This document shows, piece by piece, positions 1 through 64,000 of a DNA stretch of 64,000 nucleotides. This DNA comes from Pelagomonas calceolata. Lineage: Eukaryota > Sar > Pelagophyceae > Pelagomonadales > Pelagomonadaceae. A model generated the notes under the pieces. That model made no database searches, was not told the DNA's origin, and saw only the letters and a program-made list of their open reading frames with translations. The position numbers and the translations under genes were made by a program. The first letter of the stretch is position 1. Every line of letters begins with the position of its first letter. Location of the stretch: contig CAKKNE010000001.1 in the NCBI GenBank assembly GCA_918797485.1, positions 5,704,001-5,768,000 of the forward strand, written 5' to 3'.

Positions 1-2200
1 TAGCACAGGTCGCCTGCACCGCTAGAGCGTCGCCCCGCAGTAGCATGGTCAAGCAAGGTAACATACCACCTTGCACGAGCAGGTCCATCGACGGCGGCGA
101 CGCGCACGCGGCCAGGTTGTCCAGCGCCTCGGCGACCACTCCTAATACTCTCTCTTCCGCAGGGTCCTCATCATCCACAGGTGGTCCGGTCAAACCACCT
201 CGCAACTTCGCGCGGTCCCGCTTCACTTGATCGTCGGACCCATGACATTGTATAGCTATCTTCAGGCACTCTCCGATATTGACCAAAGCAGCACCGATAC
301 CTTGTTCCGTAGCTTTTTCCGTCTCGCCTCCTGTCGAAACGTAGTAGCACGCTAGAGCCAAAGCTTCGACGAATTGGACCGACGCGCCGCCGGCATGCTT
401 GGACGTCTCTCCTCCTTTCGCAAGTTCTTCCAGTATAGTGATGATGGGTTTGAGCACGCCGCCCTGCACGATGAATGAGGTATGAGAAGATACGTCAGCT
501 AAGATTTGCGCCAATGCTCGACTCCATCCTAAACGAGTGGACGGGTCTTGACTGGAGGCCAACAACACGAGAACATCCGCAGCTACTACACCAGTACAGC
601 ACGTGGTTTCATCAATAGTGCTACCACTGTTAAAGTCGAAATCCAATCCACTTTTCTCGGGTTTCTCGGCCATCGCGTCTCTGGTCGCTTGCAGGGATTC
701 GTCATTCACCTCATAGGTTCTTTCACAAATGCGTTCGATGCTACCTTTCCTCCTCGACAGATTAAGTAGAGCCTCCGCTAACGGTCGTGTCGCCGACGCG
801 AGGCCTCGGCCCCGCATCGCGATGTCTCTCGCGCACTCGAGACCGCCATCCCGCAGGATGCGATCTCTAGAACCAACATCTCTTGAGAGTTTGGCCAGGG
901 TCTGCGCCACTGCTGTTAAACGTTGCGGATCGCAGTAGTCCGCCAGCATGCATAATATAGGCACCGTACCCCTTGAAACAAGGTCGCTCCGACACGACCG
1001 CGCCGCGGCCAGGTTGTGCATGGCGTTCGCCACGGCGTCGGCCACCCTAAAAGCCTTGAAGGGCCAGTTGTCCGGGCTATCATCATCTGCGACCGCTTTG
1101 AGTGTTACTAATGCCCCAGCTTCTATGAGTCGAGCCCGCATCGTGAAGAACACGGAAGCGTTGCAGCAGCAGGCCGCTGCTACTCTTCGCGCGTCCATAA
1201 ATTCGGTCACGGGCAAAGCGCAGGCCGCTTTTACGACCGTGTCGAGGCCGTCGTAAGGCTCGTCGACGGTCGTCAAATTGTACAAGGCTTGGACACACGC
1301 ATTCGCGGCGCTTTTGGGGCCGTGGGCCAACGTCAAGCGACAGGCCGGCACGACGCCGTCCGCGACCATGGCCTCTTCCCCTCCTCGGCAGAACGACATG
1401 TTCGCGAGCGTGCGCGCGCAGTGCAAGGCTACGCGTAGACCCGCCGTTTCTCTGCGTCGTTCTTCCGAACCGGGCGCCGGGTCCGCGATGCCGTATTCCC
1501 ATCTTCTCTTCAAGATAGCTTGTCTTCGCGCCGTCGCGGCCGGTAGGCCCGTCGCGAGTTGCAACACGGCGACCATGACGCCCGCCTTGAGCAAGGCATC
1601 GATATAGTCGCCCCGTTTCGTCAAGTTTGATAATGCAACAGCAACAGCGCATCGGATGCGGTCATCATCTAACCCAGCAAGACCACATAAGGCCACAACC
1701 GCCCCTTCATCCAATAAATGCTTGACGTTGTTTTCCTTCTTGCAGTAGTTCCGCAACGTCACAGCCAACTGTTGGCGCTGCGTCATGTCCTCCGGCTCCG
1801 ATTCGTCGGCGGACGACACATCATCAGCCATGTCGGCCGGTAGACCACCTGCTGTTGATGGTGGTCTTTCATCATCCATCTCTCCCAGGTGCGACGGCCG
1901 CTCCAGCACATCACCGGAGTGGTCCGAGCCCGTGTCCCAGTGGTCCTCGACCTCTTCAGGCTTGATGGCCGTCACGCGCGACTTGTACAGAACGCCCTCA
2001 TACGAAGAAGGACTCTTCGCAAACACGCCGCCCATGATCTGCTTCCCAAACACATTTTTTATTTTCACGGACATGGCCTTGCGCTCGGCGCTGAAACTTT
2101 CATGTGCTTTGGCGTCGGCCTCCCTTTCATCGTCGGCATCACTGTCGCTGTCGACTTTGAGCGGGGTGATGCGCGCGCCGGGCGGGCGCGTGGGGGCCAT
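1..2200 (-). CDS. Armadillo-repeat protein, 3' end beyond window
   Basis: An uninterrupted frame runs from an ATG at 2200 to the window edge (about 733 codons, no stop seen), so only the N-terminal part is present. The first ~140 residues are acidic and Ser/Asp-rich with a KIKNVFGKQIMGGVF segment. After that come helical repeats of armadillo type with recurrent Ala/Leu/Asn patterns, such as RIRCAVAVALSNLTK and VVAEALDNLAACASP, spaced about 40-50 residues. ARM proteins are scaffolds for protein binding; no specific partner can be named. The start lies 314 bp from the palindromic promoter motif at 2514, in a divergent arrangement with the JmjC gene. The frame was read by eye from the complement strand. 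Membership of the ARM superfamily is likely, the exact subfamily unknown. Confidence 0.8.
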   Translation of the reverse strand, partial: MAPTRPPGARITPLKVDSDSDADDEREADAKAHESFSAERKAMSVKIKNVFGKQIMGGVFAKSPSSYEGVLYKSRVTAIKPEEVEDHWDTGSDHSGDVLERPSHLGEMDDERPPSTAGGLPADMADDVSSADESEPEDMTQRQQLAVTLRNYCKKENNVKHLLDEGAVVALCGLAGLDDDRIRCAVAVALSNLTKRGDYIDALLKAGVMVAVLQLATGLPAATARRQAILKRRWEYGIADPAPGSEERRRETAGLRVALHCARTLANMSFCRGGEEAMVADGVVPACRLTLAHGPKSAANACVQALYNLTTVDEPYDGLDTVVKAACALPVTEFMDARRVAAACCCNASVFFTMRARLIEAGALVTLKAVADDDSPDNWPFKAFRVADAVANAMHNLAAARSCRSDLVSRGTVPILCMLADYCDPQRLTAVAQTLAKLSRDVGSRDRILRDGGLECARDIAMRGRGLASATRPLAEALLNLSRRKGSIERICERTYEVNDESLQATRDAMAEKPEKSGLDFDFNSGSTIDETTCCTGVVAADVLVLLASSQDPSTRLGWSRALAQILADVSSHTSFIVQGGVLKPIITILEELAKGGETSKHAGGASVQFVEALALACYYVSTGGETEKATEQGIGAALVNIGECLKIAIQCHGSDDQVKRDRAKLRGGLTGPPVDDEDPAEERVLGVVAEALDNLAACASPPSMDLLVQGGMLPCLTMLLRGDALAVQATCA

Positions 2201-2513
2201 CTTTGTTTTTGTCTTTGCTTCCTGTGGCGCTGGAGCGTCTCGGGAACTTGGAGCTAGCTCCCAGGTGTCTGGCTACCGTCCGACGAGACGATTGCTGCCC
2301 GCGCTGCAGAGGGCCCGGGCGGATGCCGGGCGGACCGCTGGTGACCTCCCGGGCAGCGCGTGTAGGGCGCACCAAGCGCAAAAAGCCGAGCTTGGCTGGG
2401 CAGCGCTATTTTGCTGTCGTGCGGGGTTTGGCTTCACTAGGGCTCGCGGCCCCCCGAGGGCTCTCCTGAAGGTGCCTTGAGGGCTGCTTCCGCTGTTTAC
2501 GCATGGATGTCTT

Positions 2514-2533
2514 GCTAGTGTCTTACCGCTAGC
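2514..2533 (+). promoter_or_regulatory. Palindromic promoter motif, copy 1
   Basis: GCTAGTGTCTTAC is followed directly by CGCTAGC (no spacer). It sits between the divergent ARM gene (ATG 2200) and JmjC gene (ATG 2716). Confidence 0.6.
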
Positions 2534-2715
2534 TCCAGCCTGGCAAAACCACGCGGACTCACCAGAGCGACGCTTCGGGGCACGTCCGCCCGCGCACGAC
2601 TCATAAAAGTGACCGCTGCGTGGTTGCAGCAAAACTTTTTGGACGTCAGGCTAGCGTGCAAGGCTCATTGCAAAACTCTGCTGCTGCACGCAGCGGTGAC
2701 TCCTCGCGCGTAGCG

Positions 2716-4056
2716 ATGGAACAGGTGGTCGAAAACGCACCACTCCCACCCTCTCTGGCAGCTCTGCTTGCGCGCGAAGACTTTGCGGACGACGTCTTCG
2801 AGGGCGGCCGCTGCGCACACAGCGTGGGCGCGGCAATCGACTGCCCGGCGCTCGCGCTGGACCGCCTCCTCGCGGCCCTCGACGGGGAGTCGACGGTAAG
2901 CCCAAGCGGCGGCTACGGCTTTCCCGCGCTCGCGGCGAGCTACCGCCAGGGGCTCGACTTCCAGCTCGGACGCGTGAACGCGAAAGGCGGGTGGGACCGG
3001 TTCGACCTCTGGAAATACCAGTACGAGAACCTGCCGAGTAGCGAGACGGCCCGGCGCGCGCTCGAGGGCGGCTACTCGCTGACCATTCGCCACGCCGAGT
3101 GGCGCATCCCCTGCGTCTTCGCGGCGGCCGCCGCGCTCCAGCGCGCGACGGGCGCGCCGGTGCAAGCCAACATCTACGTCACGCCGCCGGACGAGCGCTG
3201 CGTGCGGCCGCACGCGGACCGCCACGACGTCTACGCCTGGCAGGTCTCGGGAGCCAAGACGTGGCTCGTGCGCGAGGCTCACGGGCCGCCGCCGCCCGTG
3301 CCGCCGCGCGAAAATAAACGCAACGGCGGCTGCGACCTGCCCGGCGCGGCGCCGTACCCGGTCGAGCGGGCCGTCGAGCTGCGCGCCGGCGACGCCCTCT
3401 ACGTGCCGCGAGGCGTGCCCCACCAGTGCCGCGCGTCCGGCGCCGCGCCGTCGATCCACGTGTCCTTCGGCAGCGACGTCCACATCCCTCTGACGTGGGA
3501 GGGCGCGCTCCACTGCGCGCTGCGGCGACGGCGGGCGTCCGCCCGGACTCACGTCGAGCTGCACTTTGTGGCGATGTCGACGTGCACGCGCCTGCGCCGC
3601 AGCTGCCCGCCGGCGGTCCTACGCGGCGACGGCGACGAGGCGCTCGCGGCGGCGGCGGACGAGCTCGGTCGCCTTGCGGCCGCCGCCGCCGACGCCTTGC
3701 TGTGGCGCGCCGGGCTCCCGGGCCGCGCCGCCGACTGGCTCGCGGCGCCGACGAACGGCGTCCTCGACTTCGTGAGGCTCGGAGTACCGTGGAGCGAGGA
3801 CGTGGGCTGTCGGACGACGCGGGGGCTCGCGTTCCTCGAGGACGACAGGATTGGGCACCCGGCTCATTTCGCGTTTCCGACGGCCGTCGGCCCCGTGCTC
3901 GTCGCGCTCCGGGAGCTCACCGCCCAAGCGACGCGCGACGTCCGCGTCACCGCGCTGCGCGACGTGTCCATGATGGCCCGCGCCGCCCGCGAGGAGGTCC
4001 GCCGCCGGGGCGCGGCCCTTGAGGGAGTCGGCCCTCCTCCTGGGGAGGGAGCATAA
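2716..4056 (+). CDS. JmjC/cupin-type 2-oxoglutarate oxygenase (ROX/NO66-like)
   Basis: 446 residues. The core resembles the JmjC-like cupin of ribosomal oxygenases (NO66/MINA53/bacterial ROXA): PHADRHDVYAWQVSGAKTW supplies the iron-binding HxD (about H166/D168). Then comes a GDALYVPRGVPHQ strand with the distal His (about H236), followed by SIHVSFG. Family members hydroxylate ribosomal-protein His or Arg residues using Fe(II) and 2-oxoglutarate; the substrate here is unknown. The C-terminal ~200 residues are Ala/Arg-rich, where the family carries a dimerisation and winged-helix part. The ATG at 2716 was chosen; the frame is open upstream to 2620 but has no ATG. Codon use is very GC-rich, like its neighbours. 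The promoter motif lies 182 bp upstream. Confidence 0.8.
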   Translation: MEQVVENAPLPPSLAALLAREDFADDVFEGGRCAHSVGAAIDCPALALDRLLAALDGESTVSPSGGYGFPALAASYRQGLDFQLGRVNAKGGWDRFDLWKYQYENLPSSETARRALEGGYSLTIRHAEWRIPCVFAAAAALQRATGAPVQANIYVTPPDERCVRPHADRHDVYAWQVSGAKTWLVREAHGPPPPVPPRENKRNGGCDLPGAAPYPVERAVELRAGDALYVPRGVPHQCRASGAAPSIHVSFGSDVHIPLTWEGALHCALRRRRASARTHVELHFVAMSTCTRLRRSCPPAVLRGDGDEALAAAADELGRLAAAAADALLWRAGLPGRAADWLAAPTNGVLDFVRLGVPWSEDVGCRTTRGLAFLEDDRIGHPAHFAFPTAVGPVLVALRELTAQATRDVRVTALRDVSMMARAAREEVRRRGAALEGVGPPPGEGA

Positions 4057-4216
4057 TGTATGTCCTGTGTACTTGGAAGCTTGCAAGTCGCTCATATACT
4101 GTTGTGCGGGGACTGATGGGCTTGCAAAAAAACGGGTTTTTCAAGCAGTCTGGCGCGCGCGCGCGGGCCTCTCCTGCGGACTCGCAGAGGCGCAAGGGCC
4201 GAAAACCAGCGAATTA

Positions 4217-4438
4217 ATGGCGCCAGACACCAGTGGATTGGAGAATTCAAAGACCTGTAGCGCCTGCGGCAAAATCAAAAGTCGAGTCGATTTTGGCAAG
4301 AAGCAATGGGCCGCCCGAGCGGTGCGACGATGTGTCGCCTGCGTGGAAAGCGGGGTCAAAGTGGTGTTTTGCGACCATGGTCGCGGCCGCGATTGCGCGG
4401 TATGCGACGCCGCGGCGGCGGCTTGGTACCTCGCGCAG
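4217..4438 (+). CDS. Zinc-ribbon exon, possible first exon of a chimeric gene
   Basis: From an ATG at 4217 the frame encodes about 74 residues with paired Cys motifs: TCSACGKIKSRVDFGKKQW, then RRCVACVESG and DCAVCD. These suggest a small zinc-binding module. The coding signal ends at CAG/GTAACG (4436-4444). That site is a good donor consensus for this frame and equally an acceptor (CGCAG) for the NhaC frame that follows in another phase. The exon is therefore either the start of a chimeric zinc-ribbon/NhaC transcript or an independent short gene whose other exons I cannot see. No transmembrane segment. Function unknown. Confidence 0.45.
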
Positions 4439-5523
4439 GTAACGAGAACACGGGCTGGAATGCTTCCGCTCGGCGCATCATCGGCAACGCCGATGCCTAC
4501 GGCACGCTCCTCTGGCTCGGCGGCTTCGGCATCATGTTCCAGATCGTCTTGTACGCGGTCCAGTACTCGAAGGAGTGGGGCGGCATGCTTCTCACGCCCT
4601 CCGAGACTATCTCCGGCGCGCTCGAGGGCACCAAAGACCTCATCGAGTGTACCGTCGTGCTCATGATGGCGTCGGCTACGGTGTGGAAATCGATGTACGG
4701 CGCGTCGATGGCGTGGCGATGCCGGTTCCTCACCGCTCGACGGAGCGACACACTGGTTCATTTTCCACACAGGTCTGCTATCGGCAAGATCTCGCAGCAG
4801 ATGATGTTACCCGACGCCGTCGTGGATCTGATTGGTGACTCTATCCCGGGCAAGGCGCTGCCGGTTGTGGTCTTCATCACCTCCGCCGTCATCGCGTTGT
4901 CGACGGGCTCCTCGTGGGCGACGATGACGATCGTCTTCCCGATCGCCATTCCCCTCGCCAACAACGCGTCGGGCGGCTCGCTCACGATCCGCCTCGAGAA
5001 CGTCATCGGCGCGATCCTCGGCGGAGCCGTCTGGGGCGATCACTGCTCCCCGATCTCGGACACGACCGTGCTGTCCGCCGCGTCGTGTCGCGTCAAGACG
5101 ATCGATCATGTTAAGACCCAGCTGCCGTACGCCTTCCTGGCCGGCTCGTGCGCGGCGGTCTTCGGCTACCTCCTCAACGGGTACGGCGTGCCCCACGAGT
5201 TGCTCGTCCTCGGTGCTTTTGCTGGAATGCCGTGGGTCTTCTACGCCGTGTCCATGATCCCCGGCTGGGGCGGCCCTACTCCTATCTACGACCCCGAGCA
5301 CGACAAGGTTGTCGGTGAGGGCTTCTACGGAGCGATGAATTCCCTCAAGCGGAACTGCGCGTGCGGCAAGAAGGGCGGGGATGTGGAGCCGATGAAGACC
5401 GTCGACAACGTCACCGAGACGGGGCACATCTCCCCGCGGGGCGCCATCTCCCCGATCTCGCACGGGCCGTCGGCGTCCACGAAGGTCAAGGTCACGCCGG
5501 GCATCGACGAGACCGACCTCTGA
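4439..5523 (+). CDS. NhaC-family Na+/H+ antiporter, N-terminal half missing
   Basis: Exons 4439-4682 and 4773-5523 flank an introner. The product matches the C-terminal half of NhaC-type antiporters (PF03553): IIGNADAYGTLLWLGG, ALSTGSSWATMTIVFPIAI and the signature HCSPISDTTVLSAAS, with about six membrane segments and a hydrophilic tail from about residue 270. Family members exchange Na+ and H+ and normally have 10-12 segments in 450-550 residues, so the N-terminal half is absent. Upstream lie only the zinc-ribbon exon and the JmjC gene. The 5' end is uncertain: the frame is open from 4306, and I start it at the acceptor-like CGCAG at 4434-4438. It could be a 5'-truncated duplicate or a chimera. 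It converges on the CRT-like gene with a 154-bp gap. Confidence 0.7.
4679..4772 (+). mobile_element. Introner 1 (in NhaC-like gene)
   Basis: Element ends are CGGTGTGGAAATC and TTTTCCACACAG. The flanking 8-bp duplication is GTCGGCTA (4671-4678) and GTCTGCTA (4773-4780), 7 of 8 identical. The intron removed is 4683-4772 (90 nt), phase 2. It has no stop codon in the gene's frame, so retention would read through. The internal block at about 4705-4746 is nearly identical to one in introner 3. Confidence 0.85.
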
Positions 5524-5677
5524 GCACAAGTTCCCCCTGCAGTTGACCATGAACGTCACTTCCCGTGACTGACGAGAATCAAATCATCGTCGTGTACACA
5601 AGTTCCTCCGCGGTCCTCGCGACCGCACACGACCCCTTCCCCCATGCCCATCTTTGATAAGACATACAACGTATTTA

Positions 5678-6850
5678 TCACACACTAGGCGAGGGGGTCC
5701 CGCCGATGAGTTCCGCGAGGGCTTCCCGGCTACGACTCCTCACACGCAGGATCGGCAACAAGAGCCGTTCGTGGAACGCGGGCTGATTGTGGACATGGAC
5801 ACGACGCCGCCGCGGAGCGAGGGGGTCTTGCTCGCTGACGTCGAAGCGCCGCCGGCGCAGCGCGACCGCGGCACTCGCGACGCCGCGTAGCGACACCTCC
5901 TTCGGCACGAGACTGTCCGATTCGTACAAGCTGAAGCCGACGAGGACGACGGCCAAACCGATGAGCGTCGTCGCTACTATCGGTTCTTGATACTGTCCGA
6001 GGATCGGGGCGCCGAACGCAAGTGTACTCAATGGTAGGAGCACGGCGTAGAGAATGGCCGTGAGCGAGGCGCCGCCGAGCTTGAGGACGACGATACCAGA
6101 AGTGTTGAGGATGAAGTTGTTCAGCACGTAGAGCGCGAGTAGCGACGTGCGGTACGCGTCGGCGCCCGTAGCAACGAGGACGGCGTCGTCCAGAAAGGTG
6201 CGCGTGGCCGTGCCGAGCGGCAGGCCGTCGGTGAGGCACTGCGCCGGAAAGAGCAAGAACCCGAACAGCAGCTGGAAGCACGACACGTACTGCGTGAGAT
6301 ATAAAACATGGACCTCTGAGTCGGCGAACCGCCACTCCTTGTAGACCGCCGAGAGGGCCATGGGAATGTTGCTCGCCCAGTAGATGAGGACGGCGCTGGT
6401 CTCGGCGCTCTCGCGGAACGCCGGCGCGACGACGATCGCCCCACCTATAAGGATGATGGCCGCGCCGAGCTTTTTTTTCGCGCCGTAGCGCGTCTTCAGG
6501 AAGACCGCCGACGCGACCATGGTGCATGGCACGAGCGACTGGCTGAGGAGCGTCTGGAGCTGGCCCGGCGTCCGCGCCGCGCCCAACGCGGCGCAGAGAC
6601 CGCCGAGGCAGTCGAGCAACGCCATCAACGCGTACGGCACCTTCGAGCTCGCCCGCATCTCGTCCGTGATGGCGCCGCGGACGGCGTACAGCGCGACGGC
6701 GCCGTAGACGACGAATAATGCATTGACCATTTGCATCGCGAACAGCGCGCTCGACGCGCCGTAGCTCGTGAAGGCGATCTTGTACAAGATATAATTGCTC
6801 GGCCCGACGGCGAGCATCAGACACATGGTTGGCACCAGCATGTTGGCCAT
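5678..6850 (-). CDS. CRT-like (chloroquine-resistance-transporter-type) membrane transporter
   Basis: 390 residues from the ATG at 6850; the frame extends upstream only with a TTG. About ten hydrophobic segments fit the DMT-superfamily CRT-like group (PF08627): MVNALFVVYGAVALYAV, SQSLVPCTMVASAVFLKTRY, AAIILIGGAIVVAPAF and LYLTQYVSCFQLLFGFLLF. The last follows YKEWRF, typical of CRT proteins. In plants these export thiols from plastids and in Plasmodium they act on the digestive vacuole; the substrate here is unknown. The C-terminal ~60 residues are basic and hydrophilic. It is divergent from the FAD monooxygenase, with a promoter motif almost exactly midway (7058). Confidence 0.85.
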   Translation of the reverse strand: MANMLVPTMCLMLAVGPSNYILYKIAFTSYGASSALFAMQMVNALFVVYGAVALYAVRGAITDEMRASSKVPYALMALLDCLGGLCAALGAARTPGQLQTLLSQSLVPCTMVASAVFLKTRYGAKKKLGAAIILIGGAIVVAPAFRESAETSAVLIYWASNIPMALSAVYKEWRFADSEVHVLYLTQYVSCFQLLFGFLLFPAQCLTDGLPLGTATRTFLDDAVLVATGADAYRTSLLALYVLNNFILNTSGIVVLKLGGASLTAILYAVLLPLSTLAFGAPILGQYQEPIVATTLIGLAVVLVGFSLYESDSLVPKEVSLRGVASAAVALRRRRFDVSEQDPLAPRRRRVHVHNQPAFHERLLLPILRVRSRSREALAELIGGTPSPSV

Positions 6851-7057
6851 CGCTTCGCGCGTCGATGGCGTTTTGTTCAAGTTTTGCTTAGGGAGAGCCT
6901 ACCTCTGTGAGAGGTCTACGCCGTACAACTGATCGCAAAACTCCTACGGCGCGAGCGCCGCAGCGCAATTAGTCGCTGCCTTGCTCTTGCTGCGCTAAGC
7001 GCCTAGGTGCCTAGGTACGGAGTTATTGCTATGCAAAGTCGGCTGCTTGCTTGGCTT

Positions 7058-7081
7058 GCTAGTGTCTTACAGGCCGCTAGC
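7058..7081 (+). promoter_or_regulatory. Palindromic promoter motif, copy 2
   Basis: GCTAGTGTCTTAC, spacer AGGC, then CGCTAGC. It is centred between two divergent start codons, about 207 bp from each (6850 and 7289). Confidence 0.65.
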
Positions 7082-7288
7082 TCGGAGGCTGCTCGGGAGA
7101 GCATTTGCCACATCGAGAGACCGCTTAAGTTTAGCAAGGGCAAAGAAAACAAAGCCGACACGCGAAATTCAACGATCTTCGCGCGTAAGTTCACTGAAAC
7201 CCACCAAACCCCTCGAGTCCCGAGCCAAAACTCAGAGTCTCCCGAAGCAAGCTACAGTAATTAAGTGATCAAGCGACGGAGTATAAAC

Positions 7289-9146
7289 ATGCTGAGGCAT
7301 CTCAGCAGGGCGACATTGACGCGAGGTCATGCGTTCGCCACCGGTGCCGCGACGCCGCGCATCGCCATCTGCGGCGCGGGCGTTTCGGGACTGACGCTCG
7401 CCGGCATTCTGTCGAACGGCACGCGCGACGTCCAACTCACGGTCTTCGAACGAGCGCGGCGCGACCGCGACCAGGGCTACGGCCTGGACCTCGACGAGCA
7501 CGGCCAAGAGGCGCTGGTGCGCGCGGGCGTCTACGACCGCTACTGGGACATTTCCTACCCGTATTCCGACACCGCGGTCGGCTACCAGTTCAGCGGCGGC
7601 GAGCCGCTCTTGAACATCTTCTGGCCGAGACTGACGATGAGGCTATTCCCAGAGAGCAGTGCCGCGAGGCCCGAAACGAACCGCGGCGGTCTCCGGGACA
7701 TTTTGCTCGACGCGCTCGCGGCGCGCGGGAACACGGAAGTGCACTACGAGCGCGGTGCCTGGGACTGCCGCCGTCTGCCGCGAGGTCTCGGGCGGCTAGG
7801 TGCGGGCGGCGCCGAGCTCCTCGATCGCGAGGGGAAGACCCTGGGTGAATTTGATCTCGTGATCGACGCGATGGGCCTGCACTCGCCGCTGCGGGATCCT
7901 GTGTGGAAATCAAATTTCGGGCGCATTTCTCAGGATAACCTAACTCACTGCTTGATTTTCACACAGGCGGGATCTGCGCGTCGTCGACTCGGTCGGCAAG
8001 CACTACGTGGGCGAGATGTTGATTCATGGCGTGATCAACGATATTGGAAAAACGTGTCCGTCGGTCGCGCAACGGATGGATCGGTTCGGGACGTGTTTCA
8101 CGCTGGGACGCGGGTACCATGTCACGATGCAGCGTTTCGGCGCGGGCGCCGACGACAAGCGCACGTGCTTGTTTTATCACATCAACCGCCCCGACGGCGA
8201 AGGAGGGGTATTGCGGGAGATGGGCATCGACAAGCCTACCTCCCGTTCCACCGGCATCTTCACGGGCGACAAGCTGCGCGCCGCGAAGGAGTGGATTTTA
8301 CAAGATATGCACGAGTCCTTCGACGAGGTGTGGCGCGACGCGATACGCGGGTTAGAACGAGTCACCGTTCGCGGCAAGTACATGCACGGCGACGATACCA
8401 AGTTACGCGAGGGGCTGACCCTGCCGCTCGTGTGCATCGGCGACGCGCCGCGCAACTGTGGCGTCGGCGGCTGTGTGGAAATCAAAATTTTACGGCGAGT
8501 TCGTGCTGAATCATCGCGTCGTCCTCCACGCCATCGACGCGACGCCTGCTCGATGGCGTGGAGATGCCGGTTCCTCACCGCTCGACCGAGCCAGGACGGC
8601 CGCGCCATCGCCGAGCACCCGAGGCACTGGTTGATTTCCACACAGGTCGGCGGTGGCGGCAACCTGGCCATGCAGGACGCGAACGAGCTCGCGACAATTC
8701 TGGAGGCCGACGACGCCTTCGACGAGGCGACGGGCGCAGTCAATCTCCCACCTCTGCGCGCCGGCGAGGCCATCATGTTCGAGCGCAAGGAAGAGTTCCA
8801 CGTCGAACGGCTGAAGCCTCCCATGAACACGCGCGAGATGGTCGAGGCCCGGGGCCGCGGGCCCTTGTCTCCCCCCGGCGTCCAATAGTAACGATTGCTC
8901 CGCGTCGACGGCGTCGAGCCGACGCGACCACTTCCCCCGCGCAGCGACTGGGAGGATTTCCGCGAGTTTAACCCCTTACCCTCGTGGGTGCCGTTCCCCG
9001 TGGCGCGGTTCGCGGTCAAGCGCTTCGCGGCGCTCACGAAGGCCTGGTACGCGTGGGAGCGCAAGCGCGGCGGCGGCGGCACTTGCAAAGGCAATGCCCC
9101 TATCTACGCGAGCGTCGAGAGGCTACTTGCCGAGCAGAAGAAGTAA
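7289..9146 (+). CDS. FAD-dependent monooxygenase
   Basis: Exons 7289-7902, 7967-8474, 8646-8866 and 8945-9146 join in frame to about 514 residues. The first two introns are introners; the third boundary pair (8867/8944) is my least certain. An N-terminal MLRHLSRATLTRG leader looks mitochondrial or plastid-like. The FAD-binding GxGxxG is at residues 29-34 (CGAGVSG). LRDILLDAL and LVIDAMGLHSPLRD follow, then CIGDAPRNCGVGG and GGGNLAMQDANELATIL, the GD and GxGxN-AMQDA motifs of aromatic-ring hydroxylases. Substrate unknown. Both introners left four extra residues in or near conserved motifs. The stop codon lies 3 bp from the stop of the convergent gene at 9150. Confidence 0.85.
7899..7966 (+). 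mobile_element. Introner 2 (FAD monooxygenase, intron 1)
   Basis: Ends CTGTGTGGAAATC and GATTTTCACACAG. Perfect 8-bp duplication GCGGGATC at 7891-7898 and 7967-7974. The intron removed is 7903-7966 (64 nt, phase 2). Splicing gives LRDPVRDLRVV, where the pre-insertion reading would be LRDLRVV. Confidence 0.92.
8471..8645 (+). mobile_element. Introner 3 (FAD monooxygenase, intron 2)
   Basis: Ends CTGTGTGGAAATC and GATTTCCACACAG, a perfect 13-bp inverted repeat. Perfect 8-bp duplication GTCGGCGG at 8463-8470 and 8646-8653. Intron 8475-8645 (171 nt, phase 0) has no in-frame stop. Inside is a perfect 14-bp inverted repeat (8524-8537 with 8550-8563). Confidence 0.93.
8524..8563. repeat. Perfect 14-bp inverted repeat inside introner 3
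   Basis: CTCCACGCCATCGA (8524-8537) pairs with TCGATGGCGTGGAG (8550-8563) across a 12-nt loop. The same core recurs in most other introns of the window. Confidence 0.85.
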
Positions 9147-9149
9147 GTA

Positions 9150-9836
9150 TTACTGGGCCGGCTTATGCTTGAAGAACGACCCGACCTTCGCGAAGGGCGA
9201 AGTAGCTGGAGCCACCGGCAGGACGTGCGTGTCCCGCTCCCCCTCCTCGATGCCGACCATCGCCATCTCCTCGTTCAGCAGCACGGCGACGGGGTGGCCC
9301 GCTTTTACTTCATTCACGTAGCACGCCGCGTTCCACCCGTTCGCATTCCGTTTCGTGATCATCGCGTGGCGCAGCTCGTAGTCGTGGAGGTGTACTAAGA
9401 TCAGAGACATGGCCAGCGCGTCTCGATGTTCACAAGCAAACATGAGTACCGTCGACCCGTCCGTCGCGGACGGTCGCAGCAGGTCCGACGCTTCGATCCG
9501 ATCGAGCCGCTCCATGAAATCTTTTTCCCACTGGGGGTCCGTGATGGGCATCATCGCCGTTAACGAATCCCAGGCGACGCCCGTCGGTTTGGGTAGAGCG
9601 CAGTGGTCGCGCGTGCCGTTGCCCTTGGCGACCGTCGACGCGCGCGCCGCGTGGTGGTGCTTCGGAATAACTCTATGGGATTTCTTCTTCTTGTGGTGCG
9701 CGGGCTTGTGCCGCGCGACGCCGAGCGGGTGCTTCTGTTTTGGTTTGTGTGCCGGCGCATGAAAGGGGTTCTCCTCTTCCTGTTCTTCGATGGCGTCGCC
9801 GGCGTCGAAGCCGAAGAAGCCGCAGCAGACCTCCAT
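9150..9836 (-). CDS. His/Lys-rich protein with ankyrin-like C-terminal half
   Basis: 228 residues from the ATG at 9836. It starts MEVCCGFFGFDAGD, then a Glu-rich patch and a His/Lys-rich low-complexity region (residues about 25-75, including HHKKKKSHRV). The C-terminal half contains DGSTVLMFACEHRDALAMSL and RNANGWNAACYVNEVKAGHP, the G-T/W-hydrophobic-A spacing of two ankyrin-like repeats. Function unknown; ankyrin repeats bind proteins. Its tail lies 3 bp from the tail of the FAD monooxygenase. No promoter palindrome was seen upstream. Confidence 0.7.
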   Translation of the reverse strand: MEVCCGFFGFDAGDAIEEQEEENPFHAPAHKPKQKHPLGVARHKPAHHKKKKSHRVIPKHHHAARASTVAKGNGTRDHCALPKPTGVAWDSLTAMMPITDPQWEKDFMERLDRIEASDLLRPSATDGSTVLMFACEHRDALAMSLILVHLHDYELRHAMITKRNANGWNAACYVNEVKAGHPVAVLLNEEMAMVGIEEGERDTHVLPVAPATSPFAKVGSFFKHKPAQ

Positions 9837-10236
9837 TGATCTGTCCGTGCGGTTGCTGCTGCTCCCGCGGTGCGGATTGGGACGGCTTGTTATTTAAGGA
9901 GCTAGGTGGGCTGCCCTGTCGCTTTTGTGTTTGCTACTGCTGGCCCGGTGGACTGGAGCGGCGGCTTGCACTGGAGCGGCGGCTTGTTGTGCAATACAAA
10001 GGAGCAATAATGCGGTCGAACGTGCCCCTCCACGCGCGCAAAAAGCTGCCCGCCGGAGAGCCAGTTTTGAGATGGTACGGGGTTACGACGCGAAGCGCAC
10101 GCGCGGACGTGCCACCCGAGGCCGCGAGACGTCCGGGCGCCGCCCCAGGATTCGGGGGGATCCCAGGAGGATAACAAAACAAACTCCCGCGACGGGACCC
10201 CACTACACGCCATCGACCAAAGATACAACAACACAC
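9837..10236. other. Intergenic region with a short tandem duplication
   Basis: Upstream of the gene starting at 9836 and 3' of KIN17. The only structure seen is a 17-bp unit (ACTGGAGCGGCGGCTTG) repeated at 9952-9968 and 9970-9986. CACGCCATCGACC near 10198 resembles the intron core motif. Confidence 0.5.
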
Positions 10237-11346
10237 TTACGTAACCAGCCGGCTCACGTCCTCGTAGTCGACCTTCTCCAGCACTTCCCCGCCATCCAAC
10301 TCGACCGACACGGAGAACGAGTCGACGTCGATCGCTTTTAACGTGCCCGTGCGCCCTCTACCATAGCCATTCAACACGCGCACGCGCCTCCCAGCAGTTG
10401 GGATGACGGTCTCCAAATCATCTTGATCCAGTTGCAATTCGTCGCCCGAGTCGCGCATCCGCACCACCGCCGCGAAATCGTCCACAACCCTCAAAACGTC
10501 TCCTTTCTTTCTATGATAAGCACCATCAGCAACGGTAGAATTCACACACTTGACCACGATGCCATCATGGAGCCAGTTCTCGAAGCGCTCCACCTTCGGT
10601 TTTTTGGAGAGATTTTCGCGCATGATCTCGTCGAGGGCGCTCGTCGGCTTCTTTGCTGAAGCTTTTTCCTCGTCCGGGGAGTCGCTCCGGAACGCCGCCA
10701 GTCGCTTCGGTGCTACTGTCGGAGGCTTCTCTGCTGCCGCGAGGCCGAAGGAACTGACGCCTTTACTCAAATCAACAGCGTCGGCCTGGACCTCCTTGAC
10801 ACCGCCCGCGGCCTTGACCTGGCGCTTCAGTTCGCGACGCGCCCGCTCCTCGTCGTCCATCTCGTGCTTTCGCTTTTTATCCATTGCCGCTTGTCTAGCT
10901 AAAGCAGCAGGATCCCGGTCGACCCAGGCGATGTACCAGCCCTTCTCGGTCTCATCTACCACACATTGACCGCTCTTACCCAAGTATTTTACGAAGTTGG
11001 TCAGTGTTTCCCACTTCGTGGCGTTCATGTGCACGTGGTGCTTGTCGGCGATGTACTCCTGGTAGGCGACGTTCGCGTAGACGCGCTTCGTGCCGTGTCT
11101 CCTGCTCAAAGAGTCGAGGAAGTTCTTCTCGAACTCTGAACTATAACCATGCATGACGGCGCCCGGATTTTCGGCGAAGATGCGCATCTGCCGCAGATGG
11201 GAATCGCTCGTCTGGTGGCACTTAAACCCATTCTCGTCGCGGCACTGCTTCTGGCACATCTCGCAGTACCATCTTAACTTCTGCAAACCTTTGGCCTTGA
11301 TGCGGTTCGAGATCGCTTTCGGGGAGAAGAAGTCGTGCTTGGGCAT
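10237..11346 (-). CDS. KIN: DNA/RNA-binding protein KIN17
   Basis: 369 residues from the ATG at 11346. The N-terminus MPKHDFFSPKAISNRIKAKG and the C2H2 finger WYCEMCQKQCRDENGFKCH with SDSH are diagnostic of KIN17. The winged-helix domain follows (EFEKNFLDSLSRRHGTKRV, ATKWETLTNFVKYLG, residues about 50-160). Then come a Lys/Glu-rich linker and a C-terminal tandem SH3/KOW-like part (RVLNGYGRGRTGTLKAI). Length fits the family (about 390). KIN17 is a nuclear protein linked to DNA replication, repair and pre-mRNA processing. A promoter motif copy lies 185 bp upstream. No intron seen. Confidence 0.95.
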   Translation of the reverse strand: MPKHDFFSPKAISNRIKAKGLQKLRWYCEMCQKQCRDENGFKCHQTSDSHLRQMRIFAENPGAVMHGYSSEFEKNFLDSLSRRHGTKRVYANVAYQEYIADKHHVHMNATKWETLTNFVKYLGKSGQCVVDETEKGWYIAWVDRDPAALARQAAMDKKRKHEMDDEERARRELKRQVKAAGGVKEVQADAVDLSKGVSSFGLAAAEKPPTVAPKRLAAFRSDSPDEEKASAKKPTSALDEIMRENLSKKPKVERFENWLHDGIVVKCVNSTVADGAYHRKKGDVLRVVDDFAAVVRMRDSGDELQLDQDDLETVIPTAGRRVRVLNGYGRGRTGTLKAIDVDSFSVSVELDGGEVLEKVDYEDVSRLVT

Positions 11347-11531
11347 GTTTGTTGTTGCGGCGCGGCGGCTGGCGTGCACACCTTGCTGAGGGAGACTGTG
11401 CGGTGCGGGTGCGGCGCCTCGAGCGGGGTTCTCTGAGTTCGAGTGGTAAGTTTGTCGAGCGCTGCGGCTCTCCACAAGTCGCCACTGAGCCAGCGCCGCG
11501 GTAAAAAGCGATTTTGCGGGCGGCCGCGTGG

Positions 11532-11555
11532 GCTAGCGGCATGTAAGACACTAGC
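11532..11555 (-). promoter_or_regulatory. Palindromic promoter motif, copy 3
   Basis: On the minus strand: GCTAGTGTCTTAC, spacer ATGC, CGCTAGC. It is upstream of KIN17 (ATG 11346) and about 85 bp downstream of the eL6 stop. Confidence 0.6.
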
Positions 11556-11639
11556 AAGCGTACATCTCGATTATGGCCGCGGTCGGACGATAACAACGAG
11601 GCATGATAACGTAACTACAAGATTAAGGTCTAAACTAGC

Positions 11640-12209
11640 TCAGAACTTCATCTCGTGCGGCTTCATGCCCTTCGTCAGCGTGAAGAGCGCGCCCAGGTAC
11701 GCCTTCAGCATGGGCGTCTTCTCGATCACTTTCAATAACTTGTCGTCGATCGCTTTCTGGTCCTTCTTGCGCTCGTCGCTCGTCTCGACCGGCGGCGCCG
11801 GCTTGTCCGCGCTGAAGAAGTTGTCGTCCTTCTCGCCGATGTTCGCCTTCTCCCGCGCGAAGTAGGCGTCGTTTAATTTGGCCGGGATGGGTACGCTCGA
11901 CAGGTCGACCGTCGTCGACGTCGCGATGACGTACGCCGCGTTGACGCGCTTGATCGGCACGCCGTTGACGGCGAACGGGCCCGTCACGAGCAACAAACCA
12001 GACTCGAGCGCCTTGAGGAGAACGACGCGCTTGCCGCGAAATCGGCCCGCGAGCAGGATCAGTACGGCACCGGGCTTCAGCGATTCCCGCAGCTTCTGCG
12101 GGTTCTGCTTGTGCGCGGGGCCCTTCGACGCCTTGACGTCGTAGGCCGGGTAGGACCGCGGGGTCCTGGCCTCGCCCTTTGCTCGGCCGCCTTTCTTTGC
12201 TGGTGCCAT
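11640..12209 (-). CDS. RPL6: 60S ribosomal protein eL6
   Basis: 189 residues. The family core is clear: LKPGAVLILLAGRFRGKRVV, LLLVTGPFAVNGVPIKRVN and AAYVIATSTTVDLS. The basic N-terminus MAPAKKGGRAKGEARTPRSY and the end near KAYLGALFTLTKGMKPHEMKF are as expected. eL6 is a structural protein of the large cytosolic ribosomal subunit. Single exon. It is divergent from the V-ATPase gene, with a motif copy in the shared 783-bp promoter region. Confidence 0.96.
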   Translation of the reverse strand: MAPAKKGGRAKGEARTPRSYPAYDVKASKGPAHKQNPQKLRESLKPGAVLILLAGRFRGKRVVLLKALESGLLLVTGPFAVNGVPIKRVNAAYVIATSTTVDLSSVPIPAKLNDAYFAREKANIGEKDDNFFSADKPAPPVETSDERKKDQKAIDDKLLKVIEKTPMLKAYLGALFTLTKGMKPHEMKF

Positions 12210-12992
12210 GGTTTTATGTCGCGTGCCTGCGCGTGGGGGGGCGGGGTCACTGCTCTGTTCGTGTGGTCGGCGGCGCGTGCTCGACCGTCTTCGGCTACGG
12301 AGCCCACACGCCCGTCCGAGCGACTTAGCCAGGGCACCGCTGCGACTGGAGTCGTCCAGCGCCCGGCTTTTAGCCCGCCGCGGGAGCTAGCGCGTCCGCG
12401 CGCGCCGCAGGCAGCAGTGCAGGCTCAACCGGTCTAGCTCGCTCGCTAGCCGTCGCGGCCGCTGCTCGCTCGTCTCGGCGGTCGACAGCTGTCGTCTGGT
12501 AACGCTGTGAAGGGAGTTGTCTCGGTGGCACCGTATCACACGTCTTATAGCACGCTTACTGCCTGAATCGCCGGGACCGCGAGCATGAAAGTCTAGTGGA
12601 CCTAAAGAGCTTTTGATCTCTCCTCCTATGGCCAGGACCCCGTGCGGCACGAGTCTGGAGACCCTTGGGCCCTCGAGGTTGCATTTCGCGTGCTTGCTAG
12701 TGTCTTACTGGACGCTAGGCTCGACCACAAAATCGCCTCGCAAAAAGGACTGCGTTATCGCAGCCGAGAGCAAGCGCCGCGGCTTGTAGAAGCACTTGAC
12801 GCCAGCGCAAAGCGGCTGACAGCTTCCGACCGCATCCGCCCTAGCAGCGGCAGAGTTAGCTCAAGTCACCACAAAATAATAAGTCAGCGCAGACGCCGCC
12901 GCGGCGACCGCGCAGCTCGGTCCGTTCACACCGCGAAAGGAATCAAACCACAAAAATAAACGCAGAGAATCCCTGCACAAAAACGCGAAACC
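12210..12992. other. Divergent promoter region of RPL6 and V-ATPase A
   Basis: About 780 bp with no convincing gene. It contains the palindromic motif at 12696. The stretch just before the V-ATPase start is A/C-rich (12930-12990), a plausible 5' UTR. Confidence 0.6.
12696..12719 (+). promoter_or_regulatory. Palindromic promoter motif, copy 4
   Basis: GCTAGTGTCTTAC, spacer TGGA, CGCTAGG. It lies between eL6 (ATG 12209) and V-ATPase A (ATG 12993). Confidence 0.6.
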
Positions 12993-15001
12993 ATGACGGA
13001 CTGGCTCGACGAAAAAGAGTCGGACTACGGCTACATCCATAGGGTCAGCGGCCCGCTCGTCATCGCGGAGAACATGTCCGGCGCGGCCATGTACGAGTTG
13101 GTGAGGGTCGGGTATTTGAAGCTTGTCGGTGAAATTATCAAGCTCGAGGGGGACACGGCGTCCCTACAGGTGTACGAGGACACGTCTGGCTTGTGCGTCG
13201 GCGATCCTGTTTTACGTACAAGAAAACCCCTATCAGTCGGCCTCGGCCCGGGCATCATGGGCGAGATCTTCGACGGGATCCAGAGACCCCTGGAGACGAT
13301 CGGCAAGAAGACCGGAGATGTATTCATCCCGCGAGGCGTCGATGTGGCACCCTTGGACGAGCATCGCAAGTGGGAGTTCACGCCGAACAAAGCCATTACG
13401 GAAGGTTCCCTCGTGACGGGTGGGGACATCTTCGGTTCAGTGTATGAAAATGAGTTAGTAACACAACATAAAATTATGGTCCCCCCGAACGTGTATGGGA
13501 AGGTCGTCAAGGTCTATGGCGACGCCGCGGATGGCAAGGACCAGTACTCCATAACAGATACTGTATTAGAAGTCTACAACGAGCAAACTAGAAAAACCCA
13601 CGAGTTGAAACTAGCCCATTACTGGCCCGTGCGACGCGCCCGACCCATCGTCCAGAAGATGCCTGGTAATCATGCCCTCACGACCGGTCTACGAGTGGTA
13701 GATGCGATCTTCCCGTCGGTGTTGGGTGGTACTTGTGCCGTACCTGGCGCGTTCGGCTGCGGCAAGACCGTTATTTCACAAAGTATCTCCAAGTTCTCGA
13801 ACAGCGACGCGGTCATCTACGTCGGGTGCGGGGAACGAGGCAACGAGATGGCCGAGGTGTTGTGCGACTTTCCTGAACTCACTACCACTATAGACGGGAA
13901 GGAGGTCGGCATCATGAAAAGAACGGCCCTCGTAGCAAACACGTCGAACATGCCCGTCGCCGCGCGCGAAGCGTCGATCTACACGGGTATTACATTAGCC
14001 GAGTACTTCCGAGACATGGGCATGAACGTCTCGATGATGGCCGATTCGACGTCGCGCTGGGCCGAGGCGCTCCGCGAGATTTCCGGGCGGCTGGGCGAGA
14101 TGCCCGCCGATAGCGGTTATCCTGCTTATTTGGGCGCGCGCCTGGCGGCCTTCTACGAGCGCGCGGGGCGGGCGGAGTGTCTCGGGTCGCCGACGCGCGA
14201 AGGCACGGTGACGGTCATCGGGGCCGTGTCGCCGCCGGGCGGCGACTTTAGTGATCCCGTGACGGCGGCGACGCTATCCATCGTCCAGGTCTTCTGGGGG
14301 CTGGACAAGAAGTGGGTCCGCGGCGTCCTTTCTTCATGTCTTCTCGGCGGCGTCGCTGCGCCTGCTCGATGGCGTGTTGTCCACCCTCACGCCATCGCCG
14401 CGACGCGCTATCGACGCGACCCGCCATGCACGCGCTATCGCCGCGACCCTTTATCAAACGCAGGCTCGCGCAGCGCAAGCACTTCCCGTCGCTCAACTGG
14501 CTCATCTCCTACACGAAGTACATGAGAGTGTTAGAACCGTTCTTCAACGACTTCGACCCGTCCTACTCCGCTACACGCAATAAAGCGAGAGACGTCCTCC
14601 AGCAGGAGGACGCGCTGACGGAGATCGTGCAGCTCGTCGGCAAAGAGTCGCTGTCCGAAGACCAGAAGGTCGTCATGGAGGTCGCCAAGATCATCAGAGA
14701 AGATTTCTTGCAACAGAACGCCTTCACGGACTACGATTTCACGTGTCCGCTCGTCAAGAGCGTCGGGATGCTCAAGTGCATCATGGCCTTCTACGACCAC
14801 TGCCAGAAGGCCATCGCGGATAGTCCGGCCGAGGCGAAGGTGACCTGGGCCACCATAAAAGTCGCACAAGCAGGTATTATACAGAAGGTCGTCGACACGA
14901 AATTCGTCGAGCCCAAAGAGTCGGAGGAGAAGATCAAGGCGCACTACGACGAGTTGGTTGCCGAGATCGAGTCGTCGTTTGCGGCGATGCTGGACGTCTG
15001 A
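12993..15001 (+). CDS. ATP6V1A: V-type H+-ATPase catalytic subunit A
   Basis: Two exons (12993-14311 and 14464-15001) give 618 residues, the standard length. The P-loop GAFGCGKT lies near residues 252-259; [27 protein letters not shown] and [12 protein letters not shown] are canonical. Splicing of the 152-nt intron restores [16 protein letters not shown] with no added residue. It is the ATP-hydrolysing subunit of the V1 sector on vacuolar and endomembranes. Intron boundaries are GTGGGTCC and AAACGCAG. There are no introner termini, but the core CGATGGCGTG and its complement occur inside. Unspliced translation would stop within exon 2 in the wrong frame. Confidence 0.97.
14312..14463 (+). other. 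Intron of V-ATPase A with shared internal core
   Basis: GT-AG, 152 nt, phase 2. It contains CGATGGCGTG (about 14367) and CACGCCATCG (about 14389) in inverted order, plus further CGCTATCGACGCGACC-like copies. The core links it to the introners although their terminal repeats are absent. Confidence 0.8.
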
Positions 15002-15169
15002 GTTGATGAGGGGGGCCTATAAGTGTGGATAGATATCTTCGCGGTCCACGTCTTTTCGTAATGGCAGGCTTCTTCCGTCTCAGCAGTAGAAGCGCCTCGG
15101 CGACGCCCTCCCGAGAAGTGAGGCATCTTCGGACGCTCGCGCTTAGCGTGTTCGACCGACTCTAGAGTT

Positions 15170-15721
15170 TCATGCACTCACACACAGCTTAAAGTTTACA
15201 GCCGTCCTGTGCCTCGCCAGCGCCAGTACGGCGGCCGGCCCTTGCGTCGGCGCGAGAGGCGCGGGCGCCGGGCGCGGCGTCGTAGCCGACGACGGCGGCG
15301 GCCGCAGCTCGTCCTGGGGCGGCACAACGTCCGCCAATGCCGCGGCGGGCGCGGCCGCGTCCGTAGAAGGCGCCTCGCGCACGATCTTCGGCTCGCTGCG
15401 CCGTGACGCGCCACCCGCGCTAATTTTCATCATTAGCGCGTGGGAGGCGGGCACGGCGGCTCACTGAAGAGGTCTAGGGGAGAAGCCGACGACCTGCGCA
15501 GGGACGGTCTCAATTATGACTGATTCGGGCACGCGCGTCCTCTCGACGCCCTTCCGCTGCACGCGGCGCTCACGTCCTTCTCTCTCGCAGAGCTCCTGGG
15601 GCGCGACGAGGCGCTCATCGTCCTCAGCTCGCCGCGGGTCCTTCGCGAGGGCGCGGGAACGAAGCCGCGTCGACCACATCAAGTCGAGATTGAAGGCGTC
15701 CACTCTTGCTAAAAAGGACAC
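15170..15721 (-). pseudogene. Possible gene remnant of unknown type
   Basis: Two abutting minus-strand open stretches (15461-15721 and 15170-15454) read as Arg/Glu-rich and Ala/Pro-rich protein. An acceptor-like GTCCTTTTTAG precedes the first and CCTAGACCTCTTCAG separates the two, so they could be exons of one small gene. No domain was recognised, and both could be chance open frames in GC-rich DNA. Confidence 0.2.
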
Positions 15722-17189
15722 GGCGTGTCACGGCTTCACTCTCAAAAGCGGCTTCTAGGCCGCTTAAAGTTGCGGGCGCAGCTCGACGCGCCTTCTACGC
15801 GGCGTCGCTGAACGTGCGTCGCGGGCGAGCTGGTCGCCCGGCTCGTCGCGGCGGTCGTGCGGCCGTGCAGTCGTGCGGTCGTGCGGTCGGCCGATGGACC
15901 TGCGTTGGCGCCGTCTCGACGGGCCCGCGTTCGCGGCCGAAGCTCTCACTACAACTCGATCGCGGCCGATGCGCTCCGCTGCGGCCGGCGGCGGCCTCGA
16001 CAGCCCGGCGCTGCCAGGGGCGCTGTTTTTGAATCGATGCGATAGCGCGAAGGCCAGGCTGGCGCGCTCGAGCTAAAGGCTGCATTGCGCAGCGCTGTCG
16101 AGCTCGCCAAGCTGCCAGCGCCGGCGTATGCTATTGAAATCTTCCCTACGCTGGGTCGCACCGGTTCTGCAGCACGAATGTGGCCACAGGCACACCTCGC
16201 AGCGGCAGAGATCAAATCGTGAAGCTCTCAAATTTTTTTTTGTTTTTTTTTGCCTCAAATCCAGCGTGCGCTCTCGGATACGTCTCCGGAGCGCAGACGC
16301 ACGCCTGGGGCGGCCCTGGCCTGGCTGGTTGGCATTTGGCCCACCATCGGTGCCGCGCCGCGGCGCGCGCGCAGTTTCGCGCGCGGCGCGGACGGCAGGC
16401 TTGATTTCTCATTGCAGTGCACTGCTGCGCGCGCTGGCTTCACGCACAAATGCGTGCGCACAGCGTTTGCAAACAGACTTTGCGAGAGCCTCGGATGTAT
16501 AGACCTGCGCGAGCGCTGATTTCGGCCCTCTCGCAAACTCCTCGCGCGTCGCTAGGGACGCTGTCGCCTCGCCCTAAAACGTTGGGACGGCTAAAGGACG
16601 CTTGCGCGAGTTAGCGTTAAAACGGGTTTTACCCAGCCAGCTTCACGCGCGTGCTGAGCCGCAAAGACCAGCCTCTGAGCGGTGCAATTGCTGTTGAGAC
16701 ATGCCTCGCACCCCTTGCGAAGTTTCAACAAGCTTGGATCGCATCGCCGGCGCCGCGGGGCCGCATGCAGCCGCCTTGACGGCTGGCTCTGCAGCAGGGG
16801 CAGGAGCCGACGCGCGCGCTCGCCGGCGGCACGCAGCCGCCTTAGCGGTGCGCCGCGGAACTTGTGAACCCGGGGAACCGGTCGCGGCGGTCGTAACTCG
16901 ATGAAAATTTCAGCGCGGCGGGATGGTGATCACGCGAGGCGTGCTGGACTCGCCCAGCCGCCAGACGTACATCATCGACCGCGCCGGTGCCCGCTCGTGG
17001 TCGGCGTAACGGCGGTTGCCTTCCGGTCGTAGTTCAACGGTTGTCAGTTGCTACGGGCCTCGCCGCGAGAGGTGCGGCGTTTGCGAGACCTGGAGGCGGT
17101 CCAAACGCGGTGTGGCGAAGCCCGGATCTGGCGATAGGAGACCGGCCTCGGGGCAGCGTTGACGCCCGACGTCCGCGTCGAGGGCGATT

Positions 17190-17360
17190 TTGAGGAGGAC
17201 GCCCGCAGCCACGCCCGACGATATCCGCGAGGCCTTGACGATGCTCGAGGAAACGGCACGGATCGCGCGGCGCGTCTTCGGTACAGCGCACCCGACCACG
17301 ATAGGAATTGAGCACGACCTGCGAGTCTTCCGAGCAAATGCGCCGCCGCCGCGCGCGTAA
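17190..17360 (+). pseudogene. 3' fragment of the MYND/RING-CH/TPR family
   Basis: The frame ending at the TAA 17358-17360 encodes DDIREALTMLEETARIARRV, then FGTAHPTTIGIEHDLRVFRA. It closely parallels the C-terminal TPR unit of the gene at 61948 (RIIADVLKNERRVLGPAHPE, then TLSTQRDLEKVRAVLRA). A TGA closes the frame upstream near 17160, and no MYND or RING part is present nearby. It is therefore a detached last exon or a pseudogene fragment. Confidence 0.6.
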
Positions 17361-17471
17361 GAGGAAGACTCAGCGGAGCGCGCCCAGCGAGACGCCGTCG
17401 ACGCGTGTAAGAGGAAGGAGACTCAGCTTTTAGTCCAGGGGGGGAAAGGGAAATCACACAAATCACCAGAA

Positions 17472-18359
17472 CTAGACGCCCTGCTTGTACTCCTCGAGCT
17501 TCGCGACCTTGCCCGACGAGAGGAACTCGTCGATCTTGTCCGCGGAAGATTTCCCGATGCCCGCGAGCTTCTTCGCCTCCTTGCCGGACGTGATCTGCGC
17601 CGTGTGCGCCGCGAGCGCGGCCGACACCTTCTTGTAGGCCGTCCCCTTGATGTTGTCGCCCTTTTTATATTCAAAGGAGCTCAGTTCCTTGAAGACGCCA
17701 GCTAAGGGTGCGTTCTCGGCGACGACGCACTCGATCGTCTCCTTGAGGCCCCACTTCGCCGCCATGCCTCTCAGGACATTTCCGACATCTAACACGCCAT
17801 CAACTAAACACTCGCGGCAGACGGGCCCGCACTGCTGGCGCGCGCTGTCGGCGTCGGGCACGTTGTAGCCCATGCCCCGCAACCGCTCCGAGAGTTCTTC
17901 GGCGATGTCTCGCAACTGACCCATCTCGACGCCCTCGCGCTTCTCGTCGGGAATTTCAATGGTCTTCTTGGCCTTCTTCGGCGACGGCTGCGTCGCGTCA
18001 CCGTCACTCGACGGCTCCTTCTTCTTCTTGGGCTTGGGCGCGGGCTTGGGCGGCCAGTCGACGTCTTCGTCGTGGTAGTCGCTGATCATCTTCTCCACAG
18101 CACCCTTGTCGTCGTCCTTCAGCTCGTCGAAGCCCGCGAGATCAGCTGAAGATTCGACGATGGCCGAACCCTTGCGCATGCGCTTCATCATCTGGAAGAA
18201 GGGCACCGGCAGGTACCACGCCGCCATGCTAATCGTCTTGTCGCCGTGCTCGCGCTCCGTCACCTTGGCGAGGCGGAGCGCCCCTTTGGGGATGAGCTCC
18301 TTGGTGCCCTTGCAGGTACTTCTTCCGCTCTTGGCGTACTCGACGGCGAAGGTGGCCAT
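17472..18359 (-). CDS. PARP-finger-like protein with C-terminal helix-hairpin-helix domain
   Basis: 295 residues from the ATG at 18359. Residues 1-80 follow the fold pattern of a PARP-type zinc finger (YAKSGRSTCKGTKELIPKGA, LRLAKV, then AAWYLPVPFF). Only the first zinc Cys remains: the second Cys of CxxC is Thr, and the His and last Cys of the WYH/FxC end are Leu and Phe. A Lys/Pro-rich linker follows, then a middle region with PVCRECLVDG. The C-terminal ~70 residues (YKKGDNIKGTAYKKVSAALA, GIGKSSADKIDEFLSSGKV) look like the HhH domain of family X DNA polymerases. The combination suggests a nuclear DNA-binding protein; its role is inferred only from domains. Confidence 0.75.
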   Translation of the reverse strand: MATFAVEYAKSGRSTCKGTKELIPKGALRLAKVTEREHGDKTISMAAWYLPVPFFQMMKRMRKGSAIVESSADLAGFDELKDDDKGAVEKMISDYHDEDVDWPPKPAPKPKKKKEPSSDGDATQPSPKKAKKTIEIPDEKREGVEMGQLRDIAEELSERLRGMGYNVPDADSARQQCGPVCRECLVDGVLDVGNVLRGMAAKWGLKETIECVVAENAPLAGVFKELSSFEYKKGDNIKGTAYKKVSAALAAHTAQITSGKEAKKLAGIGKSSADKIDEFLSSGKVAKLEEYKQGV

Positions 18360-18918
18360 TTTCTTTTTTGTTTTGTTTTTGTCGTGCCTCCTGCGCGCGG
18401 CGCGTCGTGAGTGGCGCTTTGTTTGTCTTCTGGGCGCGCGCGGCGACGTCGCGCAGCGGTGCGAGCGCGCTGCCGAAAGCCTGTAATGTGTGTGTGCGCG
18501 CGACGCCGCTGCCGAGTTGGCAGGTGGCTGGGTCAATCAAACTTTGAGCCTACCGCGACGATACCAGTCGCCGCGCTTGCGGGTGGCCGTTGTGATCGAT
18601 GAGAGCTCTTCTGACAAGGAGTGGCGAGTCGTGTGAGGGCGCTGGTGCGGACCTGTGGCTGTCCAAATGCCAGAGGCGCGAGAGGACGGTCTCGATCAGC
18701 GCGGCTCCTAGAAAATGTCAGGCACGCCTCCCACGGCCGCCCTAGGCGTACAAGGAAGTCCCTGGACGCGCCAGAAGGCCGCCGCCGCAACCCGCACGCG
18801 GCCGCGATGCGATTGTCATCGACCTGTTTCGGCTCCCATACAGGGCATCTGCTGCCGCTATAACTCAGGCACGCGCGGCAGCGATCCTCGCAACGGTAAG
18901 AAACGAAGGGCTGCCCCC
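18360..18918. other. Divergent promoter region without the palindrome
   Basis: Separates the PARP-finger gene and the Sel1 gene. Apart from a T-rich tract at 18359-18380 (A-rich leader on the minus strand) I see no motif or gene. Confidence 0.5.
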
Positions 18919-19749
18919 ATGAACGGTGAAGAGGCCGCACCAGAGGCTACTGGATGGTGGGCGCGAGCCAAAGCCCGGTGGTCCTACAGCGAGGCCGCTT
19001 CGGAAGAAACGCCGGTGGAGAAGACGCCGCATGATCTATTGAAGGAACTGTCGGACTTGGCACCGGCCGAGGCGGCCAGAACATTGAAACGGCGCGGCGA
19101 CAACAAAAGGCGCTCGAGGGCATATAGGGAAGCGCGGGCCTGCTACGAGGCCGCCTATGCTGCCGCAGAAACGGACGACAGCGCCGAGGCGGCCTACGAG
19201 CTGTCTTTGCTCCACGCGCATGGGCGAGGCACGCCCGTGGACAAAAACGCGTCGCGGACGTGGCTAAGGACCGCGGCGGACCTGGGAGCGGTCCGCGCGA
19301 TGATGTTCGTGGCGCAGATGTCGACGTTCGGCGGGGGCGGCTTCGAGAAGGACGAGCACGTGGCCTTCGAGTACGTCCGAAGAGCGGCCGAGAAGGACTG
19401 CGTCCAGGCGGTGCAGCAGCTCGGTGTTCGATTGCTGTACGGCGTCGGGTGCGAGCGAGATTTACAGAGAGCGGTCGATGAATTGGAAAGAGCTGTCGAG
19501 CTGGGTAGTGTCGATAGTAAGGAGGACCTCGCGAAGGCGAGGAAAAAACTGCGACAATCGAAAAGCTGCTTCCGGAAGCTCCGGAAGTGCTGCGCGAAGT
19601 GCTGCGGTTGTAGGGGAGTCTGGTCCAAAAAACTGAAGAAGCAGGACTCGGCTTTACGGGTGAAGGCGATGCCGTCGGATTCTGTGAGGAAAGCTTTTTC
19701 ACCGGTCTCCGCCGAGGCGCGGCAACAGACCGTGCGGCCGCGGCGCTAG
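18919..19749 (+). CDS. Sel1-repeat protein
   Basis: 276 residues from the ATG at 18919; the frame is open to 18715 with another possible ATG, but that extension has no conserved look. At least three Sel1-like (TPR-type) repeats occur: AAYELSLLHAHGRGTPVDKN, AMMFVAQMSTFGGGGFEKDE and QLGVRLLYGVGCERDLQRAV. They carry the LG..Y..G.GV.kd..kA pattern. A Cys/Lys-rich segment (CFRKLRKCCAKCCGCRG) near residue 225 could be acylated or bind metal. Sel1 repeats scaffold protein complexes. It converges on the gene at 19769 with a 19-bp gap. Confidence 0.8.
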   Translation: MNGEEAAPEATGWWARAKARWSYSEAASEETPVEKTPHDLLKELSDLAPAEAARTLKRRGDNKRRSRAYREARACYEAAYAAAETDDSAEAAYELSLLHAHGRGTPVDKNASRTWLRTAADLGAVRAMMFVAQMSTFGGGGFEKDEHVAFEYVRRAAEKDCVQAVQQLGVRLLYGVGCERDLQRAVDELERAVELGSVDSKEDLAKARKKLRQSKSCFRKLRKCCAKCCGCRGVWSKKLKKQDSALRVKAMPSDSVRKAFSPVSAEARQQTVRPRR

Positions 19750-19768
19750 TAGTAATCATGTTTTAGTT

Positions 19769-21674
19769 TTATGCGTCCGAGTCGAAGCCGCCTGATCCAT
19801 GGAGTTGAAAATCCTTGCTCTCTAATAAGGAAGACGACGCGTCGTCGGCCTTGGACTCGTCCGCGAACGAGCTTCCGCCCATCGATATCCGCGGGCTTCC
19901 CTGCGCGAAGACGTCCATGTCCGAGGCATCGTCGTCCAGCACGTCAGCTAATCGTTCCACCTCCTGCGCGTCGGTCGCCGCTGGCGCCGGCGCGGCCGCG
20001 GCGTCGTCATCCGCATCTAGAATATCCGCTATCGCATCGACCTGCTGCGCGTCGGTCTCCTCGCGGCTCCGTCGCAGCAACGAACCTTCCGCCGACGCCG
20101 ACGGCTGCTCGCTCCGGAGCCGCTCGAGGATGTCCCGCGGCGACGACGCTTCCGCGGCGTCATCGTCGTCGCCATCGTCGTCCAGCGTGTCCGCAAGTGC
20201 GTCGACTTGGGCGTCGACGCTCGGCTCCTCGCGCGGCTCCTCGCGGCTTGGAGCGGGCGGCGCCGCCGCCGGGCGGCTGCCAAGGGCCGACCCGTCCGCC
20301 GAGGATGCCAGCGGCGCGGATCGCGCCGGCCGGCCGCCGAGGACCGCGCCCGCCGGGAGCGACTCGCGGCTCGAGCGCAGGAGGCTGCCTTCGGCGGAGG
20401 CGTCCATCGCCGAAGGTTGCTGCTGCCGCAAGCGATTCAAAATGTCGCGCGGCGACGCGTCAGCCGGCGGATTGGGCGGCGGCGTCGGTGGCGGCGGCGG
20501 CGGCGGCTTGCGCGTCGGCGGCCGGTGCGGCGAGGCGGGCATTTTCGGCGTTGAGAACGAGGGCCCGCCGCCGCCGGGCACGCGCACGCGCTGGGAACGC
20601 GGCGAGCCGGGCTGTTTGCGCAAGCCCCTTGGCGCCTGTGTGGAAATGAAGTTTCGGGCGCCCCGATGGCGTGGAGGATCACGAAGGTCCGCAACCTAAC
20701 CACTGGTTGATTTCCACACAGCTAGTCACCTCGGGCGGCGACACGGGCACAGACTCGGCCTTGACAAGGTTTGCGGGCGGCGGCGGCGCCTCAGACATGC
20801 CCAGACGTTCCCTCATCTCAAGTACCTGCGCCTGCAACATTTCCCTCCTTCGTTGAATGCACCTCTCATCAGTCCGCATGAACTCGCGCACGGCGGACCA
20901 GGCCTTGCGCCAGCCCGCGGCGGCGGCCGCGATCTTCCGCGGCGGCCGCGTCGGCGACTTGAGCGCCTCGACGACGTCCCGGAAGGCCTTTTTCGAGTCC
21001 ACCGGGGGCGGACCAAACAATCTCGTCCGCGCCATCGACGTCTTCTGGGGGTTCGGGTAGGGCCCCGGCCGCCAGGCTGTTTCAGGCTTCCAGTTCAGCG
21101 TCTTTTCGTGCTTTGGTGCTTCTTCGACGAGCACTGCAGAACCTTTCCGGAAGGTGCCCTGCCGGTCGCGCCGTCTCCTCAAAATCGTCTGTTGCACGCG
21201 TTCCAACCGCTTTTCCACAGTCTCCCGGTGCTTCCTTTGCGCTTCCTTCCGGCGCAGGGCGGCCTCGCGCCTCTCTCTAGCGTGCTGCGACGCCAGCTTC
21301 CGGGCCCGGTCCTGCGAGTACCAGGGCATTTTGGTGGGCGCCGCTTCCTCGAACTCAAAGCTATCATCATCATACGTCTGGGGCGTCGGCGCCGCGTGTA
21401 TCACGGGTACGTGCTGCTGCCGCCGCTTGTATTCTAAAACGCGCTTGTGCGCCGCGGCCCGGGCCTTGCGGACGGCCGCCGCGTCGACGACGCGCGGCGG
21501 CGTCGGCGGGCCGCGCTGCGCTTGCGCGCGCTTTTTCGAGAGCTGGCTCGCGTCGAAGGCGCGGTTGTGTGCTCTAAGTTCCTGCTTCCCGTGCCAGGTC
21601 GTGTGGCGCCGCTGCTGCCACCGCGGTTCGACGTCCAGTGGTGCCGGTGGTTTGGGCGGGCCGAGCACGCCCAT
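19769..21674 (-). CDS. Charged protein with internal SPRDIL repeats, function unknown
   Basis: Two exons (21674-20718 and 20635-19769) flank introner 4, about 607 residues. Exon 1 is basic and helical with Arg/Lys/Glu-rich stretches (SQHARERREAALRRKEAQRK) and a coiled-coil-like tail (MLQAQVLEMRERLGM). Exon 2 begins with a proline run, then two copies of an acidic module: SPRDILNRLRQQQPSA and SPRDILERLRSEQPSA, each followed by SAEGSLLR and an acidic DAQxVDxxAD segment; a further degenerate VERLADVLDDD occurs. No domain was recognised. The ATG at 21674 was chosen (the open frame extends to a GTG at 21842). Possibly cytoskeletal or nuclear; no function is assigned. Confidence 0.65.
20636..20721 (+). 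mobile_element. Introner 4, antisense to its host gene
   Basis: Plus-strand ends CTGTGTGGAAATG and GATTTCCACACAG. The body (TTTCGGGCGCCCC ... ACCACTGGTTGATT) is in the same orientation as introner 5, yet the host gene is on the minus strand. The minus-strand intron is 20717-20636 (82 nt, phase 0). Flanks CTTGGCGC and CTAGTCAC match at 5 of 8, an old insertion. Confidence 0.85.
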
Positions 21675-22069
21675 CGTCGTCCCGTTGTTTGGCCGGACGG
21701 CGGCGCCGGCAGCACAACGTTGTGGCACGGTTCGGTCCACTTTTGCATGGTGCGGGGCTGCCTGCGCGACGGCCGCGCGCGCCGGGGCGATTGTCGACTT
21801 GTGCGACGGGTGCGGATGGCTGGCTGGATCGATCAATTCCACGCCAAAACGCTAACACCAACCTGGCTCAAAAGTGACAGGGCTGCCGATCCAATCGCCT
21901 AACTTTACGAAGCGGCAATACCAGTGGATATTGCTCGCTGCACTGCGAGATCATACTGTACATAGATCACAAATCGAGCGGTATTGCTGGCTGCGGCGGT
22001 AAACACAATTTATAGTTGATTTCCGCCAGCTGGACGTTATTTGCAACAAGTCTTGGCGGAGGCAACAGC
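21675..22069. other. Divergent promoter region without the palindrome
   Basis: Lies between the gene starting at 21674 and the DMT transporter at 22070. The part from 21900 to 22020 is AT-richer than the surroundings; no motif or gene was recognised. Confidence 0.5.
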
Positions 22070-23377
22070 ATGCGCCTCATTACGCTCGCAATAGCAGCGC
22101 GCGCATGGATCGCAGCGCTGGCATTGGTCTCGCCGCCGGCGCATCGCTGGTCGGCAGCGCCGCCAGCGCCTCGACGGCCGACAGCGCTGCGCAGCACGAC
22201 GACGACGGATACCGATGCCGAACCCATCACCATCGAGACCGTCGACGACCTCCTCGACGCCCCGCAAGTCAACTGCGCGCGAGGTGTGTGTGTGATCGAC
22301 GAGACGGAGCCGGAGGTGTGTGAATTTGACGAGAATATGGAGGAGATTGTCTGCGTGCCGGCGGAGACGCCGCTCTGGCCCAAAGCTTTGCTGCTCGGAT
22401 CGTCCGTGTTGTATGGGACGAACTTCGCTCTGGGGCGACTCATGAACGACGCGCTGCCGGCGGCCGCGTCGACGTCGGCGCGCTTCGTGTTAGCGGGCGT
22501 CGCCCTCTTCCCCTTTTTATTGAGGCTGGCGCCGAACTTGCGAAGGGACGCTCTGGTTTGTGGCTGCTTCACGGCGCTAGGCTACGTGACGCAATCTTTA
22601 GCATTAGTCGACACGCCGGCCGCGACCGTCGCATTTTTGGGAGCGCTGACCGTCGTCGTGTGCCCCACGTGCGCCTTCCTCGTGGAGAAGCGGACGGACC
22701 TAGGGTTTCGCGATGCCCCGCAAGTCTGGGTCGCGGCCATCTTGGCCTTGGTCGGCGTCGGGTTTCTTGAATTACCGTCAGTACTAGCGGGCGGCGGCGA
22801 CCTGCTGTCGGCGGGCGACGCGTTGAGTGTCTTGCAGGCCGTGGGCTTCGGGACGTCGTTCTACTTAACCGAAAGGATGATGCAGAAGGAGCCGACGCAA
22901 GCTCTCTCGATCACGGCGGCGCAGGTTTCGGTGACCGCATTCATTTCCGCCGTCTGGGCGTTTTGTGATGGGTATGGAATAGGCCCCTTCGACGGGGGCT
23001 GGCTCTTGGACGATACGTTGAGAGCGACGCACACGATCCCGGGGTTGTTCCTGGACCCGTCACTACGCGCGGTCGCCGCGGCGGCGGCGTGGACCGGTTT
23101 GGTCACAACTGCAGCGAACCGCGTCGCCGAGACGACGGCGCTGGGCCAGGTCACGTCGTCGGAAGCTTCTGTATTATTAGCGACGGAGCCGCTCTGGGCC
23201 GCGGTCTTCGGCGCGCTCCTCATCAACGAAGCGTTGGAACCCGAGGACATCGCTGGTGGGGCATTAATTTGCGCGGCGTGCGTGACGGCGGCGCAGGACC
23301 GGGACACGATGCGGCGGTTTTTGAGGTTGGATGAGTCCTCGCGCGAGGACACATCTAGTACTACGAGTAAGTCTTAG
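22070..23377 (+). CDS. EamA/DMT-family transporter with plastid-like leader
   Basis: 435 residues from the ATG at 22070. It begins with a hydrophobic leader (MRLITLAIAARAWIAALALV) followed by a Ser/Pro/Thr/Arg-rich stretch, resembling a bipartite presequence for the complex plastid (inference). An acidic linker with paired Cys precedes about ten membrane segments: LLGSSVLYGTNFALGRLM, ARFVLAGVALFPFLLRLAP, YVTQSLALVDTPAATVAFLG, and a C-terminal EamA repeat ending SVLLATEPLWAAVFGALLIN with EALEPEDIAGGALI. EamA proteins export or exchange small metabolites; the substrate is unknown. Single exon. Confidence 0.85.
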   Translation: MRLITLAIAARAWIAALALVSPPAHRWSAAPPAPRRPTALRSTTTTDTDAEPITIETVDDLLDAPQVNCARGVCVIDETEPEVCEFDENMEEIVCVPAETPLWPKALLLGSSVLYGTNFALGRLMNDALPAAASTSARFVLAGVALFPFLLRLAPNLRRDALVCGCFTALGYVTQSLALVDTPAATVAFLGALTVVVCPTCAFLVEKRTDLGFRDAPQVWVAAILALVGVGFLELPSVLAGGGDLLSAGDALSVLQAVGFGTSFYLTERMMQKEPTQALSITAAQVSVTAFISAVWAFCDGYGIGPFDGGWLLDDTLRATHTIPGLFLDPSLRAVAAAAAWTGLVTTAANRVAETTALGQVTSSEASVLLATEPLWAAVFGALLINEALEPEDIAGGALICAACVTAAQDRDTMRRFLRLDESSREDTSSTTSKS

Positions 23378-24218
23378 TCCAGGGATGTGTCGGGGGCTAG
23401 GTTAAGAACTTGGAGGGGGGGGGAGGGTAAATTAAATTAGGCCATTCACGGTCCCCCAGCAAGCGACGGCTACAAACTCTCCGTAATAGCCAGCAAAACA
23501 ACAAAGACCGACGACGCCGTCCTGCTCCTCCACGGGAGAACCTGGAGCAGCGGCCCGGTCTGGCAGACGACGGGCGCGATCGACACGTTGGGACGGGCCT
23601 TTGATGGGGTTTGTGACGGGGAATTGCGTCCGTCAATAAAAGGTGACTCAGGATGATAATAGTTAGGAGTGATGGAACGGCGAAAACGGCGCCTCCGGAG
23701 ACCGCGCGTCGTAGCTCACGAGGGGCGCGGCGGACGCCCTGAGGCGAAATGTGCGCAGGAACTCGTCGCGCGTCTCGACCGCCAGGGCGACCTTTTCTGG
23801 GACCGCGTCGTGAGGAACGAAGAACGCCCGCACCAGCGACGGCAGGTGCCGGCGCCAGCACTCGGCCGAGAGCACGAGCTCGTTGTGCAGGGTACGGGGT
23901 ACGGTGAACGTCTTATGACCACACGAAGAATCCCTCTTCCAACGTGCTTTGCTCAGGGTGGGCACGATTACGGATCGGTGGGCACTACCGAATCATGCTA
24001 CCCGAATCTTTTACACAGTTCGCTTAGATGCGCGCGGCAATCTCACCGCGGACTGAACTTGAACGATATGCAACTTGATTGCCCTCGTCGGGAGTAAGCA
24101 CGTGACGCCATAAGCAGGGGGAGTCTTTGCGGCACAAGCACGCCGTCGACGGAACAGTCGACGCGAGACGCGACGACGCAGGGGCGACAGGAAACGCCCT
24201 AGTAAAACGAATGGTGTC
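23378..24218. other. Intergenic region between two convergent genes
   Basis: About 840 bp, long for convergent genes here. It contains a G-run at 23411-23425 and a possible minus-strand coding fragment (23663-23965). Nothing else was recognised. Confidence 0.45.
23663..23965 (-). pseudogene. Orphan coding-like fragment, unknown
   Basis: A 100-codon open stretch begins at a GTG, with no ATG upstream before a stop near 24000. The composition is protein-like (TVPRTLHNELVLSAECWRRH, VALAVETRDEFLRTFRLRAS) rather than the Arg/Pro/Ala of shadow frames. No domain was recognised. It may be the last exon of a lost gene or a decayed duplicate. Confidence 0.3.
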
Positions 24219-25964
24219 TTAGTCCCACAGCTTGATGAGGTTGTCCCAGCCCGCCGTGAAGACCCAGGACGGCTCGAGCGGGTGCCAGGCGCAGTCGATG
24301 CAGGGCCCCGCGTCGTGCGCCTGGAGCTTGCGGTACGTCCGCGTCGACTTGAAGTCCCAGAAAAACAGCTTGCCCTCGCCGTCGCCCGACGCGACGAACT
24401 TGCCGTCGGGCGAGAACGTAATCCCGCAGGCGTAGCCCGAGTTCAGGTGGCCCTTGAACGTCCGCTTCCGCTGCTGCTTGACCCGCTCCCCGGCCGTGTA
24501 CGTGACAATCGAGTTGTCCATGGACTGGCCGCACCAGAACTGCTGCGTCGGGTGCTTCCGGACGATGGGCACGGAGTGCATGTGCGGCTCGCTTATATAT
24601 TTGGTAGGTACGGGTATGCTATACTCCCAAACAAAAATCTTTTTGTCGTCCCCCGTCGAGATGAACGACTTCCCGTCATCAATGAATGTTATAGAATTAC
24701 AAGGAGCCAGGTGGTGGTTATAGACCAGCGTCGGTTCTCCTTTCTCCCTCAAGTCCCACTGGAAGATCTTGCCCGACGTCGCGTCGCCCGCGCCAGCCAC
24801 CAAAATATTTTTGTCCTTGGGGTAGAACCTGACGCAGTTCATCATCTGCCGTTCCGCCGTCATCGTGTGCAATACCTTACCCGTCTCGACGTCCCAGACC
24901 CTCGCGAAGCGGTCGAAGCCACAACTCACGAACTGCGACGCGTCTGGTGCTAATGAACAATCTTTCACGGCTTCCGAGTGCCCCGCATAGGTCCGCATGC
25001 ACCTCCGATCATTCAGCACGTCCCAGATCTTACAGGACCCGTCTAACGACGCTGATAACAGTAAATGCCCATAACCCGGGAACGGTAGTATTCTCTGAAC
25101 GCCTTTGCTGTGGCCCGTAAATCTGTGAATGCATCGCTTGGGAATGAAGCAGTCGTGGCCGTCGTCGACCCTCGAACGAATACCACCTCGCGGCGGCATG
25201 CACCAGGGCCGTCCTTGATAATCCCTTTCTTGTTCACCGTGGAAGGCCGTTCTCGCTTCGCAAGCGACCGTGTCCCGATCATGTCTCGCCGGCAACAAGT
25301 GGGAGATCTTCCGCTCGTCCCTTCTATCGAAGTCCTCGTTCTGGTCATATCCGCGCTTGTTCTTCGCGCGCTCGCTCTCGAGAGCCGAAGCGATCTCCTG
25401 GAGCCGATCCTGGGAGATCTTCTCCTGCTCTTCCTCAGGGTCGGCTTCGGGCGCCCAGACGCCGTGCTCGTCCTCGTCGCCAATATCTTCCCGTTCGACG
25501 GGCCGCCTTCTTTTCCGGGGCTTCTGGACCACGTCAGGGACCGTTCCAACAACACCGCTCCCGCGCGCGGCCTGGGCGAAGCCGTGGCCCTGGAAGGAGT
25601 GGAACTGCTCGTCGAAGGACCACGCCTCCACTGCAGCTCTTTCGGCGGTGCCTCCGCTGTGGACGTTCGGCGCCGCCCTGTCGACCCCAGGAGCCGCATT
25701 ATCAAAGGGCCGCGCGGGGCCCGCCACCGGCGCCTTGACGATCGACGCCGGGAGGTTCGTCTTCATTTCCTTCACCATTCTACCGTCGGCGCCCGGCTGC
25801 AGCGCGCGCGCCGGGTTGAGGGCGAGCGTCGACGCGCCGACGACGCGGGGCGCCGTGACCACTCTTCTCTCTAGTAAAGCCGTGGGCGGGGGCGCCGCCG
25901 GCTCGTCGTCATCGTCGTCACTGCTCGAGCCGCCATAGCTCCCTAGGGCGGCGAGGGCGGACAT
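24219..25964 (-). CDS. CDC40: Pre-mRNA splicing factor CDC40/PRP17 (WD40)
   Basis: 581 residues. The N-terminal region is acidic, with SSDDDDDEP and the family motif AVEAWSFDEQFHSFQGHGFA, followed by RKRRRPVEREDIG. Seven WD40 repeats begin near residue 285 (CIHRFTGHSKGVQRILPFPG, SASLDGSCKIWDVLNDRRCM, YAGHSEAVKDCSLAPDASQF) and end FTAGWDNLIKLWD. Length and order match PRP17 from yeast to human, needed for the second catalytic step of splicing. Single exon. Divergent from the LRR gene, with a variant promoter palindrome 114 bp upstream. Confidence 0.96.
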   Translation of the reverse strand: MSALAALGSYGGSSSDDDDDEPAAPPPTALLERRVVTAPRVVGASTLALNPARALQPGADGRMVKEMKTNLPASIVKAPVAGPARPFDNAAPGVDRAAPNVHSGGTAERAAVEAWSFDEQFHSFQGHGFAQAARGSGVVGTVPDVVQKPRKRRRPVEREDIGDEDEHGVWAPEADPEEEQEKISQDRLQEIASALESERAKNKRGYDQNEDFDRRDERKISHLLPARHDRDTVACEARTAFHGEQERDYQGRPWCMPPRGGIRSRVDDGHDCFIPKRCIHRFTGHSKGVQRILPFPGYGHLLLSASLDGSCKIWDVLNDRRCMRTYAGHSEAVKDCSLAPDASQFVSCGFDRFARVWDVETGKVLHTMTAERQMMNCVRFYPKDKNILVAGAGDATSGKIFQWDLREKGEPTLVYNHHLAPCNSITFIDDGKSFISTGDDKKIFVWEYSIPVPTKYISEPHMHSVPIVRKHPTQQFWCGQSMDNSIVTYTAGERVKQQRKRTFKGHLNSGYACGITFSPDGKFVASGDGEGKLFFWDFKSTRTYRKLQAHDAGPCIDCAWHPLEPSWVFTAGWDNLIKLWD

Positions 25965-26078
25965 CTAGTTCTGGCGCAGCGATCGCGTAACGCGTGAGCT
26001 CAGCGCGCAGGATGTAAACAGCTCGGCAAGCTCGGGTGTGCCCCTCACGTACAGCTTTTTTTATCAGCGGTCGACCAG

Positions 26079-26102
26079 GCTAGCGTCGATTGACACACTA
26101 GC
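26079..26102 (-). promoter_or_regulatory. Palindromic promoter motif, copy 10 (variant centre)
   Basis: Minus strand: GCTAGTGT, a changed centre, then CGCTAGC; the total is 24 bp. The ends are conserved while the CTTAC centre is not. It is between divergent ATGs at 25964 and 26233. Confidence 0.5.
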
Positions 26103-26232
26103 TTTACTCGACCCGAACGTTGTTGTTGCGGCCGTTGTTGCGGCTGCCCGCTTTTGTTCTGGCACTGAACTTGGCCGCGCCACTGGGGCTGGTTATTGGC
26201 AGTCACTTCGAGCAGCTGGGCAGCCAACCAAC

Positions 26233-28227
26233 ATGTTCCGAGGGAACTCCAGTGTCGAGCGTGAGCAAATCCGGCGCAACATCGCAAATTATATGGGAGA
26301 AGTGGGCCGTGTCGTGCAAGCGGCCGTGTCGCGCAAGCGGCCGAAGCAGCGGGAGAAGTGGGTCCCGAAGCCGAAGGGGCCGCGGCGCGGATCCGGGCGG
26401 ACCCGCAGCGCGGCCCGGGAAGAGGCGGTGCGGCCGCTACTCCAGATCGTCGAGCTGCTCCAGACGCGCGGCGATCTCCTGGAGCCCTGGACGCTGAGTG
26501 CTTACGTCGCGCAGTGGAACCGCACGTGCCGCGACGCCGCCGTCGCGTGGCGGACGGAGGCCACCGAGATGAAGCTCGTCGGTATGCCCGGGCAGGGCGA
26601 CATCCAAGCGGGCCGAATCGCAATCGGCCCGTGTCTCTCCTTCGACGTGTTTCAGTCGCTCGCGCGCAATTGCCAGCAGCTACGGGTCTTGGAATTGAAT
26701 CTTACCGAGGAGCCGGAAAACGGCGACGACAGCGCGCTTGTGGCCCTCGTGCGGCGCTGCCCGCTGCGCCGCATATGGATTCGGTGTCCGCACCCCAGCA
26801 AAGCGTTGTTGGAGGCTTTTGTCTACATTGCCGACACCCTGCAAGAGCTGCACTTTCCCATGTACGTGGCAGAGCAAGTCGCGACGCTACAACCCATCGC
26901 GCGGTGGTGCACGAATCTTCAGGTGCTTAACATCGGAAATCAATGCTCCGCCGCGGACGATGCGGTCATCAAGGCACTCGCGCGCAACCCGTGCCCGCTG
27001 CGCGCGTTGAACATCGACCGCACCGAGGTCCAAGACGCCGCCGCCGCCGCATGCGTCACCGCGCACCGCGAGACGCTGGAGTCATTTGTTGTGTTCGGAA
27101 GCGGGGAATGCGCCCGTACGTTGCGCGCTCTCGCGCGCTGCCCCAAGCTGCGCCATCTCGACTTCGCCGGGTGGGCCTTCGAACACGGCGGCAATAGTTG
27201 GATCGATGACGCCGGAGCGCGCGCCGTGGTCGAGTCGTGCCGGAACCTGACCGAATTTTTGCTCGGGAGTAACTGCCCCAAAATTACGGACAGGCCGGGA
27301 CTGCTCGACGCGCTGCGGGAGAACTCGCGCGGCAGGCTCGAGCGCCTCTCGCTGCCCGTCGAAGCGGATCCGGCGACGAAAGCGGCGCTGGTGCGGCTCG
27401 TGGCCGCCTCGCCGCGGCTACGCACTCTCACGATGGAGGCGTGTTGCGGAGGATTAAGGGAGCTGCTCCAGCACGCCCCCAGTCTGAAAGAGTTGGAATC
27501 GTCTCACGTCTGGGTCAACGAGGACGAGCACGCCCGATTTTTGAGCGACGACGACGTGCGCGCCGTATATGAATGCTGCCCGCTCCTCGAGAAACTGGAC
27601 ATTTGCCACGGCGACGCGGAAGCGGTAGAAACAGAGACTTGGGCCGCGCTCTTTGACAACATGAAGCATCTCGCGCACGTCCAGATGCCCAGGTCGCAAA
27701 ATATAACCTTCTGGGTGCTCGCCGCGATCGGTCGATGCAAGTCCCTGCGCTTCCTCTCGCTCCAGGAGTTCGACTGCTGCGATTACGGGCTCGCGCGGCT
27801 CGCCGAGGAATCCCGCCTCCAAGAGTTGCAGCTATCCCCGGGACCCGACGGCTCGGACGGCGGATGCACGGACCAGGGCGTCGCCTTTCTCTGCAAGATA
27901 AAGTCGCTCCGCACGCTCGATTTCCAAAGCCGGCCTGAGGAAGCGCCGCCCCTCACGGACAGGACCTGCGACTGGGTGGCCAGGAACAAGACGCTCTGGC
28001 GCGTGCAGTTCCCGCACGGCGCGAACATCTCTAGGGAGGCCTGCGAGCGGCTCTGGGCGGCGCGGCCGCGCCTCATCTTCGACAGCTTCGAGGGCGCGGA
28101 CGGCTACATGATCCCGCTGCTGTTCCCCGAGGGCCACCCGGGCAACGAGCCGATACCGTGGGAGTCGCTCTCCGGGCCCGAAGGTCCCGGGTCCGGGTCC
28201 GACGACGGTTCGGACGGGGATGACTAG
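26233..28227 (+). CDS. Leucine-rich-repeat protein (F-box/LRR-like)
   Basis: 664 residues from the ATG at 26233 (open upstream to 26038 without ATG). The N-terminus is basic (KRPKQREKWVPKPKGPRR), then a helical part (LLQIVELLQTRGDLLEPW). Irregular cysteine-containing LRRs run from about residue 135 to 620: LARNCQQLRVLELNLTEE, ARWCTNLQVLNIGNQC, VYECCPLLEKLDICHGDAE, IGRCKSLRFLSLQEFDCCDY. This is the pattern of F-box/AMN1-type LRR proteins, which select substrates for ubiquitin ligases; no clear F-box is seen. The acidic Gly/Ser tail ends GSDDGSDGDD. Its TAG overlaps the stop codon of the convergent GT61 gene (shared CTAG, 28224-28227). Confidence 0.75.
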   Translation: MFRGNSSVEREQIRRNIANYMGEVGRVVQAAVSRKRPKQREKWVPKPKGPRRGSGRTRSAAREEAVRPLLQIVELLQTRGDLLEPWTLSAYVAQWNRTCRDAAVAWRTEATEMKLVGMPGQGDIQAGRIAIGPCLSFDVFQSLARNCQQLRVLELNLTEEPENGDDSALVALVRRCPLRRIWIRCPHPSKALLEAFVYIADTLQELHFPMYVAEQVATLQPIARWCTNLQVLNIGNQCSAADDAVIKALARNPCPLRALNIDRTEVQDAAAAACVTAHRETLESFVVFGSGECARTLRALARCPKLRHLDFAGWAFEHGGNSWIDDAGARAVVESCRNLTEFLLGSNCPKITDRPGLLDALRENSRGRLERLSLPVEADPATKAALVRLVAASPRLRTLTMEACCGGLRELLQHAPSLKELESSHVWVNEDEHARFLSDDDVRAVYECCPLLEKLDICHGDAEAVETETWAALFDNMKHLAHVQMPRSQNITFWVLAAIGRCKSLRFLSLQEFDCCDYGLARLAEESRLQELQLSPGPDGSDGGCTDQGVAFLCKIKSLRTLDFQSRPEEAPPLTDRTCDWVARNKTLWRVQFPHGANISREACERLWAARPRLIFDSFEGADGYMIPLLFPEGHPGNEPIPWESLSGPEGPGSGSDDGSDGDD

Positions 28228-29357
28228 ATGGTAAGATTACCCTTCCGCTCCTCGATACACTTCCGCCACGCCCGCGTCAGCCGCGGCATCTCGCGCGCGA
28301 TCGACGCCGCGGACGCGTCGATGGGCCGCCCGCGGTAGCCCCGCCGCGCGCGCTCCGAGCTCGCCTCCCGGGGCGAGAGTTGAGTCCAGTAGCCCGTGTA
28401 CGGCAGGCCACCTGAATCAGAAACGAGTGGCAAATAAAATCCGGGCAGGTAGAAGTGCTTCGGGTACAGCTCGAGGACGACGGTGCAGGGGCGTGCAAAC
28501 ACCACATTCGACAAACCGGCCCCGTGCGGCGCGACGATGATGTCGTGGGCGTGCACCCAGAGCGCCTGCTCCGCCGGCGCCTTCTGCTCGAAGAGCACCT
28601 CGTCGGCACCAACCAACGCCGCGAAGGCGCTGCCGTGGAGCCACTTCCGGTTCCTTACAGAAGGCCGGTTGAGGACGCCGACGCGCGGCTTTTTAGAAGG
28701 GTCAGCATAAATGGCGGCCTCGTGGCTCCACATGTTCGTGTGGCTCCGCGCCTCGGCGGCCATCACGGCGGCCGACCACGCGGCCGCATGCCTCATATCC
28801 CTGGCGTCCGTTTTATTGGTGAACCAGAGCGCGGGCGTCTTCGCCTCGCCGTTGCCCGCTTTCCTCCGTAAGCCGCCGAGGACCTCGCAGTGTTCCCGCT
28901 TATAGTCCTTTGGGATGTTATCGCAGCCCAGGAAATCGCAGTCCGTCGTGCTATTTGTCGTCCGGATGTCGGCCCCCATCAATTCGAGCATGAACCGCGT
29001 GTATGGGTGGTGCCGCGAGAGGGGCACGCCGTTGCGCAGCTCGAGCGTCGGCTTCAGGTCGGGGAACCGGCGAAATAAGGAAAAGCACGGCAGCAATAAC
29101 TGCTGCGCGTGCTGCCAGTGCCTGCCCGTCAGGCGCGTGTTCGTGTTGTGCGGCGTCGCCACGCAGACGACGTGCTCCGGCTCGCACGCCGCCGGCCGCT
29201 GGATGGCAATCCAGCCGCGCTTGCGCCGCCGCACGGCGAGCGTCTGCAGCTGGCTCCACGGCTTCACGACAAAGTCCGTGCCGTTGGCGTCGAGCCATCC
29301 GTGCGCCGTGGCCGGCAGCAGCCCGAGGACCAGGGTCGCGGCGATGGCGTGCATCAT
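28224..29357 (-). CDS. GT61-family glycosyltransferase (DUF563-like)
   Basis: 377 residues from the ATG at 29357. It starts with a signal peptide or anchor (AIAATLVLGLLPATAHG), so it likely acts in the secretory pathway. The C-terminal domain shows the GT61 hallmark: LWVHAHDIIVAPHGAGLSNV, then VFARPCTVVLELYPKHFYLP, as in xylosyl- and arabinosyltransferases and EOGT. RPSVRNRKWLHGSAFAALVG precedes it. Paired Cys residues in the middle suggest disulfides. It probably transfers a pentose or GlcNAc to glycan or protein; donor and acceptor are unknown. A degenerate promoter palindrome lies 167 bp upstream. Confidence 0.8.
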   Translation of the reverse strand: MMHAIAATLVLGLLPATAHGWLDANGTDFVVKPWSQLQTLAVRRRKRGWIAIQRPAACEPEHVVCVATPHNTNTRLTGRHWQHAQQLLLPCFSLFRRFPDLKPTLELRNGVPLSRHHPYTRFMLELMGADIRTTNSTTDCDFLGCDNIPKDYKREHCEVLGGLRRKAGNGEAKTPALWFTNKTDARDMRHAAAWSAAVMAAEARSHTNMWSHEAAIYADPSKKPRVGVLNRPSVRNRKWLHGSAFAALVGADEVLFEQKAPAEQALWVHAHDIIVAPHGAGLSNVVFARPCTVVLELYPKHFYLPGFYLPLVSDSGGLPYTGYWTQLSPREASSERARRGYRGRPIDASAASIAREMPRLTRAWRKCIEERKGNLTI

Positions 29358-29524
29358 CCTAGCTGTCCAATTCAGCAGCAGCACCTTAGCGGTCCTAGGA
29401 AGGGCAGCGTGTGCAGCCCGCGGGGCAGCCCTCGCGCAGCGGTCGAAATGCTATCGTATAATACAATGCACGGCAATGGCGTGCCCTGATGCGACGCGAA
29501 GGCATACAAATTTTTGGGGAGACA

Positions 29525-29544
29525 ACTAGTGGGTCTTAACTAGC
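29525..29544 (+). promoter_or_regulatory. Degenerate promoter palindrome, copy 12
   Basis: ACTAGTGGGTCTTAACTAGC: the CTAGTG, GTCTTA and CTAGC blocks are kept with changes. It is 167 bp upstream of the GT61 start. Confidence 0.35.
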
Positions 29545-29597
29545 ACAAACCGACTTTCGAACCAATCAAAATATGCACAAATAGTTAATAAATAAGT

Positions 29598-30689
29598 CTA
29601 GATGGCGCGCCGCGGCGCAAGACCCGCAAAGTAGCCGCCCGCGTCGAGCGCCGCCGCGTGCCGGTACCCGTCGGCCCAGAGCGTCGCGACCCAGCGCCGC
29701 GAGACGAGTAGCAGGCGGCTGAGGTCCACGTGGCCGCCCGCGGTCGGCGTCACGAAGTAGCGGCGGCCCCGCGTTCGCCGTAGCACGTGGTCCAGGACCG
29801 GAAAATTCCAGGAGGCGTAGATGTGGTTCCACGGCAGCGCCGCGGCCCCGTTCACCGTCTCGCGCGGCGCGGCGACGGCGGCGCCCCGCATCACGGCGCA
29901 CATGTAGGGCACGGCGCACCACAGCGAAAAGGCGTTGACGCCATCCGCGCACCAGGCGCCGGCGTAGCGGATCGCCGGCCGCAGCGAGGCGATCGGCGGG
30001 GCGTTCGCGGAAGCAAGCGCGGCGCGCGCAAAGTCCGCCCGCCCGCTGAATCTTTGCGACACGGCGGGAGACAAAGAAGGCAGCGGCGTCCAGGTCCAGC
30101 GCCGCAGGCCGATGAGAATGCGGTCCGTGCGATAGGCCGCATCGTCGCGCGGCAGCGTCTCGTCCAGTAGCTCGGCCATGACGCCGTCGAGGCGCCCGAC
30201 GTACGCCAGCGGGTGCCCCGTGATGCGCTCCAGCTTGGCATCCAGCCTTTCGTGGAGCTTCTGGGCCCGGCGGCGCACCTCCGCCGCCGAGGGATCACCA
30301 TGCTCGAGCAGCAGAATCGCCGCGGCCGAGACAGCACCCGAAGACGTGCCGACGACGCGGACGTCGCGCAGATCATATCTCTCGACCAGGTAATGAACCA
30401 TTCCGAGCTGCCAAAAGACCCACGTGCACGTGCCGGGGAACACGAGCTCCGGGCGCGCGTCGCGTCGCAGCGGCGCCGGCGCTGGCGTCCTGCTGACGAC
30501 CGCGGCGACGGCGTCAAGGAAAGTGCACACGACGGTGTAGACGACCAGCGCCGGCAGTAGCACCACTACGTAGAGACCGCACCACAGCGCCGCGACGGCG
30601 CAGGCGCGCCAGGACCAGGCGCGCGCGGTGGTCTCGACGCCGGCGCTGCGCCAGGGGTGGTCCATTGGTTGCTTCATTGGTTGCTTCAT
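29598..30689 (-). CDS. Patatin-like phospholipase/acyl hydrolase
   Basis: 363 residues from the ATG at 30689. An N-terminal membrane hairpin (VAALWCGLYVVVLLPALVVY) precedes the patatin fold. The oxyanion region is FPGTCTWVFWQLGMVHYL, the nucleophile Ser lies in VGTSSGAVSA (GxSxG), and the catalytic Asp is probably in WCADGVNAF. The algal and metazoan PNPLA group hydrolyses phospholipids or triacylglycerol at membranes or lipid droplets. A 12-nt unit (CCATTGGTTGCT-like) at 30659-30690 repeats the start region, giving MKQPMKQPM. It is divergent from the vWA gene, with a motif copy midway. Confidence 0.85.
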   Translation of the reverse strand: MKQPMKQPMDHPWRSAGVETTARAWSWRACAVAALWCGLYVVVLLPALVVYTVVCTFLDAVAAVVSRTPAPAPLRRDARPELVFPGTCTWVFWQLGMVHYLVERYDLRDVRVVGTSSGAVSAAAILLLEHGDPSAAEVRRRAQKLHERLDAKLERITGHPLAYVGRLDGVMAELLDETLPRDDAAYRTDRILIGLRRWTWTPLPSLSPAVSQRFSGRADFARAALASANAPPIASLRPAIRYAGAWCADGVNAFSLWCAVPYMCAVMRGAAVAAPRETVNGAAALPWNHIYASWNFPVLDHVLRRTRGRRYFVTPTAGGHVDLSRLLLVSRRWVATLWADGYRHAAALDAGGYFAGLAPRRAI

Positions 30690-30881
30690 GGCAGCGCAAG
30701 GCAAGCAAATGGAGCGCGAGCTGACCTGGTCGCACACCTAGCTCCTTGTCCAGAGCTCTAATAGCTGGGCGCGCGCTAGGGGCACACAAAACTGGTTGCG
30801 ACTGGCGTCTGCTCACACGCTGCCACGACTGGCTTGCGCTCACACGTACGTCAACAGCACTTTTTCCGGCAAAAAAGCCAA

Positions 30882-30905
30882 GCTAGTGTCTTACAGTACG
30901 CTAGC
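30882..30905 (+). promoter_or_regulatory. Palindromic promoter motif, copy 5
   Basis: GCTAGTGTCTTAC, spacer AGTA, CGCTAGC. It is about 190 bp from each of the divergent ATGs at 30689 and 31093. Confidence 0.65.
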
Positions 30906-31092
30906 ACGTTCTGCCAAGTGTTTTGCGAATCGGCTCTGCTGCGGCCCCAAACAAAGCCGCAAAGCCCACCACGCTATTGGTCGATTCCCAAAAACCGAGC
31001 ACTCCTCGAATTTCGGCTGACCTTGCGCCACAACTCATTTCCACAGCCCACAAGCAAAAGCACTCATTTCACAGCCCACATCAAGCAAAAGC

Positions 31093-32211
31093 ATGTCTTA
31101 CTTCTCAAACGCCAGCGCCCCGGCCGTGGCCATACCGCACGACGGCAGCTTCACGCTGCCGGAGGCCGAGGTCATGACTGTAGAACAAGTACAATCGCAC
31201 CATCCCGACCGGGCGCAAGCAATCCGCACGGTCGAGCACATGGGCATGCCGCGCGGCCTCGCCGAGCAGTTCGTCCAGAGCGCCCGCGATTTCTCGTACC
31301 GCTTTTGGATAATAGACAACAGTGGCAGCATGGGGACGAACGACGGCCACCGCGTCGTCGACGGCGCCGGCGGCCGGCAAGGCCTCGTGCCCTGCTCGCG
31401 CTGGGAGGAGCTTGGCTCAGCGATCGGCTGGCACGCTAGATTAGCGGTGGAGCTCGGCGCCTGGACGGAGTTTCGATTACTCAACCAGCCGGGCTCGGGC
31501 GCGTCGCAGATCGTGGCCGTGGGCACTGGTGACAACGCAAAATCAGAAGATGAATTAAGACGCATCGATCGACTGGTCTATAGCCAGCCCACGGGAAGGA
31601 CGCCGCTCTGCGCGCAGATCCGCGCGGTCACGCGGCAGATCCAGCAACGGGCTTCCGAATTACGAGCCACGGGCACGAAGGCCTGCGTCGTGATTGCCTC
31701 AGATGGTGAGGCGACGGACGGCGACATAGCGGCGGCGTTAAGACCATTACGGGACCTGCCGGCCTGGGTCGTTGTGAGATTGTGCACGGACGACGATCGG
31801 GTCGTGCAGTACTGGAACGAGATCGACGAGGACCTGGAGCTGGATATGGACGTGCTTGATGATCTGGAGGGCGAGGCGGCCGAGGTCAACGAGGCCCAGC
31901 CATGGCTGACCTACGGCGCGCCCCTTCATCGTTTAAGGGAGTGGGGCACCTCGAACAAACTCTTCGATTTGTTGGACGAACGACCTTTAGCTCAGCACGA
32001 GTTGCCGGGCTTCGCGTCGTTGATTCTGGGCGAGGCGGCCTGCGACGGCCTGCCGCACCCGTCGCTCGACTGGAATGGGTTCCTCAAGGCGCTCGACCAG
32101 GCCCAGGCCACGGCGAAGCCCGTCTGGGACCCCGCGCGGAAGCGCGCGCGGCCGTGGTTCTCCGTGCGAAAGTTGAACAAAGCGCATGGTGGATCGTGTG
32201 CTGTTTCGTAG
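31093..32211 (+). CDS. von Willebrand factor A domain protein with CaaX-like C-terminus
   Basis: 372 residues. The vWA fold begins near residue 70 with RFWIIDNSGSM, giving the MIDAS DxSxS (D75, S77, S79). TGRTPLCAQIRAVTRQI carries the MIDAS Thr, and VVIASDGEATDGD the last Asp. Extra N-terminal ~65 residues include a UBA-like helix pair (HMGMPRGLAEQFVQSARDF). The chain ends CAVS, a plausible prenylation box, which would tether a cytosolic protein to membranes. vWA domains bind ligands through a divalent metal; the partner is unknown. The 3' gap to the receptor-like gene is only 122 bp, so that gene's promoter is very short. Confidence 0.85.
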   Translation: MSYFSNASAPAVAIPHDGSFTLPEAEVMTVEQVQSHHPDRAQAIRTVEHMGMPRGLAEQFVQSARDFSYRFWIIDNSGSMGTNDGHRVVDGAGGRQGLVPCSRWEELGSAIGWHARLAVELGAWTEFRLLNQPGSGASQIVAVGTGDNAKSEDELRRIDRLVYSQPTGRTPLCAQIRAVTRQIQQRASELRATGTKACVVIASDGEATDGDIAAALRPLRDLPAWVVVRLCTDDDRVVQYWNEIDEDLELDMDVLDDLEGEAAEVNEAQPWLTYGAPLHRLREWGTSNKLFDLLDERPLAQHELPGFASLILGEAACDGLPHPSLDWNGFLKALDQAQATAKPVWDPARKRARPWFSVRKLNKAHGGSCAVS

Positions 32212-32333
32212 TCAGTCGCGTAAGGTTGCCTCGACGGAGTAGTCCCTAGGGTGCGGGTTGTGTGGGTGAAAAAAACAGTGCACATCGCAATGAGCCACGA
32301 AATGGCTGCCCCGCGACCGAAGCAAGCATTAGT

Positions 32334-35300
32334 ATGACGCGCCGGCAGCTGTTGTGGCTGATGCTCGCGGCGGCGGCGTCGGCGGAGACAATAACCGTGC
32401 GCCTTGGGTACTTTGGGGAAGCACAGCCGTTCCAGGTCGCGTGCGCGCGCGGCTGGTTCGACACCGAAGATGGCGGCGACGATTTCCAAGTCGTCTGCCT
32501 GCCGCAGGCGAGCGGCGGCTTCGCCGTGGCGAAGCTCGACGACGGAGATTTGGATGTGGCGCTGCTCGGCTCGACGCCAGCCGCGACCGGCCTGGCGCGC
32601 GGCGTGGCCATGCATACGTTCTACGTCGCCCACATGAAGGGCACGTCGCAAGGGCTTCTGGTACGACCCGAGATTGGCTCGCCCCTGGATATGAAGGATA
32701 AAACGTTCGGCACACCATATGGCTCGACCGCGCACTACCACATGCTATACACCCGCAAGTTGTTCCCGGAATTCCATTTCGAACTCATCGACTGCAATGC
32801 GGACTGTCCGACTCTATACGCCGCCGGCAGCATCGACGGTGCCTTCGTGTGGGGCGGGGTGATGGAGAGCATGAAAGGGCTGGGCGCAACGATGCTCGCC
32901 CCCGCAAAACTACTCAGCGACTGGGAAAAGGCGACTTTCAACACGATTAGCGTCCGCGACGATTTCGCTGCGGATCATTCCGCCGTCGTCGAGCGCGTCG
33001 CTGGCGTCGTCGCCCGCCTCGACGAGGACTACCTGAATGCCGATCCGACGCGCTGGAATGTCGATGATTCGACCGGCTACCTGGACTCGATAGCGGCTGC
33101 GTACAAATTGTTGCCGGGCGACTCGGCACAGTCGTTAAAGAAAAACCGCACGGCGGCAGCGGACGCCCTGGCGCTATTTGAATTCGTCGACCCGACCGCG
33201 ATGCAAGGCTCGGACTATCTCGGAGGAGGCACCGCCGCGGCTCTGCGCGAGACCGCGGACTTCCTCTATGACATCGGCCGCATCGCTTCTGTCGCGCCAG
33301 CCGAGAGAGATGACGTCGACGCGTTGTACGTAGACACGACGACCGCCCAGTTCCTCGAGGACGGTCTGATTGCCGTGGGCGTCGACGTCCTTGGCGCTGA
33401 CGATGATCTAAACCTCGCGTCAATCCCAACAAGCGCGGACTCGACCTGCTCCGGCACGTTGGATTTGACGGCGGCGACTGGAACGTTGACCGACGGTGCC
33501 GCGACCTCGTACTCGGACAACCTCGCGTGCGAGTGGCGCATCGCATCCAGCGGCGTCGTCGAGCTAAGCTTCGACGCGTTCCGGGTCTGGGCGGGGGATT
33601 TCGTCGAAGTATACGACGCCAGCAACGACCTCGTCGCGAAGCTCCACGGCTTCGACCCCACCTTGCCGCCGCTGCGTACAAACGGCGAGATGCGGGTGAA
33701 ATTCACTACGGACGGTGTTACGGAGCGCGCGTTAAACGAGTTGACTGACGGCTGGAGCGCTTCCTACGACGCGGCAGCTTTGGCATGTGCCGCCGACCAC
33801 TCGACCTGCGGCAATGGAAAGTGTGACACCGTCTCGGGCTTGTGCATCTGCGACGCGGGATACGGCGGCGCCGACTGCTCTCTCGCATCCTGCCTCGGCA
33901 CGATGACGTCGAGCTCACAGTCGGGCGAATTCCGCTCGTCGCCGACGGCGCCCGACAGCACCGCTCCGTACCCGAACGGGGCCGAGTGCCACTTTGTCGC
34001 AGAAGTCGAGACCAATTACGTCTCATTCACCATCACGTACGATGTGGAGCCGACCTTTGACTTCGTCACGGTGAAGAGCGGCGACAAGATCTGGGCGCAC
34101 CTCTCCGGCGAAGACACGGCCACGATCCTGGTGCCGACGACGGACGGCAAGGCCGAGCTAGTATTTGAATCAGATGATAAGGGACGGCGCGGCGGGTTTC
34201 GTGCGACCTACGTGGGGACTGACAACGGCTGCGGCGAAGACGGCCTCTGCGGTGGCCACGGGACGTGCGAAGGCGGAACCTGCGTCTGCTCCGACGGCTA
34301 CGGCGGGCTCTCCTGTACCGTGCCGCACTGCCTTCATCAGGCGCTGACTCTCGCGGATGGCGCGAAGATGATCTCCCAGGCGCCCGGCGAGCCATTGCCC
34401 CCGGAGGCGGAGTGCGCTTGGTCATTTGAGGCCAACGCGGGCGAAACTATCCGCGTTGTCGTGGAGACACTAAACCTCGAGGCGTACGATGGTTTAAAAG
34501 GCGACCGTGTACTCATTCGAACCGCCGGAAACGATACTAACGTACAAATCCAAGCCGAGGCGACCTACGAAATATCGAGTTCCAGCGTCAGCCTTACCCT
34601 CGAAACAGACAAGAACGACGCCGGCGCGACGTACGACGGCTTCTCGGCGACCGCATACTCCGTCGCGGCGTGTCCCGTTGCTGACGGGGACTGCGAGGAC
34701 GAGGGCTTCACGTGCGAGGACGGCTACTGCTACGACCTGAGCGGCGGTTCGAAGCGCGCGAGCGGCTGCACGTGCGCGGGGTGCGACGTGGGATCCTACC
34801 TCGACGACGCGACCGGCGGCTGCGAGGCCTGTCCCGCCGGAACGTACCAGCCCCAGGCCAAGAACACGGTCGGCGTGAGCTCGTGCATCGCGTGCTCGGC
34901 GGGCATGGACGCGCCCGAGCCGGGCTCGGCGCTGTGCTGCTCGGAGGATTACGTTCTCGTAGGTCAGAAGTGCGCGAAGTGCGGCACGGACGACGGGGAC
35001 TACAAGCTCACCGGCACGAAGTGCGATACGCCGGAGACGCGCACGGTGGCGACGCTCGAGATCGAGAAGGGCTTCTTCCGCTTCAGCCCCGAGGCGACGG
35101 TCGTCTACCCGTGCCCGGAGAAGGACGACGCCTGCGGGGGGTGGGACCCCTCGAAACTCGTCGACTCCGAGGACGAGTACTACGGCGACCGCTTCTGCCG
35201 CGACAACGCAGAAGGGCCGCTCTGCTTACATTGCAAGAAGGGCTCCTTCCGCTCGAAGGGCGACAAATCCGAGTGCAAAAGCTGCGACAGTCACGGACAA

Positions 35301-38275
35301 CTCGCGCTCCAGCTCGTCGCGACCGTCGTCCTCATCGCCGCGTGGTTCGCCGTGCTTTTCGGCGTCAAGGCCCTGCGGACGCGCTTCCACCGCGACTGGT
35401 TCGAAGCCGTGGCGATCCAGTTCGTGTTCTTCTTCGTGACGATGAGCCGCTTTGTTGGGATTCACCAGATCACGCTGCCGGACCCGCTCTTTAAGTACAT
35501 GTGGGCGCTCGATTTTATTTCCCTGGACCTAACATCAATCCAAAGTGTCCTGAGGTGCGGCTCCAAGGTCACGTACTTTGACTTCTTGTTGTTCTGGACC
35601 CTGCTCGCGCCGGCGCTGGTCGTAGTCGTGGTGGTGTTCGCGATCCTCCGGGGCCTCGTGACGGTGTACGTGCGCGGGCCGGGGGTGGAGGAGGCGGGGG
35701 CGCCGCCCGACCCGGCCACCGACAGCCGCCGCGGCGAGGCGCGCTTCGTGTCGGACCGCGAACTCGAGGACGAGGAGCAGCTGCCGCAAGTCCAGCGCCT
35801 CGCGCTGAGCGTCCAGCGCGACCTCGACGCGGGGCTCATGGTCGTCTTCGCCGTGCTCACGATGTTCCACAGTGGCATCTGCAGCACCATCTTCAACACC
35901 TTCAACTGCTCTATCAACTACAAGATCGCCGACGGTCAAGGCAGCAGCGGCCTCCGATATCTCGCGGCGGATTATACTATTAGCTGCAGTACGAAGTACG
36001 TAAAGCGGCCGCGCGCGCCGGTGGAGTACGACGCCTACTACGACGCGGACTCGGCCGCCGAGCACGCGTTCTACGAGACGTACGCCACCGTCGCCCTCGT
36101 CGTGTACGCGATCGGCGTGCCGCTGACCTACGTCGCCTGGATGCTGCGCGCGCGGCGCCTCGCGCGCGACGAGCAGCGTCCCGTGGACGACGGCGCGCTC
36201 GCGTTCCTGACGCGCTCCGTGAAGCCCGAATTCTGGTGGTTCGAGGTCGCGGCGCTCGTCGCGCGCAGCCTCGTGACGGGCATGTTCCTCTTCGTGAGCC
36301 CGGGCGTCTCGCTGATCATGTCCTTTTTCGTCATCGTCGTGCACCGCACGCTAGTCTTGCAGTTCCGGCCCTACGCCTCGACGGGTCTCCAGCTCGTCGT
36401 CGAGGCGCTGATGCGGGCGACGTTCTCGATCGCGCTCGTGGCCGTGGCCGTCTACGGCAGCGACCCCATCCTAGACAGCACGACGGCTTCTGTCGTGGCA
36501 ATCCTCGTGTTTGCCCTCAACTTGAGTGTCCTGCCCTTCGCCTACCGGGCGTGGCGGACGGAGTCGTACCGGTCCGTCGCGCGGCGCCTGCGGCGGCGCG
36601 AGCCCGTCGACATCGACGAGGTCGAGGCGCTGCTCGGGGGCGCGCACAAGCAGGACATCGCCGAGGTCGTGCGCAAGTGCGGGCGGCACGCGCTGCGCCA
36701 GGCGTTTGATGGACACCTCGACGACAAGGACTGGGACTACTTCACGCACACAATTTTAAAGCTCGAGGGCGTCTGGACCGAGGACGTCGCCGCCGCGGAC
36801 GTGCTCCAGTGGCACGTCAAGGCGATCCTGTACCGAGCGAAGGCCTACGTCCGCAGCCACCTTCAACTCAAGTTGAACGCGCGCGAGGTCGACGCGTCCG
36901 TCGACGTCGTCGCCGGCCCGCTGCGCAAGAGTTTAGTCGGAGGCGCCTCGCCGGTCGCCGCATATCAAAAGCTCGGCCGGCCGGCCGGCGCGAAGGCGCT
37001 CGAGCAGGTCTACGCCCTGGCGCTGCGGCCCTACTTCTTCCTGGAGCACGAGGAGGGCGCGGTCGTCGGGGGTTTGGTTCGGACGATGTCGGTTCTTGGT
37101 TTAATGCAGGGCGGGCATACCAACTCGAGCCTCCTGGCGAGCATGAGCCGCTCGCAGCTCTCGGCGCGGTCGCTGCTGCGCAACTCCGGCAGCCACTCTT
37201 CTCCCGTTGCGGCCGAGAGCAAGGACGAGAGCCCGTCGAAGGTGGCCGAGCGCTTCAAGCACGCCGCGAAGAAGATTTCCGCGGTAAGTAGAGTTGCGGC
37301 GAAAGAGCGGCCGCGGCACCTCCCGCGGTTCCTGGACTTGGCCCTGGTGGCCCACGACCTCAATCAACGCGCGCAAGCGCGCATCGCGACGGCCGCGCGC
37401 GACATCATGGAGGAAGAAGAGGGCGGCGCGACGTTGGCCAAGCTCGCGTCCTTCGACCTCGGGGACCACCACCAGCCCGCGCTGCGGAGCAAGAGCCTCC
37501 ACGCCTTCAAGGAGGAGGTCGGCGGCGCGGCGCTCGAGGTTGAGTTGGATGCGGCCGTTTGCGTCGAGACGTTGCACGCGCTGGCGACGGCGGCCTTCCC
37601 CGCCTTTCGAGCTGCGCTCGAGAAGCTGTTTCCCCCAGACACGGAGGGCGTCGAATTGGAATGTGACGCGGACTTCGCCGTCAAAGCCCCGGCGCGCATG
37701 CGGGCCAAGGTGGACGAGTATAGAAGAGAAAACGAGACGGTGTGGCCGCGCGCGAAGCGGCTCAGCGACTGCCTCCGCGCGTCCCGGACCGTGTGGAAAT
37801 CAAATTTCGGGCGCCCCACGCCGTCGACGCGATAAGCTAACTCACCGGTTGATTCCCACACAGGTCGGTCGTCACGGCCGACGCGGCGCGCACGGTCGCC
37901 GCCTACGAGGCGCTCTCGGACAGCGGCGCGTTCACGGTCGTTCGCCTGAAGAACAAATTGGCCGAACACGCCAAGCCGTACTGTATGCATGTCAATTTGA
38001 AATTTCAGGCGCCGGGCCTGGCTGCGATGACGGTCGAGGTCCAGATCGTCCCGAAGGCCATCTACAGCGACCAGAAGACGTCGCACAGACTGTACACGGT
38101 CGCGCGCGCCAACAGCTACGCCGCGTACCGGGGCCTGGCCGAGGAGGACAGCGACGACGACGACGACGACGACGCGGACGTCGCGGGCGACGAGGAGGAT
38201 CTGGGGGTTCTGACGCCTACCGACGCGCGGTCGCCCGCCGAGGTGCCGGTCTGGAAGTTCTGGGCGCGCGAGTAA
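32334..38275 (+). CDS. Multidomain receptor-like membrane protein: TauA-type SBP, CUB/EGF, TM bundle, RelA/SpoT-like tail
   Basis: Exons 32334-37792 and 37864-38275 give about 1956 residues. A signal peptide (RRQLLWLMLAAAASA) is followed by a bacterial TauA/NMT1-type substrate-binding domain (residues about 20-330: ITVRLGYFGEAQPFQVACA, GSTAHYHMLYTRKLF, AAGSIDGAFVWGGVMESMKG). Then CUB-like (372-485), EGF (CGNGKCDTVSGLCICDAGYG), CUB, EGF (CGGHGTCEGGTCVCSDGYGG), CUB and a Cys-rich region ending GPLCLHCKKGSF. About eight membrane helices lie at 987-1415. The cytosolic tail (about 540 residues) ends in a part resembling RelA/SpoT-like synthetase folds (FTVVRLKNKLAEHAKPY, AAMTVEVQIVPKAIY). It reads as a surface sensor, perhaps of sulfonates; the ligand and activity are inferred. 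Confidence 0.85.
37789..37863 (+). mobile_element. Introner 5 (receptor-like gene)
   Basis: Ends CCGTGTGGAAATC and GATTCCCACACAG; body TTTCGGGCGCCCC as in introner 4. The intron removed is 37793-37863 (71 nt, phase 2). Flanks GTCCCGGA and GTCGGTCG are degraded (4 of 8). Removing 12 nt restores the conserved-looking LRASVVTAD. Confidence 0.85.
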
Positions 38276-38281
38276 TATAAC

Positions 38282-39004
38282 TTAAAGGATTAGGCCCCCG
38301 ACGCCGCCCGTGAGGACCTTGAGCAGCTCCACCTCGAAGCAGATCGTCGCGCCGCCCGGGATGTTCGGCGGCGAGCCGCCGTCGCCGTAGGCGATGTCGG
38401 CCGGGATCGTGAGCTTCGCCGTGCCGCCCTCCTGCATGAGCTGTAAAGCTTCCTGCCAGCCCTTGATGACCTGCTTGACGGCGAACTGCGCCGGTTCTCC
38501 TCGCGCCCTTGACGAATCGAACACGGTGCCATCAATAAGGGTACCCACGTAGTGCACGGACACCGTCGAGGCCGCCGTCGGGAACGGGCCGACGCCCTCC
38601 TTGACGTGCTCAATCACCAAACCGGACTTGGTCTGCTCCGCGCCCTCGACGGCCGCGGCCGCGGCCACGGCCTCGGCGCCTCTGGCTTTCTCATCATCAA
38701 TAGCCGACGCCATGCGCTGTTGAATTAACTGGTTGATGGCGTTGCCCTGCTCGACGAGGACCGGCTTCGGGTCCACGACCTCCTTACTCAAGTAGGCGGT
38801 GATGCCCTCCACAATTTTGGGGATCTCCTCCTTCTTGAAGAGCGTTCGTATGTCGTTCAGTTGCGTCGCGACGTTGACGCCCAGCGCGAAGAGCGTCTTG
38901 TCGTCCGGCGCGTCGCCCGCGCGCAGTGCGAGGGCTCTCTGCGCAATGGTTTTGGGTGCCGTGAAGGCTCTCACGCATGACAGGAACGCCAGCGAGCGCA
39001 TCAT
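38282..39004 (-). CDS. FKBP-type peptidyl-prolyl isomerase, probably plastid-targeted
   Basis: 240 residues from the ATG at 39004 (a second ATG follows at once). The leader MMRSLAFLSCVRAFTAPK has a hydrophobic signal ending at RAFTAP, the Phe-containing cleavage motif of complex-plastid presequences (inference). A helical FKBP_N-like dimerisation part (residues about 30-130) precedes the FKBP domain: VSVHYVGTLIDGTVFDSS, VIKGWQEALQLMQEGGTAKL, IPADIAYGDGGSPPNIPGGA, FEVELLKV. Active-site residues Tyr, Phe/Asp, Val-Ile, Trp and Tyr are present. This is a Mip-like isomerase, here likely for thylakoid or plastid protein folding. Its stop is 6 bp from that of the receptor-like gene. Confidence 0.92.
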   Translation of the reverse strand: MMRSLAFLSCVRAFTAPKTIAQRALALRAGDAPDDKTLFALGVNVATQLNDIRTLFKKEEIPKIVEGITAYLSKEVVDPKPVLVEQGNAINQLIQQRMASAIDDEKARGAEAVAAAAAVEGAEQTKSGLVIEHVKEGVGPFPTAASTVSVHYVGTLIDGTVFDSSRARGEPAQFAVKQVIKGWQEALQLMQEGGTAKLTIPADIAYGDGGSPPNIPGGATICFEVELLKVLTGGVGGLIL

Positions 39005-39374
39005 GATGTCTCTCACTTGTCTGTGTGATGTCTTTTGTGGTGTATTTAATGCAGCGTAAATCACTGTATGGATGCAACTGCGTCGGATCCGTGCCGTTTG
39101 CAACAGCTGGCGTGCAGTGGCGTATTTATGTGGCTAAACACGTGCAATTGCGGAACGCCTCGCTCTCACTGCAGTTCAGCTCCAGCTGGCAGCGCGACTC
39201 TTGATCGCCTCAGCCCCAGGCGGATTCGTCGCCGATCCCTGCCATCGGGCGGGAGCGCTCTTTTTCATTTGCGTGCGGGTCGTCAGCCTCTGGACTCATT
39301 CCAAAAACCAAGCCATCATCGAGAAGCCCTAGACCAGAAGCAGTGCGACGACTGCACCCAGAACAAGCCACACA
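39005..39374. other. Divergent promoter region without the palindrome
   Basis: Shared by the FKBP and the gene at 39375. No motif copy and no gene was seen. Confidence 0.5.
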
Positions 39375-41363
39375 ATGGCAGGCATGCTAAGGGCCCGCCG
39401 CCTCGACGGCTACGACGACGACGCCACGGTCGACGGGGCAGCCCTGCTTCATGATGAGAGTGAGAAACCATTGCTGACGTCCATGATGCATCTGGGAAGA
39501 TGGCCGCTCGAGGTCGCGCCGACGGTCTGCGTCCAGCTCTTCGACAAACGGAGGATAAGGTGCTGGCGCGCGGATTCTGTGGAGGGCCTCGCGCCGCGGC
39601 CCGACGGTGAGATAGAAGCGGACGGCGTGATCACGGCCACAAAAATCGAGAAGTCTCGGGTGGACCGCGCCTACTCCGTCTCGGACGTGACATTAACGGT
39701 GGCTGGCGCGGCGCAGCCGTTGAAGCTCTGGCTGCCGCGGCGCGCGTGTTTAAGACGGCGCTGGGAGGCATTACTAAGGAACGACATCTTTTCGCGCTCC
39801 AAGAAGCGCCTGGCGACCGAAGCGCGCGTCGCTGCCGCCGCGGAAGCCTTCGCCACGGGCGGGCCGCCTCCCGGCCACACGCGCCACCGCGACGCGGAGA
39901 GCGGCCGCGAATATGATGTTGATGAAACGGGTGCGACGACCTGGGTCGCCGGTGAAGTGGCCGCGACGCAACCGCCGTCATCGAACGCGTTGGCCCTGGC
40001 CTGGCTCCTGCAACGAGCGTTGGGCGACGAGGTCGACGCCGTCTTTTCGGGTGAGGGCGACGCGCCGGTGCTGCGGGGCGCGCTGGCCGAGATGAAGCGG
40101 TGCCCCCTCGTCCCCGAGGAGGCCGTCGACGCGGGCCTGCAGGAAATCCCGAAGCTGCTGAAGAAGGCCGAGGCCGTGGCCGGGAGTTCCAATGAAGAGG
40201 ACGGCGCGCGGCACCACCTCGTGCAGTTCGTCGCGCGGCCCGTGTTTTATCTGGCGACGCGCGAGGCCGTGGGCGACGACGCGTCGTTGGAAGCGGCGCT
40301 GCGCAAGGCTTGTGGTTCGGCCGCGGACGCGTTATCGAAGGGGAAATTCACAGCTTTAGAAGTGCTGCGGTCCGGCTCGAACGTCGACGAGCTGCCCGAG
40401 GAACTAAGGCATGTGATCGCGGCGGCGCGGCCTTTGTTACTGCGGAGGGTGGGAAGGACCCTCACGCCGCGGACGGACGCCCTGCGCAATTCCCAGAAAG
40501 CGTACGACGCCGTGCCGCGGCACACGCTCGCGACGGCGTTGCGCGCGGGCGTCGTGCCCAACTCGTCGAGCTTCGTGGGCGGGCTGGCGGAGCTCATGGC
40601 GCGGCGGAAACTCACGCGGGGCGGCTCGGAGACGGTCGCGCAGGCTTTGGCGCGCGCGCGGCTCGGGCTGGATAGCTTGCCGGACGACCTCAGGGACACG
40701 CCCGAAAACGAGCTGGGCGACGACCACGCGGCGCAGGTCGAGTTGTACCGAAGACGCGCCGAGGCTTTGGTTGAGGCGTATGGGGACGACGCTTACGCGG
40801 ACTTTGTCTGCAACACGTACCCGGCGCTCTTCGAGCCGCTCGCGTCCATCATCACGGCGTCAGAAGTGAAAGCGGCGGATGCGCTGGACGAGCTTTTTGG
40901 AGCGTGGGGCGACGCGCTGGCCGCGGCCGAGGATCCGATGGTGACGGATAGCGATCGGGCCTTTGTGTGGGACGACTCGGTCGGTACAATACTGGATGCG
41001 CTCGTCGCGGTGGCGCACCGGGCGGCCGAGGCCGACGTGGACACGTGGCGCGCGCTCGGGAATTGGTTGGAGCGGTTCGTGGACCGGCTCCGGCTGGACC
41101 TGGCCGTGGACTTGGAGAACGTGGCCGAGGACACGGCCAAGCTCGCCGCCGCGCACGCGTCGTCGGCGGGGGACTTCGCCGCGCTGGCGGCCTGCGACTG
41201 TCCCGCGCTCGAGGCCGCGCTGCCGGGCTTCGTCGAGGCGCTGCGGCGCGAGTGGGCGGCGCGGGAGCCGTCGGCGGCGCCGCGCGTCGTGGCGGCGCCG
41301 GCGGAGGCGCCCGACAAGCCCTCGAATTTCTTTTCGGGGTTGTTCTCGCGGGGGAAGGGTTAG
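39375..41363 (+). CDS. Large alanine/acid-rich helical protein, function unknown
   Basis: 662 residues, single exon. The N-terminal ~130 residues look like a beta-rich PH-like domain (PTVCVQLFDKRRIRCWRADS, YSVSDVTLTVAGAAQPLKLW). A WW-like segment follows near residue 170 (RHRDAESGREYDVDETGATT then W), in which the first Trp is missing. The remaining ~450 residues are helical and rich in Ala, Asp, Glu and Leu; VPNSSSFVGGLAELMARRKL and LERFVDRLRLDLAVDLENVA may belong to a membrane-trafficking helical domain. The tail FFSGLFSRGKG is hydrophobic then basic. I recognise no family; a lipid- or membrane-associated role is speculative. Confidence 0.7.
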   Translation: MAGMLRARRLDGYDDDATVDGAALLHDESEKPLLTSMMHLGRWPLEVAPTVCVQLFDKRRIRCWRADSVEGLAPRPDGEIEADGVITATKIEKSRVDRAYSVSDVTLTVAGAAQPLKLWLPRRACLRRRWEALLRNDIFSRSKKRLATEARVAAAAEAFATGGPPPGHTRHRDAESGREYDVDETGATTWVAGEVAATQPPSSNALALAWLLQRALGDEVDAVFSGEGDAPVLRGALAEMKRCPLVPEEAVDAGLQEIPKLLKKAEAVAGSSNEEDGARHHLVQFVARPVFYLATREAVGDDASLEAALRKACGSAADALSKGKFTALEVLRSGSNVDELPEELRHVIAAARPLLLRRVGRTLTPRTDALRNSQKAYDAVPRHTLATALRAGVVPNSSSFVGGLAELMARRKLTRGGSETVAQALARARLGLDSLPDDLRDTPENELGDDHAAQVELYRRRAEALVEAYGDDAYADFVCNTYPALFEPLASIITASEVKAADALDELFGAWGDALAAAEDPMVTDSDRAFVWDDSVGTILDALVAVAHRAAEADVDTWRALGNWLERFVDRLRLDLAVDLENVAEDTAKLAAAHASSAGDFAALAACDCPALEAALPGFVEALRREWAAREPSAAPRVVAAPAEAPDKPSNFFSGLFSRGKG

Positions 41364-41696
41364 TATTCACTTCTTGTATTTATTCATTTTTGCTTTCCGC
41401 GGATTTTTGTAATCCTAGTATGTCGATAGGCTTAGCTGATTATTGACACAAATCAAAGTGCGGCACCGGGAACGATTCAAGCACCGCATATCTCGCGGTA
41501 CTCACCGAGCCGTCGTGTCTCGCAGTGGTCGAAGGCCAGTCCGAGCTGCAGCGCAGCCGAGCGTCGCCGCGCCGGGCCCCCGCTGCGCTCTTGGCAGCGT
41601 TTGACCCAGGAGGCTCGTACGCAGCGTTTTGACCGCGCCGCCGGCCGTCGAGCCGCAGGACTGCTCCCCGCAGCCACCGAGTGAACACAAGAAAAG
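41364..41696. other. Promoter region of the SNF2 gene
   Basis: 333 bp with no recognised motif. The first 90 bp are AT-rich (3' UTR of the preceding gene) and the rest is GC-rich. Confidence 0.45.
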
Positions 41697-44600
41697 ATGA
41701 GCGACTCCGACGACGACGTCGTCTTCATTCCGAACCCGACGGGCAAGGCGCAGCTCCCGCACGCGCGCTGCGCCTGCGAGACGCATATTTTTGTCGCGCC
41801 GCCGGGTGGACAGCTGAGACATCAGGGCACAGCGAAGAACAAGGAGAAGTGCGCCACCTGCTTCTGCTACGTCTGCGACAAGCCGGCGAAAGAGTGTACG
41901 AGCTGGGCCGTTCACTGCGACGCCACGGACAAGGGCCCAAACGCCGCCTACTGGAAGATCCGGCGCAACGAGGTGAAGCGGGGCGGCGCGCCGGCGCCGC
42001 CGAAACAACAAACGCTCGCGCCGCCGAGGCCGCCCTCGTCGTCGTCCTACCAGCCGGACTTCATCCCCGCGAAGCGCTACACGGGCATGCGGCCGGGCTA
42101 CCAGTTCAAGAACTCTTACCGGGGCATGGGCTACTACAAGTCCGCCAGCGCGCCCGCCGCGCGGCCCGCGGCGACGCCGTCGCTCTCTGCCGAGAGGAAG
42201 GCCATGCGCGACGGCCTCGCGGCCTTCGCCGCCGACAACAGCGCGAGGGAGCTCTACGCCGTGACCCGCGACGCGTCTTACCCGTCGAGCGCGATTGGCA
42301 ACGCCCGCTACCTGACCAACGGCGCCTCCGACAGCGCGCTCGACGAGCTGCTCTCCGAGGCCCGCAAGAACGCGACCCTCAAGGCCGCGCGCGTGTCACG
42401 CGCCGGCGGGACGCTCACCAGCCACGGTGTAATTGTGTGGAAGCCGGCATCGACGGCGTCGGGGCGCAGGGTCTACAAGCTCGGCAAGCCGTATAGCCAG
42501 TGGGCCATCCAGGACTTTACCCTGTATTCCGACAAGGGGCCGAAGCTGCCCGTGCCGCCGACGTCGACGGGGCGCCGGGGCAAGGCCTGGCCCACGAAGG
42601 CCCCGCCGGCCCACGTCACGTATCGCTCGACGTACTGCGAGTGCTGCGGCTTTAGTTACCAGGGCCCGCAGTGGGAATGGGACCGCACGAGCCACGCCAA
42701 GGTCTTCGCGTGCGACGTCTGCGGGAGCGCGATGCGCGGGCCCGTGGTCGAGAGCTACGCGGGCAAGGTCGTCGAGGGTCCTGCGGCGGGCAAGGCCGTC
42801 CTCGAGCGCGCGGCCCAAAGTTGCGAGCTGACGCGCTCCTCCCACAAGTCGGACGCCATGTATGTGGTCGCCGAGGCCGAGGGCGAGTACGAGGTCCAAG
42901 GTCTCGGCCGAGGCACGACGGCCGCGGTTCGCGAGAACCGCACCGCGAACTTCGACGCCGCGACGCTCGACCGCTTTAAGGCTAGGAGCGAGCGGATCAT
43001 CTACGAGCAGTGTCTCGGCGACGCAGTCGCCGAGAGCAATCGCGGCGTCACGCTCCAGCAGGCCGGCAACCACCACTCGCAGACGCCGTACTTCTCGAAA
43101 CCTCCTGAGGTCAACGGCGAAAAGGCAAAGATCGTAAAACTACTGGAACACGCGCGCTTCAAGCGGAGCGACGTGGGCATCTGCCTGCTCGAGACGGCGT
43201 TCGTGCCCTCTTCAGGTACTGAAAAGGCGAAAGTCCGAGTCAGCGCCAAGCTCGCCCTCACCTCTGTCATTTTCCGCCCCATGGAGCAGCGCAGTGGCGG
43301 AAGGTACAGAGGTGGCCACTACGAGGACGTGCACGGGCGGCAGAACCTCGCCCGGCATCTGCTGGATAGGTGCGGCTTGGAGAGTGACCCGTACGAGGAG
43401 GCGAATTCTAGACGTAGACGAAGCGCACCGCCGGACGCCGCTTTGACAGCGCGGCAGAAGGCCATCTCGAAGCGCCACTTGAAGGCACCGGGTGCTCGCA
43501 CCGGAAGTGCCATGCTCGCGTCGAGCGCCGGCGCTAATTCAGGTGGCTGGGCCGACACCGACACGTCGCTGCAGGCCATGCTCGAAGGCGTCTGGAACGA
43601 AGCTAGACGCTTAAACTCTGGAGGAAGAGCGTCTGGGTTGCAAGGCGCGATCACTCATTTAGAAAACGTGTGCCACGCCGAGGTCACGCAAAAAATACCC
43701 CAGCTCGAAGTCACGTTGAGGGATTACCAGCGCCAGAGCGTCCAGTTCTGCCTGGACCAGGAAGCGCTGGAAGGTGGCATCGAGTCGCATTTGTTCGCGG
43801 AAGTACCTGGGACGTACGGACCCCCTGATACATTAACAAGAAAGAAGTTGTGGTACTCTCCATTTTTACAGACCTTTTCCGAAAAAGCCCCGGACGGGCC
43901 GAAAGGTGGCATCCTCGCCGAGGAGATGGGTCTGGGCAAAACAATTATTTCTCTGGCTTTGGTGCTGCTGAATCCCGCATTGCCTACCTCAACGTGGGGC
44001 CCGCCGGCGGGCTCCCTGCCGGGCCAGGGCGCGATCAAGACGCGAGCGACCTTGGTCGTGTGCCCCGTGTCTCTCGTGAGCCAGTGGTGCTGACTCCGCG
44101 TCTGTTCCGAACTTTTCCGCATTTCAAGTCGCATCGACGGCGTCGACGTGATGCCGCACCGCCTCGACGCCCTCGACGCGGCCGCATGAGAGTCTGCGCG
44201 CCTCGTGAATGTACAGAGGCAGTTTCGCGACGGTGTCCGTTGCGCACAGGTACGACGAGGCCATGGACAAGACGCGACCGGGTACCTTAAAGGTCTACCA
44301 GTACTACGGCGGCAAGCGCACGACCGACCCGTCCATACTGAAGGATAATGATATTGTCATCACGACCTACCAAGTTTTAGTGAGTGACATGAACGCGCGG
44401 AGCGGCTTCGCGAAGGCGGAGATCGCGAGGAAGGGTCGCGCGAACTACGTGCCGCCTCTGGCCAAGCTAGGCTTCTGGCGCATTATACTAGACGAGTCGC
44501 ACGTCATCAAGGAGGAGAATACGGCCATGGCGAAGGCCGTGCGGATGCTGTCGGCGCACCGAAGGTGGTGCGTCTCGGGGACACCAGCACCATTGTCCTT

Positions 44601-47600
44601 GGAGAATCTCCAGTCGCAGTTCAAGTTCCTCGGGTGTGATTCTGTTGCCAGCGATATGTCTCGGTTCAAACATTTTTTGAGTCAGAGAGCTCAAAGTTTC
44701 GCGTTTCTTCGTCGAGTTCAAATCAGACATAGTAAGGAGCAGCGACTCATTAGAGCGGACCTCGAGGGCGGCACGCCGTCGTCCAAGCAGGACGATATCG
44801 ACGCGTGGACGCCAGCAATGCCAGATCCTATAGAAACTACTGATGGTTCGTCGTTGGAAGGGGCCCACGTGTTGGTGGGCCACGTCGATGGCGACGTCTG
44901 CCAGGACCCCCAGGCGGCGCCGACGTCGTTTAGACGGTTACGACTAGCGAAAGATCATGATAGGAAGGCGGGCGTCGTTTATGTGAAGGAAGCGCAACGC
45001 TTCGGGACGTCGCGGGAGGTGCCGGCGTCGGCCATGCACGTCGAGCCCGACGCGTCGTATGATGATTTGGGGGAGCGGCCTGCTGTCGGTGATTCGGTCC
45101 TGCGGTTCGTCGAAGGTGCTGAAAGGTACGAGCTATGCAGGGTGACCGCGGTGCACCCGGACCAGAAGGACCCGCTGGGGGTCGAAGATCCTAGCGACGT
45201 CACCATGAAGTTGGTCGACAGCGGCTACCGCTCGGGACAAACCCGCAAAGCTCGGTTCAAGGACTTGTCACCAAGACCTTCATTCGCGCGGTTATCCGAG
45301 AAATCTCAAGCAGTAGTAGGTGCGAGATGCCTCGCACGGTATCATAGGGACTGCGGCGCCTTCCGGAGCGGTGTTGTGAGAGAGATCGACGGCGATTCTA
45401 TCAGAGTGGCCTTCGACGGCGCGACTACTCTCAGATCCGTACCGGCCGATTTAGTGGAGGCACCTGTCAGGACGGGCTGTCTATGGACCGAGGGCGATCG
45501 AGTCTTAGCCCTGGTTCCCATCAACGACGACGAAGAAGAAGGCAGTGAAGACGCCCCGTGGTTTGTGGTCTGGGATGCGTTGGATCGGCAGGACTGGCGT
45601 AGAAAACGCATTGCGAAGGATTCGAAGCATTTCCATGCCTACGCGCGGCCTGTCACCGATGGTTCATACTCAAGAGATACGCATCCTACGTATGGTAATA
45701 GTATGTACGGTACGAAGTGGGTAGGTACGGAGGACGACGTGAGAAAATATCTCTCGGAAAATGATCCCAAGTTACTCAAACGTAATTCGTTGCTGAGGTG
45801 GGTGCCCGGCAAGGTCACGTCCTTCTCACCGGCGTACAAGACGTGGTCCGTGGAGTTGTTGGGTAGGGATTGTACCTGTAGAGGTGTTTCTGCCGATAGG
45901 ATTGTAGCTTTATCATCGGACAAGTCGCCGACGTTCTTCGCGTCGACTGGGTCGAGATTGTTGGAACTGCCGCCGAAGACCGAGAGACGTCTAGAGGTCG
46001 TCCCGAATGAGGAGGAAAAAGCGGCCTATACACGTCTAGAAGCCATCGCGCGACGACGCGCGGCGGAACTACTAAGAGGCCCGAAGCCCACGTCGAAGAT
46101 GCTCTCCCTACACGCTTTGATGTTACCACTGAGACAAGCTTGTTCCGGCGGCGCGATCCAGACCGACATCGCGCAAGCGGGCAAGGAAGAAGAGTCGGAG
46201 GACGTCAAACCGTCGGTAGATACGCGCTTAGGGGCTTCATTACTGACCTCGAAACTAACAGCTCTGGTCGAGGAGCTCAAGAAGATCTCGCAGAAGGATG
46301 AGGAAGAGGAAGCTATCGTACCTACTAAAGTACTGGTCTTCTCGCAGTTCGCCGATACTTTAGCGTGGCTACGAGCCGAGTTGCCGAAGCACGGCATGGC
46401 CTCGCGGACCATTACTGGGGATATGTCTCAGACGGCAAGGGCGAGAGCTCTGCGCGACTTCCGGAACGATCCTCCGACAACCATCTTCTTACTGTCGTTA
46501 CGAGCTGGTGCTGTTGGATTGAACTTAACGACAGCTTCCGAGGTCTTCGTGCTGGAACCTTGTCTCAACCCGGCGCTGCACGTGCAAGCGATCGGCCGCG
46601 TGCATCGCATGGGGCAGACGCGCCCCGTGCGCGTCACGAACTTCATCCTCAAGGACTCCATCGAAGCTCGCGTGATGACCATGCTCTACTCGTCGGGTGG
46701 TGCGCCGAAGCCCGGTGCCGATCAAGCCACTGCGATCGATATTGATGACGACGGTCCTGCGGTCGTGGCCGGCACCATCCAACGGGACACGCCTCGACTA
46801 TCTTTATCCGATTTCAATACCTTATTTGATTTGTCCGATGCCAAGACGACGGCGGATTTAATACAGGACGTCACGACAACTCGAGCAGCCCATGTCAAGG
46901 TCAAGACCGCGGAGGATTTGAAAAGGGGCGGGCCACCTGTATTAAGGCCACCGGCGGCGCCCAAATTACCTCCGGCCTCGAGGAAGAAGAAGGCTCCAGC
47001 CAAAGCTACTGACGAGGACGAGTGGGATGAGGAGGACGCCGTTGATGTCGACGCGCCGCCCCCGAAGCGCCGGGCGGGCCTGCGGGCGTCGGCGCGGACG
47101 CGCAAGGCCGTCGTCGACCTCCCGTCCGATCCTGAAGACGATCCGGACGAGTCTGACTCTGACTCGGACCCTTCCGAGGTTGCGAAGTTAAGGGCGGAGG
47201 TCGCGCGGCTCGAGGCCATAAACAAGAAGCTGAACGCCAAGGCGCCGGCGCCGATGGATGTGGGCCAGGCGGCCCCGGCGCCCGGCCAGGCGATGGATTT
47301 CTCGTTCCTCAATCTCCCCGCGGCCCCAGCGCCCGCGCCCGCGCCCGCCGCGCCGATGATCGTACGCATCAAGCGACCGCCGCCGCGCAAGCCGGCCGCC
47401 AAGCCGGCCGCGGCGCCGGCGACGCGCAAGCCGGCCAAGCCCGCCGCGGCGCCGGCGACGCAGAAGAAGCGCAAGGGCCGCGCGGCGTCGCCCGCCAACG
47501 GCACGCCGGCCGCGCCGCCGGCGAAGCGGGCGCACGTCGCCGCGACCGAGGAGAAGGCGGCGTTCGGGGCCTTGGTCGGTCGCAAGGTGAACAAGAAGTT

Positions 47601-47733
47601 TCCCGGTTCTGGGTACTACGACGGCGTCGTCGACAGCATAGATGCGTCGAAGCCCGCGACGTACGTCATCGTCTGGGAGGACGGCATGACGACGAAGATG
47701 AAGGACACGGCCGTCCAGAAGATCCTCAAATAA
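41697..47733 (+). CDS. SNF2-family ATPase/helicase (RAD5/HLTF-like) with Tudor-like inserts and no RING
   Basis: Exons 41697-44086 and 44250-47733 give 1957 residues. The N-terminus has a Cys-rich CYVCD module (CATCFCYVCDKPAKECTSW). Lobe 1 starts near residue 690 (LEVTLRDYQRQSVQFCLDQE); Walker A GILAEEMGLGKT is at about 738-749 and the DESH box at about 878-881. Lobe 2 has VLVFSQFADTLAWL, SLRAGAVGLNLTTASEVF and QAIGRVHRMGQTRPV. Between the lobes lie about 600 residues with several Tudor/PWWP-like beta segments (YELCRVTAVHPDQ, ARCLARYHRDCGAF, YKTWSVELLGRD) where HLTF/RAD5 carry a RING. The C-terminus is Pro/Ala/Lys-rich and ends in another Tudor-like unit (YYDGVVDSIDAS). It is probably a nuclear chromatin remodeller or DNA translocase. 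Confidence 0.9.
44087..44249 (+). other. Intron of the SNF2 gene with shared core
   Basis: GTGCTGAC to GCGCACAG, 163 nt, phase 2. Splicing gives VSLVSQW-YDEAMDKT. It holds GCATTTCAAGTCG (44119-44131) and GCATCGACGGCGTCGACG, related to the introner core, but lacks introner termini. The first of these recurs at 49065. Confidence 0.8.
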
Positions 47734-48041
47734 GCGCGTGGGAATCGCACATAAGCAAGTTCGTGTATTTAGTTCTCTCGTCTATCGCGGAACAACCTCG
47801 CCAGTAGATTGCCAGTGGGCATCTCCAGTGATCTTCTCCAGCGGGCGCGACGCGCGAGAAGGCCACTCGCGAGTTGGTGTTTGCTCCGAGATGCCTCGAT
47901 CCGTTCGGAAGGCTCTTGAGGCATGGCTGTACGAGTCATGCAAGACGGAGGGCTCCGGAGACCCGCGCGCCCAGCAAGTTTCCTGATCAGCTGAGATCGC
48001 AGCACAGAAGGAGTTGAGTTGAGGCGCAAAGACGCTGCCCG
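47734..48041. other. Promoter region of the 2OG oxygenase gene
   Basis: About 308 bp with no recognised motif. Confidence 0.4.
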
Positions 48042-49022
48042 ATGTTCACGATGTTCACGATAAGGCCAGTCGCTGCAGCCCGTGTGGCGCGACAGTGCAG
48101 CCTTATGCGCCGCACCTTGACGAGAGCGCCGATGAGTATGATGGAGTACGATGGGCAGCGCCAGGTGCGGCGAGGCGGCACCCTCACGGCCGCCCAGGTG
48201 CACGACTTCGTGCCGATGGGCTGGCCGTCGGGCGTTCACGACTTCTCGTCGGTACGAGCGACGTGCTCGTCGGACGCGGCTGTCACGACGGGCTCGGCGG
48301 GCTGGCCGCCGGGGCTTTTTGTGTTCGAGAACTTTGGCGCGCCGACGCCAGAGACGGCGAAAGGAGTCGTGAACGGCGCGCGCGCGCTCATCGACGCGGT
48401 CAACGCGGCGGCGAGTGGCGGTGGTGAGGGGCGCGTCGCGGACATTCCGCAGCCGCTCGAGGGCCGCATCTCGCGGGCGCACAACTTGCAACGAGAACGG
48501 ATGTTCGTGCCGCTTAAGGTCACGGACCCAGTCAACAGTTCAGAAAGACGCTGCGAGCACTTTGCGGAATACGGCTCGGCGGCCCACGCGCTGAGCTACT
48601 TCCGGGGCAACGAAAATATTCCCGCTGTGTGTGAGCCGATACTATCAGCCCTACTCAAGGAGGAGGCCGTGACGTCGCTCGGCGAGAATTTGCATTGGAA
48701 ATTGACGCTAAACGACTACAAGGCCTCCACGGAAGACGCCCTGGCGGAGGCGGGCGGCGCGCTCTTTCCGTGGCATACCGATTTAGCGGCGAACGGCGAG
48801 ATCACGGCCATCTCGACGCTTCTGGCGCCGGCGATCATGGAGTTCGCGCCCCACGCGGACGCTCCTGGCGCCCCAACGCGTATCGTCGCGAAGCCTGGAA
48901 CTCTGGTGTTGTTGTCGGGAGACGCGCGGTGGAAGTGGGTCCACCGCGCGATGCCCCACCCCGACGCCGCGGGCAAGGCGCGGATCTCTCTCGTATTGGG
49001 GTGCGCGGCGTCGGCGTTCTGA
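48042..49022 (+). CDS. AlkB-like 2-oxoglutarate/Fe(II) oxygenase
   Basis: 326 residues. The basic leader (RPVAAARVARQCSLMRRTLT) suggests mitochondrial or plastid import. The catalytic core has FPWHTDLAANGEITAISTLL, giving H245 and D247. KPGTLVLLSGDARWKWVHRA follows with the distal His near 302, and ARISLVLG supplies the 2-oxoglutarate-binding Arg. The layout (HxD, GDxRwxWxH, R near the C-terminus) is that of AlkB homologues, which demethylate nucleic acids or proteins. The middle part (ARALIDAVNAAASGG to ERMFVPLKVTDP) is not conserved as far as I can judge. Substrate unknown. Confidence 0.75.
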   Translation: MFTMFTIRPVAAARVARQCSLMRRTLTRAPMSMMEYDGQRQVRRGGTLTAAQVHDFVPMGWPSGVHDFSSVRATCSSDAAVTTGSAGWPPGLFVFENFGAPTPETAKGVVNGARALIDAVNAAASGGGEGRVADIPQPLEGRISRAHNLQRERMFVPLKVTDPVNSSERRCEHFAEYGSAAHALSYFRGNENIPAVCEPILSALLKEEAVTSLGENLHWKLTLNDYKASTEDALAEAGGALFPWHTDLAANGEITAISTLLAPAIMEFAPHADAPGAPTRIVAKPGTLVLLSGDARWKWVHRAMPHPDAAGKARISLVLGCAASAF

Positions 49023-49449
49023 CTCTGTGCGGTCTTTCCCTAGTTTCCCCTTATCTGGATGTGCGCATTTCAAGTCGTATCGCCTCGCGCATAGCCTTCT
49101 TTAATATTTCCTTTCATTAGATCTAGGCCGCCCAGCCGCCGCGACGCGGGGTCTGCGTAATTTACCAAGCGGAACATCACTTTAAGTGAAACTAGGTGTG
49201 TTTGCTGGCTAATGATGGTTCCGTGTATGCGTGCATGCCTGCGCGACGCGCGCACCCCGCAACATCGCAGCGCCAAGCTCTCCGGCGGCATTCAGCCACG
49301 GCGCGCACACTCTAGACGAGGAGGGCTGCACTGATCGCACGCACGCGTGGACGACATCCCTCGGCGCGCGGAGCGGCTGCCGCCCGGACGCCAGCGGCAA
49401 GCCACAGCTCACGAGCTTGGGGCAGCGCCCATCACGCCATCGACGCGAC
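49023..49449. other. Intergenic region, possible 5'-UTR intron
   Basis: Contains GCATTTCAAGTCG (49065-49077), also present in the SNF2 intron, and CACGCCATCGACGCGAC (49433-49449) directly before the ATG of the next gene. These two intron-core motifs suggest that an intron or its remnant lies in the 5' UTR. Confidence 0.4.
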
Positions 49450-50202
49450 ATGGGCAAGATCAAGCGCGCCAAGACGCCCGACGGCCCGCGCGAGCAGAGC
49501 CCCGTCGCCAAGGCTGCTGCTGTGTCCGCGCTGCGAGAAACACTAAGAATATCGGAGGCGGCCAACGCGAGTGAAAGGAGAGAAAGCGCGAGACGGTTAT
49601 CCCAGCAAGCGCACCGCTTTGCTACTTCCGAGGACGGTCTGGGCATTGAGAGGGTACAAATCGAGGCCGACGTGAGGGTCCGACGAGTGCTCAACGCCCT
49701 TCGTGATAAAGACGACCAACTCGCGACGGCGCACCGAAGAATAGAAGACCTCGAGAACCAGCTCGATTTGTCCAGAGAGGAGTGCGCCAAGTTGAAAGAG
49801 CGGTGCCTCGGGCTGGAGGACTCTCTACAAGCGAAGAAGCAGGAACTAAGTCATTCGGAGGCCGTTTCCACCCAACGGAAAATGGAGGGCGCGCGCATCA
49901 AGGGGTTGCTGGCGGACTGTAGGTTTGACCTGGACCTGTTGGGTAGCAAATATGAAAGATTATTGGACGAGCGCGCGACCATTGGATTATCTCGCGAATT
50001 AGTCGACGCCGCGCGCCGGGACATGGGCGGCTCGTTCCAGGACGACGGGTCCGCCGCCTCGTCCGCCAAGTCCTTCGACGTCGTCTCTCGGCTGCAGGCC
50101 GGCGTGAAGGCGTCGAAGGCCGCGGACGCGGATTCGCAGAACGAGATCCTCGTCGAGGAGCCGCCCAAATTTGCGGCGAACGAGTCGGACTCGGACGACT
50201 AA
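49450..50202 (+). CDS. Coiled-coil protein, function unknown
   Basis: 250 residues from the ATG at 49450; the frame is open back to 49231 but lacks another ATG. The basic start (MGKIKRAKTPDGPRE) is followed by a long heptad region from about residue 25 to 180 (DDQLATAHRRIEDLENQLDL, SREECAKLKERCLGLEDSLQ). A Ser/Asp-rich tail ends ANESDSDD. It has no catalytic domain. It could be a basal-body or cytoskeletal component, but nothing in the sequence proves that. Upstream DNA carries intron-core motifs. Confidence 0.7.
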   Translation: MGKIKRAKTPDGPREQSPVAKAAAVSALRETLRISEAANASERRESARRLSQQAHRFATSEDGLGIERVQIEADVRVRRVLNALRDKDDQLATAHRRIEDLENQLDLSREECAKLKERCLGLEDSLQAKKQELSHSEAVSTQRKMEGARIKGLLADCRFDLDLLGSKYERLLDERATIGLSRELVDAARRDMGGSFQDDGSAASSAKSFDVVSRLQAGVKASKAADADSQNEILVEEPPKFAANESDSDD

Positions 50203-50282
50203 GTTTTTTCTGTAGTTTGCCTGTTATTGATCTGTTACGGTGCCAGGACTGGTCGGCGGAGCACGGAGTGCGTTTCCCTGCC

Positions 50283-50307
50283 GCTAGTGTCTTTACAGGC
50301 CGCTAGC
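50283..50307 (+). promoter_or_regulatory. Palindromic promoter motif, copy 6
   Basis: GCTAGTGTCTTTAC (one extra T), spacer AGGC, CGCTAGC. It is 148 bp upstream of the phosphomevalonate kinase start, in a one-way promoter. Confidence 0.6.
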
Positions 50308-50455
50308 TCGACCGGCGCGCGTTTTACACGACGCTGTGGTGCGCTAGACCACAGTTACAACCTTCTAGAGGCAGTCAGCATCGGTGCGCAGCCACCTTTC
50401 CACGCCGACGACGCGTGCGCCAATTTCAAGGCCTACACAAGCATTGTAAGGCAGG

Positions 50456-51109
50456 ATGGCAGCCCTGCAGCCGCCGCCGCGCGTGCCCCACACGCACATA
50501 GATCGAAACCCAGTACAATTAGCCATAATCTTCGCGGGCAAGCGCAAGTCGGGCAAGGACTACTGCAGCGACCGGCTCCTCGCGTTGATCGGAGACGAGG
50601 TCGCCGAGATCGGGCGGCTGTCCGGCCCGCTGAAAAAAGCGTATGCCGAGGAGCACGACCTAGATTATGCGGAATTACTGACGGCCTCGGCATATAAAGA
50701 GCAGCACCGCGCGCGCATGATCACGTGGGGGGAAGAAAGACGAAACGCCGACGCCGGTTTTTTCGCGAGAAAGGTGCTCGCAGCAGCTTCACGACCAATT
50801 CTGATCATCTCCGACGCGCGGCGGCCGGGCGACATCGCCTTCTTTAAAGATAATGTGCCGAAGGTCGTCACGGTGCGCGTCGAGGCTTCACAAGAAACAC
50901 GGAAAGCGCGGGGCTGGGTCTTTTCTACAGGAGTCGACGACGCCGAGTCCGAGTGCGGCCTGGACGCTTATGGGAAGTGGGATATCATTATAAAAAACGA
51001 CGACGGCGCGGACCTGCACGAGCATCTGGCACTGCTCACAAAAAAAGCGGCGGACGCGCTCGCGACCCAGGCGGATAGTATGAGAGCGAAGATGCATAAG
51101 CCTACTTAA
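50456..51109 (+). CDS. PMVK: Phosphomevalonate kinase, animal type
   Basis: 217 residues. The P-loop-like IIFAGKRKSGKDYCSDRL (about residues 24-41), GPLKKAYAEEHDLDYAELL, KEQHRARMITWGEERRNAD, PILIISDARRPGDIAFF and the lid ETRKARGWVF match the metazoan-type PMVK family (PF04275). That family is unrelated to the GHMP-type ERG8 enzyme of fungi and plants. It converts 5-phosphomevalonate to 5-diphosphomevalonate in the cytosolic or peroxisomal mevalonate pathway to isoprenoids. Length is normal (about 190-200 plus a short N-terminal extension). The coding end overlaps the convergent EF-hand gene by 8 bp. Confidence 0.9.
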   Translation: MAALQPPPRVPHTHIDRNPVQLAIIFAGKRKSGKDYCSDRLLALIGDEVAEIGRLSGPLKKAYAEEHDLDYAELLTASAYKEQHRARMITWGEERRNADAGFFARKVLAAASRPILIISDARRPGDIAFFKDNVPKVVTVRVEASQETRKARGWVFSTGVDDAESECGLDAYGKWDIIIKNDDGADLHEHLALLTKKAADALATQADSMRAKMHKPT

Positions 51110-52133
51110 CTAGCCGCCGGAGCGAGACCGCAGGGTCCTCGCTCGTCTGCACCCTAGATCGCCCGCCCCACGTCGGCGGTTGTGGCACGTCAACATTCAT
51201 TAGCTTCGCGACCTTCCGCAAATTGAACTGGCGCACCGCTTTCAACACCTCGCGCGCTTTCCGGACCTCCTCCCCATTACTCATCTCATCAATCTCCGCC
51301 GCAGATTTGTTTTCGTTCCGTATCGCGAGTCGAACCACATTGGCGACGTTCGTCATCTCGCAGTGCACGCCCAGATGCTCCTTGAGGCCCTTGGACGTCT
51401 GTTTCGCGAGGTTGAACACGAGCTTCTCCCCTAAAACCTCCTCATCTTTTTTGTTCTCCATCCTAGTTTCTCTGAGAGCATCTTCTAAGAACGGCTTGTC
51501 GAGCTCCCTCATCCTAACAGTACCAGCAGATGGATTGGTCTCCACCGGCCACACTACACTGGTAACTACTTCCGTGATCTGTTGCGACATGTGCATGACA
51601 CTCGACCCATGTTCGAGGAACGCTTCGAATTCGGACGTTTCAATGCTCCCATTCCCCGAGTAGTCGATCGCTTGGAAGACGCCCTTGATCATATCATTGC
51701 TCAATTCGCCGGGCGGTATCCGTAAAGTCACTCTGACCAGTTTTTTGAGCTCGTCGAGCTCCATCGTGCCGCTCGCGTCCTTGTCGGCGACATCGAACAA
51801 ATCGCCCCGGTCAGGGTCACATCTTCTATTGGTCGCTTCGACCAATTTCTCGTGCACGGCGTCCATCACTTCCGGAGGCATCTTCTTCCGGGGATTCCTT
51901 GCTTTCTTTTTTTTCTTCTTGATGGTCTCCGTCCACTGCTCCGGCAGGGGTTCTCCCAGAGCTGGCGTTCCATCCGCGAAGCAATCGAGCTTCCCGGGCG
52001 GCTCGTAGCCGTTCCCGAGTCGCGGCAGGGGCGGGCGTTCTCGCGCCGTTACTCCTGTCGAGTACGTCTGCGGTAGACTCGTCCTCGTGGCGGTGTTGCT
52101 GGCCCCTGAGCGGGCCGTCGCGGGGGCGCTCAT
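51102..52133 (-). CDS. EF-hand calcium-binding protein
   Basis: 343 residues from the ATG at 52133 (the frame stays open upstream to 52325). A Lys-rich stretch near residue 70-85 (TIKKKKKKARNPRKKM) precedes two EF-hands: LFDVADKDASGTMELDELKK and VFQAIDYSGNGSIETSEFEA. Both 12-residue loops keep the D-x-D/S-x-G and terminal Glu ligands. The rest is helical without a recognised domain (VFNLAKQTSKGLKEHLGVHC, VRKAREVLKAVRQFNLRKV). It is probably a calcium sensor or adaptor. The stop codon lies inside the last codons of PMVK on the other strand. Confidence 0.8.
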   Translation of the reverse strand: MSAPATARSGASNTATRTSLPQTYSTGVTARERPPLPRLGNGYEPPGKLDCFADGTPALGEPLPEQWTETIKKKKKKARNPRKKMPPEVMDAVHEKLVEATNRRCDPDRGDLFDVADKDASGTMELDELKKLVRVTLRIPPGELSNDMIKGVFQAIDYSGNGSIETSEFEAFLEHGSSVMHMSQQITEVVTSVVWPVETNPSAGTVRMRELDKPFLEDALRETRMENKKDEEVLGEKLVFNLAKQTSKGLKEHLGVHCEMTNVANVVRLAIRNENKSAAEIDEMSNGEEVRKAREVLKAVRQFNLRKVAKLMNVDVPQPPTWGGRSRVQTSEDPAVSLRRLVK

Positions 52134-52196
52134 TTTTGGTCCTTGCTGCTCGCGGCGGCAGGCGTTCGCTGCCCGAGTCCGCGGTCCGTGTTCGCT

Positions 52197-52435
52197 GCCG
52201 TAAGCGGCTGGAGGCTCGTGTTGGGCTGCCCCTCCCGCGCGCTGTGAGATGCCGCTGCGCTGTCCAAGCTGGCCCCGGAATAGGGTCGCCGAGGAATTAT
52301 TTCCGTGCGAAGGAACAAATGCCACGCGAGGGCTGCCGTAAGCTGCAGGCTCGTTTTGGGCTGCCTCTCTCCGCGCTGTGTGAGAGGCTGAGGCCGCGCT
52401 GCGCCCTGGAAGTTGGTCGCCGAAGAGTCGTCGTC
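52197..52435. repeat. Imperfect tandem duplication upstream of the EF-hand gene
   Basis: A unit starting GCCGTAAGCGGCTGGAGG at 52197 recurs as GCCGTAAGCTGCAGG at 52335 (period about 138 bp). Both share GGCTCGT-TTGGGCTGCC, CGCGCTGTG and GGTCGCCGA. It lies in the divergent promoter/5' UTR. Confidence 0.65.
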
Positions 52436-52484
52436 CGTCCGCGCGGATGCATGTCGCGAAGGGTGGTGGCTCATGGATGCGAAA

Positions 52485-52504
52485 CCTAGCGGTAAGACAC
52501 TAGC
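52485..52504 (-). promoter_or_regulatory. Palindromic promoter motif, copy 7
   Basis: Minus strand: GCTAGTGTCTTAC followed directly by CGCTAGG, the short form as in copy 1. It is between divergent ATGs at 52133 and 52619. Confidence 0.6.
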
Positions 52505-52618
52505 TGTGCAGCCAAGCTTGCGGGCTAAAACATGCAGACACGCTTCGAGGCGTGCACACACATGGCTACGTAAGCCCTGAGACGCGCCTGCGAACAGCGC
52601 GCAAGCTGTACGCCATCG

Positions 52619-54001
52619 ATGCGGCTCAGCACAATAGCACTACTGCTGCTGGCACAGGCTGCCACAGCCACACCGGTCGACGACGTCGACGCGATGCTTC
52701 GCACCTACGTAAGGCAGCACTCGTCAACGTCGCTGGCAGACATCAACACGTGCGACAGGCGTTTCGTGGCCGCGGACTTCTGGGGCAAGGGACTGGGCAA
52801 CTCCGTGAACGTCGCCTTAAACGCGCTGGCGTTCGCCGTCGCAAGTAACCGCACGCTACTCATCTCGGACGACGCGCGCTTCCGGGCGGGCTTCTGGAAG
52901 TATCTTGGGGATGTCGAACGGCGGTGGGCGCTGAAGAGCCAAATACGAAGGTGCGGGCCGGAGGTCGTGCAGGATTTCTTCCCCATGAACCGGCGGTGCC
53001 TCGAGGAGAAGACGTGCGGTAGTGGTATAAAGTGGATGCTCTGCGACGGCCGCGCGCTGTCGCACAGCGACGCGCACATCGTACACATCCGGTCGGCGGT
53101 CACGTGGTTGGCGCCTTTGTTAGGTGAGAATAGCGCCTTGGATCCGTATATACGCCGGCGCCTTCGTATACTCTTTCCAAAGGGCGTGAACACCTGGGGC
53201 AAGCTCTACGCTACTTTACTGGACCCGCAGCCCGAGGACGCGCCGACCGGTGCATAAATCAAATTGTCGTGGCATCGTGGCCCGCACGCCATCGACGCGT
53301 GGTGGCAACACTGTTTGATTTGCCCACAGGCGCCGACGCATCCCCTCCATGATCTAGTAAGGGAGCACTCGGCGCAAGACTTCGACCTCGGCTTGCACGT
53401 GCGACACCGGCGGTCCCAGCCCCTGGACTTCGTGGACCGGCACGCGGCTAACTGTGCTGCTAAAGCTCTATCGGGCGTCGCGGATCCAGTAATCTTCGTG
53501 GCCACGGACCGGCCGTCGCGGCTCCGCGGGCTCTTTACGAAAGTGGAGGAGGCGCTCGGGCGGCGCTGCTCATTTAAATTCCTGAACGCGTCGCAACTTT
53601 CGCCCGACGTGCGCCTCCGGCTCCATAGTATCGCGCGGACGGACGAGCGCGCGGTGCAGATGGGCCGCGACTGGGGCGAGCACGCGCACGAGCGCTGGGC
53701 GGCGGCCGCGGACTTTCTGTTGGTGTCTCGTAGTAGGCGCGTCGTGGGGACGCTGAGCTCGTCCTATTCCGAGCTCGCGGCGGCGGCGCGCGGCCCGTCG
53801 GAGGCGTGGCTCTTCGACCCGATCTTCCAGCTGAAGGGGCGGAGGCGCGCGCGCTACAACTGGCCGCGGAGCGACGAGTACCTCGGTCAGGTTTCTTCCT
53901 GCTTCCGATCCGACGCGACCTGGCCGCTGCCGCAATATGTGCGGCTGCGGCCGGGGCATGCGCGGGCGTGGGTGCGCGGCGGCGGGGCTTGCGGAGTGTA
54001 G
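52619..54001 (+). CDS. Fucosyltransferase-like secretory glycosyltransferase
   Basis: Exons 52619-53251 and 53330-54001 give 434 residues. A signal peptide (MRLSTIALLLLAQAATATP) is followed by GLGNSVNVALNALAFAVASN with a TLLISDDARF strand, like the GDP-sugar-binding start of GT37/GT23-type fucosyltransferases. Exon 2 has LGLHVRHRRSQPLDFVDRH, VIFVATDRPSRLRGLF and RRVVGTLSSSYSELAAAARG, the GxHxR, xVxTD and VGTxSS motifs of the GT23/GT37/GT68 fold. It probably acts in the Golgi. The intron is an introner with a GC donor; splicing there gives DAPTG-APTHPLHD in frame, whereas the nearby GT would shift the frame. Confidence 0.7.
53248..53329 (+). mobile_element. Introner 6, with GC-AG splice sites
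   Basis: Ends CGGTGCATAAATC and GATTTGCCCACAG. Perfect 8-bp duplication GCGCCGAC at 53240-53247 and 53330-53337. By the rule of the other copies the donor is 4 nt inside, at 53252, and reads GC. The intron is 53252-53329 (78 nt, phase 0). Confidence 0.8.
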
Positions 54002-54078
54002 TTGTGCGGAGTAATGTGTTCGTGATAGACAGGATACCTTTTTATAGCCCTAGGCGCGGAGCCCGACGCGAGGCCTGG

Positions 54079-55767
54079 TTATTTCTGTAGGGGCGTCTGT
54101 TTGCGCTTTAGCGCGCACCAGGCGTCCCTCATCTTCCCAATGAGCTCTTGGTCGGAGAGCCCGGGGTATTTCGTACTGTACACCTTCCAGTGGCGTAGCG
54201 ACCACTCTTTGAACTCACGCCACTCCCCCTCCGCGCGGCCAACTCGTTTTTGCATGAGATCAAGATCGCTGCGATTCCGGCAAGTGTCGGGATGCATCGG
54301 GCCCAGAGTTCGTGTATTTATTCGAAGAACATCCTCCATGATCGTAACAGCCTTGCGAGCCTCGTATATATTGCTCGTTTCATCGAACAAGACTGCTTTA
54401 GCAAACATTTCGCGGAGGTCGAGAGCTAGAGCGGAATCCTCCCCCAAAATGCTGAAAACTCGGGGCATTAACTCCTGCGCAAAGGATTTTGCCTCCTGTG
54501 CTGCTTCGACAGTTTTACACGATATTAGCACGCCTACGATGGTAACTCCAGATTGCAAGGTGCACTTATTGTTGCGCCCGAAAATAGTCTGAGACTTGGC
54601 GTAAATGCTTCGATGCATTTTTAGCGCCGCCTGAAGCTGCCCGAGCTGTTTATAGCAACCGGCGATATTATACATGTCCTGCACGATGCAGCCTTCTGGC
54701 GCCCCAAACTGCAGGCCCATGGACAGGTGAGCCTGGTGCACGCGAATTGCTTCGCTTGGGTCCCTTAGGCTGGTTGCTAGAACCGTCATCGCATTCACCC
54801 GAGAGTTACAGTCCTCCGGCTGGCCCGCGTATGTTTTCCAACAGCCCCACCCGAGCGCGCACATCACAGGGCCACGGTAATTTTGCTTGCACAGACTACA
54901 ATTGCTCCATCGCCCCCACCTCAATTCCGAATTAATTGCCTCGGCGTCCAAATTATTCTCCTCGGCCTCCGCGACCAAAACTTTCGCCTGCTCGACCAGA
55001 CATGACACGTGCGCGAAGCCCGCCGTCCCACGGCACGCACACATGCGCACGAGGCCCTCCTTTGTTTTCCAGTGGAGCGCCTGCGTGCAGACGTAGCACG
55101 TCTGGCCCTTCGTGTCGTCGGCGCACGCCTCGACCGCGACCGCGACGGCCTCCTTGTATTTTTTGTCTGCATTATACTGTTCAGCGTTGCCGCCGCGGTG
55201 TATTTTCTTACACAACTGCTTGTGGCCGCGGCGCCAGTGATCGTGCTGGCATGTCGAGTCACAATATCTCACTTTGCATCGTACGTAGGCGTCGGCGTCG
55301 TCGTCCGTCGTGCCTTCCGGGAGCTCGTAGGGCTCCATCTTCTCCGGGGGGAGGGCGTCGAACTGCTCCTGGAACTTGGCGACCTTGGCCGTGTACCTAG
55401 ACGACGTCGCGTCGATGGCGTCGCATCGATGGCGTCTCGTCGATGGCGTCGCGTCGATGGCGTGGACTCTGTGGTGGAGGTTTCTGAGACGCCGGACGGC
55501 ACTTCGTGATATCCTCCTCGTTGCCGGCGGATTTGGCCCGCTCTAGCTTGCCCGTGAACTTCTCGATCTTGCCCTTCAGGAAGTCGCGCGGGACTTCCTT
55601 CCTGCGAGGCGCGCGGAGCTCGCGTCGACGGCGTTTTGCGCGACGTACTGTCGACGGCGTTGCGAGACGTGTTGTTGGCAGCCGCTGGTTGTTGACAGCC
55701 GCTGGCGTGCGCGACACGAGAGCGCGATAGTAGACGCCGGCCCGCGCTCCTCGTCGCTGTCGCTCAT
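54079..55767 (-). CDS. MYND/RING-CH/TPR family protein with a foreign N-terminus
   Basis: Exons 55767-55697, 55601-55503 and 55396-54079 join in frame to about 495 residues. The first exon pair is my inference from splice consensus. The N-terminal ~100 residues (KGKIEKFTGKLERAKSAG, FQEQFDALPPEKMEPYELPE) are not found in the sister gene at 61948. They run straight into the second half of a MYND finger (CKVRYCDSTCQHDHWRRGHK), whose first CxxC is missing. A RING-CH-like module follows (CYVCTQALHW, CACRGTAGFAHVSCL, CSLCKQNY), then kinesin-light-chain-type TPRs ending TRTLGPMHPDTCRNRSDL. It is probably a ubiquitin-ligase-like adaptor; chimeric origin is likely. A promoter motif is 256 bp upstream. 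Confidence 0.7.
55397..55502 (-). other. Intron built of tandem core repeats
   Basis: Minus-strand donor GTGCCG and acceptor GTCTAG, 106 nt, phase 2. Splicing gives EEDITK-YTAKVAKFQE. About half of it (55410-55465) is four tandem copies of a 15-17-nt unit around TCGATGGCGTC, the core of the other introns. Confidence 0.7.
55410..55465. repeat. Tandem array of the TCGATGGCGTC unit
   Basis: Four consecutive copies of (G/A)TCGATGGCGT(C/G) spaced 15-17 nt. They lie within the intron of the MYND-family gene. Confidence 0.8.
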
Positions 55768-56023
55768 CGACCCCAGCGAGCTGAAAAATCTGCGAGGGGA
55801 GTCAAATAAAGGACAAACCAGGACCATTCATGGTCGTCGCGCGCGATCGGCGCTCAAAACCAATGAGTGGCCAAACCAGCTCTCACTGAGTGATTTCTTA
55901 CGGCGCCGCGTCACGCTTATTGGAGTAGTCAATCTTGTTCGTCATCTTTGATCAACCTATCGCGGTGACGGCTCACGGTATTTGCTTAGTCTACTGCTTG
56001 TTTTTCGATGCTGGGAATTCCTT

Positions 56024-56047
56024 GCTAGCGTAATGTAAGACACTAGC
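56024..56047 (-). promoter_or_regulatory. Palindromic promoter motif, copy 8
   Basis: Minus strand: GCTAGTGTCTTAC, spacer ATTA, CGCTAGC. It is between divergent ATGs at 55767 and 56338, in a 570-bp region with no other recognised content. Confidence 0.65.
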
Positions 56048-56337
56048 AAGCGGCTGCTCACACGCTTTTGCGCTCACTCGCTGCAGGCATTCGCTGGAAC
56101 CTGTGCGAGCATCTGAGAGTGCTCATTCGCTGTGTTCGCTTGCATACAGGCGCTCCTTGTGCACCGGCTCGCGGTGCCGCCGCTGCACTCAGCGCTGCAC
56201 ATCAGCAACTCGCAGCTTGGCAGAGCTGCGTCCCGTCGGGGCCGCAGTCGAATACACATCAAAGTGATATAGCGCGCCCTCGTAGAACAGCAGACCGCCG
56301 AACAAAACGCAGACGAGCTGCAACACGTAAAAAGACG

Positions 56338-57901
56338 ATGCCCAAGCCCAGCAACAGGATGGGCCACGGCTTGGAAGTCGGCTTCTGCGACTCCAATGGA
56401 AATGGCTTTTCGACGAAGCAGCCCGCCGACCATATTGAGAGGTGGTCGCTGCCGCGCGACAACGGCACCCATTTAGTGATTCCGTGGCGGCCCCATGCTC
56501 GAGCCTGCGGCCGAAACGTCACGTCCTACGACGTCGACGTGACGACGTCCGCTTCCTTCCTCAACTTCTTCGTGAATGCGTTCGGTTCCTTCCCCCAAGA
56601 CATGTGCGACCCCCGCGGCAGTAAAGCGCGGGAAGCGACGTCCGCGTCGGCGCCGACCTGTTCCGCCTACGAGAAGAGCTGCGAGAAGAACGAGCGCCTC
56701 GCGACCTTTATCGTGCCGCGAGCGTTGCGCAAGCTCACTCTCTTAGATGTCGAAGTCACGGTCCGAGCCTACGGCTCGCTCGCGCCCCTCGGCAAACCGC
56801 AAGAGAAAGGTGAGAGAGTGGTGCATTGGTGCCACAAATACCGGAAGGCGCGGGACTTCGAGAAACTGCGGCCCTGGCGGAACCGCGCGTTACCTCAAGA
56901 TTCGGAGTCTTTGATACAACGCGCGTACCTCGAGCATCATAGAAGGATGACTCGTCTAGAACCGGGGTTCTTGGTGCTTTCGGTCCTCGTGTACTGCTTC
57001 TTTCGAAAGCGGCACCGGAAGTCGATGGTCGTCGATTTGGTCAAACTGTCGCTCGGCGTCGCGGCGCCGTGCTTGTTCGTGCTGCTGGCGCGGTCGGCGC
57101 CCATCGAGGACCTGGCGCTGGGCGCGCCGGAGCCGCCTCTACTAGTGCTGGCGTTGCTGGGCCAGGCTATGATAGCGTATAACCGTTGGCCGTCGCTCGT
57201 CGGCGCGGTTCGGAGCCAGCGTCTTGATTCGCCGTCGCGTCGATGGCGTGGAGGGGCACGCCATCGAGCCGACGCGCACGCAGGTCGCGGCGCGCAACCG
57301 CGCCGTGCAACGCGAAAAGGAGGCCAAGGACCGCGTCGCGAACGCAAACGTATTACGACGCAAGTCCGAGCAGGTCGTGGTCGAGACCCTAAAACCCAGG
57401 GAAGAGGACGACAGCGACACGGACACCGACGACGACGACGAAAATCTAAACGCGTTGGACGACTGGCTCGCGCGGCCCGCCGACCAGAAGGCTCCCGTGC
57501 CGACGGAGGCCGTCGATGAGGTCTCCCCGTACGCGCTCGTGGCGTATCATGGGTTAGCAGTTTGGCGCTGGTTCTTTATATTGTGCTGGTGCCAGCCGGC
57601 GGCGGCGCGGGCCGTTTCTGGTTTAGTGGGGGATGGCGCCGCGTCACTCGTCGGCTTTTTGTTCGCCGTCGGCGTCATGGCGGGCGCGGAGCGAGCGAAG
57701 AGCCAGGAGCGTCTATTGGAGCTCGCCGCATTATCTGGGTTGTGTTGCGCCTGCCGGGGCACGGCGCTGGCGGCCTGCCCTGTCGCCTTCGCCGTGGACT
57801 ATTCGGTGGGGAATGTCGAGGCGGCGTCGTGGCGCGACGTTTGTAGGCGTCTTTTCTGCGCGCTGCTCGTCGTCGCGGTGATCGGGTCCGTTTGTGTCTA
57901 G
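56338..57901 (+). CDS. Multi-pass membrane protein, function unknown
   Basis: Exons about 56338-57207 and 57284-57901 give about 495 residues; the acceptor at 57283 is clear, the donor (GTTCGG at 57208) less so. The first ~200 residues are soluble with several Cys (FPQDMCDPRGS, CSAYEKSCEKNERL). Then come hydrophobic segments FLVLSVLVYCFF, KLSLGVAAPCLFVLLARSAP and LLVLALLGQAMIAYNRWPSL. A charged loop (AVQREKEAKDRVANANVLRR, DDSDTDTDDDDEN) is followed by about four more segments (AASLVGFLFAVGVMAGAE, RRLFCALLVVAVIGSVCV). No family was recognised. The intron contains an inverted core CGATGGCGTG / CACGCCATCG. It converges on the phosphate-carrier gene with a 46-bp gap. Confidence 0.65.
57208..57283 (+). 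other. Intron with inverted core repeat
   Basis: About 76 nt, ending GCGCACGCAG. The inverted pair TCGATGGCGTG (57239-57249) / CACGCCATCGA (57257-57267) is the same core as in introner 3. The donor is approximate. Confidence 0.6.
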
Positions 57902-57947
57902 GAGCGCGGTAACTTTATTTAAGTGTTGTCCGCGTCGCCGGCGGCGT

Positions 57948-58657
57948 CTATGGCGCGGCCTCCAATGCGAGGCGGTGCATCTGCGACCAGCCCATCAAGG
58001 AAGGGTATCGGCCGTCCCGGGCGCGTAGAAAAATCATGAATGCTATATATATACCCATAGACATCGACGCCATCTCCGCGTCCGAGACTTGGCGGATGCG
58101 CGTCGAGTCGAGCGGGCTCAAGAATATATCAGCAATGAACTCGGCGCAGGCCGCTGCGATGGAGTTGAGGAGGAAGCGGTTGTCCCACGCGCCCTGGTCG
58201 CCGTACGCTTGGGCGAGGTTGACCTTGAAGAACTCGAACCCGCCGAACTTGAACGAGCCCTGCAACGCGTACGCTGCCGCCGTCGCGGACATTCCCGTCG
58301 TGAGCGCGCCCGCGCCCTCGCTCGCGATGATTTCACGGGTCGCGCCGAGGAGGCCCTTGCTCCCGAGCTCGGGCACCAATTGCATGCGCGTCTTGACGAA
58401 ATCAATCGGCGTGGCGCCGCCGTGCGTCACCTGTGTGGAAATGAAGCAGTGCGTCGCGTCGAGGACGTGGAGGGTCGACGCGACGATTCCGCACGAGGGC
58501 CGCTCGCCGCTCGGCGCTCGCCGCTCGGAGTCTCGGACGGCGCCGTGATTTCTACACAGCGCGTTACCGAGCAGCAGACGCCGCCGGCCAAGAATCCTTT
58601 GAGATAGTAGTCCGGCGTGTACAGTGAGTAGTCGTAAACCGCGCTTTTGACGGCCAT
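57948..58657 (-). CDS. Mitochondrial phosphate-carrier-like protein, C-terminally truncated
   Basis: Exons 58657-58556 and 58430-57948 give 194 residues. SLYTPDYYLKGFLAGGVCCS, VTHGGATPIDFVKTRMQLVP, AYALQGSFKFGGFEFFKVNL, ACAEFIADIFLSPLDSTRIR and QVSD match the SLC25A3/Mir1 group, which imports phosphate into mitochondria. The family has about 300 residues in three repeats. Here the match ends in the second repeat, just after the PLDSTR motif, and the last ~45 residues (MSMGIYIAFMIFLRARDGRY) look unrelated. The core-like GATGGCGTCGATG sits at that breakpoint (about 58057-58077). It is probably a broken duplicate or mis-terminated gene, unlikely to transport. Confidence 0.75.
58431..58559 (+). 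mobile_element. Introner 7, antisense to its host gene
   Basis: Plus-strand ends CTGTGTGGAAATG and GATTTCTACACAG; the host gene is on the minus strand. The minus-strand intron is 58555-58431 (125 nt, phase 0). Flanks TGCGTCAC and CGCGTTAC match at 6 of 8. A short internal duplication CGCTCGCCGCTCGG occurs near 58500-58530. Confidence 0.85.
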
Positions 58658-59281
58658 GGTCTCGCTACTTGTCTGAGAGCTTTTATGCTCTCTGGTGTTT
58701 CCCGAGCTAACGGCTCTCGGAGTTTCAGTCTCGAACGGCTTACGTTGTTCGTAAGGCCTACGCGCGTGATCGCTACGCCGCAAACTCGTTCGAGTCGGCG
58801 AGACAAATGAGAGGCTGTGGAGCTGAGGCTGAGATTTAGCCTCGCGCGCGCCTGCTCAATTCGCTATCGCCGCCTCTGAAAACACCGTTCCGCCCGTCTC
58901 TGAGAGGACTGAGAAGCATAGAAGAGGTGTCCGTAACGACTAGTGACTTTACTATGCTAGCTAATTATTTTGCAAAAAGCGGAGACGCGCCCTGCTGCGG
59001 CCCCTCAGCGCTCGTTACGCAGCGCTGACACTGTGCGCGGCACAAATAACCCGCAGCAGCGCCAACTCTGCAGCGGTGCCGCTCGCGCTTGCCTGTGGAG
59101 CCCGCGCCGGCGAGAAACTCCTGCGCAGCCTCGCGCCGCGCGCGCGACCGGCGCCGCAGCGCTGACGCCGTGAGCGCAGCTGTATACGCAGTTTCATTCT
59201 CTAAAACCGCGAAGCCGCACCGCGCTGCGAGCCGACGTCCAGACGCGGGTCGACTCGGGCGCCGCCGCGGCTCCTTGAAAC
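58658..59281. other. Divergent promoter region of the phosphate carrier and AP-3 beta
   Basis: 624 bp with no gene. It contains the diverged palindrome at 58939 followed by an AT-rich patch (58955-58978). Confidence 0.5.
58939..58961 (+). promoter_or_regulatory. Palindromic promoter motif, copy 11 (diverged)
   Basis: ACTAGTGACTTTAC then TATGCTAGC. CTAGTG, CTTTAC and GCTAGC blocks are kept. It is 281 and 320 bp from the divergent ATGs. Confidence 0.45.
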
Positions 59282-61900
59282 ATGAACGTCAACATGCAGC
59301 AGGCGACGCAGGCCGCCAAGAAGATGGCCGACGCCGGCGGCGACTCCCACTTCCTCGAGGAGCAGATGAACCCTACGAGGATAAAACAGTACCTCGACAG
59401 CGGGAAAGATTACGACAAGGTTAAAGGGATGAAGTGGCTCCTGGCCATGATGTCGAAGGGTCGCGACGCGTCGGAGTTCTTCTCCGATGTGGTCAAGAAT
59501 GTGGTAGCCAAGTCCGTGGAAGTGAAGAAGATGGTGTACATGTATCTCAGTCATTATTGTGATTTTAACCACCAGTGTCGAGAACTGGCTCTATTATCTA
59601 TAAATAGTTTCCAGAAGGACCTCGCGGCGTCGAATCAATTAGTTAGAGCCATGGCTTTGCGGGTGATGACCTCAATAAGGGTGCCGGACGTCATACAAAT
59701 ACAGTTACTCGCGGTGAAGAAGTGCGCCGGTGATAGTTCGCCGTATGTGAGAAAGTGCGCGGCCAACGCCATCGCCAAGCTCGTCTCGTTATCGGACGGC
59801 GCCGAGCAGGAGAGCTGCGACCAGTTCGTGGCTACGCTCCTCAACGATACGTCTCCCATGGTTCTGGGGAGCGCGGTCACGGCCTTCGCCGAAGTCTGCC
59901 CGCAGAACTGGGCCATCTTCCACCCGAACTACCGGAAGCTTTGTCAATTATTGGCGGACTGCGACGAGTGGGCCCAGATCACGATACTAGGCGTACTAGC
60001 CAGGTATTTGCGGACGCAGTTCGTCGATCCCTCGCCGGACAAGCCGCAAACATCATCAGAACCGCAACGCATTGTCAGAAGGAAGGTCAAGAAGGCCTTT
60101 TATAGCGACGACGAGGACGAGTCCGAGGAGGAAGTCGTCGTACAAGACGACCCCTGGGACGACGACGGCCCCGCGCTGGAAGATGACCACAAGCTCGCGT
60201 TGACCTCATCGTTACCTCTGCTGAAGTCGAGGAATTCCGGGGTCGTCCTCGCGGTCTGTTCTCTACATTATCATTGCGGAGCACCTACAAATGAAGAGCG
60301 GGAAACGATCGGCCGCGCCCTCGTCCGCATCCTGCGCAACCGCCCGGAGATCCAGTACGTCGTCTTGAAATCGATCGCCGTCATGGCCTCGGAGCGGCCG
60401 GTGCGTCGCGCGGCGTCCGAAACCACCCACCACCTCGTGAGATGGAGACGAGTCGTATCAATGATGAGAGAGAGCCAGAAACCCGCCGCGACGCAGGCCA
60501 TGTTCGCCCCTTTTTTACGGGACTTTTTTGTGAAGGGTACGGACGCCAAATTCAACCGCGAGATCAAGCTCGAGATTCTCGTGCGGTTAGCTACTCCCGA
60601 TAGTGTGGAGGAGATCCTGCGGGAGCTACAGACGTACTGTCGCGGGACGGAAAAGGACTTCGTATGTGATGCTGCGACTGCTGCGGCTCGGGTTGCGGAC
60701 GCGCGGCCGGAATGTGCGGACGACGTCCTTCGCGGGTTACTTGATTTGGCTCGAAGCCACGATCGCGACGAGTGTCGGTCCGTGGATGCTTCTGTGGTGT
60801 CGAGTGCGTTGGTCGCGATCCGGCAGTTGCTGCAGCAGGGTGCCGGGGTATCTGCTGAAGATCCGGTCATTGTACGACGTGATGTAGTACGGCAAGTAGC
60901 GAAGATGCTCCTGAAACCTAAAAACAAGGGAGCATTTTCTACCAATCCTTCGGTCGAGGAGGACGAGGGCCGGAGGGGCGGCGCGCCGGTCCCGACGGCG
61001 TCCGGAAGGGGTGCTTCCGCGAGGGCGTCGGCGTGTTTTATATTAGGGGAGTTTCGTGATGATGTTTCTGATTTACTGCCGGACGCTGTTCGATTGTTAG
61101 CATCTCGCTTTTCTGGCGAAGTCGTAGAGGTGAAGCAGCAGATCCTCAATCTCTCAGTGAAGGCGGCGACGGCGTATCCTGCGAACAACGACCTCGACTC
61201 TTTACTGAGATATATCTTAGAATTAGCTCGCTTCGACACGGACCACGACCTCCGAGATAGGGGTAGGTACCTTACCGCTACTCTAGGTCTGAGCGTGCCT
61301 GGGTCTGAAACATCAGATGAAGCTGCTCTACAACAACTGAAAGCGAACAAACACTCATTAATCCTGGGCGAGAAGCAGCCCCCCTCGACGCGCCATGGGA
61401 CCGTCGCCCCGGAAGGCGTGCCGCAGTTTACGGTCGGTTCGCTCAGCTCAATGATGGGCCACGAGGTCGACGGGTATTTGCCGCTGGAGCCCTGGGCCAC
61501 CGAACCGTCCGATCCATCCATTCGCAACCCGCCGAACGGGAGCGTGTTCCGCGCCGGCGCGGGGCAGACGGGCATCTCCTCGGAAGAGGTCGCGGCGAAC
61601 CCGGGGGCCTTCTACGGCAACGACGACGAGTCGTCCTCCACGGAATCGTCGTCCTCCGGTTCTGATAGCGACGAGTCCGACAGCGACGCGTCGTCCTCCG
61701 AGGGTTCGGACTCTGACGATAGCGAGGAATCGTCGGCCGACGCGTCGTCGGCGTCGGACTCTGATGATAGCGAGGAGGAGAGCTCGTCGTCGGGCGCGGA
61801 GGAGGCGAAGGCGCCGCCTCCATCAGACCCGTTCGACGTCTTCGCGGCGCCTTCCAGTGCTCCGGCGACGTCGAACGACGACATCCTGAAGATGTTCTAG
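59282..61900 (+). CDS. AP3B1: AP-3 adaptor complex beta subunit
   Basis: 872 residues as read, 840 if the probable intron 60401-60496 is removed. The N-terminal adaptin trunk is clear: KVKGMKWLLAMMSKGRDASE, VKKMVYMYLSHYCDFNHQCR, ALRVMTSIRVPDVIQIQLLA, SSPYVRKCAANAIAKLVSL, CDEWAQITILGVLARYLRTQ. The acidic insert DDEDESEEEVVVQDDPWDDD and the Ser/Asp/Glu-rich hinge (from about residue 780) are AP-3 beta features. It forms part of the AP-3 coat sorting cargo to lysosome-related organelles or vacuoles. The C-terminal ear domain is missing: the protein ends shortly after the hinge at NDDILKMF. Confidence 0.93.
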   Translation: MNVNMQQATQAAKKMADAGGDSHFLEEQMNPTRIKQYLDSGKDYDKVKGMKWLLAMMSKGRDASEFFSDVVKNVVAKSVEVKKMVYMYLSHYCDFNHQCRELALLSINSFQKDLAASNQLVRAMALRVMTSIRVPDVIQIQLLAVKKCAGDSSPYVRKCAANAIAKLVSLSDGAEQESCDQFVATLLNDTSPMVLGSAVTAFAEVCPQNWAIFHPNYRKLCQLLADCDEWAQITILGVLARYLRTQFVDPSPDKPQTSSEPQRIVRRKVKKAFYSDDEDESEEEVVVQDDPWDDDGPALEDDHKLALTSSLPLLKSRNSGVVLAVCSLHYHCGAPTNEERETIGRALVRILRNRPEIQYVVLKSIAVMASERPVRRAASETTHHLVRWRRVVSMMRESQKPAATQAMFAPFLRDFFVKGTDAKFNREIKLEILVRLATPDSVEEILRELQTYCRGTEKDFVCDAATAAARVADARPECADDVLRGLLDLARSHDRDECRSVDASVVSSALVAIRQLLQQGAGVSAEDPVIVRRDVVRQVAKMLLKPKNKGAFSTNPSVEEDEGRRGGAPVPTASGRGASARASACFILGEFRDDVSDLLPDAVRLLASRFSGEVVEVKQQILNLSVKAATAYPANNDLDSLLRYILELARFDTDHDLRDRGRYLTATLGLSVPGSETSDEAALQQLKANKHSLILGEKQPPSTRHGTVAPEGVPQFTVGSLSSMMGHEVDGYLPLEPWATEPSDPSIRNPPNGSVFRAGAGQTGISSEEVAANPGAFYGNDDESSSTESSSSGSDSDESDSDASSSEGSDSDDSEESSADASSASDSDDSEEESSSSGAEEAKAPPPSDPFDVFAAPSSAPATSNDDILKMF
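60401..60496 (+). other. Probable in-frame intron of AP-3 beta
   Basis: GTGCGTCG to GCGACGCAG, 96 nt, phase 0, stop-free. It would remove 32 residues (VRRAASETTHHLVRWRRVVS onward) that interrupt a conserved stretch. Splicing gives AVMASERP-AMFAPFLRDF. Confidence 0.6.
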
Positions 61901-61947
61901 CTTCTACCGGCGTCGTCGTAAGTATGATAGGTGTTACTTGCTAGTCT

Positions 61948-63099
61948 CTATGCGCGCAGGACCGCACGCACTTTCTCCAGATCCCTCTGGGTGCTGAGCG
62001 TCTCCGGGTGCGCAGGTCCAAGGACCCGCCGCTCATTCTTAAGGACGTCAGCTATTATCCTCTCTGCCTCCGCGACGTCTTCTCGTGAGGCAGCAGACCG
62101 GAAGCATACATTGCCCAAAATTGCCCGGAGAGTTAGAACTCGTACATGGTTTAACTTCGCAGTGGGCCCCAAAACGCCTATTGCCATATCTATGGTCTGC
62201 CGCAGGAATGACTTTGCCTCGGCGTGATGACCTAAAACGATGAGAGAATTCGCTAAGTTAATAGCAATCTGCAGCCGGCCCTCGAATGGATAGTTGAACG
62301 CCTCCGCCTTGTAGTACATTTCGCGTTTCATTGACAGGGACTTTTCGTGCCAACGGAGGTCAGCATAGCAAGCGGCGATGTTCATCATTGTATTCAATTG
62401 TAATTCTACCTTTGCTTTCTTATGTAAAGTCTGTAGCTCAGACAATTGCGCCTCGAAAACCCTGAGCGCTTCTTTGCTAAACTTCTCCTTCTCCTTCTGC
62501 GGACTTCCCAGTGTAAACGCCGCTCGTAAACCTGATCCGAGTATGGCCATCGCATGGAACCGGTGACAGTCTGTTTTTTCCCTTTCCACGTACGTCTTCC
62601 AGCACGCCCACCCAAGCGCACACAACACAACGCCGTGGTAGCGTTGCTCGCACAAGCTGCACGTGTGCCACCGTTCCCACCTCGCTTCCTTCGCCTTGAG
62701 GCCCAAATTGTTCTCCTCGCCCTCCGCGACCAAAATCTTCGCCTGCTCCGCCAAGCACGATACATGGGCGAAGCCCGACGTCCCGCGGCACGCACACCCG
62801 CGCACGAGGCCCTCCTTCGTCTTCCAATGGAGGGCCTGCGTGCAGATGTAGCACGTCTGGCCCTTCGTGTCCGCCGCGCATTTCTCGACCGCGGCCGCGA
62901 CGGCCTCCTTGTATTTTTTGTCGGCGTGATATTGCTCCGCGTTGCCGCCGCGGTGTATTTTCTTACACATTTGCTTGTGGCCGCGGCGCCAGTGGTCATG
63001 TTGGCAAGTCGAGTCACAATAGCGAACTTTACAGCGTACGCAACGCGGCGCGTCGAGGGCCAGTGGGGCGGCGCAGGCGGCGCAAGTTGTGAGGATCAT
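61948..63099 (-). CDS. MYND/RING-CH/TPR family protein, complete copy
   Basis: 383 residues. The MYND finger is whole (CAACAAPLALDAPRCVRCKV, RYCDSTCQHDHWRRGHKQMC). It is followed by a RING-CH-like module (CYICTQALHWKTKEGLVRGC, ACRGTSGFAHVSCLAEQAK, CSLCEQRYHG). About four TPRs of kinesin-light-chain type end RRVLGPAHPETLSTQRDLEK. It shares long identical blocks with the gene at 54079 and the fragment at 17190, so this is an expanded family here. It is probably a cytosolic ubiquitin-ligase-like or adaptor protein; the target is unknown. A motif copy is 62 bp upstream. The 3' end is 47 bp from AP-3 beta. Confidence 0.85.
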   Translation of the reverse strand: MILTTCAACAAPLALDAPRCVRCKVRYCDSTCQHDHWRRGHKQMCKKIHRGGNAEQYHADKKYKEAVAAAVEKCAADTKGQTCYICTQALHWKTKEGLVRGCACRGTSGFAHVSCLAEQAKILVAEGEENNLGLKAKEARWERWHTCSLCEQRYHGVVLCALGWACWKTYVEREKTDCHRFHAMAILGSGLRAAFTLGSPQKEKEKFSKEALRVFEAQLSELQTLHKKAKVELQLNTMMNIAACYADLRWHEKSLSMKREMYYKAEAFNYPFEGRLQIAINLANSLIVLGHHAEAKSFLRQTIDMAIGVLGPTAKLNHVRVLTLRAILGNVCFRSAASREDVAEAERIIADVLKNERRVLGPAHPETLSTQRDLEKVRAVLRA

Positions 63100-63161
63100 T
63101 TTTTGATGGCGCCGAGTCGGCGAGGGTTAAGCGGGCGCGTTATGTGTTGGACGACTCGCAG

Positions 63162-63184
63162 GCTAGTGTCCTACGACCGCTAGC
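63162..63184 (+). promoter_or_regulatory. Palindromic promoter motif, copy 9
   Basis: GCTAGTGTCCTAC (one change), spacer GAC, CGCTAGC. It lies in a 206-bp divergent promoter, 62 bp from the ATG at 63099 and 121 bp from the ATG at 63306. Confidence 0.6.
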
Positions 63185-63305
63185 TGCGAAATATAACTCA
63201 AACATTTGCTTGCTCCGCGCGCGCTCAGACGCTCAGGAGCGTCGCATATTTGCTGAAAGGACTCATTCTTATAGCCACATAATTCTGCTGGTGAGATTTT
63301 ACGCA

Positions 63306-64000
63306 ATGAGCACGCTCGCAGACCGGATAGCAGCCCGCAAAGCCAGGAAGGCGCGGCGCGAAGCGGAGGAGGCTGCGGCGGCGTCTGGAAGCGCGAGACC
63401 GCCAGCACCGCGAGACCCGGTCGCACCACCGGTCGCACCACCACCGGCGCCGCCGCGCGAGCGCCGGGCCGCAGCGGTGCCGGAACGCCGCCCGAGCGCC
63501 ACAGCCGTGCCAACACGGCGGCCGAGCGCCACAGCCGTGCCGGAACGGAGACCGAGTGCTGCGGACCGGCGAGACGCGCGAAGCGCCCCGCTCCCCGAGC
63601 GCGTCGAGCGGCTCGCGCGCGCGACCGAGGGCCTCGACGTGTCCGACTCGCTGCGCGCGCGCATCGAGCGGAGGAGACGGTCGAGCGGGCGCGCGGAGGC
63701 ACCACGAGCCGCGGAGCCGCCGCAGCGGAGACCGTCGCCGCCGCGGAGGACGGCGTCACCGCAAAGGCGGCGGTCGCCGGAGCGGAAGCCGCCGCCGCGG
63801 CCAGCGGTACCGCCGTCCCCGCTGACGGACGAGGAGGACGACGTGCCGCAGTCGACGCGCGACCGCGTCGCCGCGCTCGCCGAGCGAGCCAAGGAGCGCG
63901 CCCGCGACGCCATCCGCGAAGCGAGAGGCCCGCGCGGCGACCTGACCTTGGCCGCGATCGATTCATTAACGAGACAATACGAAGCGAAGAAGGAGGAGGC
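63306..64000 (+). CDS. Pro/Arg-rich protein, 3' end beyond window
   Basis: Open from the ATG at 63306 to the window edge (231 codons). The N-terminus is a basic-acidic helix (STLADRIAARKARKARREAE). A proline-rich region with three tandem copies of a ~12-residue unit (AVPERRPSAT, AVPTRRPSAT, AVPERRPSA) follows, then SPPRRTASPQRRRSPERKPP. The end becomes helical and acidic (STRDRVAALAERAKERARDA, AAIDSLTRQYEAKKEE). No domain was recognised. The low-complexity, RS/RP-rich make-up suggests a disordered scaffold or RNA-linked protein. Confidence 0.65.
   Translation, partial: MSTLADRIAARKARKARREAEEAAAASGSARPPAPRDPVAPPVAPPPAPPRERRAAAVPERRPSATAVPTRRPSATAVPERRPSAADRRDARSAPLPERVERLARATEGLDVSDSLRARIERRRRSSGRAEAPRAAEPPQRRPSPPRRTASPQRRRSPERKPPPRPAVPPSPLTDEEDDVPQSTRDRVAALAERAKERARDAIREARGPRGDLTLAAIDSLTRQYEAKKEE

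Follow-up and report, generated by a model that had tools for sequence, protein, structure and literature searches.

An asymmetric two-part sequence element upstream of about half of the genes examined in a stretch of Pelagomonas calceolata DNA and algal-looking marine contigs: a probable protein-binding site

What is served by a short, almost palindromic sequence that recurs between the genes of Pelagomonas calceolata? In the window (the whole stretch of 64,000 nucleotides that was analysed), GCTAGTGTCTTAC was matched nine times at up to two mismatches, versus 0.72 matches expected from shuffles, which bears out the nine strong copies listed in an earlier note on this DNA. A two-arm scan of the window, with a free spacer of 4 to 13 bases between the arms and thirty order-2 Markov simulations as background, yielded eight copies with perfect arms (2514+, 7058+, 11555-, 26102-, 30882+, 50283+, 56047- and 63162+; none in the simulations) and two with one arm mismatch (12696+ and 52504-; simulated mean of 0.1). 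Minus-strand copies are cited here by their high coordinate, and were cited in the earlier note by their low one. The copies, including a borderline one, were as follows.

2514..2533, plus strand: perfect arms and core, spacer 6; divergent genes, ARMC5-like (minus; Pfam match below cut-off) and JmjC_2 (plus)
7058..7081, plus strand: perfect, spacer 10; divergent genes, CRT-like (minus) and FAD-monooxygenase-like (plus; our own assignment, no Pfam hit)
11532..11555, minus strand: perfect, spacer 10; tandem genes, L6e (minus) then KIN17 (minus), sense, 186 bp to the KIN17 ATG
12696..12719, plus strand: spacer 10, one arm mismatch; divergent genes, L6e (minus) and V-ATPase B (plus)
26079..26102, minus strand: perfect arms, variant core TGTCAATCGA; divergent genes, WD40 protein (minus; putative PRP17-like) and LRR (plus)
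30882..30905, plus strand: perfect, spacer 10; divergent genes, patatin (minus) and VWA-like (plus; Pfam match below cut-off)
50283..50307, plus strand: perfect arms, spacer 11 (core TCTTTAC, extra T); tandem genes, sense, 149 bp to the phosphomevalonate kinase ATG
52485..52504, minus strand: spacer 6, one arm mismatch; divergent genes, EF-hand protein (minus) and DUF7810-like (plus; Pfam match below cut-off)
56024..56047, minus strand: perfect, spacer 10; divergent genes, MYND/RINGv/TPR-like (minus) and a protein without assigned family (plus)
58939..58961, plus strand, borderline: ACTAGTG-actttacta-TGCTAGC, two arm mismatches; divergent genes, mitochondrial carrier (minus) and adaptin (plus)
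63162..63184, plus strand: perfect arms, spacer 9 (core TCCTAC); divergent genes, MYND/RINGv/TPR-like (minus) and a protein without assigned family (plus)

The MYND/RINGv/TPR family seen among these neighbours, together with GC content and the introner-like repeats, points to a pelagophyte alga as the likely source of the DNA.

Three further copies had been described as weak. The one at 26079 is not, as its arms are perfect and only its core differs. The one at 58939 is borderline: because about five matches with two arm mismatches are expected by chance in the window, it rests on its position and on its variant form (ACTAGTG...TGCTAGC), which is common to L023:2968. The candidate at 29525, with three arm and five core mismatches, was rejected as noise, since matches with three arm mismatches were no more numerous than expected (59 versus 63).

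The consensus was rewritten as GCTAGTG-TCTTAC-N0..5-CGCTAGC, an almost palindromic element of 20-25 bp that carries about 36 bits of information in the sample analysed. It is composed of a left part of 13 bases (GCTAGTG-T[C/G]TTAC) and a right part of 7 bases (CGCTAGC), joined by a flexible linker of 0-5 bases. The copies at 50283 and 63162 depart in their cores from the form proposed earlier, and the term "palindromic" holds only approximately: the core, T[C/G]TTAC, lacks symmetry and the half-sites are systematically unlike, with CTAGT on the left and CTAGC on the right. In an alignment of 25 copies, column 6 was T and column 20 was G in every copy, although this invariance is partly built in, because the copies were gathered with the consensus. 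Among perfect matches, the observed T/C form was found 12 times, versus none for the symmetric T/T or C/C versions; the half-sites are thus not interchangeable, and the element is no plain homodimer palindrome. The half-sites are turned relative to each other when the linker changes by 2-5 bp; a rigid complex would not accommodate this, which counts against the reading as a factor-binding site given below. No homology was detected in the 20-base flanks of the 25 copies beyond a weak GCTT preference, nor any target duplication by eye.

The motif also recurs outside the window, in independent algal-looking contigs within a marine bacterial MAG (G002), a sample that is partly selected, since the MAG was reached through its motif content. 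We read 129 of its contigs (numbers up to 183) whole or in part, and then part of a 130th. Eight of the 129 were algal-looking by 4-mer profile (correlation of at least 0.876), and the exact arm pattern gave no copy in the other 121. Neither L106 (correlation 0.876, no copy) nor L149 (C18) entered the region counts; L149 was fetched for its copy, which likewise lies between divergent ORFs. The copy at L016:7929, with no neighbour assigned, was counted as a contig edge, and a possible copy in L027 (G003), of unassignable origin, was left unused. The GTDB collection, scanned for exact matches, yielded four stretches with the motif (L001-L004). L002, on the same contig as L014, is algal-like throughout; in L001 and L004, algal-like DNA (L001 2001-4000 and L004 6001-7515; 4-mer correlation of 0.84-0.93) is joined to bacterial-like DNA; and L003 carries the motif in its last few hundred bases, which could be assigned neither as algal nor as bacterial. 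The L001/L026, L003 and L004 loci were kept within the 25-copy alignment and outside the region counts. Scans of 417 other bacterial genomes and two scans of viral contigs gave no motif and, with the GTDB matches lying largely in algal-like DNA, a bacterial or viral element was rejected.

To describe placement relative to genes, we used a score-only scan of the window and seven contigs. At up to 3 mismatches out of 20, this gave 19 matches, 18 of them in intergenic regions containing a gene start (17 kb) and one at a contig edge, with none in coding DNA (about 101 kb) and none in convergent regions; the reversed motif, used as a control, had no match at up to four mismatches. At four to five mismatches, the same scan added two coding matches (L017:7954 and L015:5651) and one at an edge (L014:7635), none of which was accepted; among the 21 copies that were accepted, three differ from the consensus at five positions. 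The element was thus present in 18 of the 40 gene-start regions at up to three mismatches, and in 21 when three weaker copies were added, leaving 19 without. Compared with the convergent regions (0 out of 17), the difference was significant (Fisher P of 4e-4 for 18 regions, 7e-5 for 21). In the window, on our gene models, copies were found in 9 of the 12 divergent regions (8 without 58939) and 2 of the 9 tandem ones, versus none of the 11 convergent regions and no coding sequence; coding segments drawn by a motif-blind composition HMM overlapped none of the 11 window copies. The earlier statements that the motif occupies 9 of 12 divergent regions, always lies upstream of a start codon, and is absent from coding exons and from between gene ends therefore stand, the last of these being weakly tested because convergent regions are short (median of 80 bp for the 17). 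By base, the chance of 0 out of 21 copies in convergent DNA was 0.004, or 0.05 without the stretch 15002-17471, which has no gene model and accounts for 2470 of the 5084 convergent bp.

Distances to the start codon ranged from 62 to 486 bp, with a median of 199 and only 2 of the 33 below 100 bp; start codons were in part picked by hand with the motif positions known. In divergent regions, 12 copies deviated from the centre by 0.095 on average (P of 5e-5 against uniform placement, 0.004 when 60 bp are kept free at each end), in agreement with the earlier remark that the motif often lies midway. Nine of the 21 placed copies lie in tandem regions, each with a single gene start, which leaves an element "serving both directions" no more than a suggestion. 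Among these nine, three were sense and six antisense (three and five without the weakest copy), so that orientation is independent of the gene; together with the median distance, this speaks against the "core promoter element" that had been proposed. A directional 5'UTR element was considered, as a gene in the sense direction can be named for almost every copy in the window, and was rejected in view of antisense copies in L014, L015 and L017. The neighbouring genes are functionally mixed, and include those for ribosomal L6e, V-ATPase B, KIN17, a WD40 protein, the mevalonate pathway, adaptin and transporters, as well as, in L014, genes for decarboxylase, thioesterase and pseudouridine synthase. 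In an unbiased word search of the 40 gene-start regions, the motif ranked first: AGACACTA occurred in 11 regions versus 0.22 expected, and the five top-scoring 8-mers were all pieces of the motif. Flanking GC did not differ between the 21 motif promoters (0.585) and 17 motif-less ones (0.605; P of 0.16), so nothing pointed to a composition peculiar to open chromatin, and a special base composition around the motif was discarded.

Being upstream of about half of the genes examined, with no clear copy inside any of them, the element is probably the landing site of a putative protein that contributes to establishing promoters. We consider it reasonably likely that this would be a general promoter factor, working like Reb1, Abf1 or Rap1 of yeast, given the position about 200 bp upstream, midway in divergent regions, in either orientation and beside genes of unrelated function. 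A sequence-specific nuclear protein of the unicellular alga would read the 20-25 bp site as double-stranded DNA and, since the half-sites are related yet not interchangeable, might be a heterodimer or a single protein whose several DNA-contacting modules are flexibly linked, rather than a plain homodimer. Once bound, it would displace nucleosomes, keep the intergenic region open, and mark or separate adjacent start sites, and it may stop read-through of the upstream gene as well. Binding, the identity of the protein, nucleosome displacement and any effect on transcription are what we infer from the DNA.

The presence of the element in only 21 of 40 gene-start regions would also suit a pathway- or condition-specific transcription factor with its own regulon, but the functional mixture of neighbours, from L6e to adaptin in the window and extending to the L014 genes, makes this rather unlikely. 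A boundary or roadblock, at which a Reb1-like bound protein stops read-through or separates promoters with only a secondary effect on genes, would account for the central position in divergent regions and for the two tandem copies of the window lying only 81-85 bp past the upstream stop codon. However, six of the seven other tandem copies are 198-661 bp from the upstream stop, five of the seven are nearer the start codon, and none of the 17 convergent regions, short as they are, has a copy; we regard this reading as improbable.

Mobile-element origin, whether as a remnant or tail (a short inverted-repeat unit) or as a sequence recognised by a domesticated transposase or recombinase, is suggested by the near-inverted repeats that flank the spacer and by short mobile introns (introner-like repeats) in the same window. 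It is nevertheless very unlikely: the flanks are alike only in the GCTT preference, with no target duplication by eye, which upholds the earlier preference for a protein-binding site over a mobile-element tail; the introner-like ends (GTGTGGAAATC...) are unlike the element; and there is no clear coding copy. The arms could also pair on the motif strand, as a seven-pair stem with one G-U, to form an RNA hairpin in 5' leaders, and this strand folds better than the other (-8.4 versus -6.4 kcal/mol; z of -3.3, copy 2514). Six of the nine tandem copies are antisense to the gene, though, no pair is changed on both sides, and the outer pair is broken in 8 of 24 rows. As the arms do not covary, no hairpin was retained, and we give it hardly any credence; no Rfam hit in the window reached the gathering score.

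Several known systems invite comparison. The sites of REST, CTCF and ZNF143, which are multi-zinc-finger proteins, are long and asymmetric, with two blocks and variable internal spacing, and some lie at promoters. The algal element shares this length, asymmetry, two-block form and variable spacing; those factors, however, are animal ones with sites of different sequence, and the protein reading the algal element is a putative one. In yeast, the Reb1 motif is over-represented in the gap between divergent transcripts some 200 nt apart and also between tandem genes (PMC7618759), and Rap1 represses divergent transcription independently of motif orientation (PMC6602560). Like Reb1, Abf1 and Rap1 sites, the algal element is sequence-specific and lies at many unrelated promoters; unlike them, it is longer, joins two differing half-sites by a flexible linker, and belongs to a very distant lineage. 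Its sequence looks unrelated to their consensus, and it was not classed as a member.

Oomycetes, also of the stramenopile group, have recurrent promoter elements, INR, FPR and DPEP (YCAYTYY, MWTTTNC and SAASMMS), which are described as orientation-biased and commonest within 50-100 nt of the start codon (PMC3599244). Compared with these, the algal element is unrelated in sequence and, with its mixed orientation and greater distance, shows neither the sense bias nor the placement within about 100 nt. In another pelagophyte-associated system, Aureococcus virus AaV, a giant-virus early promoter motif, AAAAATGA, has been described (PMC5917014); this promoter motif is viral, A/T-rich and unrelated in sequence to the algal one.

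In the literature searched, we found no published description of the element, as the earlier note had supposed. Searching by the letters of the motif gave, among the matches listed, articles on unrelated subjects by title, with the full 13-mer in one, on diphthamide, and neither "promoter" nor "motif" occurs in the main text of the genome paper on P. calceolata. The promoter grammar of these marine algae thus appears essentially uncharted in the literature searched. With an element that string search can locate in roughly half of the gene-start regions, the binding factor would become directly accessible, promoter annotation and transgene building would be helped, and the independent origin of general regulatory factors in distant eukaryotes could be tested. 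More tentatively, and with doubt prevailing, a lineage-specific, asymmetric, bipartite element with a putative multi-module reader might be the main organiser of some half of all promoters, divergent and tandem, in a group of marine picoalgae, in the place held in yeast by factors of the Reb1 or Abf1 type.

The word search of the gene-start regions also returned lower-ranked promoter words. ATGGCGTG and similar ones resemble, in our interpretation, the introner-like repeat, and CTCGTAGA was among further words shared by two to four of the regions.

The element consisted of GCTAGTG followed by T[C/G]TTAC, 0 to 5 free bases and then CGCTAGC. The spacer separating the two arms was most often 10 bases long (range 6 to 11), and the information content was about 36 bits, a value biased upward because the 25 aligned copies were gathered by consensus. 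Scanning the window for both arms identified eight copies with perfect arms and two with one arm mismatch, versus none and a mean of 0.1, respectively, in 30 simulated windows; the 13-mer by itself matched nine times, versus 0.72 expected. Among the weak copies listed in the earlier note, 29525 proved to be noise and 58939 was borderline: about five matches with two arm mismatches would arise by chance, although its variant form is also present in L023, an algal-looking contig of a marine bacterial MAG (G002).

An exact scan of GTDB species genomes detected the motif in only four stretches (L001 to L004), from MAGs ERR599032, ERR599052 and MED672, taken as marine samples. L002 was algal-like throughout, and algal and bacterial origin were indistinguishable for L003. 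Two contigs from bacterial MAGs (Spirochaeta and Desulfobacteraceae by record title), L001 and L004, contained algal-like DNA (L001 2001-4000, L004 6001-7515) joined to bacterial-like DNA, which in L001 lay on either side of the algal-like part. These joins probably reflect chimeric assembly, with transfer as a less likely explanation. In G002, the MAG to which L002 belongs, 8 of the 129 contigs read matched the window by 4-mer profile (0.876-0.972), the other 121 being below 0.80; by this profile, eight, probably nine, contigs looked algal (L014-L017, L023, L029, L040, L106 and L149). Two of the eight, L015 and L017, had introner-like repeat ends or pieces in common with the window (88-92% identity). 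No copy was found by the exact arm pattern in the remaining 121 G002 contigs, and the motif was found in none of 417 other bacterial genomes and in neither of two viral contig scans. Based on the 4-mer match, the common introner-like ends and the motif-free bacterial and viral sequences, the algal contigs were treated as a second sample, from a related genome; this sample is partly selected, as G002 was reached via the motif itself.

The window had a GC content of 60-66%, close to the 63% reported for P. calceolata (PMC9481584), and its genes were eukaryotic; it was taken as probably pelagophyte. Of its short introner-like repeats, three units could be delimited, with lengths taken from their ends. 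An introner of Aureococcus sp. given as an example measures 77 bases (PMC9860276), and an intron length peak of about 210 is given for P. calceolata.

Introner-like repeats in the window
4681-4772, short intron with inverted ends (GTGTGGAAATCAA ... TTGATTTCCACACAG), about 92 bases
8473-8645, short intron with the same inverted ends, about 173 bases
37791-37863, short intron with the same inverted ends, about 73 bases
7901, plus strand, single end
20719, minus strand, single end

Gene models were built from Pfam matches, open frames and a composition HMM blind to the motif, after which start codons were hand-picked. At up to 3 mismatches out of 20, 19 matches were found in the window and seven contigs: 18 in gene-start (divergent or tandem) regions, one at a contig edge and none elsewhere. 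The reversed motif gave no match in the same sequences at up to 4 mismatches. At 4-5 mismatches, three gene-start, two coding and one edge match appeared, so that 3 was the safe limit; of these six, 58939, L014:483 and L015:8486 were accepted as weak copies and the other three were not, a choice that favours our reading.

With weak copies included, the 21 copies occupied 12 of the 19 divergent, 9 of the 21 tandem and none of the 17 convergent regions (Fisher P = 7e-5 for gene-start versus convergent regions; 4e-4 for the 18 strong copies). In the window, the 9 of 12 divergent regions first noted were recovered, together with 2 of 9 tandem and 0 of 11 convergent regions; the contigs alone gave 3 of 7, 7 of 12 and 0 of 6, respectively. 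Convergent regions were short (median 80 bp), nearly half of their summed length being the gene-model-free segment 15002-17471. Calculated on base pairs, the probability of zero copies in convergent DNA was 0.004, or 0.05 when this segment was omitted. The strong contrast was with coding sequence, with 18 strong matches in 17 kb of gene-start DNA versus none in about 101 kb of coding DNA; the earlier statement that no copy lies in a coding exon held at up to 3 mismatches, the two coding matches being at 4-5. Moreover, an unbiased word search of the 40 gene-start regions ranked pieces of the motif first.

Distances to start codons ranged from 62 to 486 bp (median 199; n = 33), and copies described as often midway were indeed more central than chance in the 12 divergent regions (P = 5e-5 under uniform placement; 0.004 with 60 bp excluded at both ends). 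Tandem regions contained both sense copies (11555, 50283 and L023:2968) and antisense copies (four in L014, L015:5384 and L017:2707). This mixed orientation argues against both a leader-RNA element and a directional core element. As for a hairpin, no base pair of the potential stem between the arms was changed on both sides in the 25 aligned copies, and the outermost pair was broken in 8 of the 24 distinct rows.

The half-sites are related yet fixed as unlike: the base following CTAG was T on the left in 25 out of 25 aligned copies, and its right counterpart was C in 25 out of 25. As copies gathered by consensus are biased in this respect, symmetric versions were searched separately; T/T and C/C gave no perfect match, whereas the observed form gave 12. 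As a solitary half-site, the left half GCTAGTG occurred in no gene-start region, once in convergent and twice in coding sequence. The right half CGCTAGC alone had eight occurrences in gene-start regions, a count in which one palindrome appears twice, and five in coding sequence, a pattern to which TAG avoidance in coding sequence may contribute. Every gene-start region with a solitary CGCTAGC also had a full copy, and none was present in copy-free regions.

Solitary CGCTAGC half-sites in gene-start regions
L014:2293, minus strand
L014:4412, plus strand
L017:2791
L023:2894
window 2656, minus strand
window 12392, minus strand
window 12444, plus strand

The least strained reading is that of a putative double-stranded protein site working like a general regulatory factor site, as suggested by its recurrence, in both orientations, ahead of the start sites of many unrelated genes and by its being common to divergent neighbours. 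It would be read either by a heterodimer or by a single protein of several modules that are flexibly linked. Yeast is the model for this way of working (PMC7618759, PMC6602560); the element is likened to the yeast family in its presumed working and not assigned to it as a member. Flanking GC did not distinguish promoters with and without the element. The kind, a promoter-wide factor site (putative here), is already known; the sequence, the lineage and the long two-part form with unlike half-sites are new. Consistent with the earlier note, which knew of no such element, no description was found in the open-access papers searched, either for the letters of the motif or for pelagophyte, stramenopile and Nannochloropsis promoter motifs; the words 'promoter' and 'motif' are absent from the main text of the P. 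calceolata genome paper.

A variant core, TGTC in place of TCTT with arms intact or nearly so, was observed at window 26102 (minus strand), L014:483 (minus strand) and L015:8486 (plus strand), and may represent a second class of site. In addition, about 2.4 kb of the window (15001-17472) had no detectable coding signal, though the window is otherwise compact. Finally, two MYND/RINGv/TPR-like genes less than 8 kb apart (54825-55285 and 62586-63040) shared 81% DNA identity across 461 bases, and in our gene models both begin at motif-bearing divergent regions.
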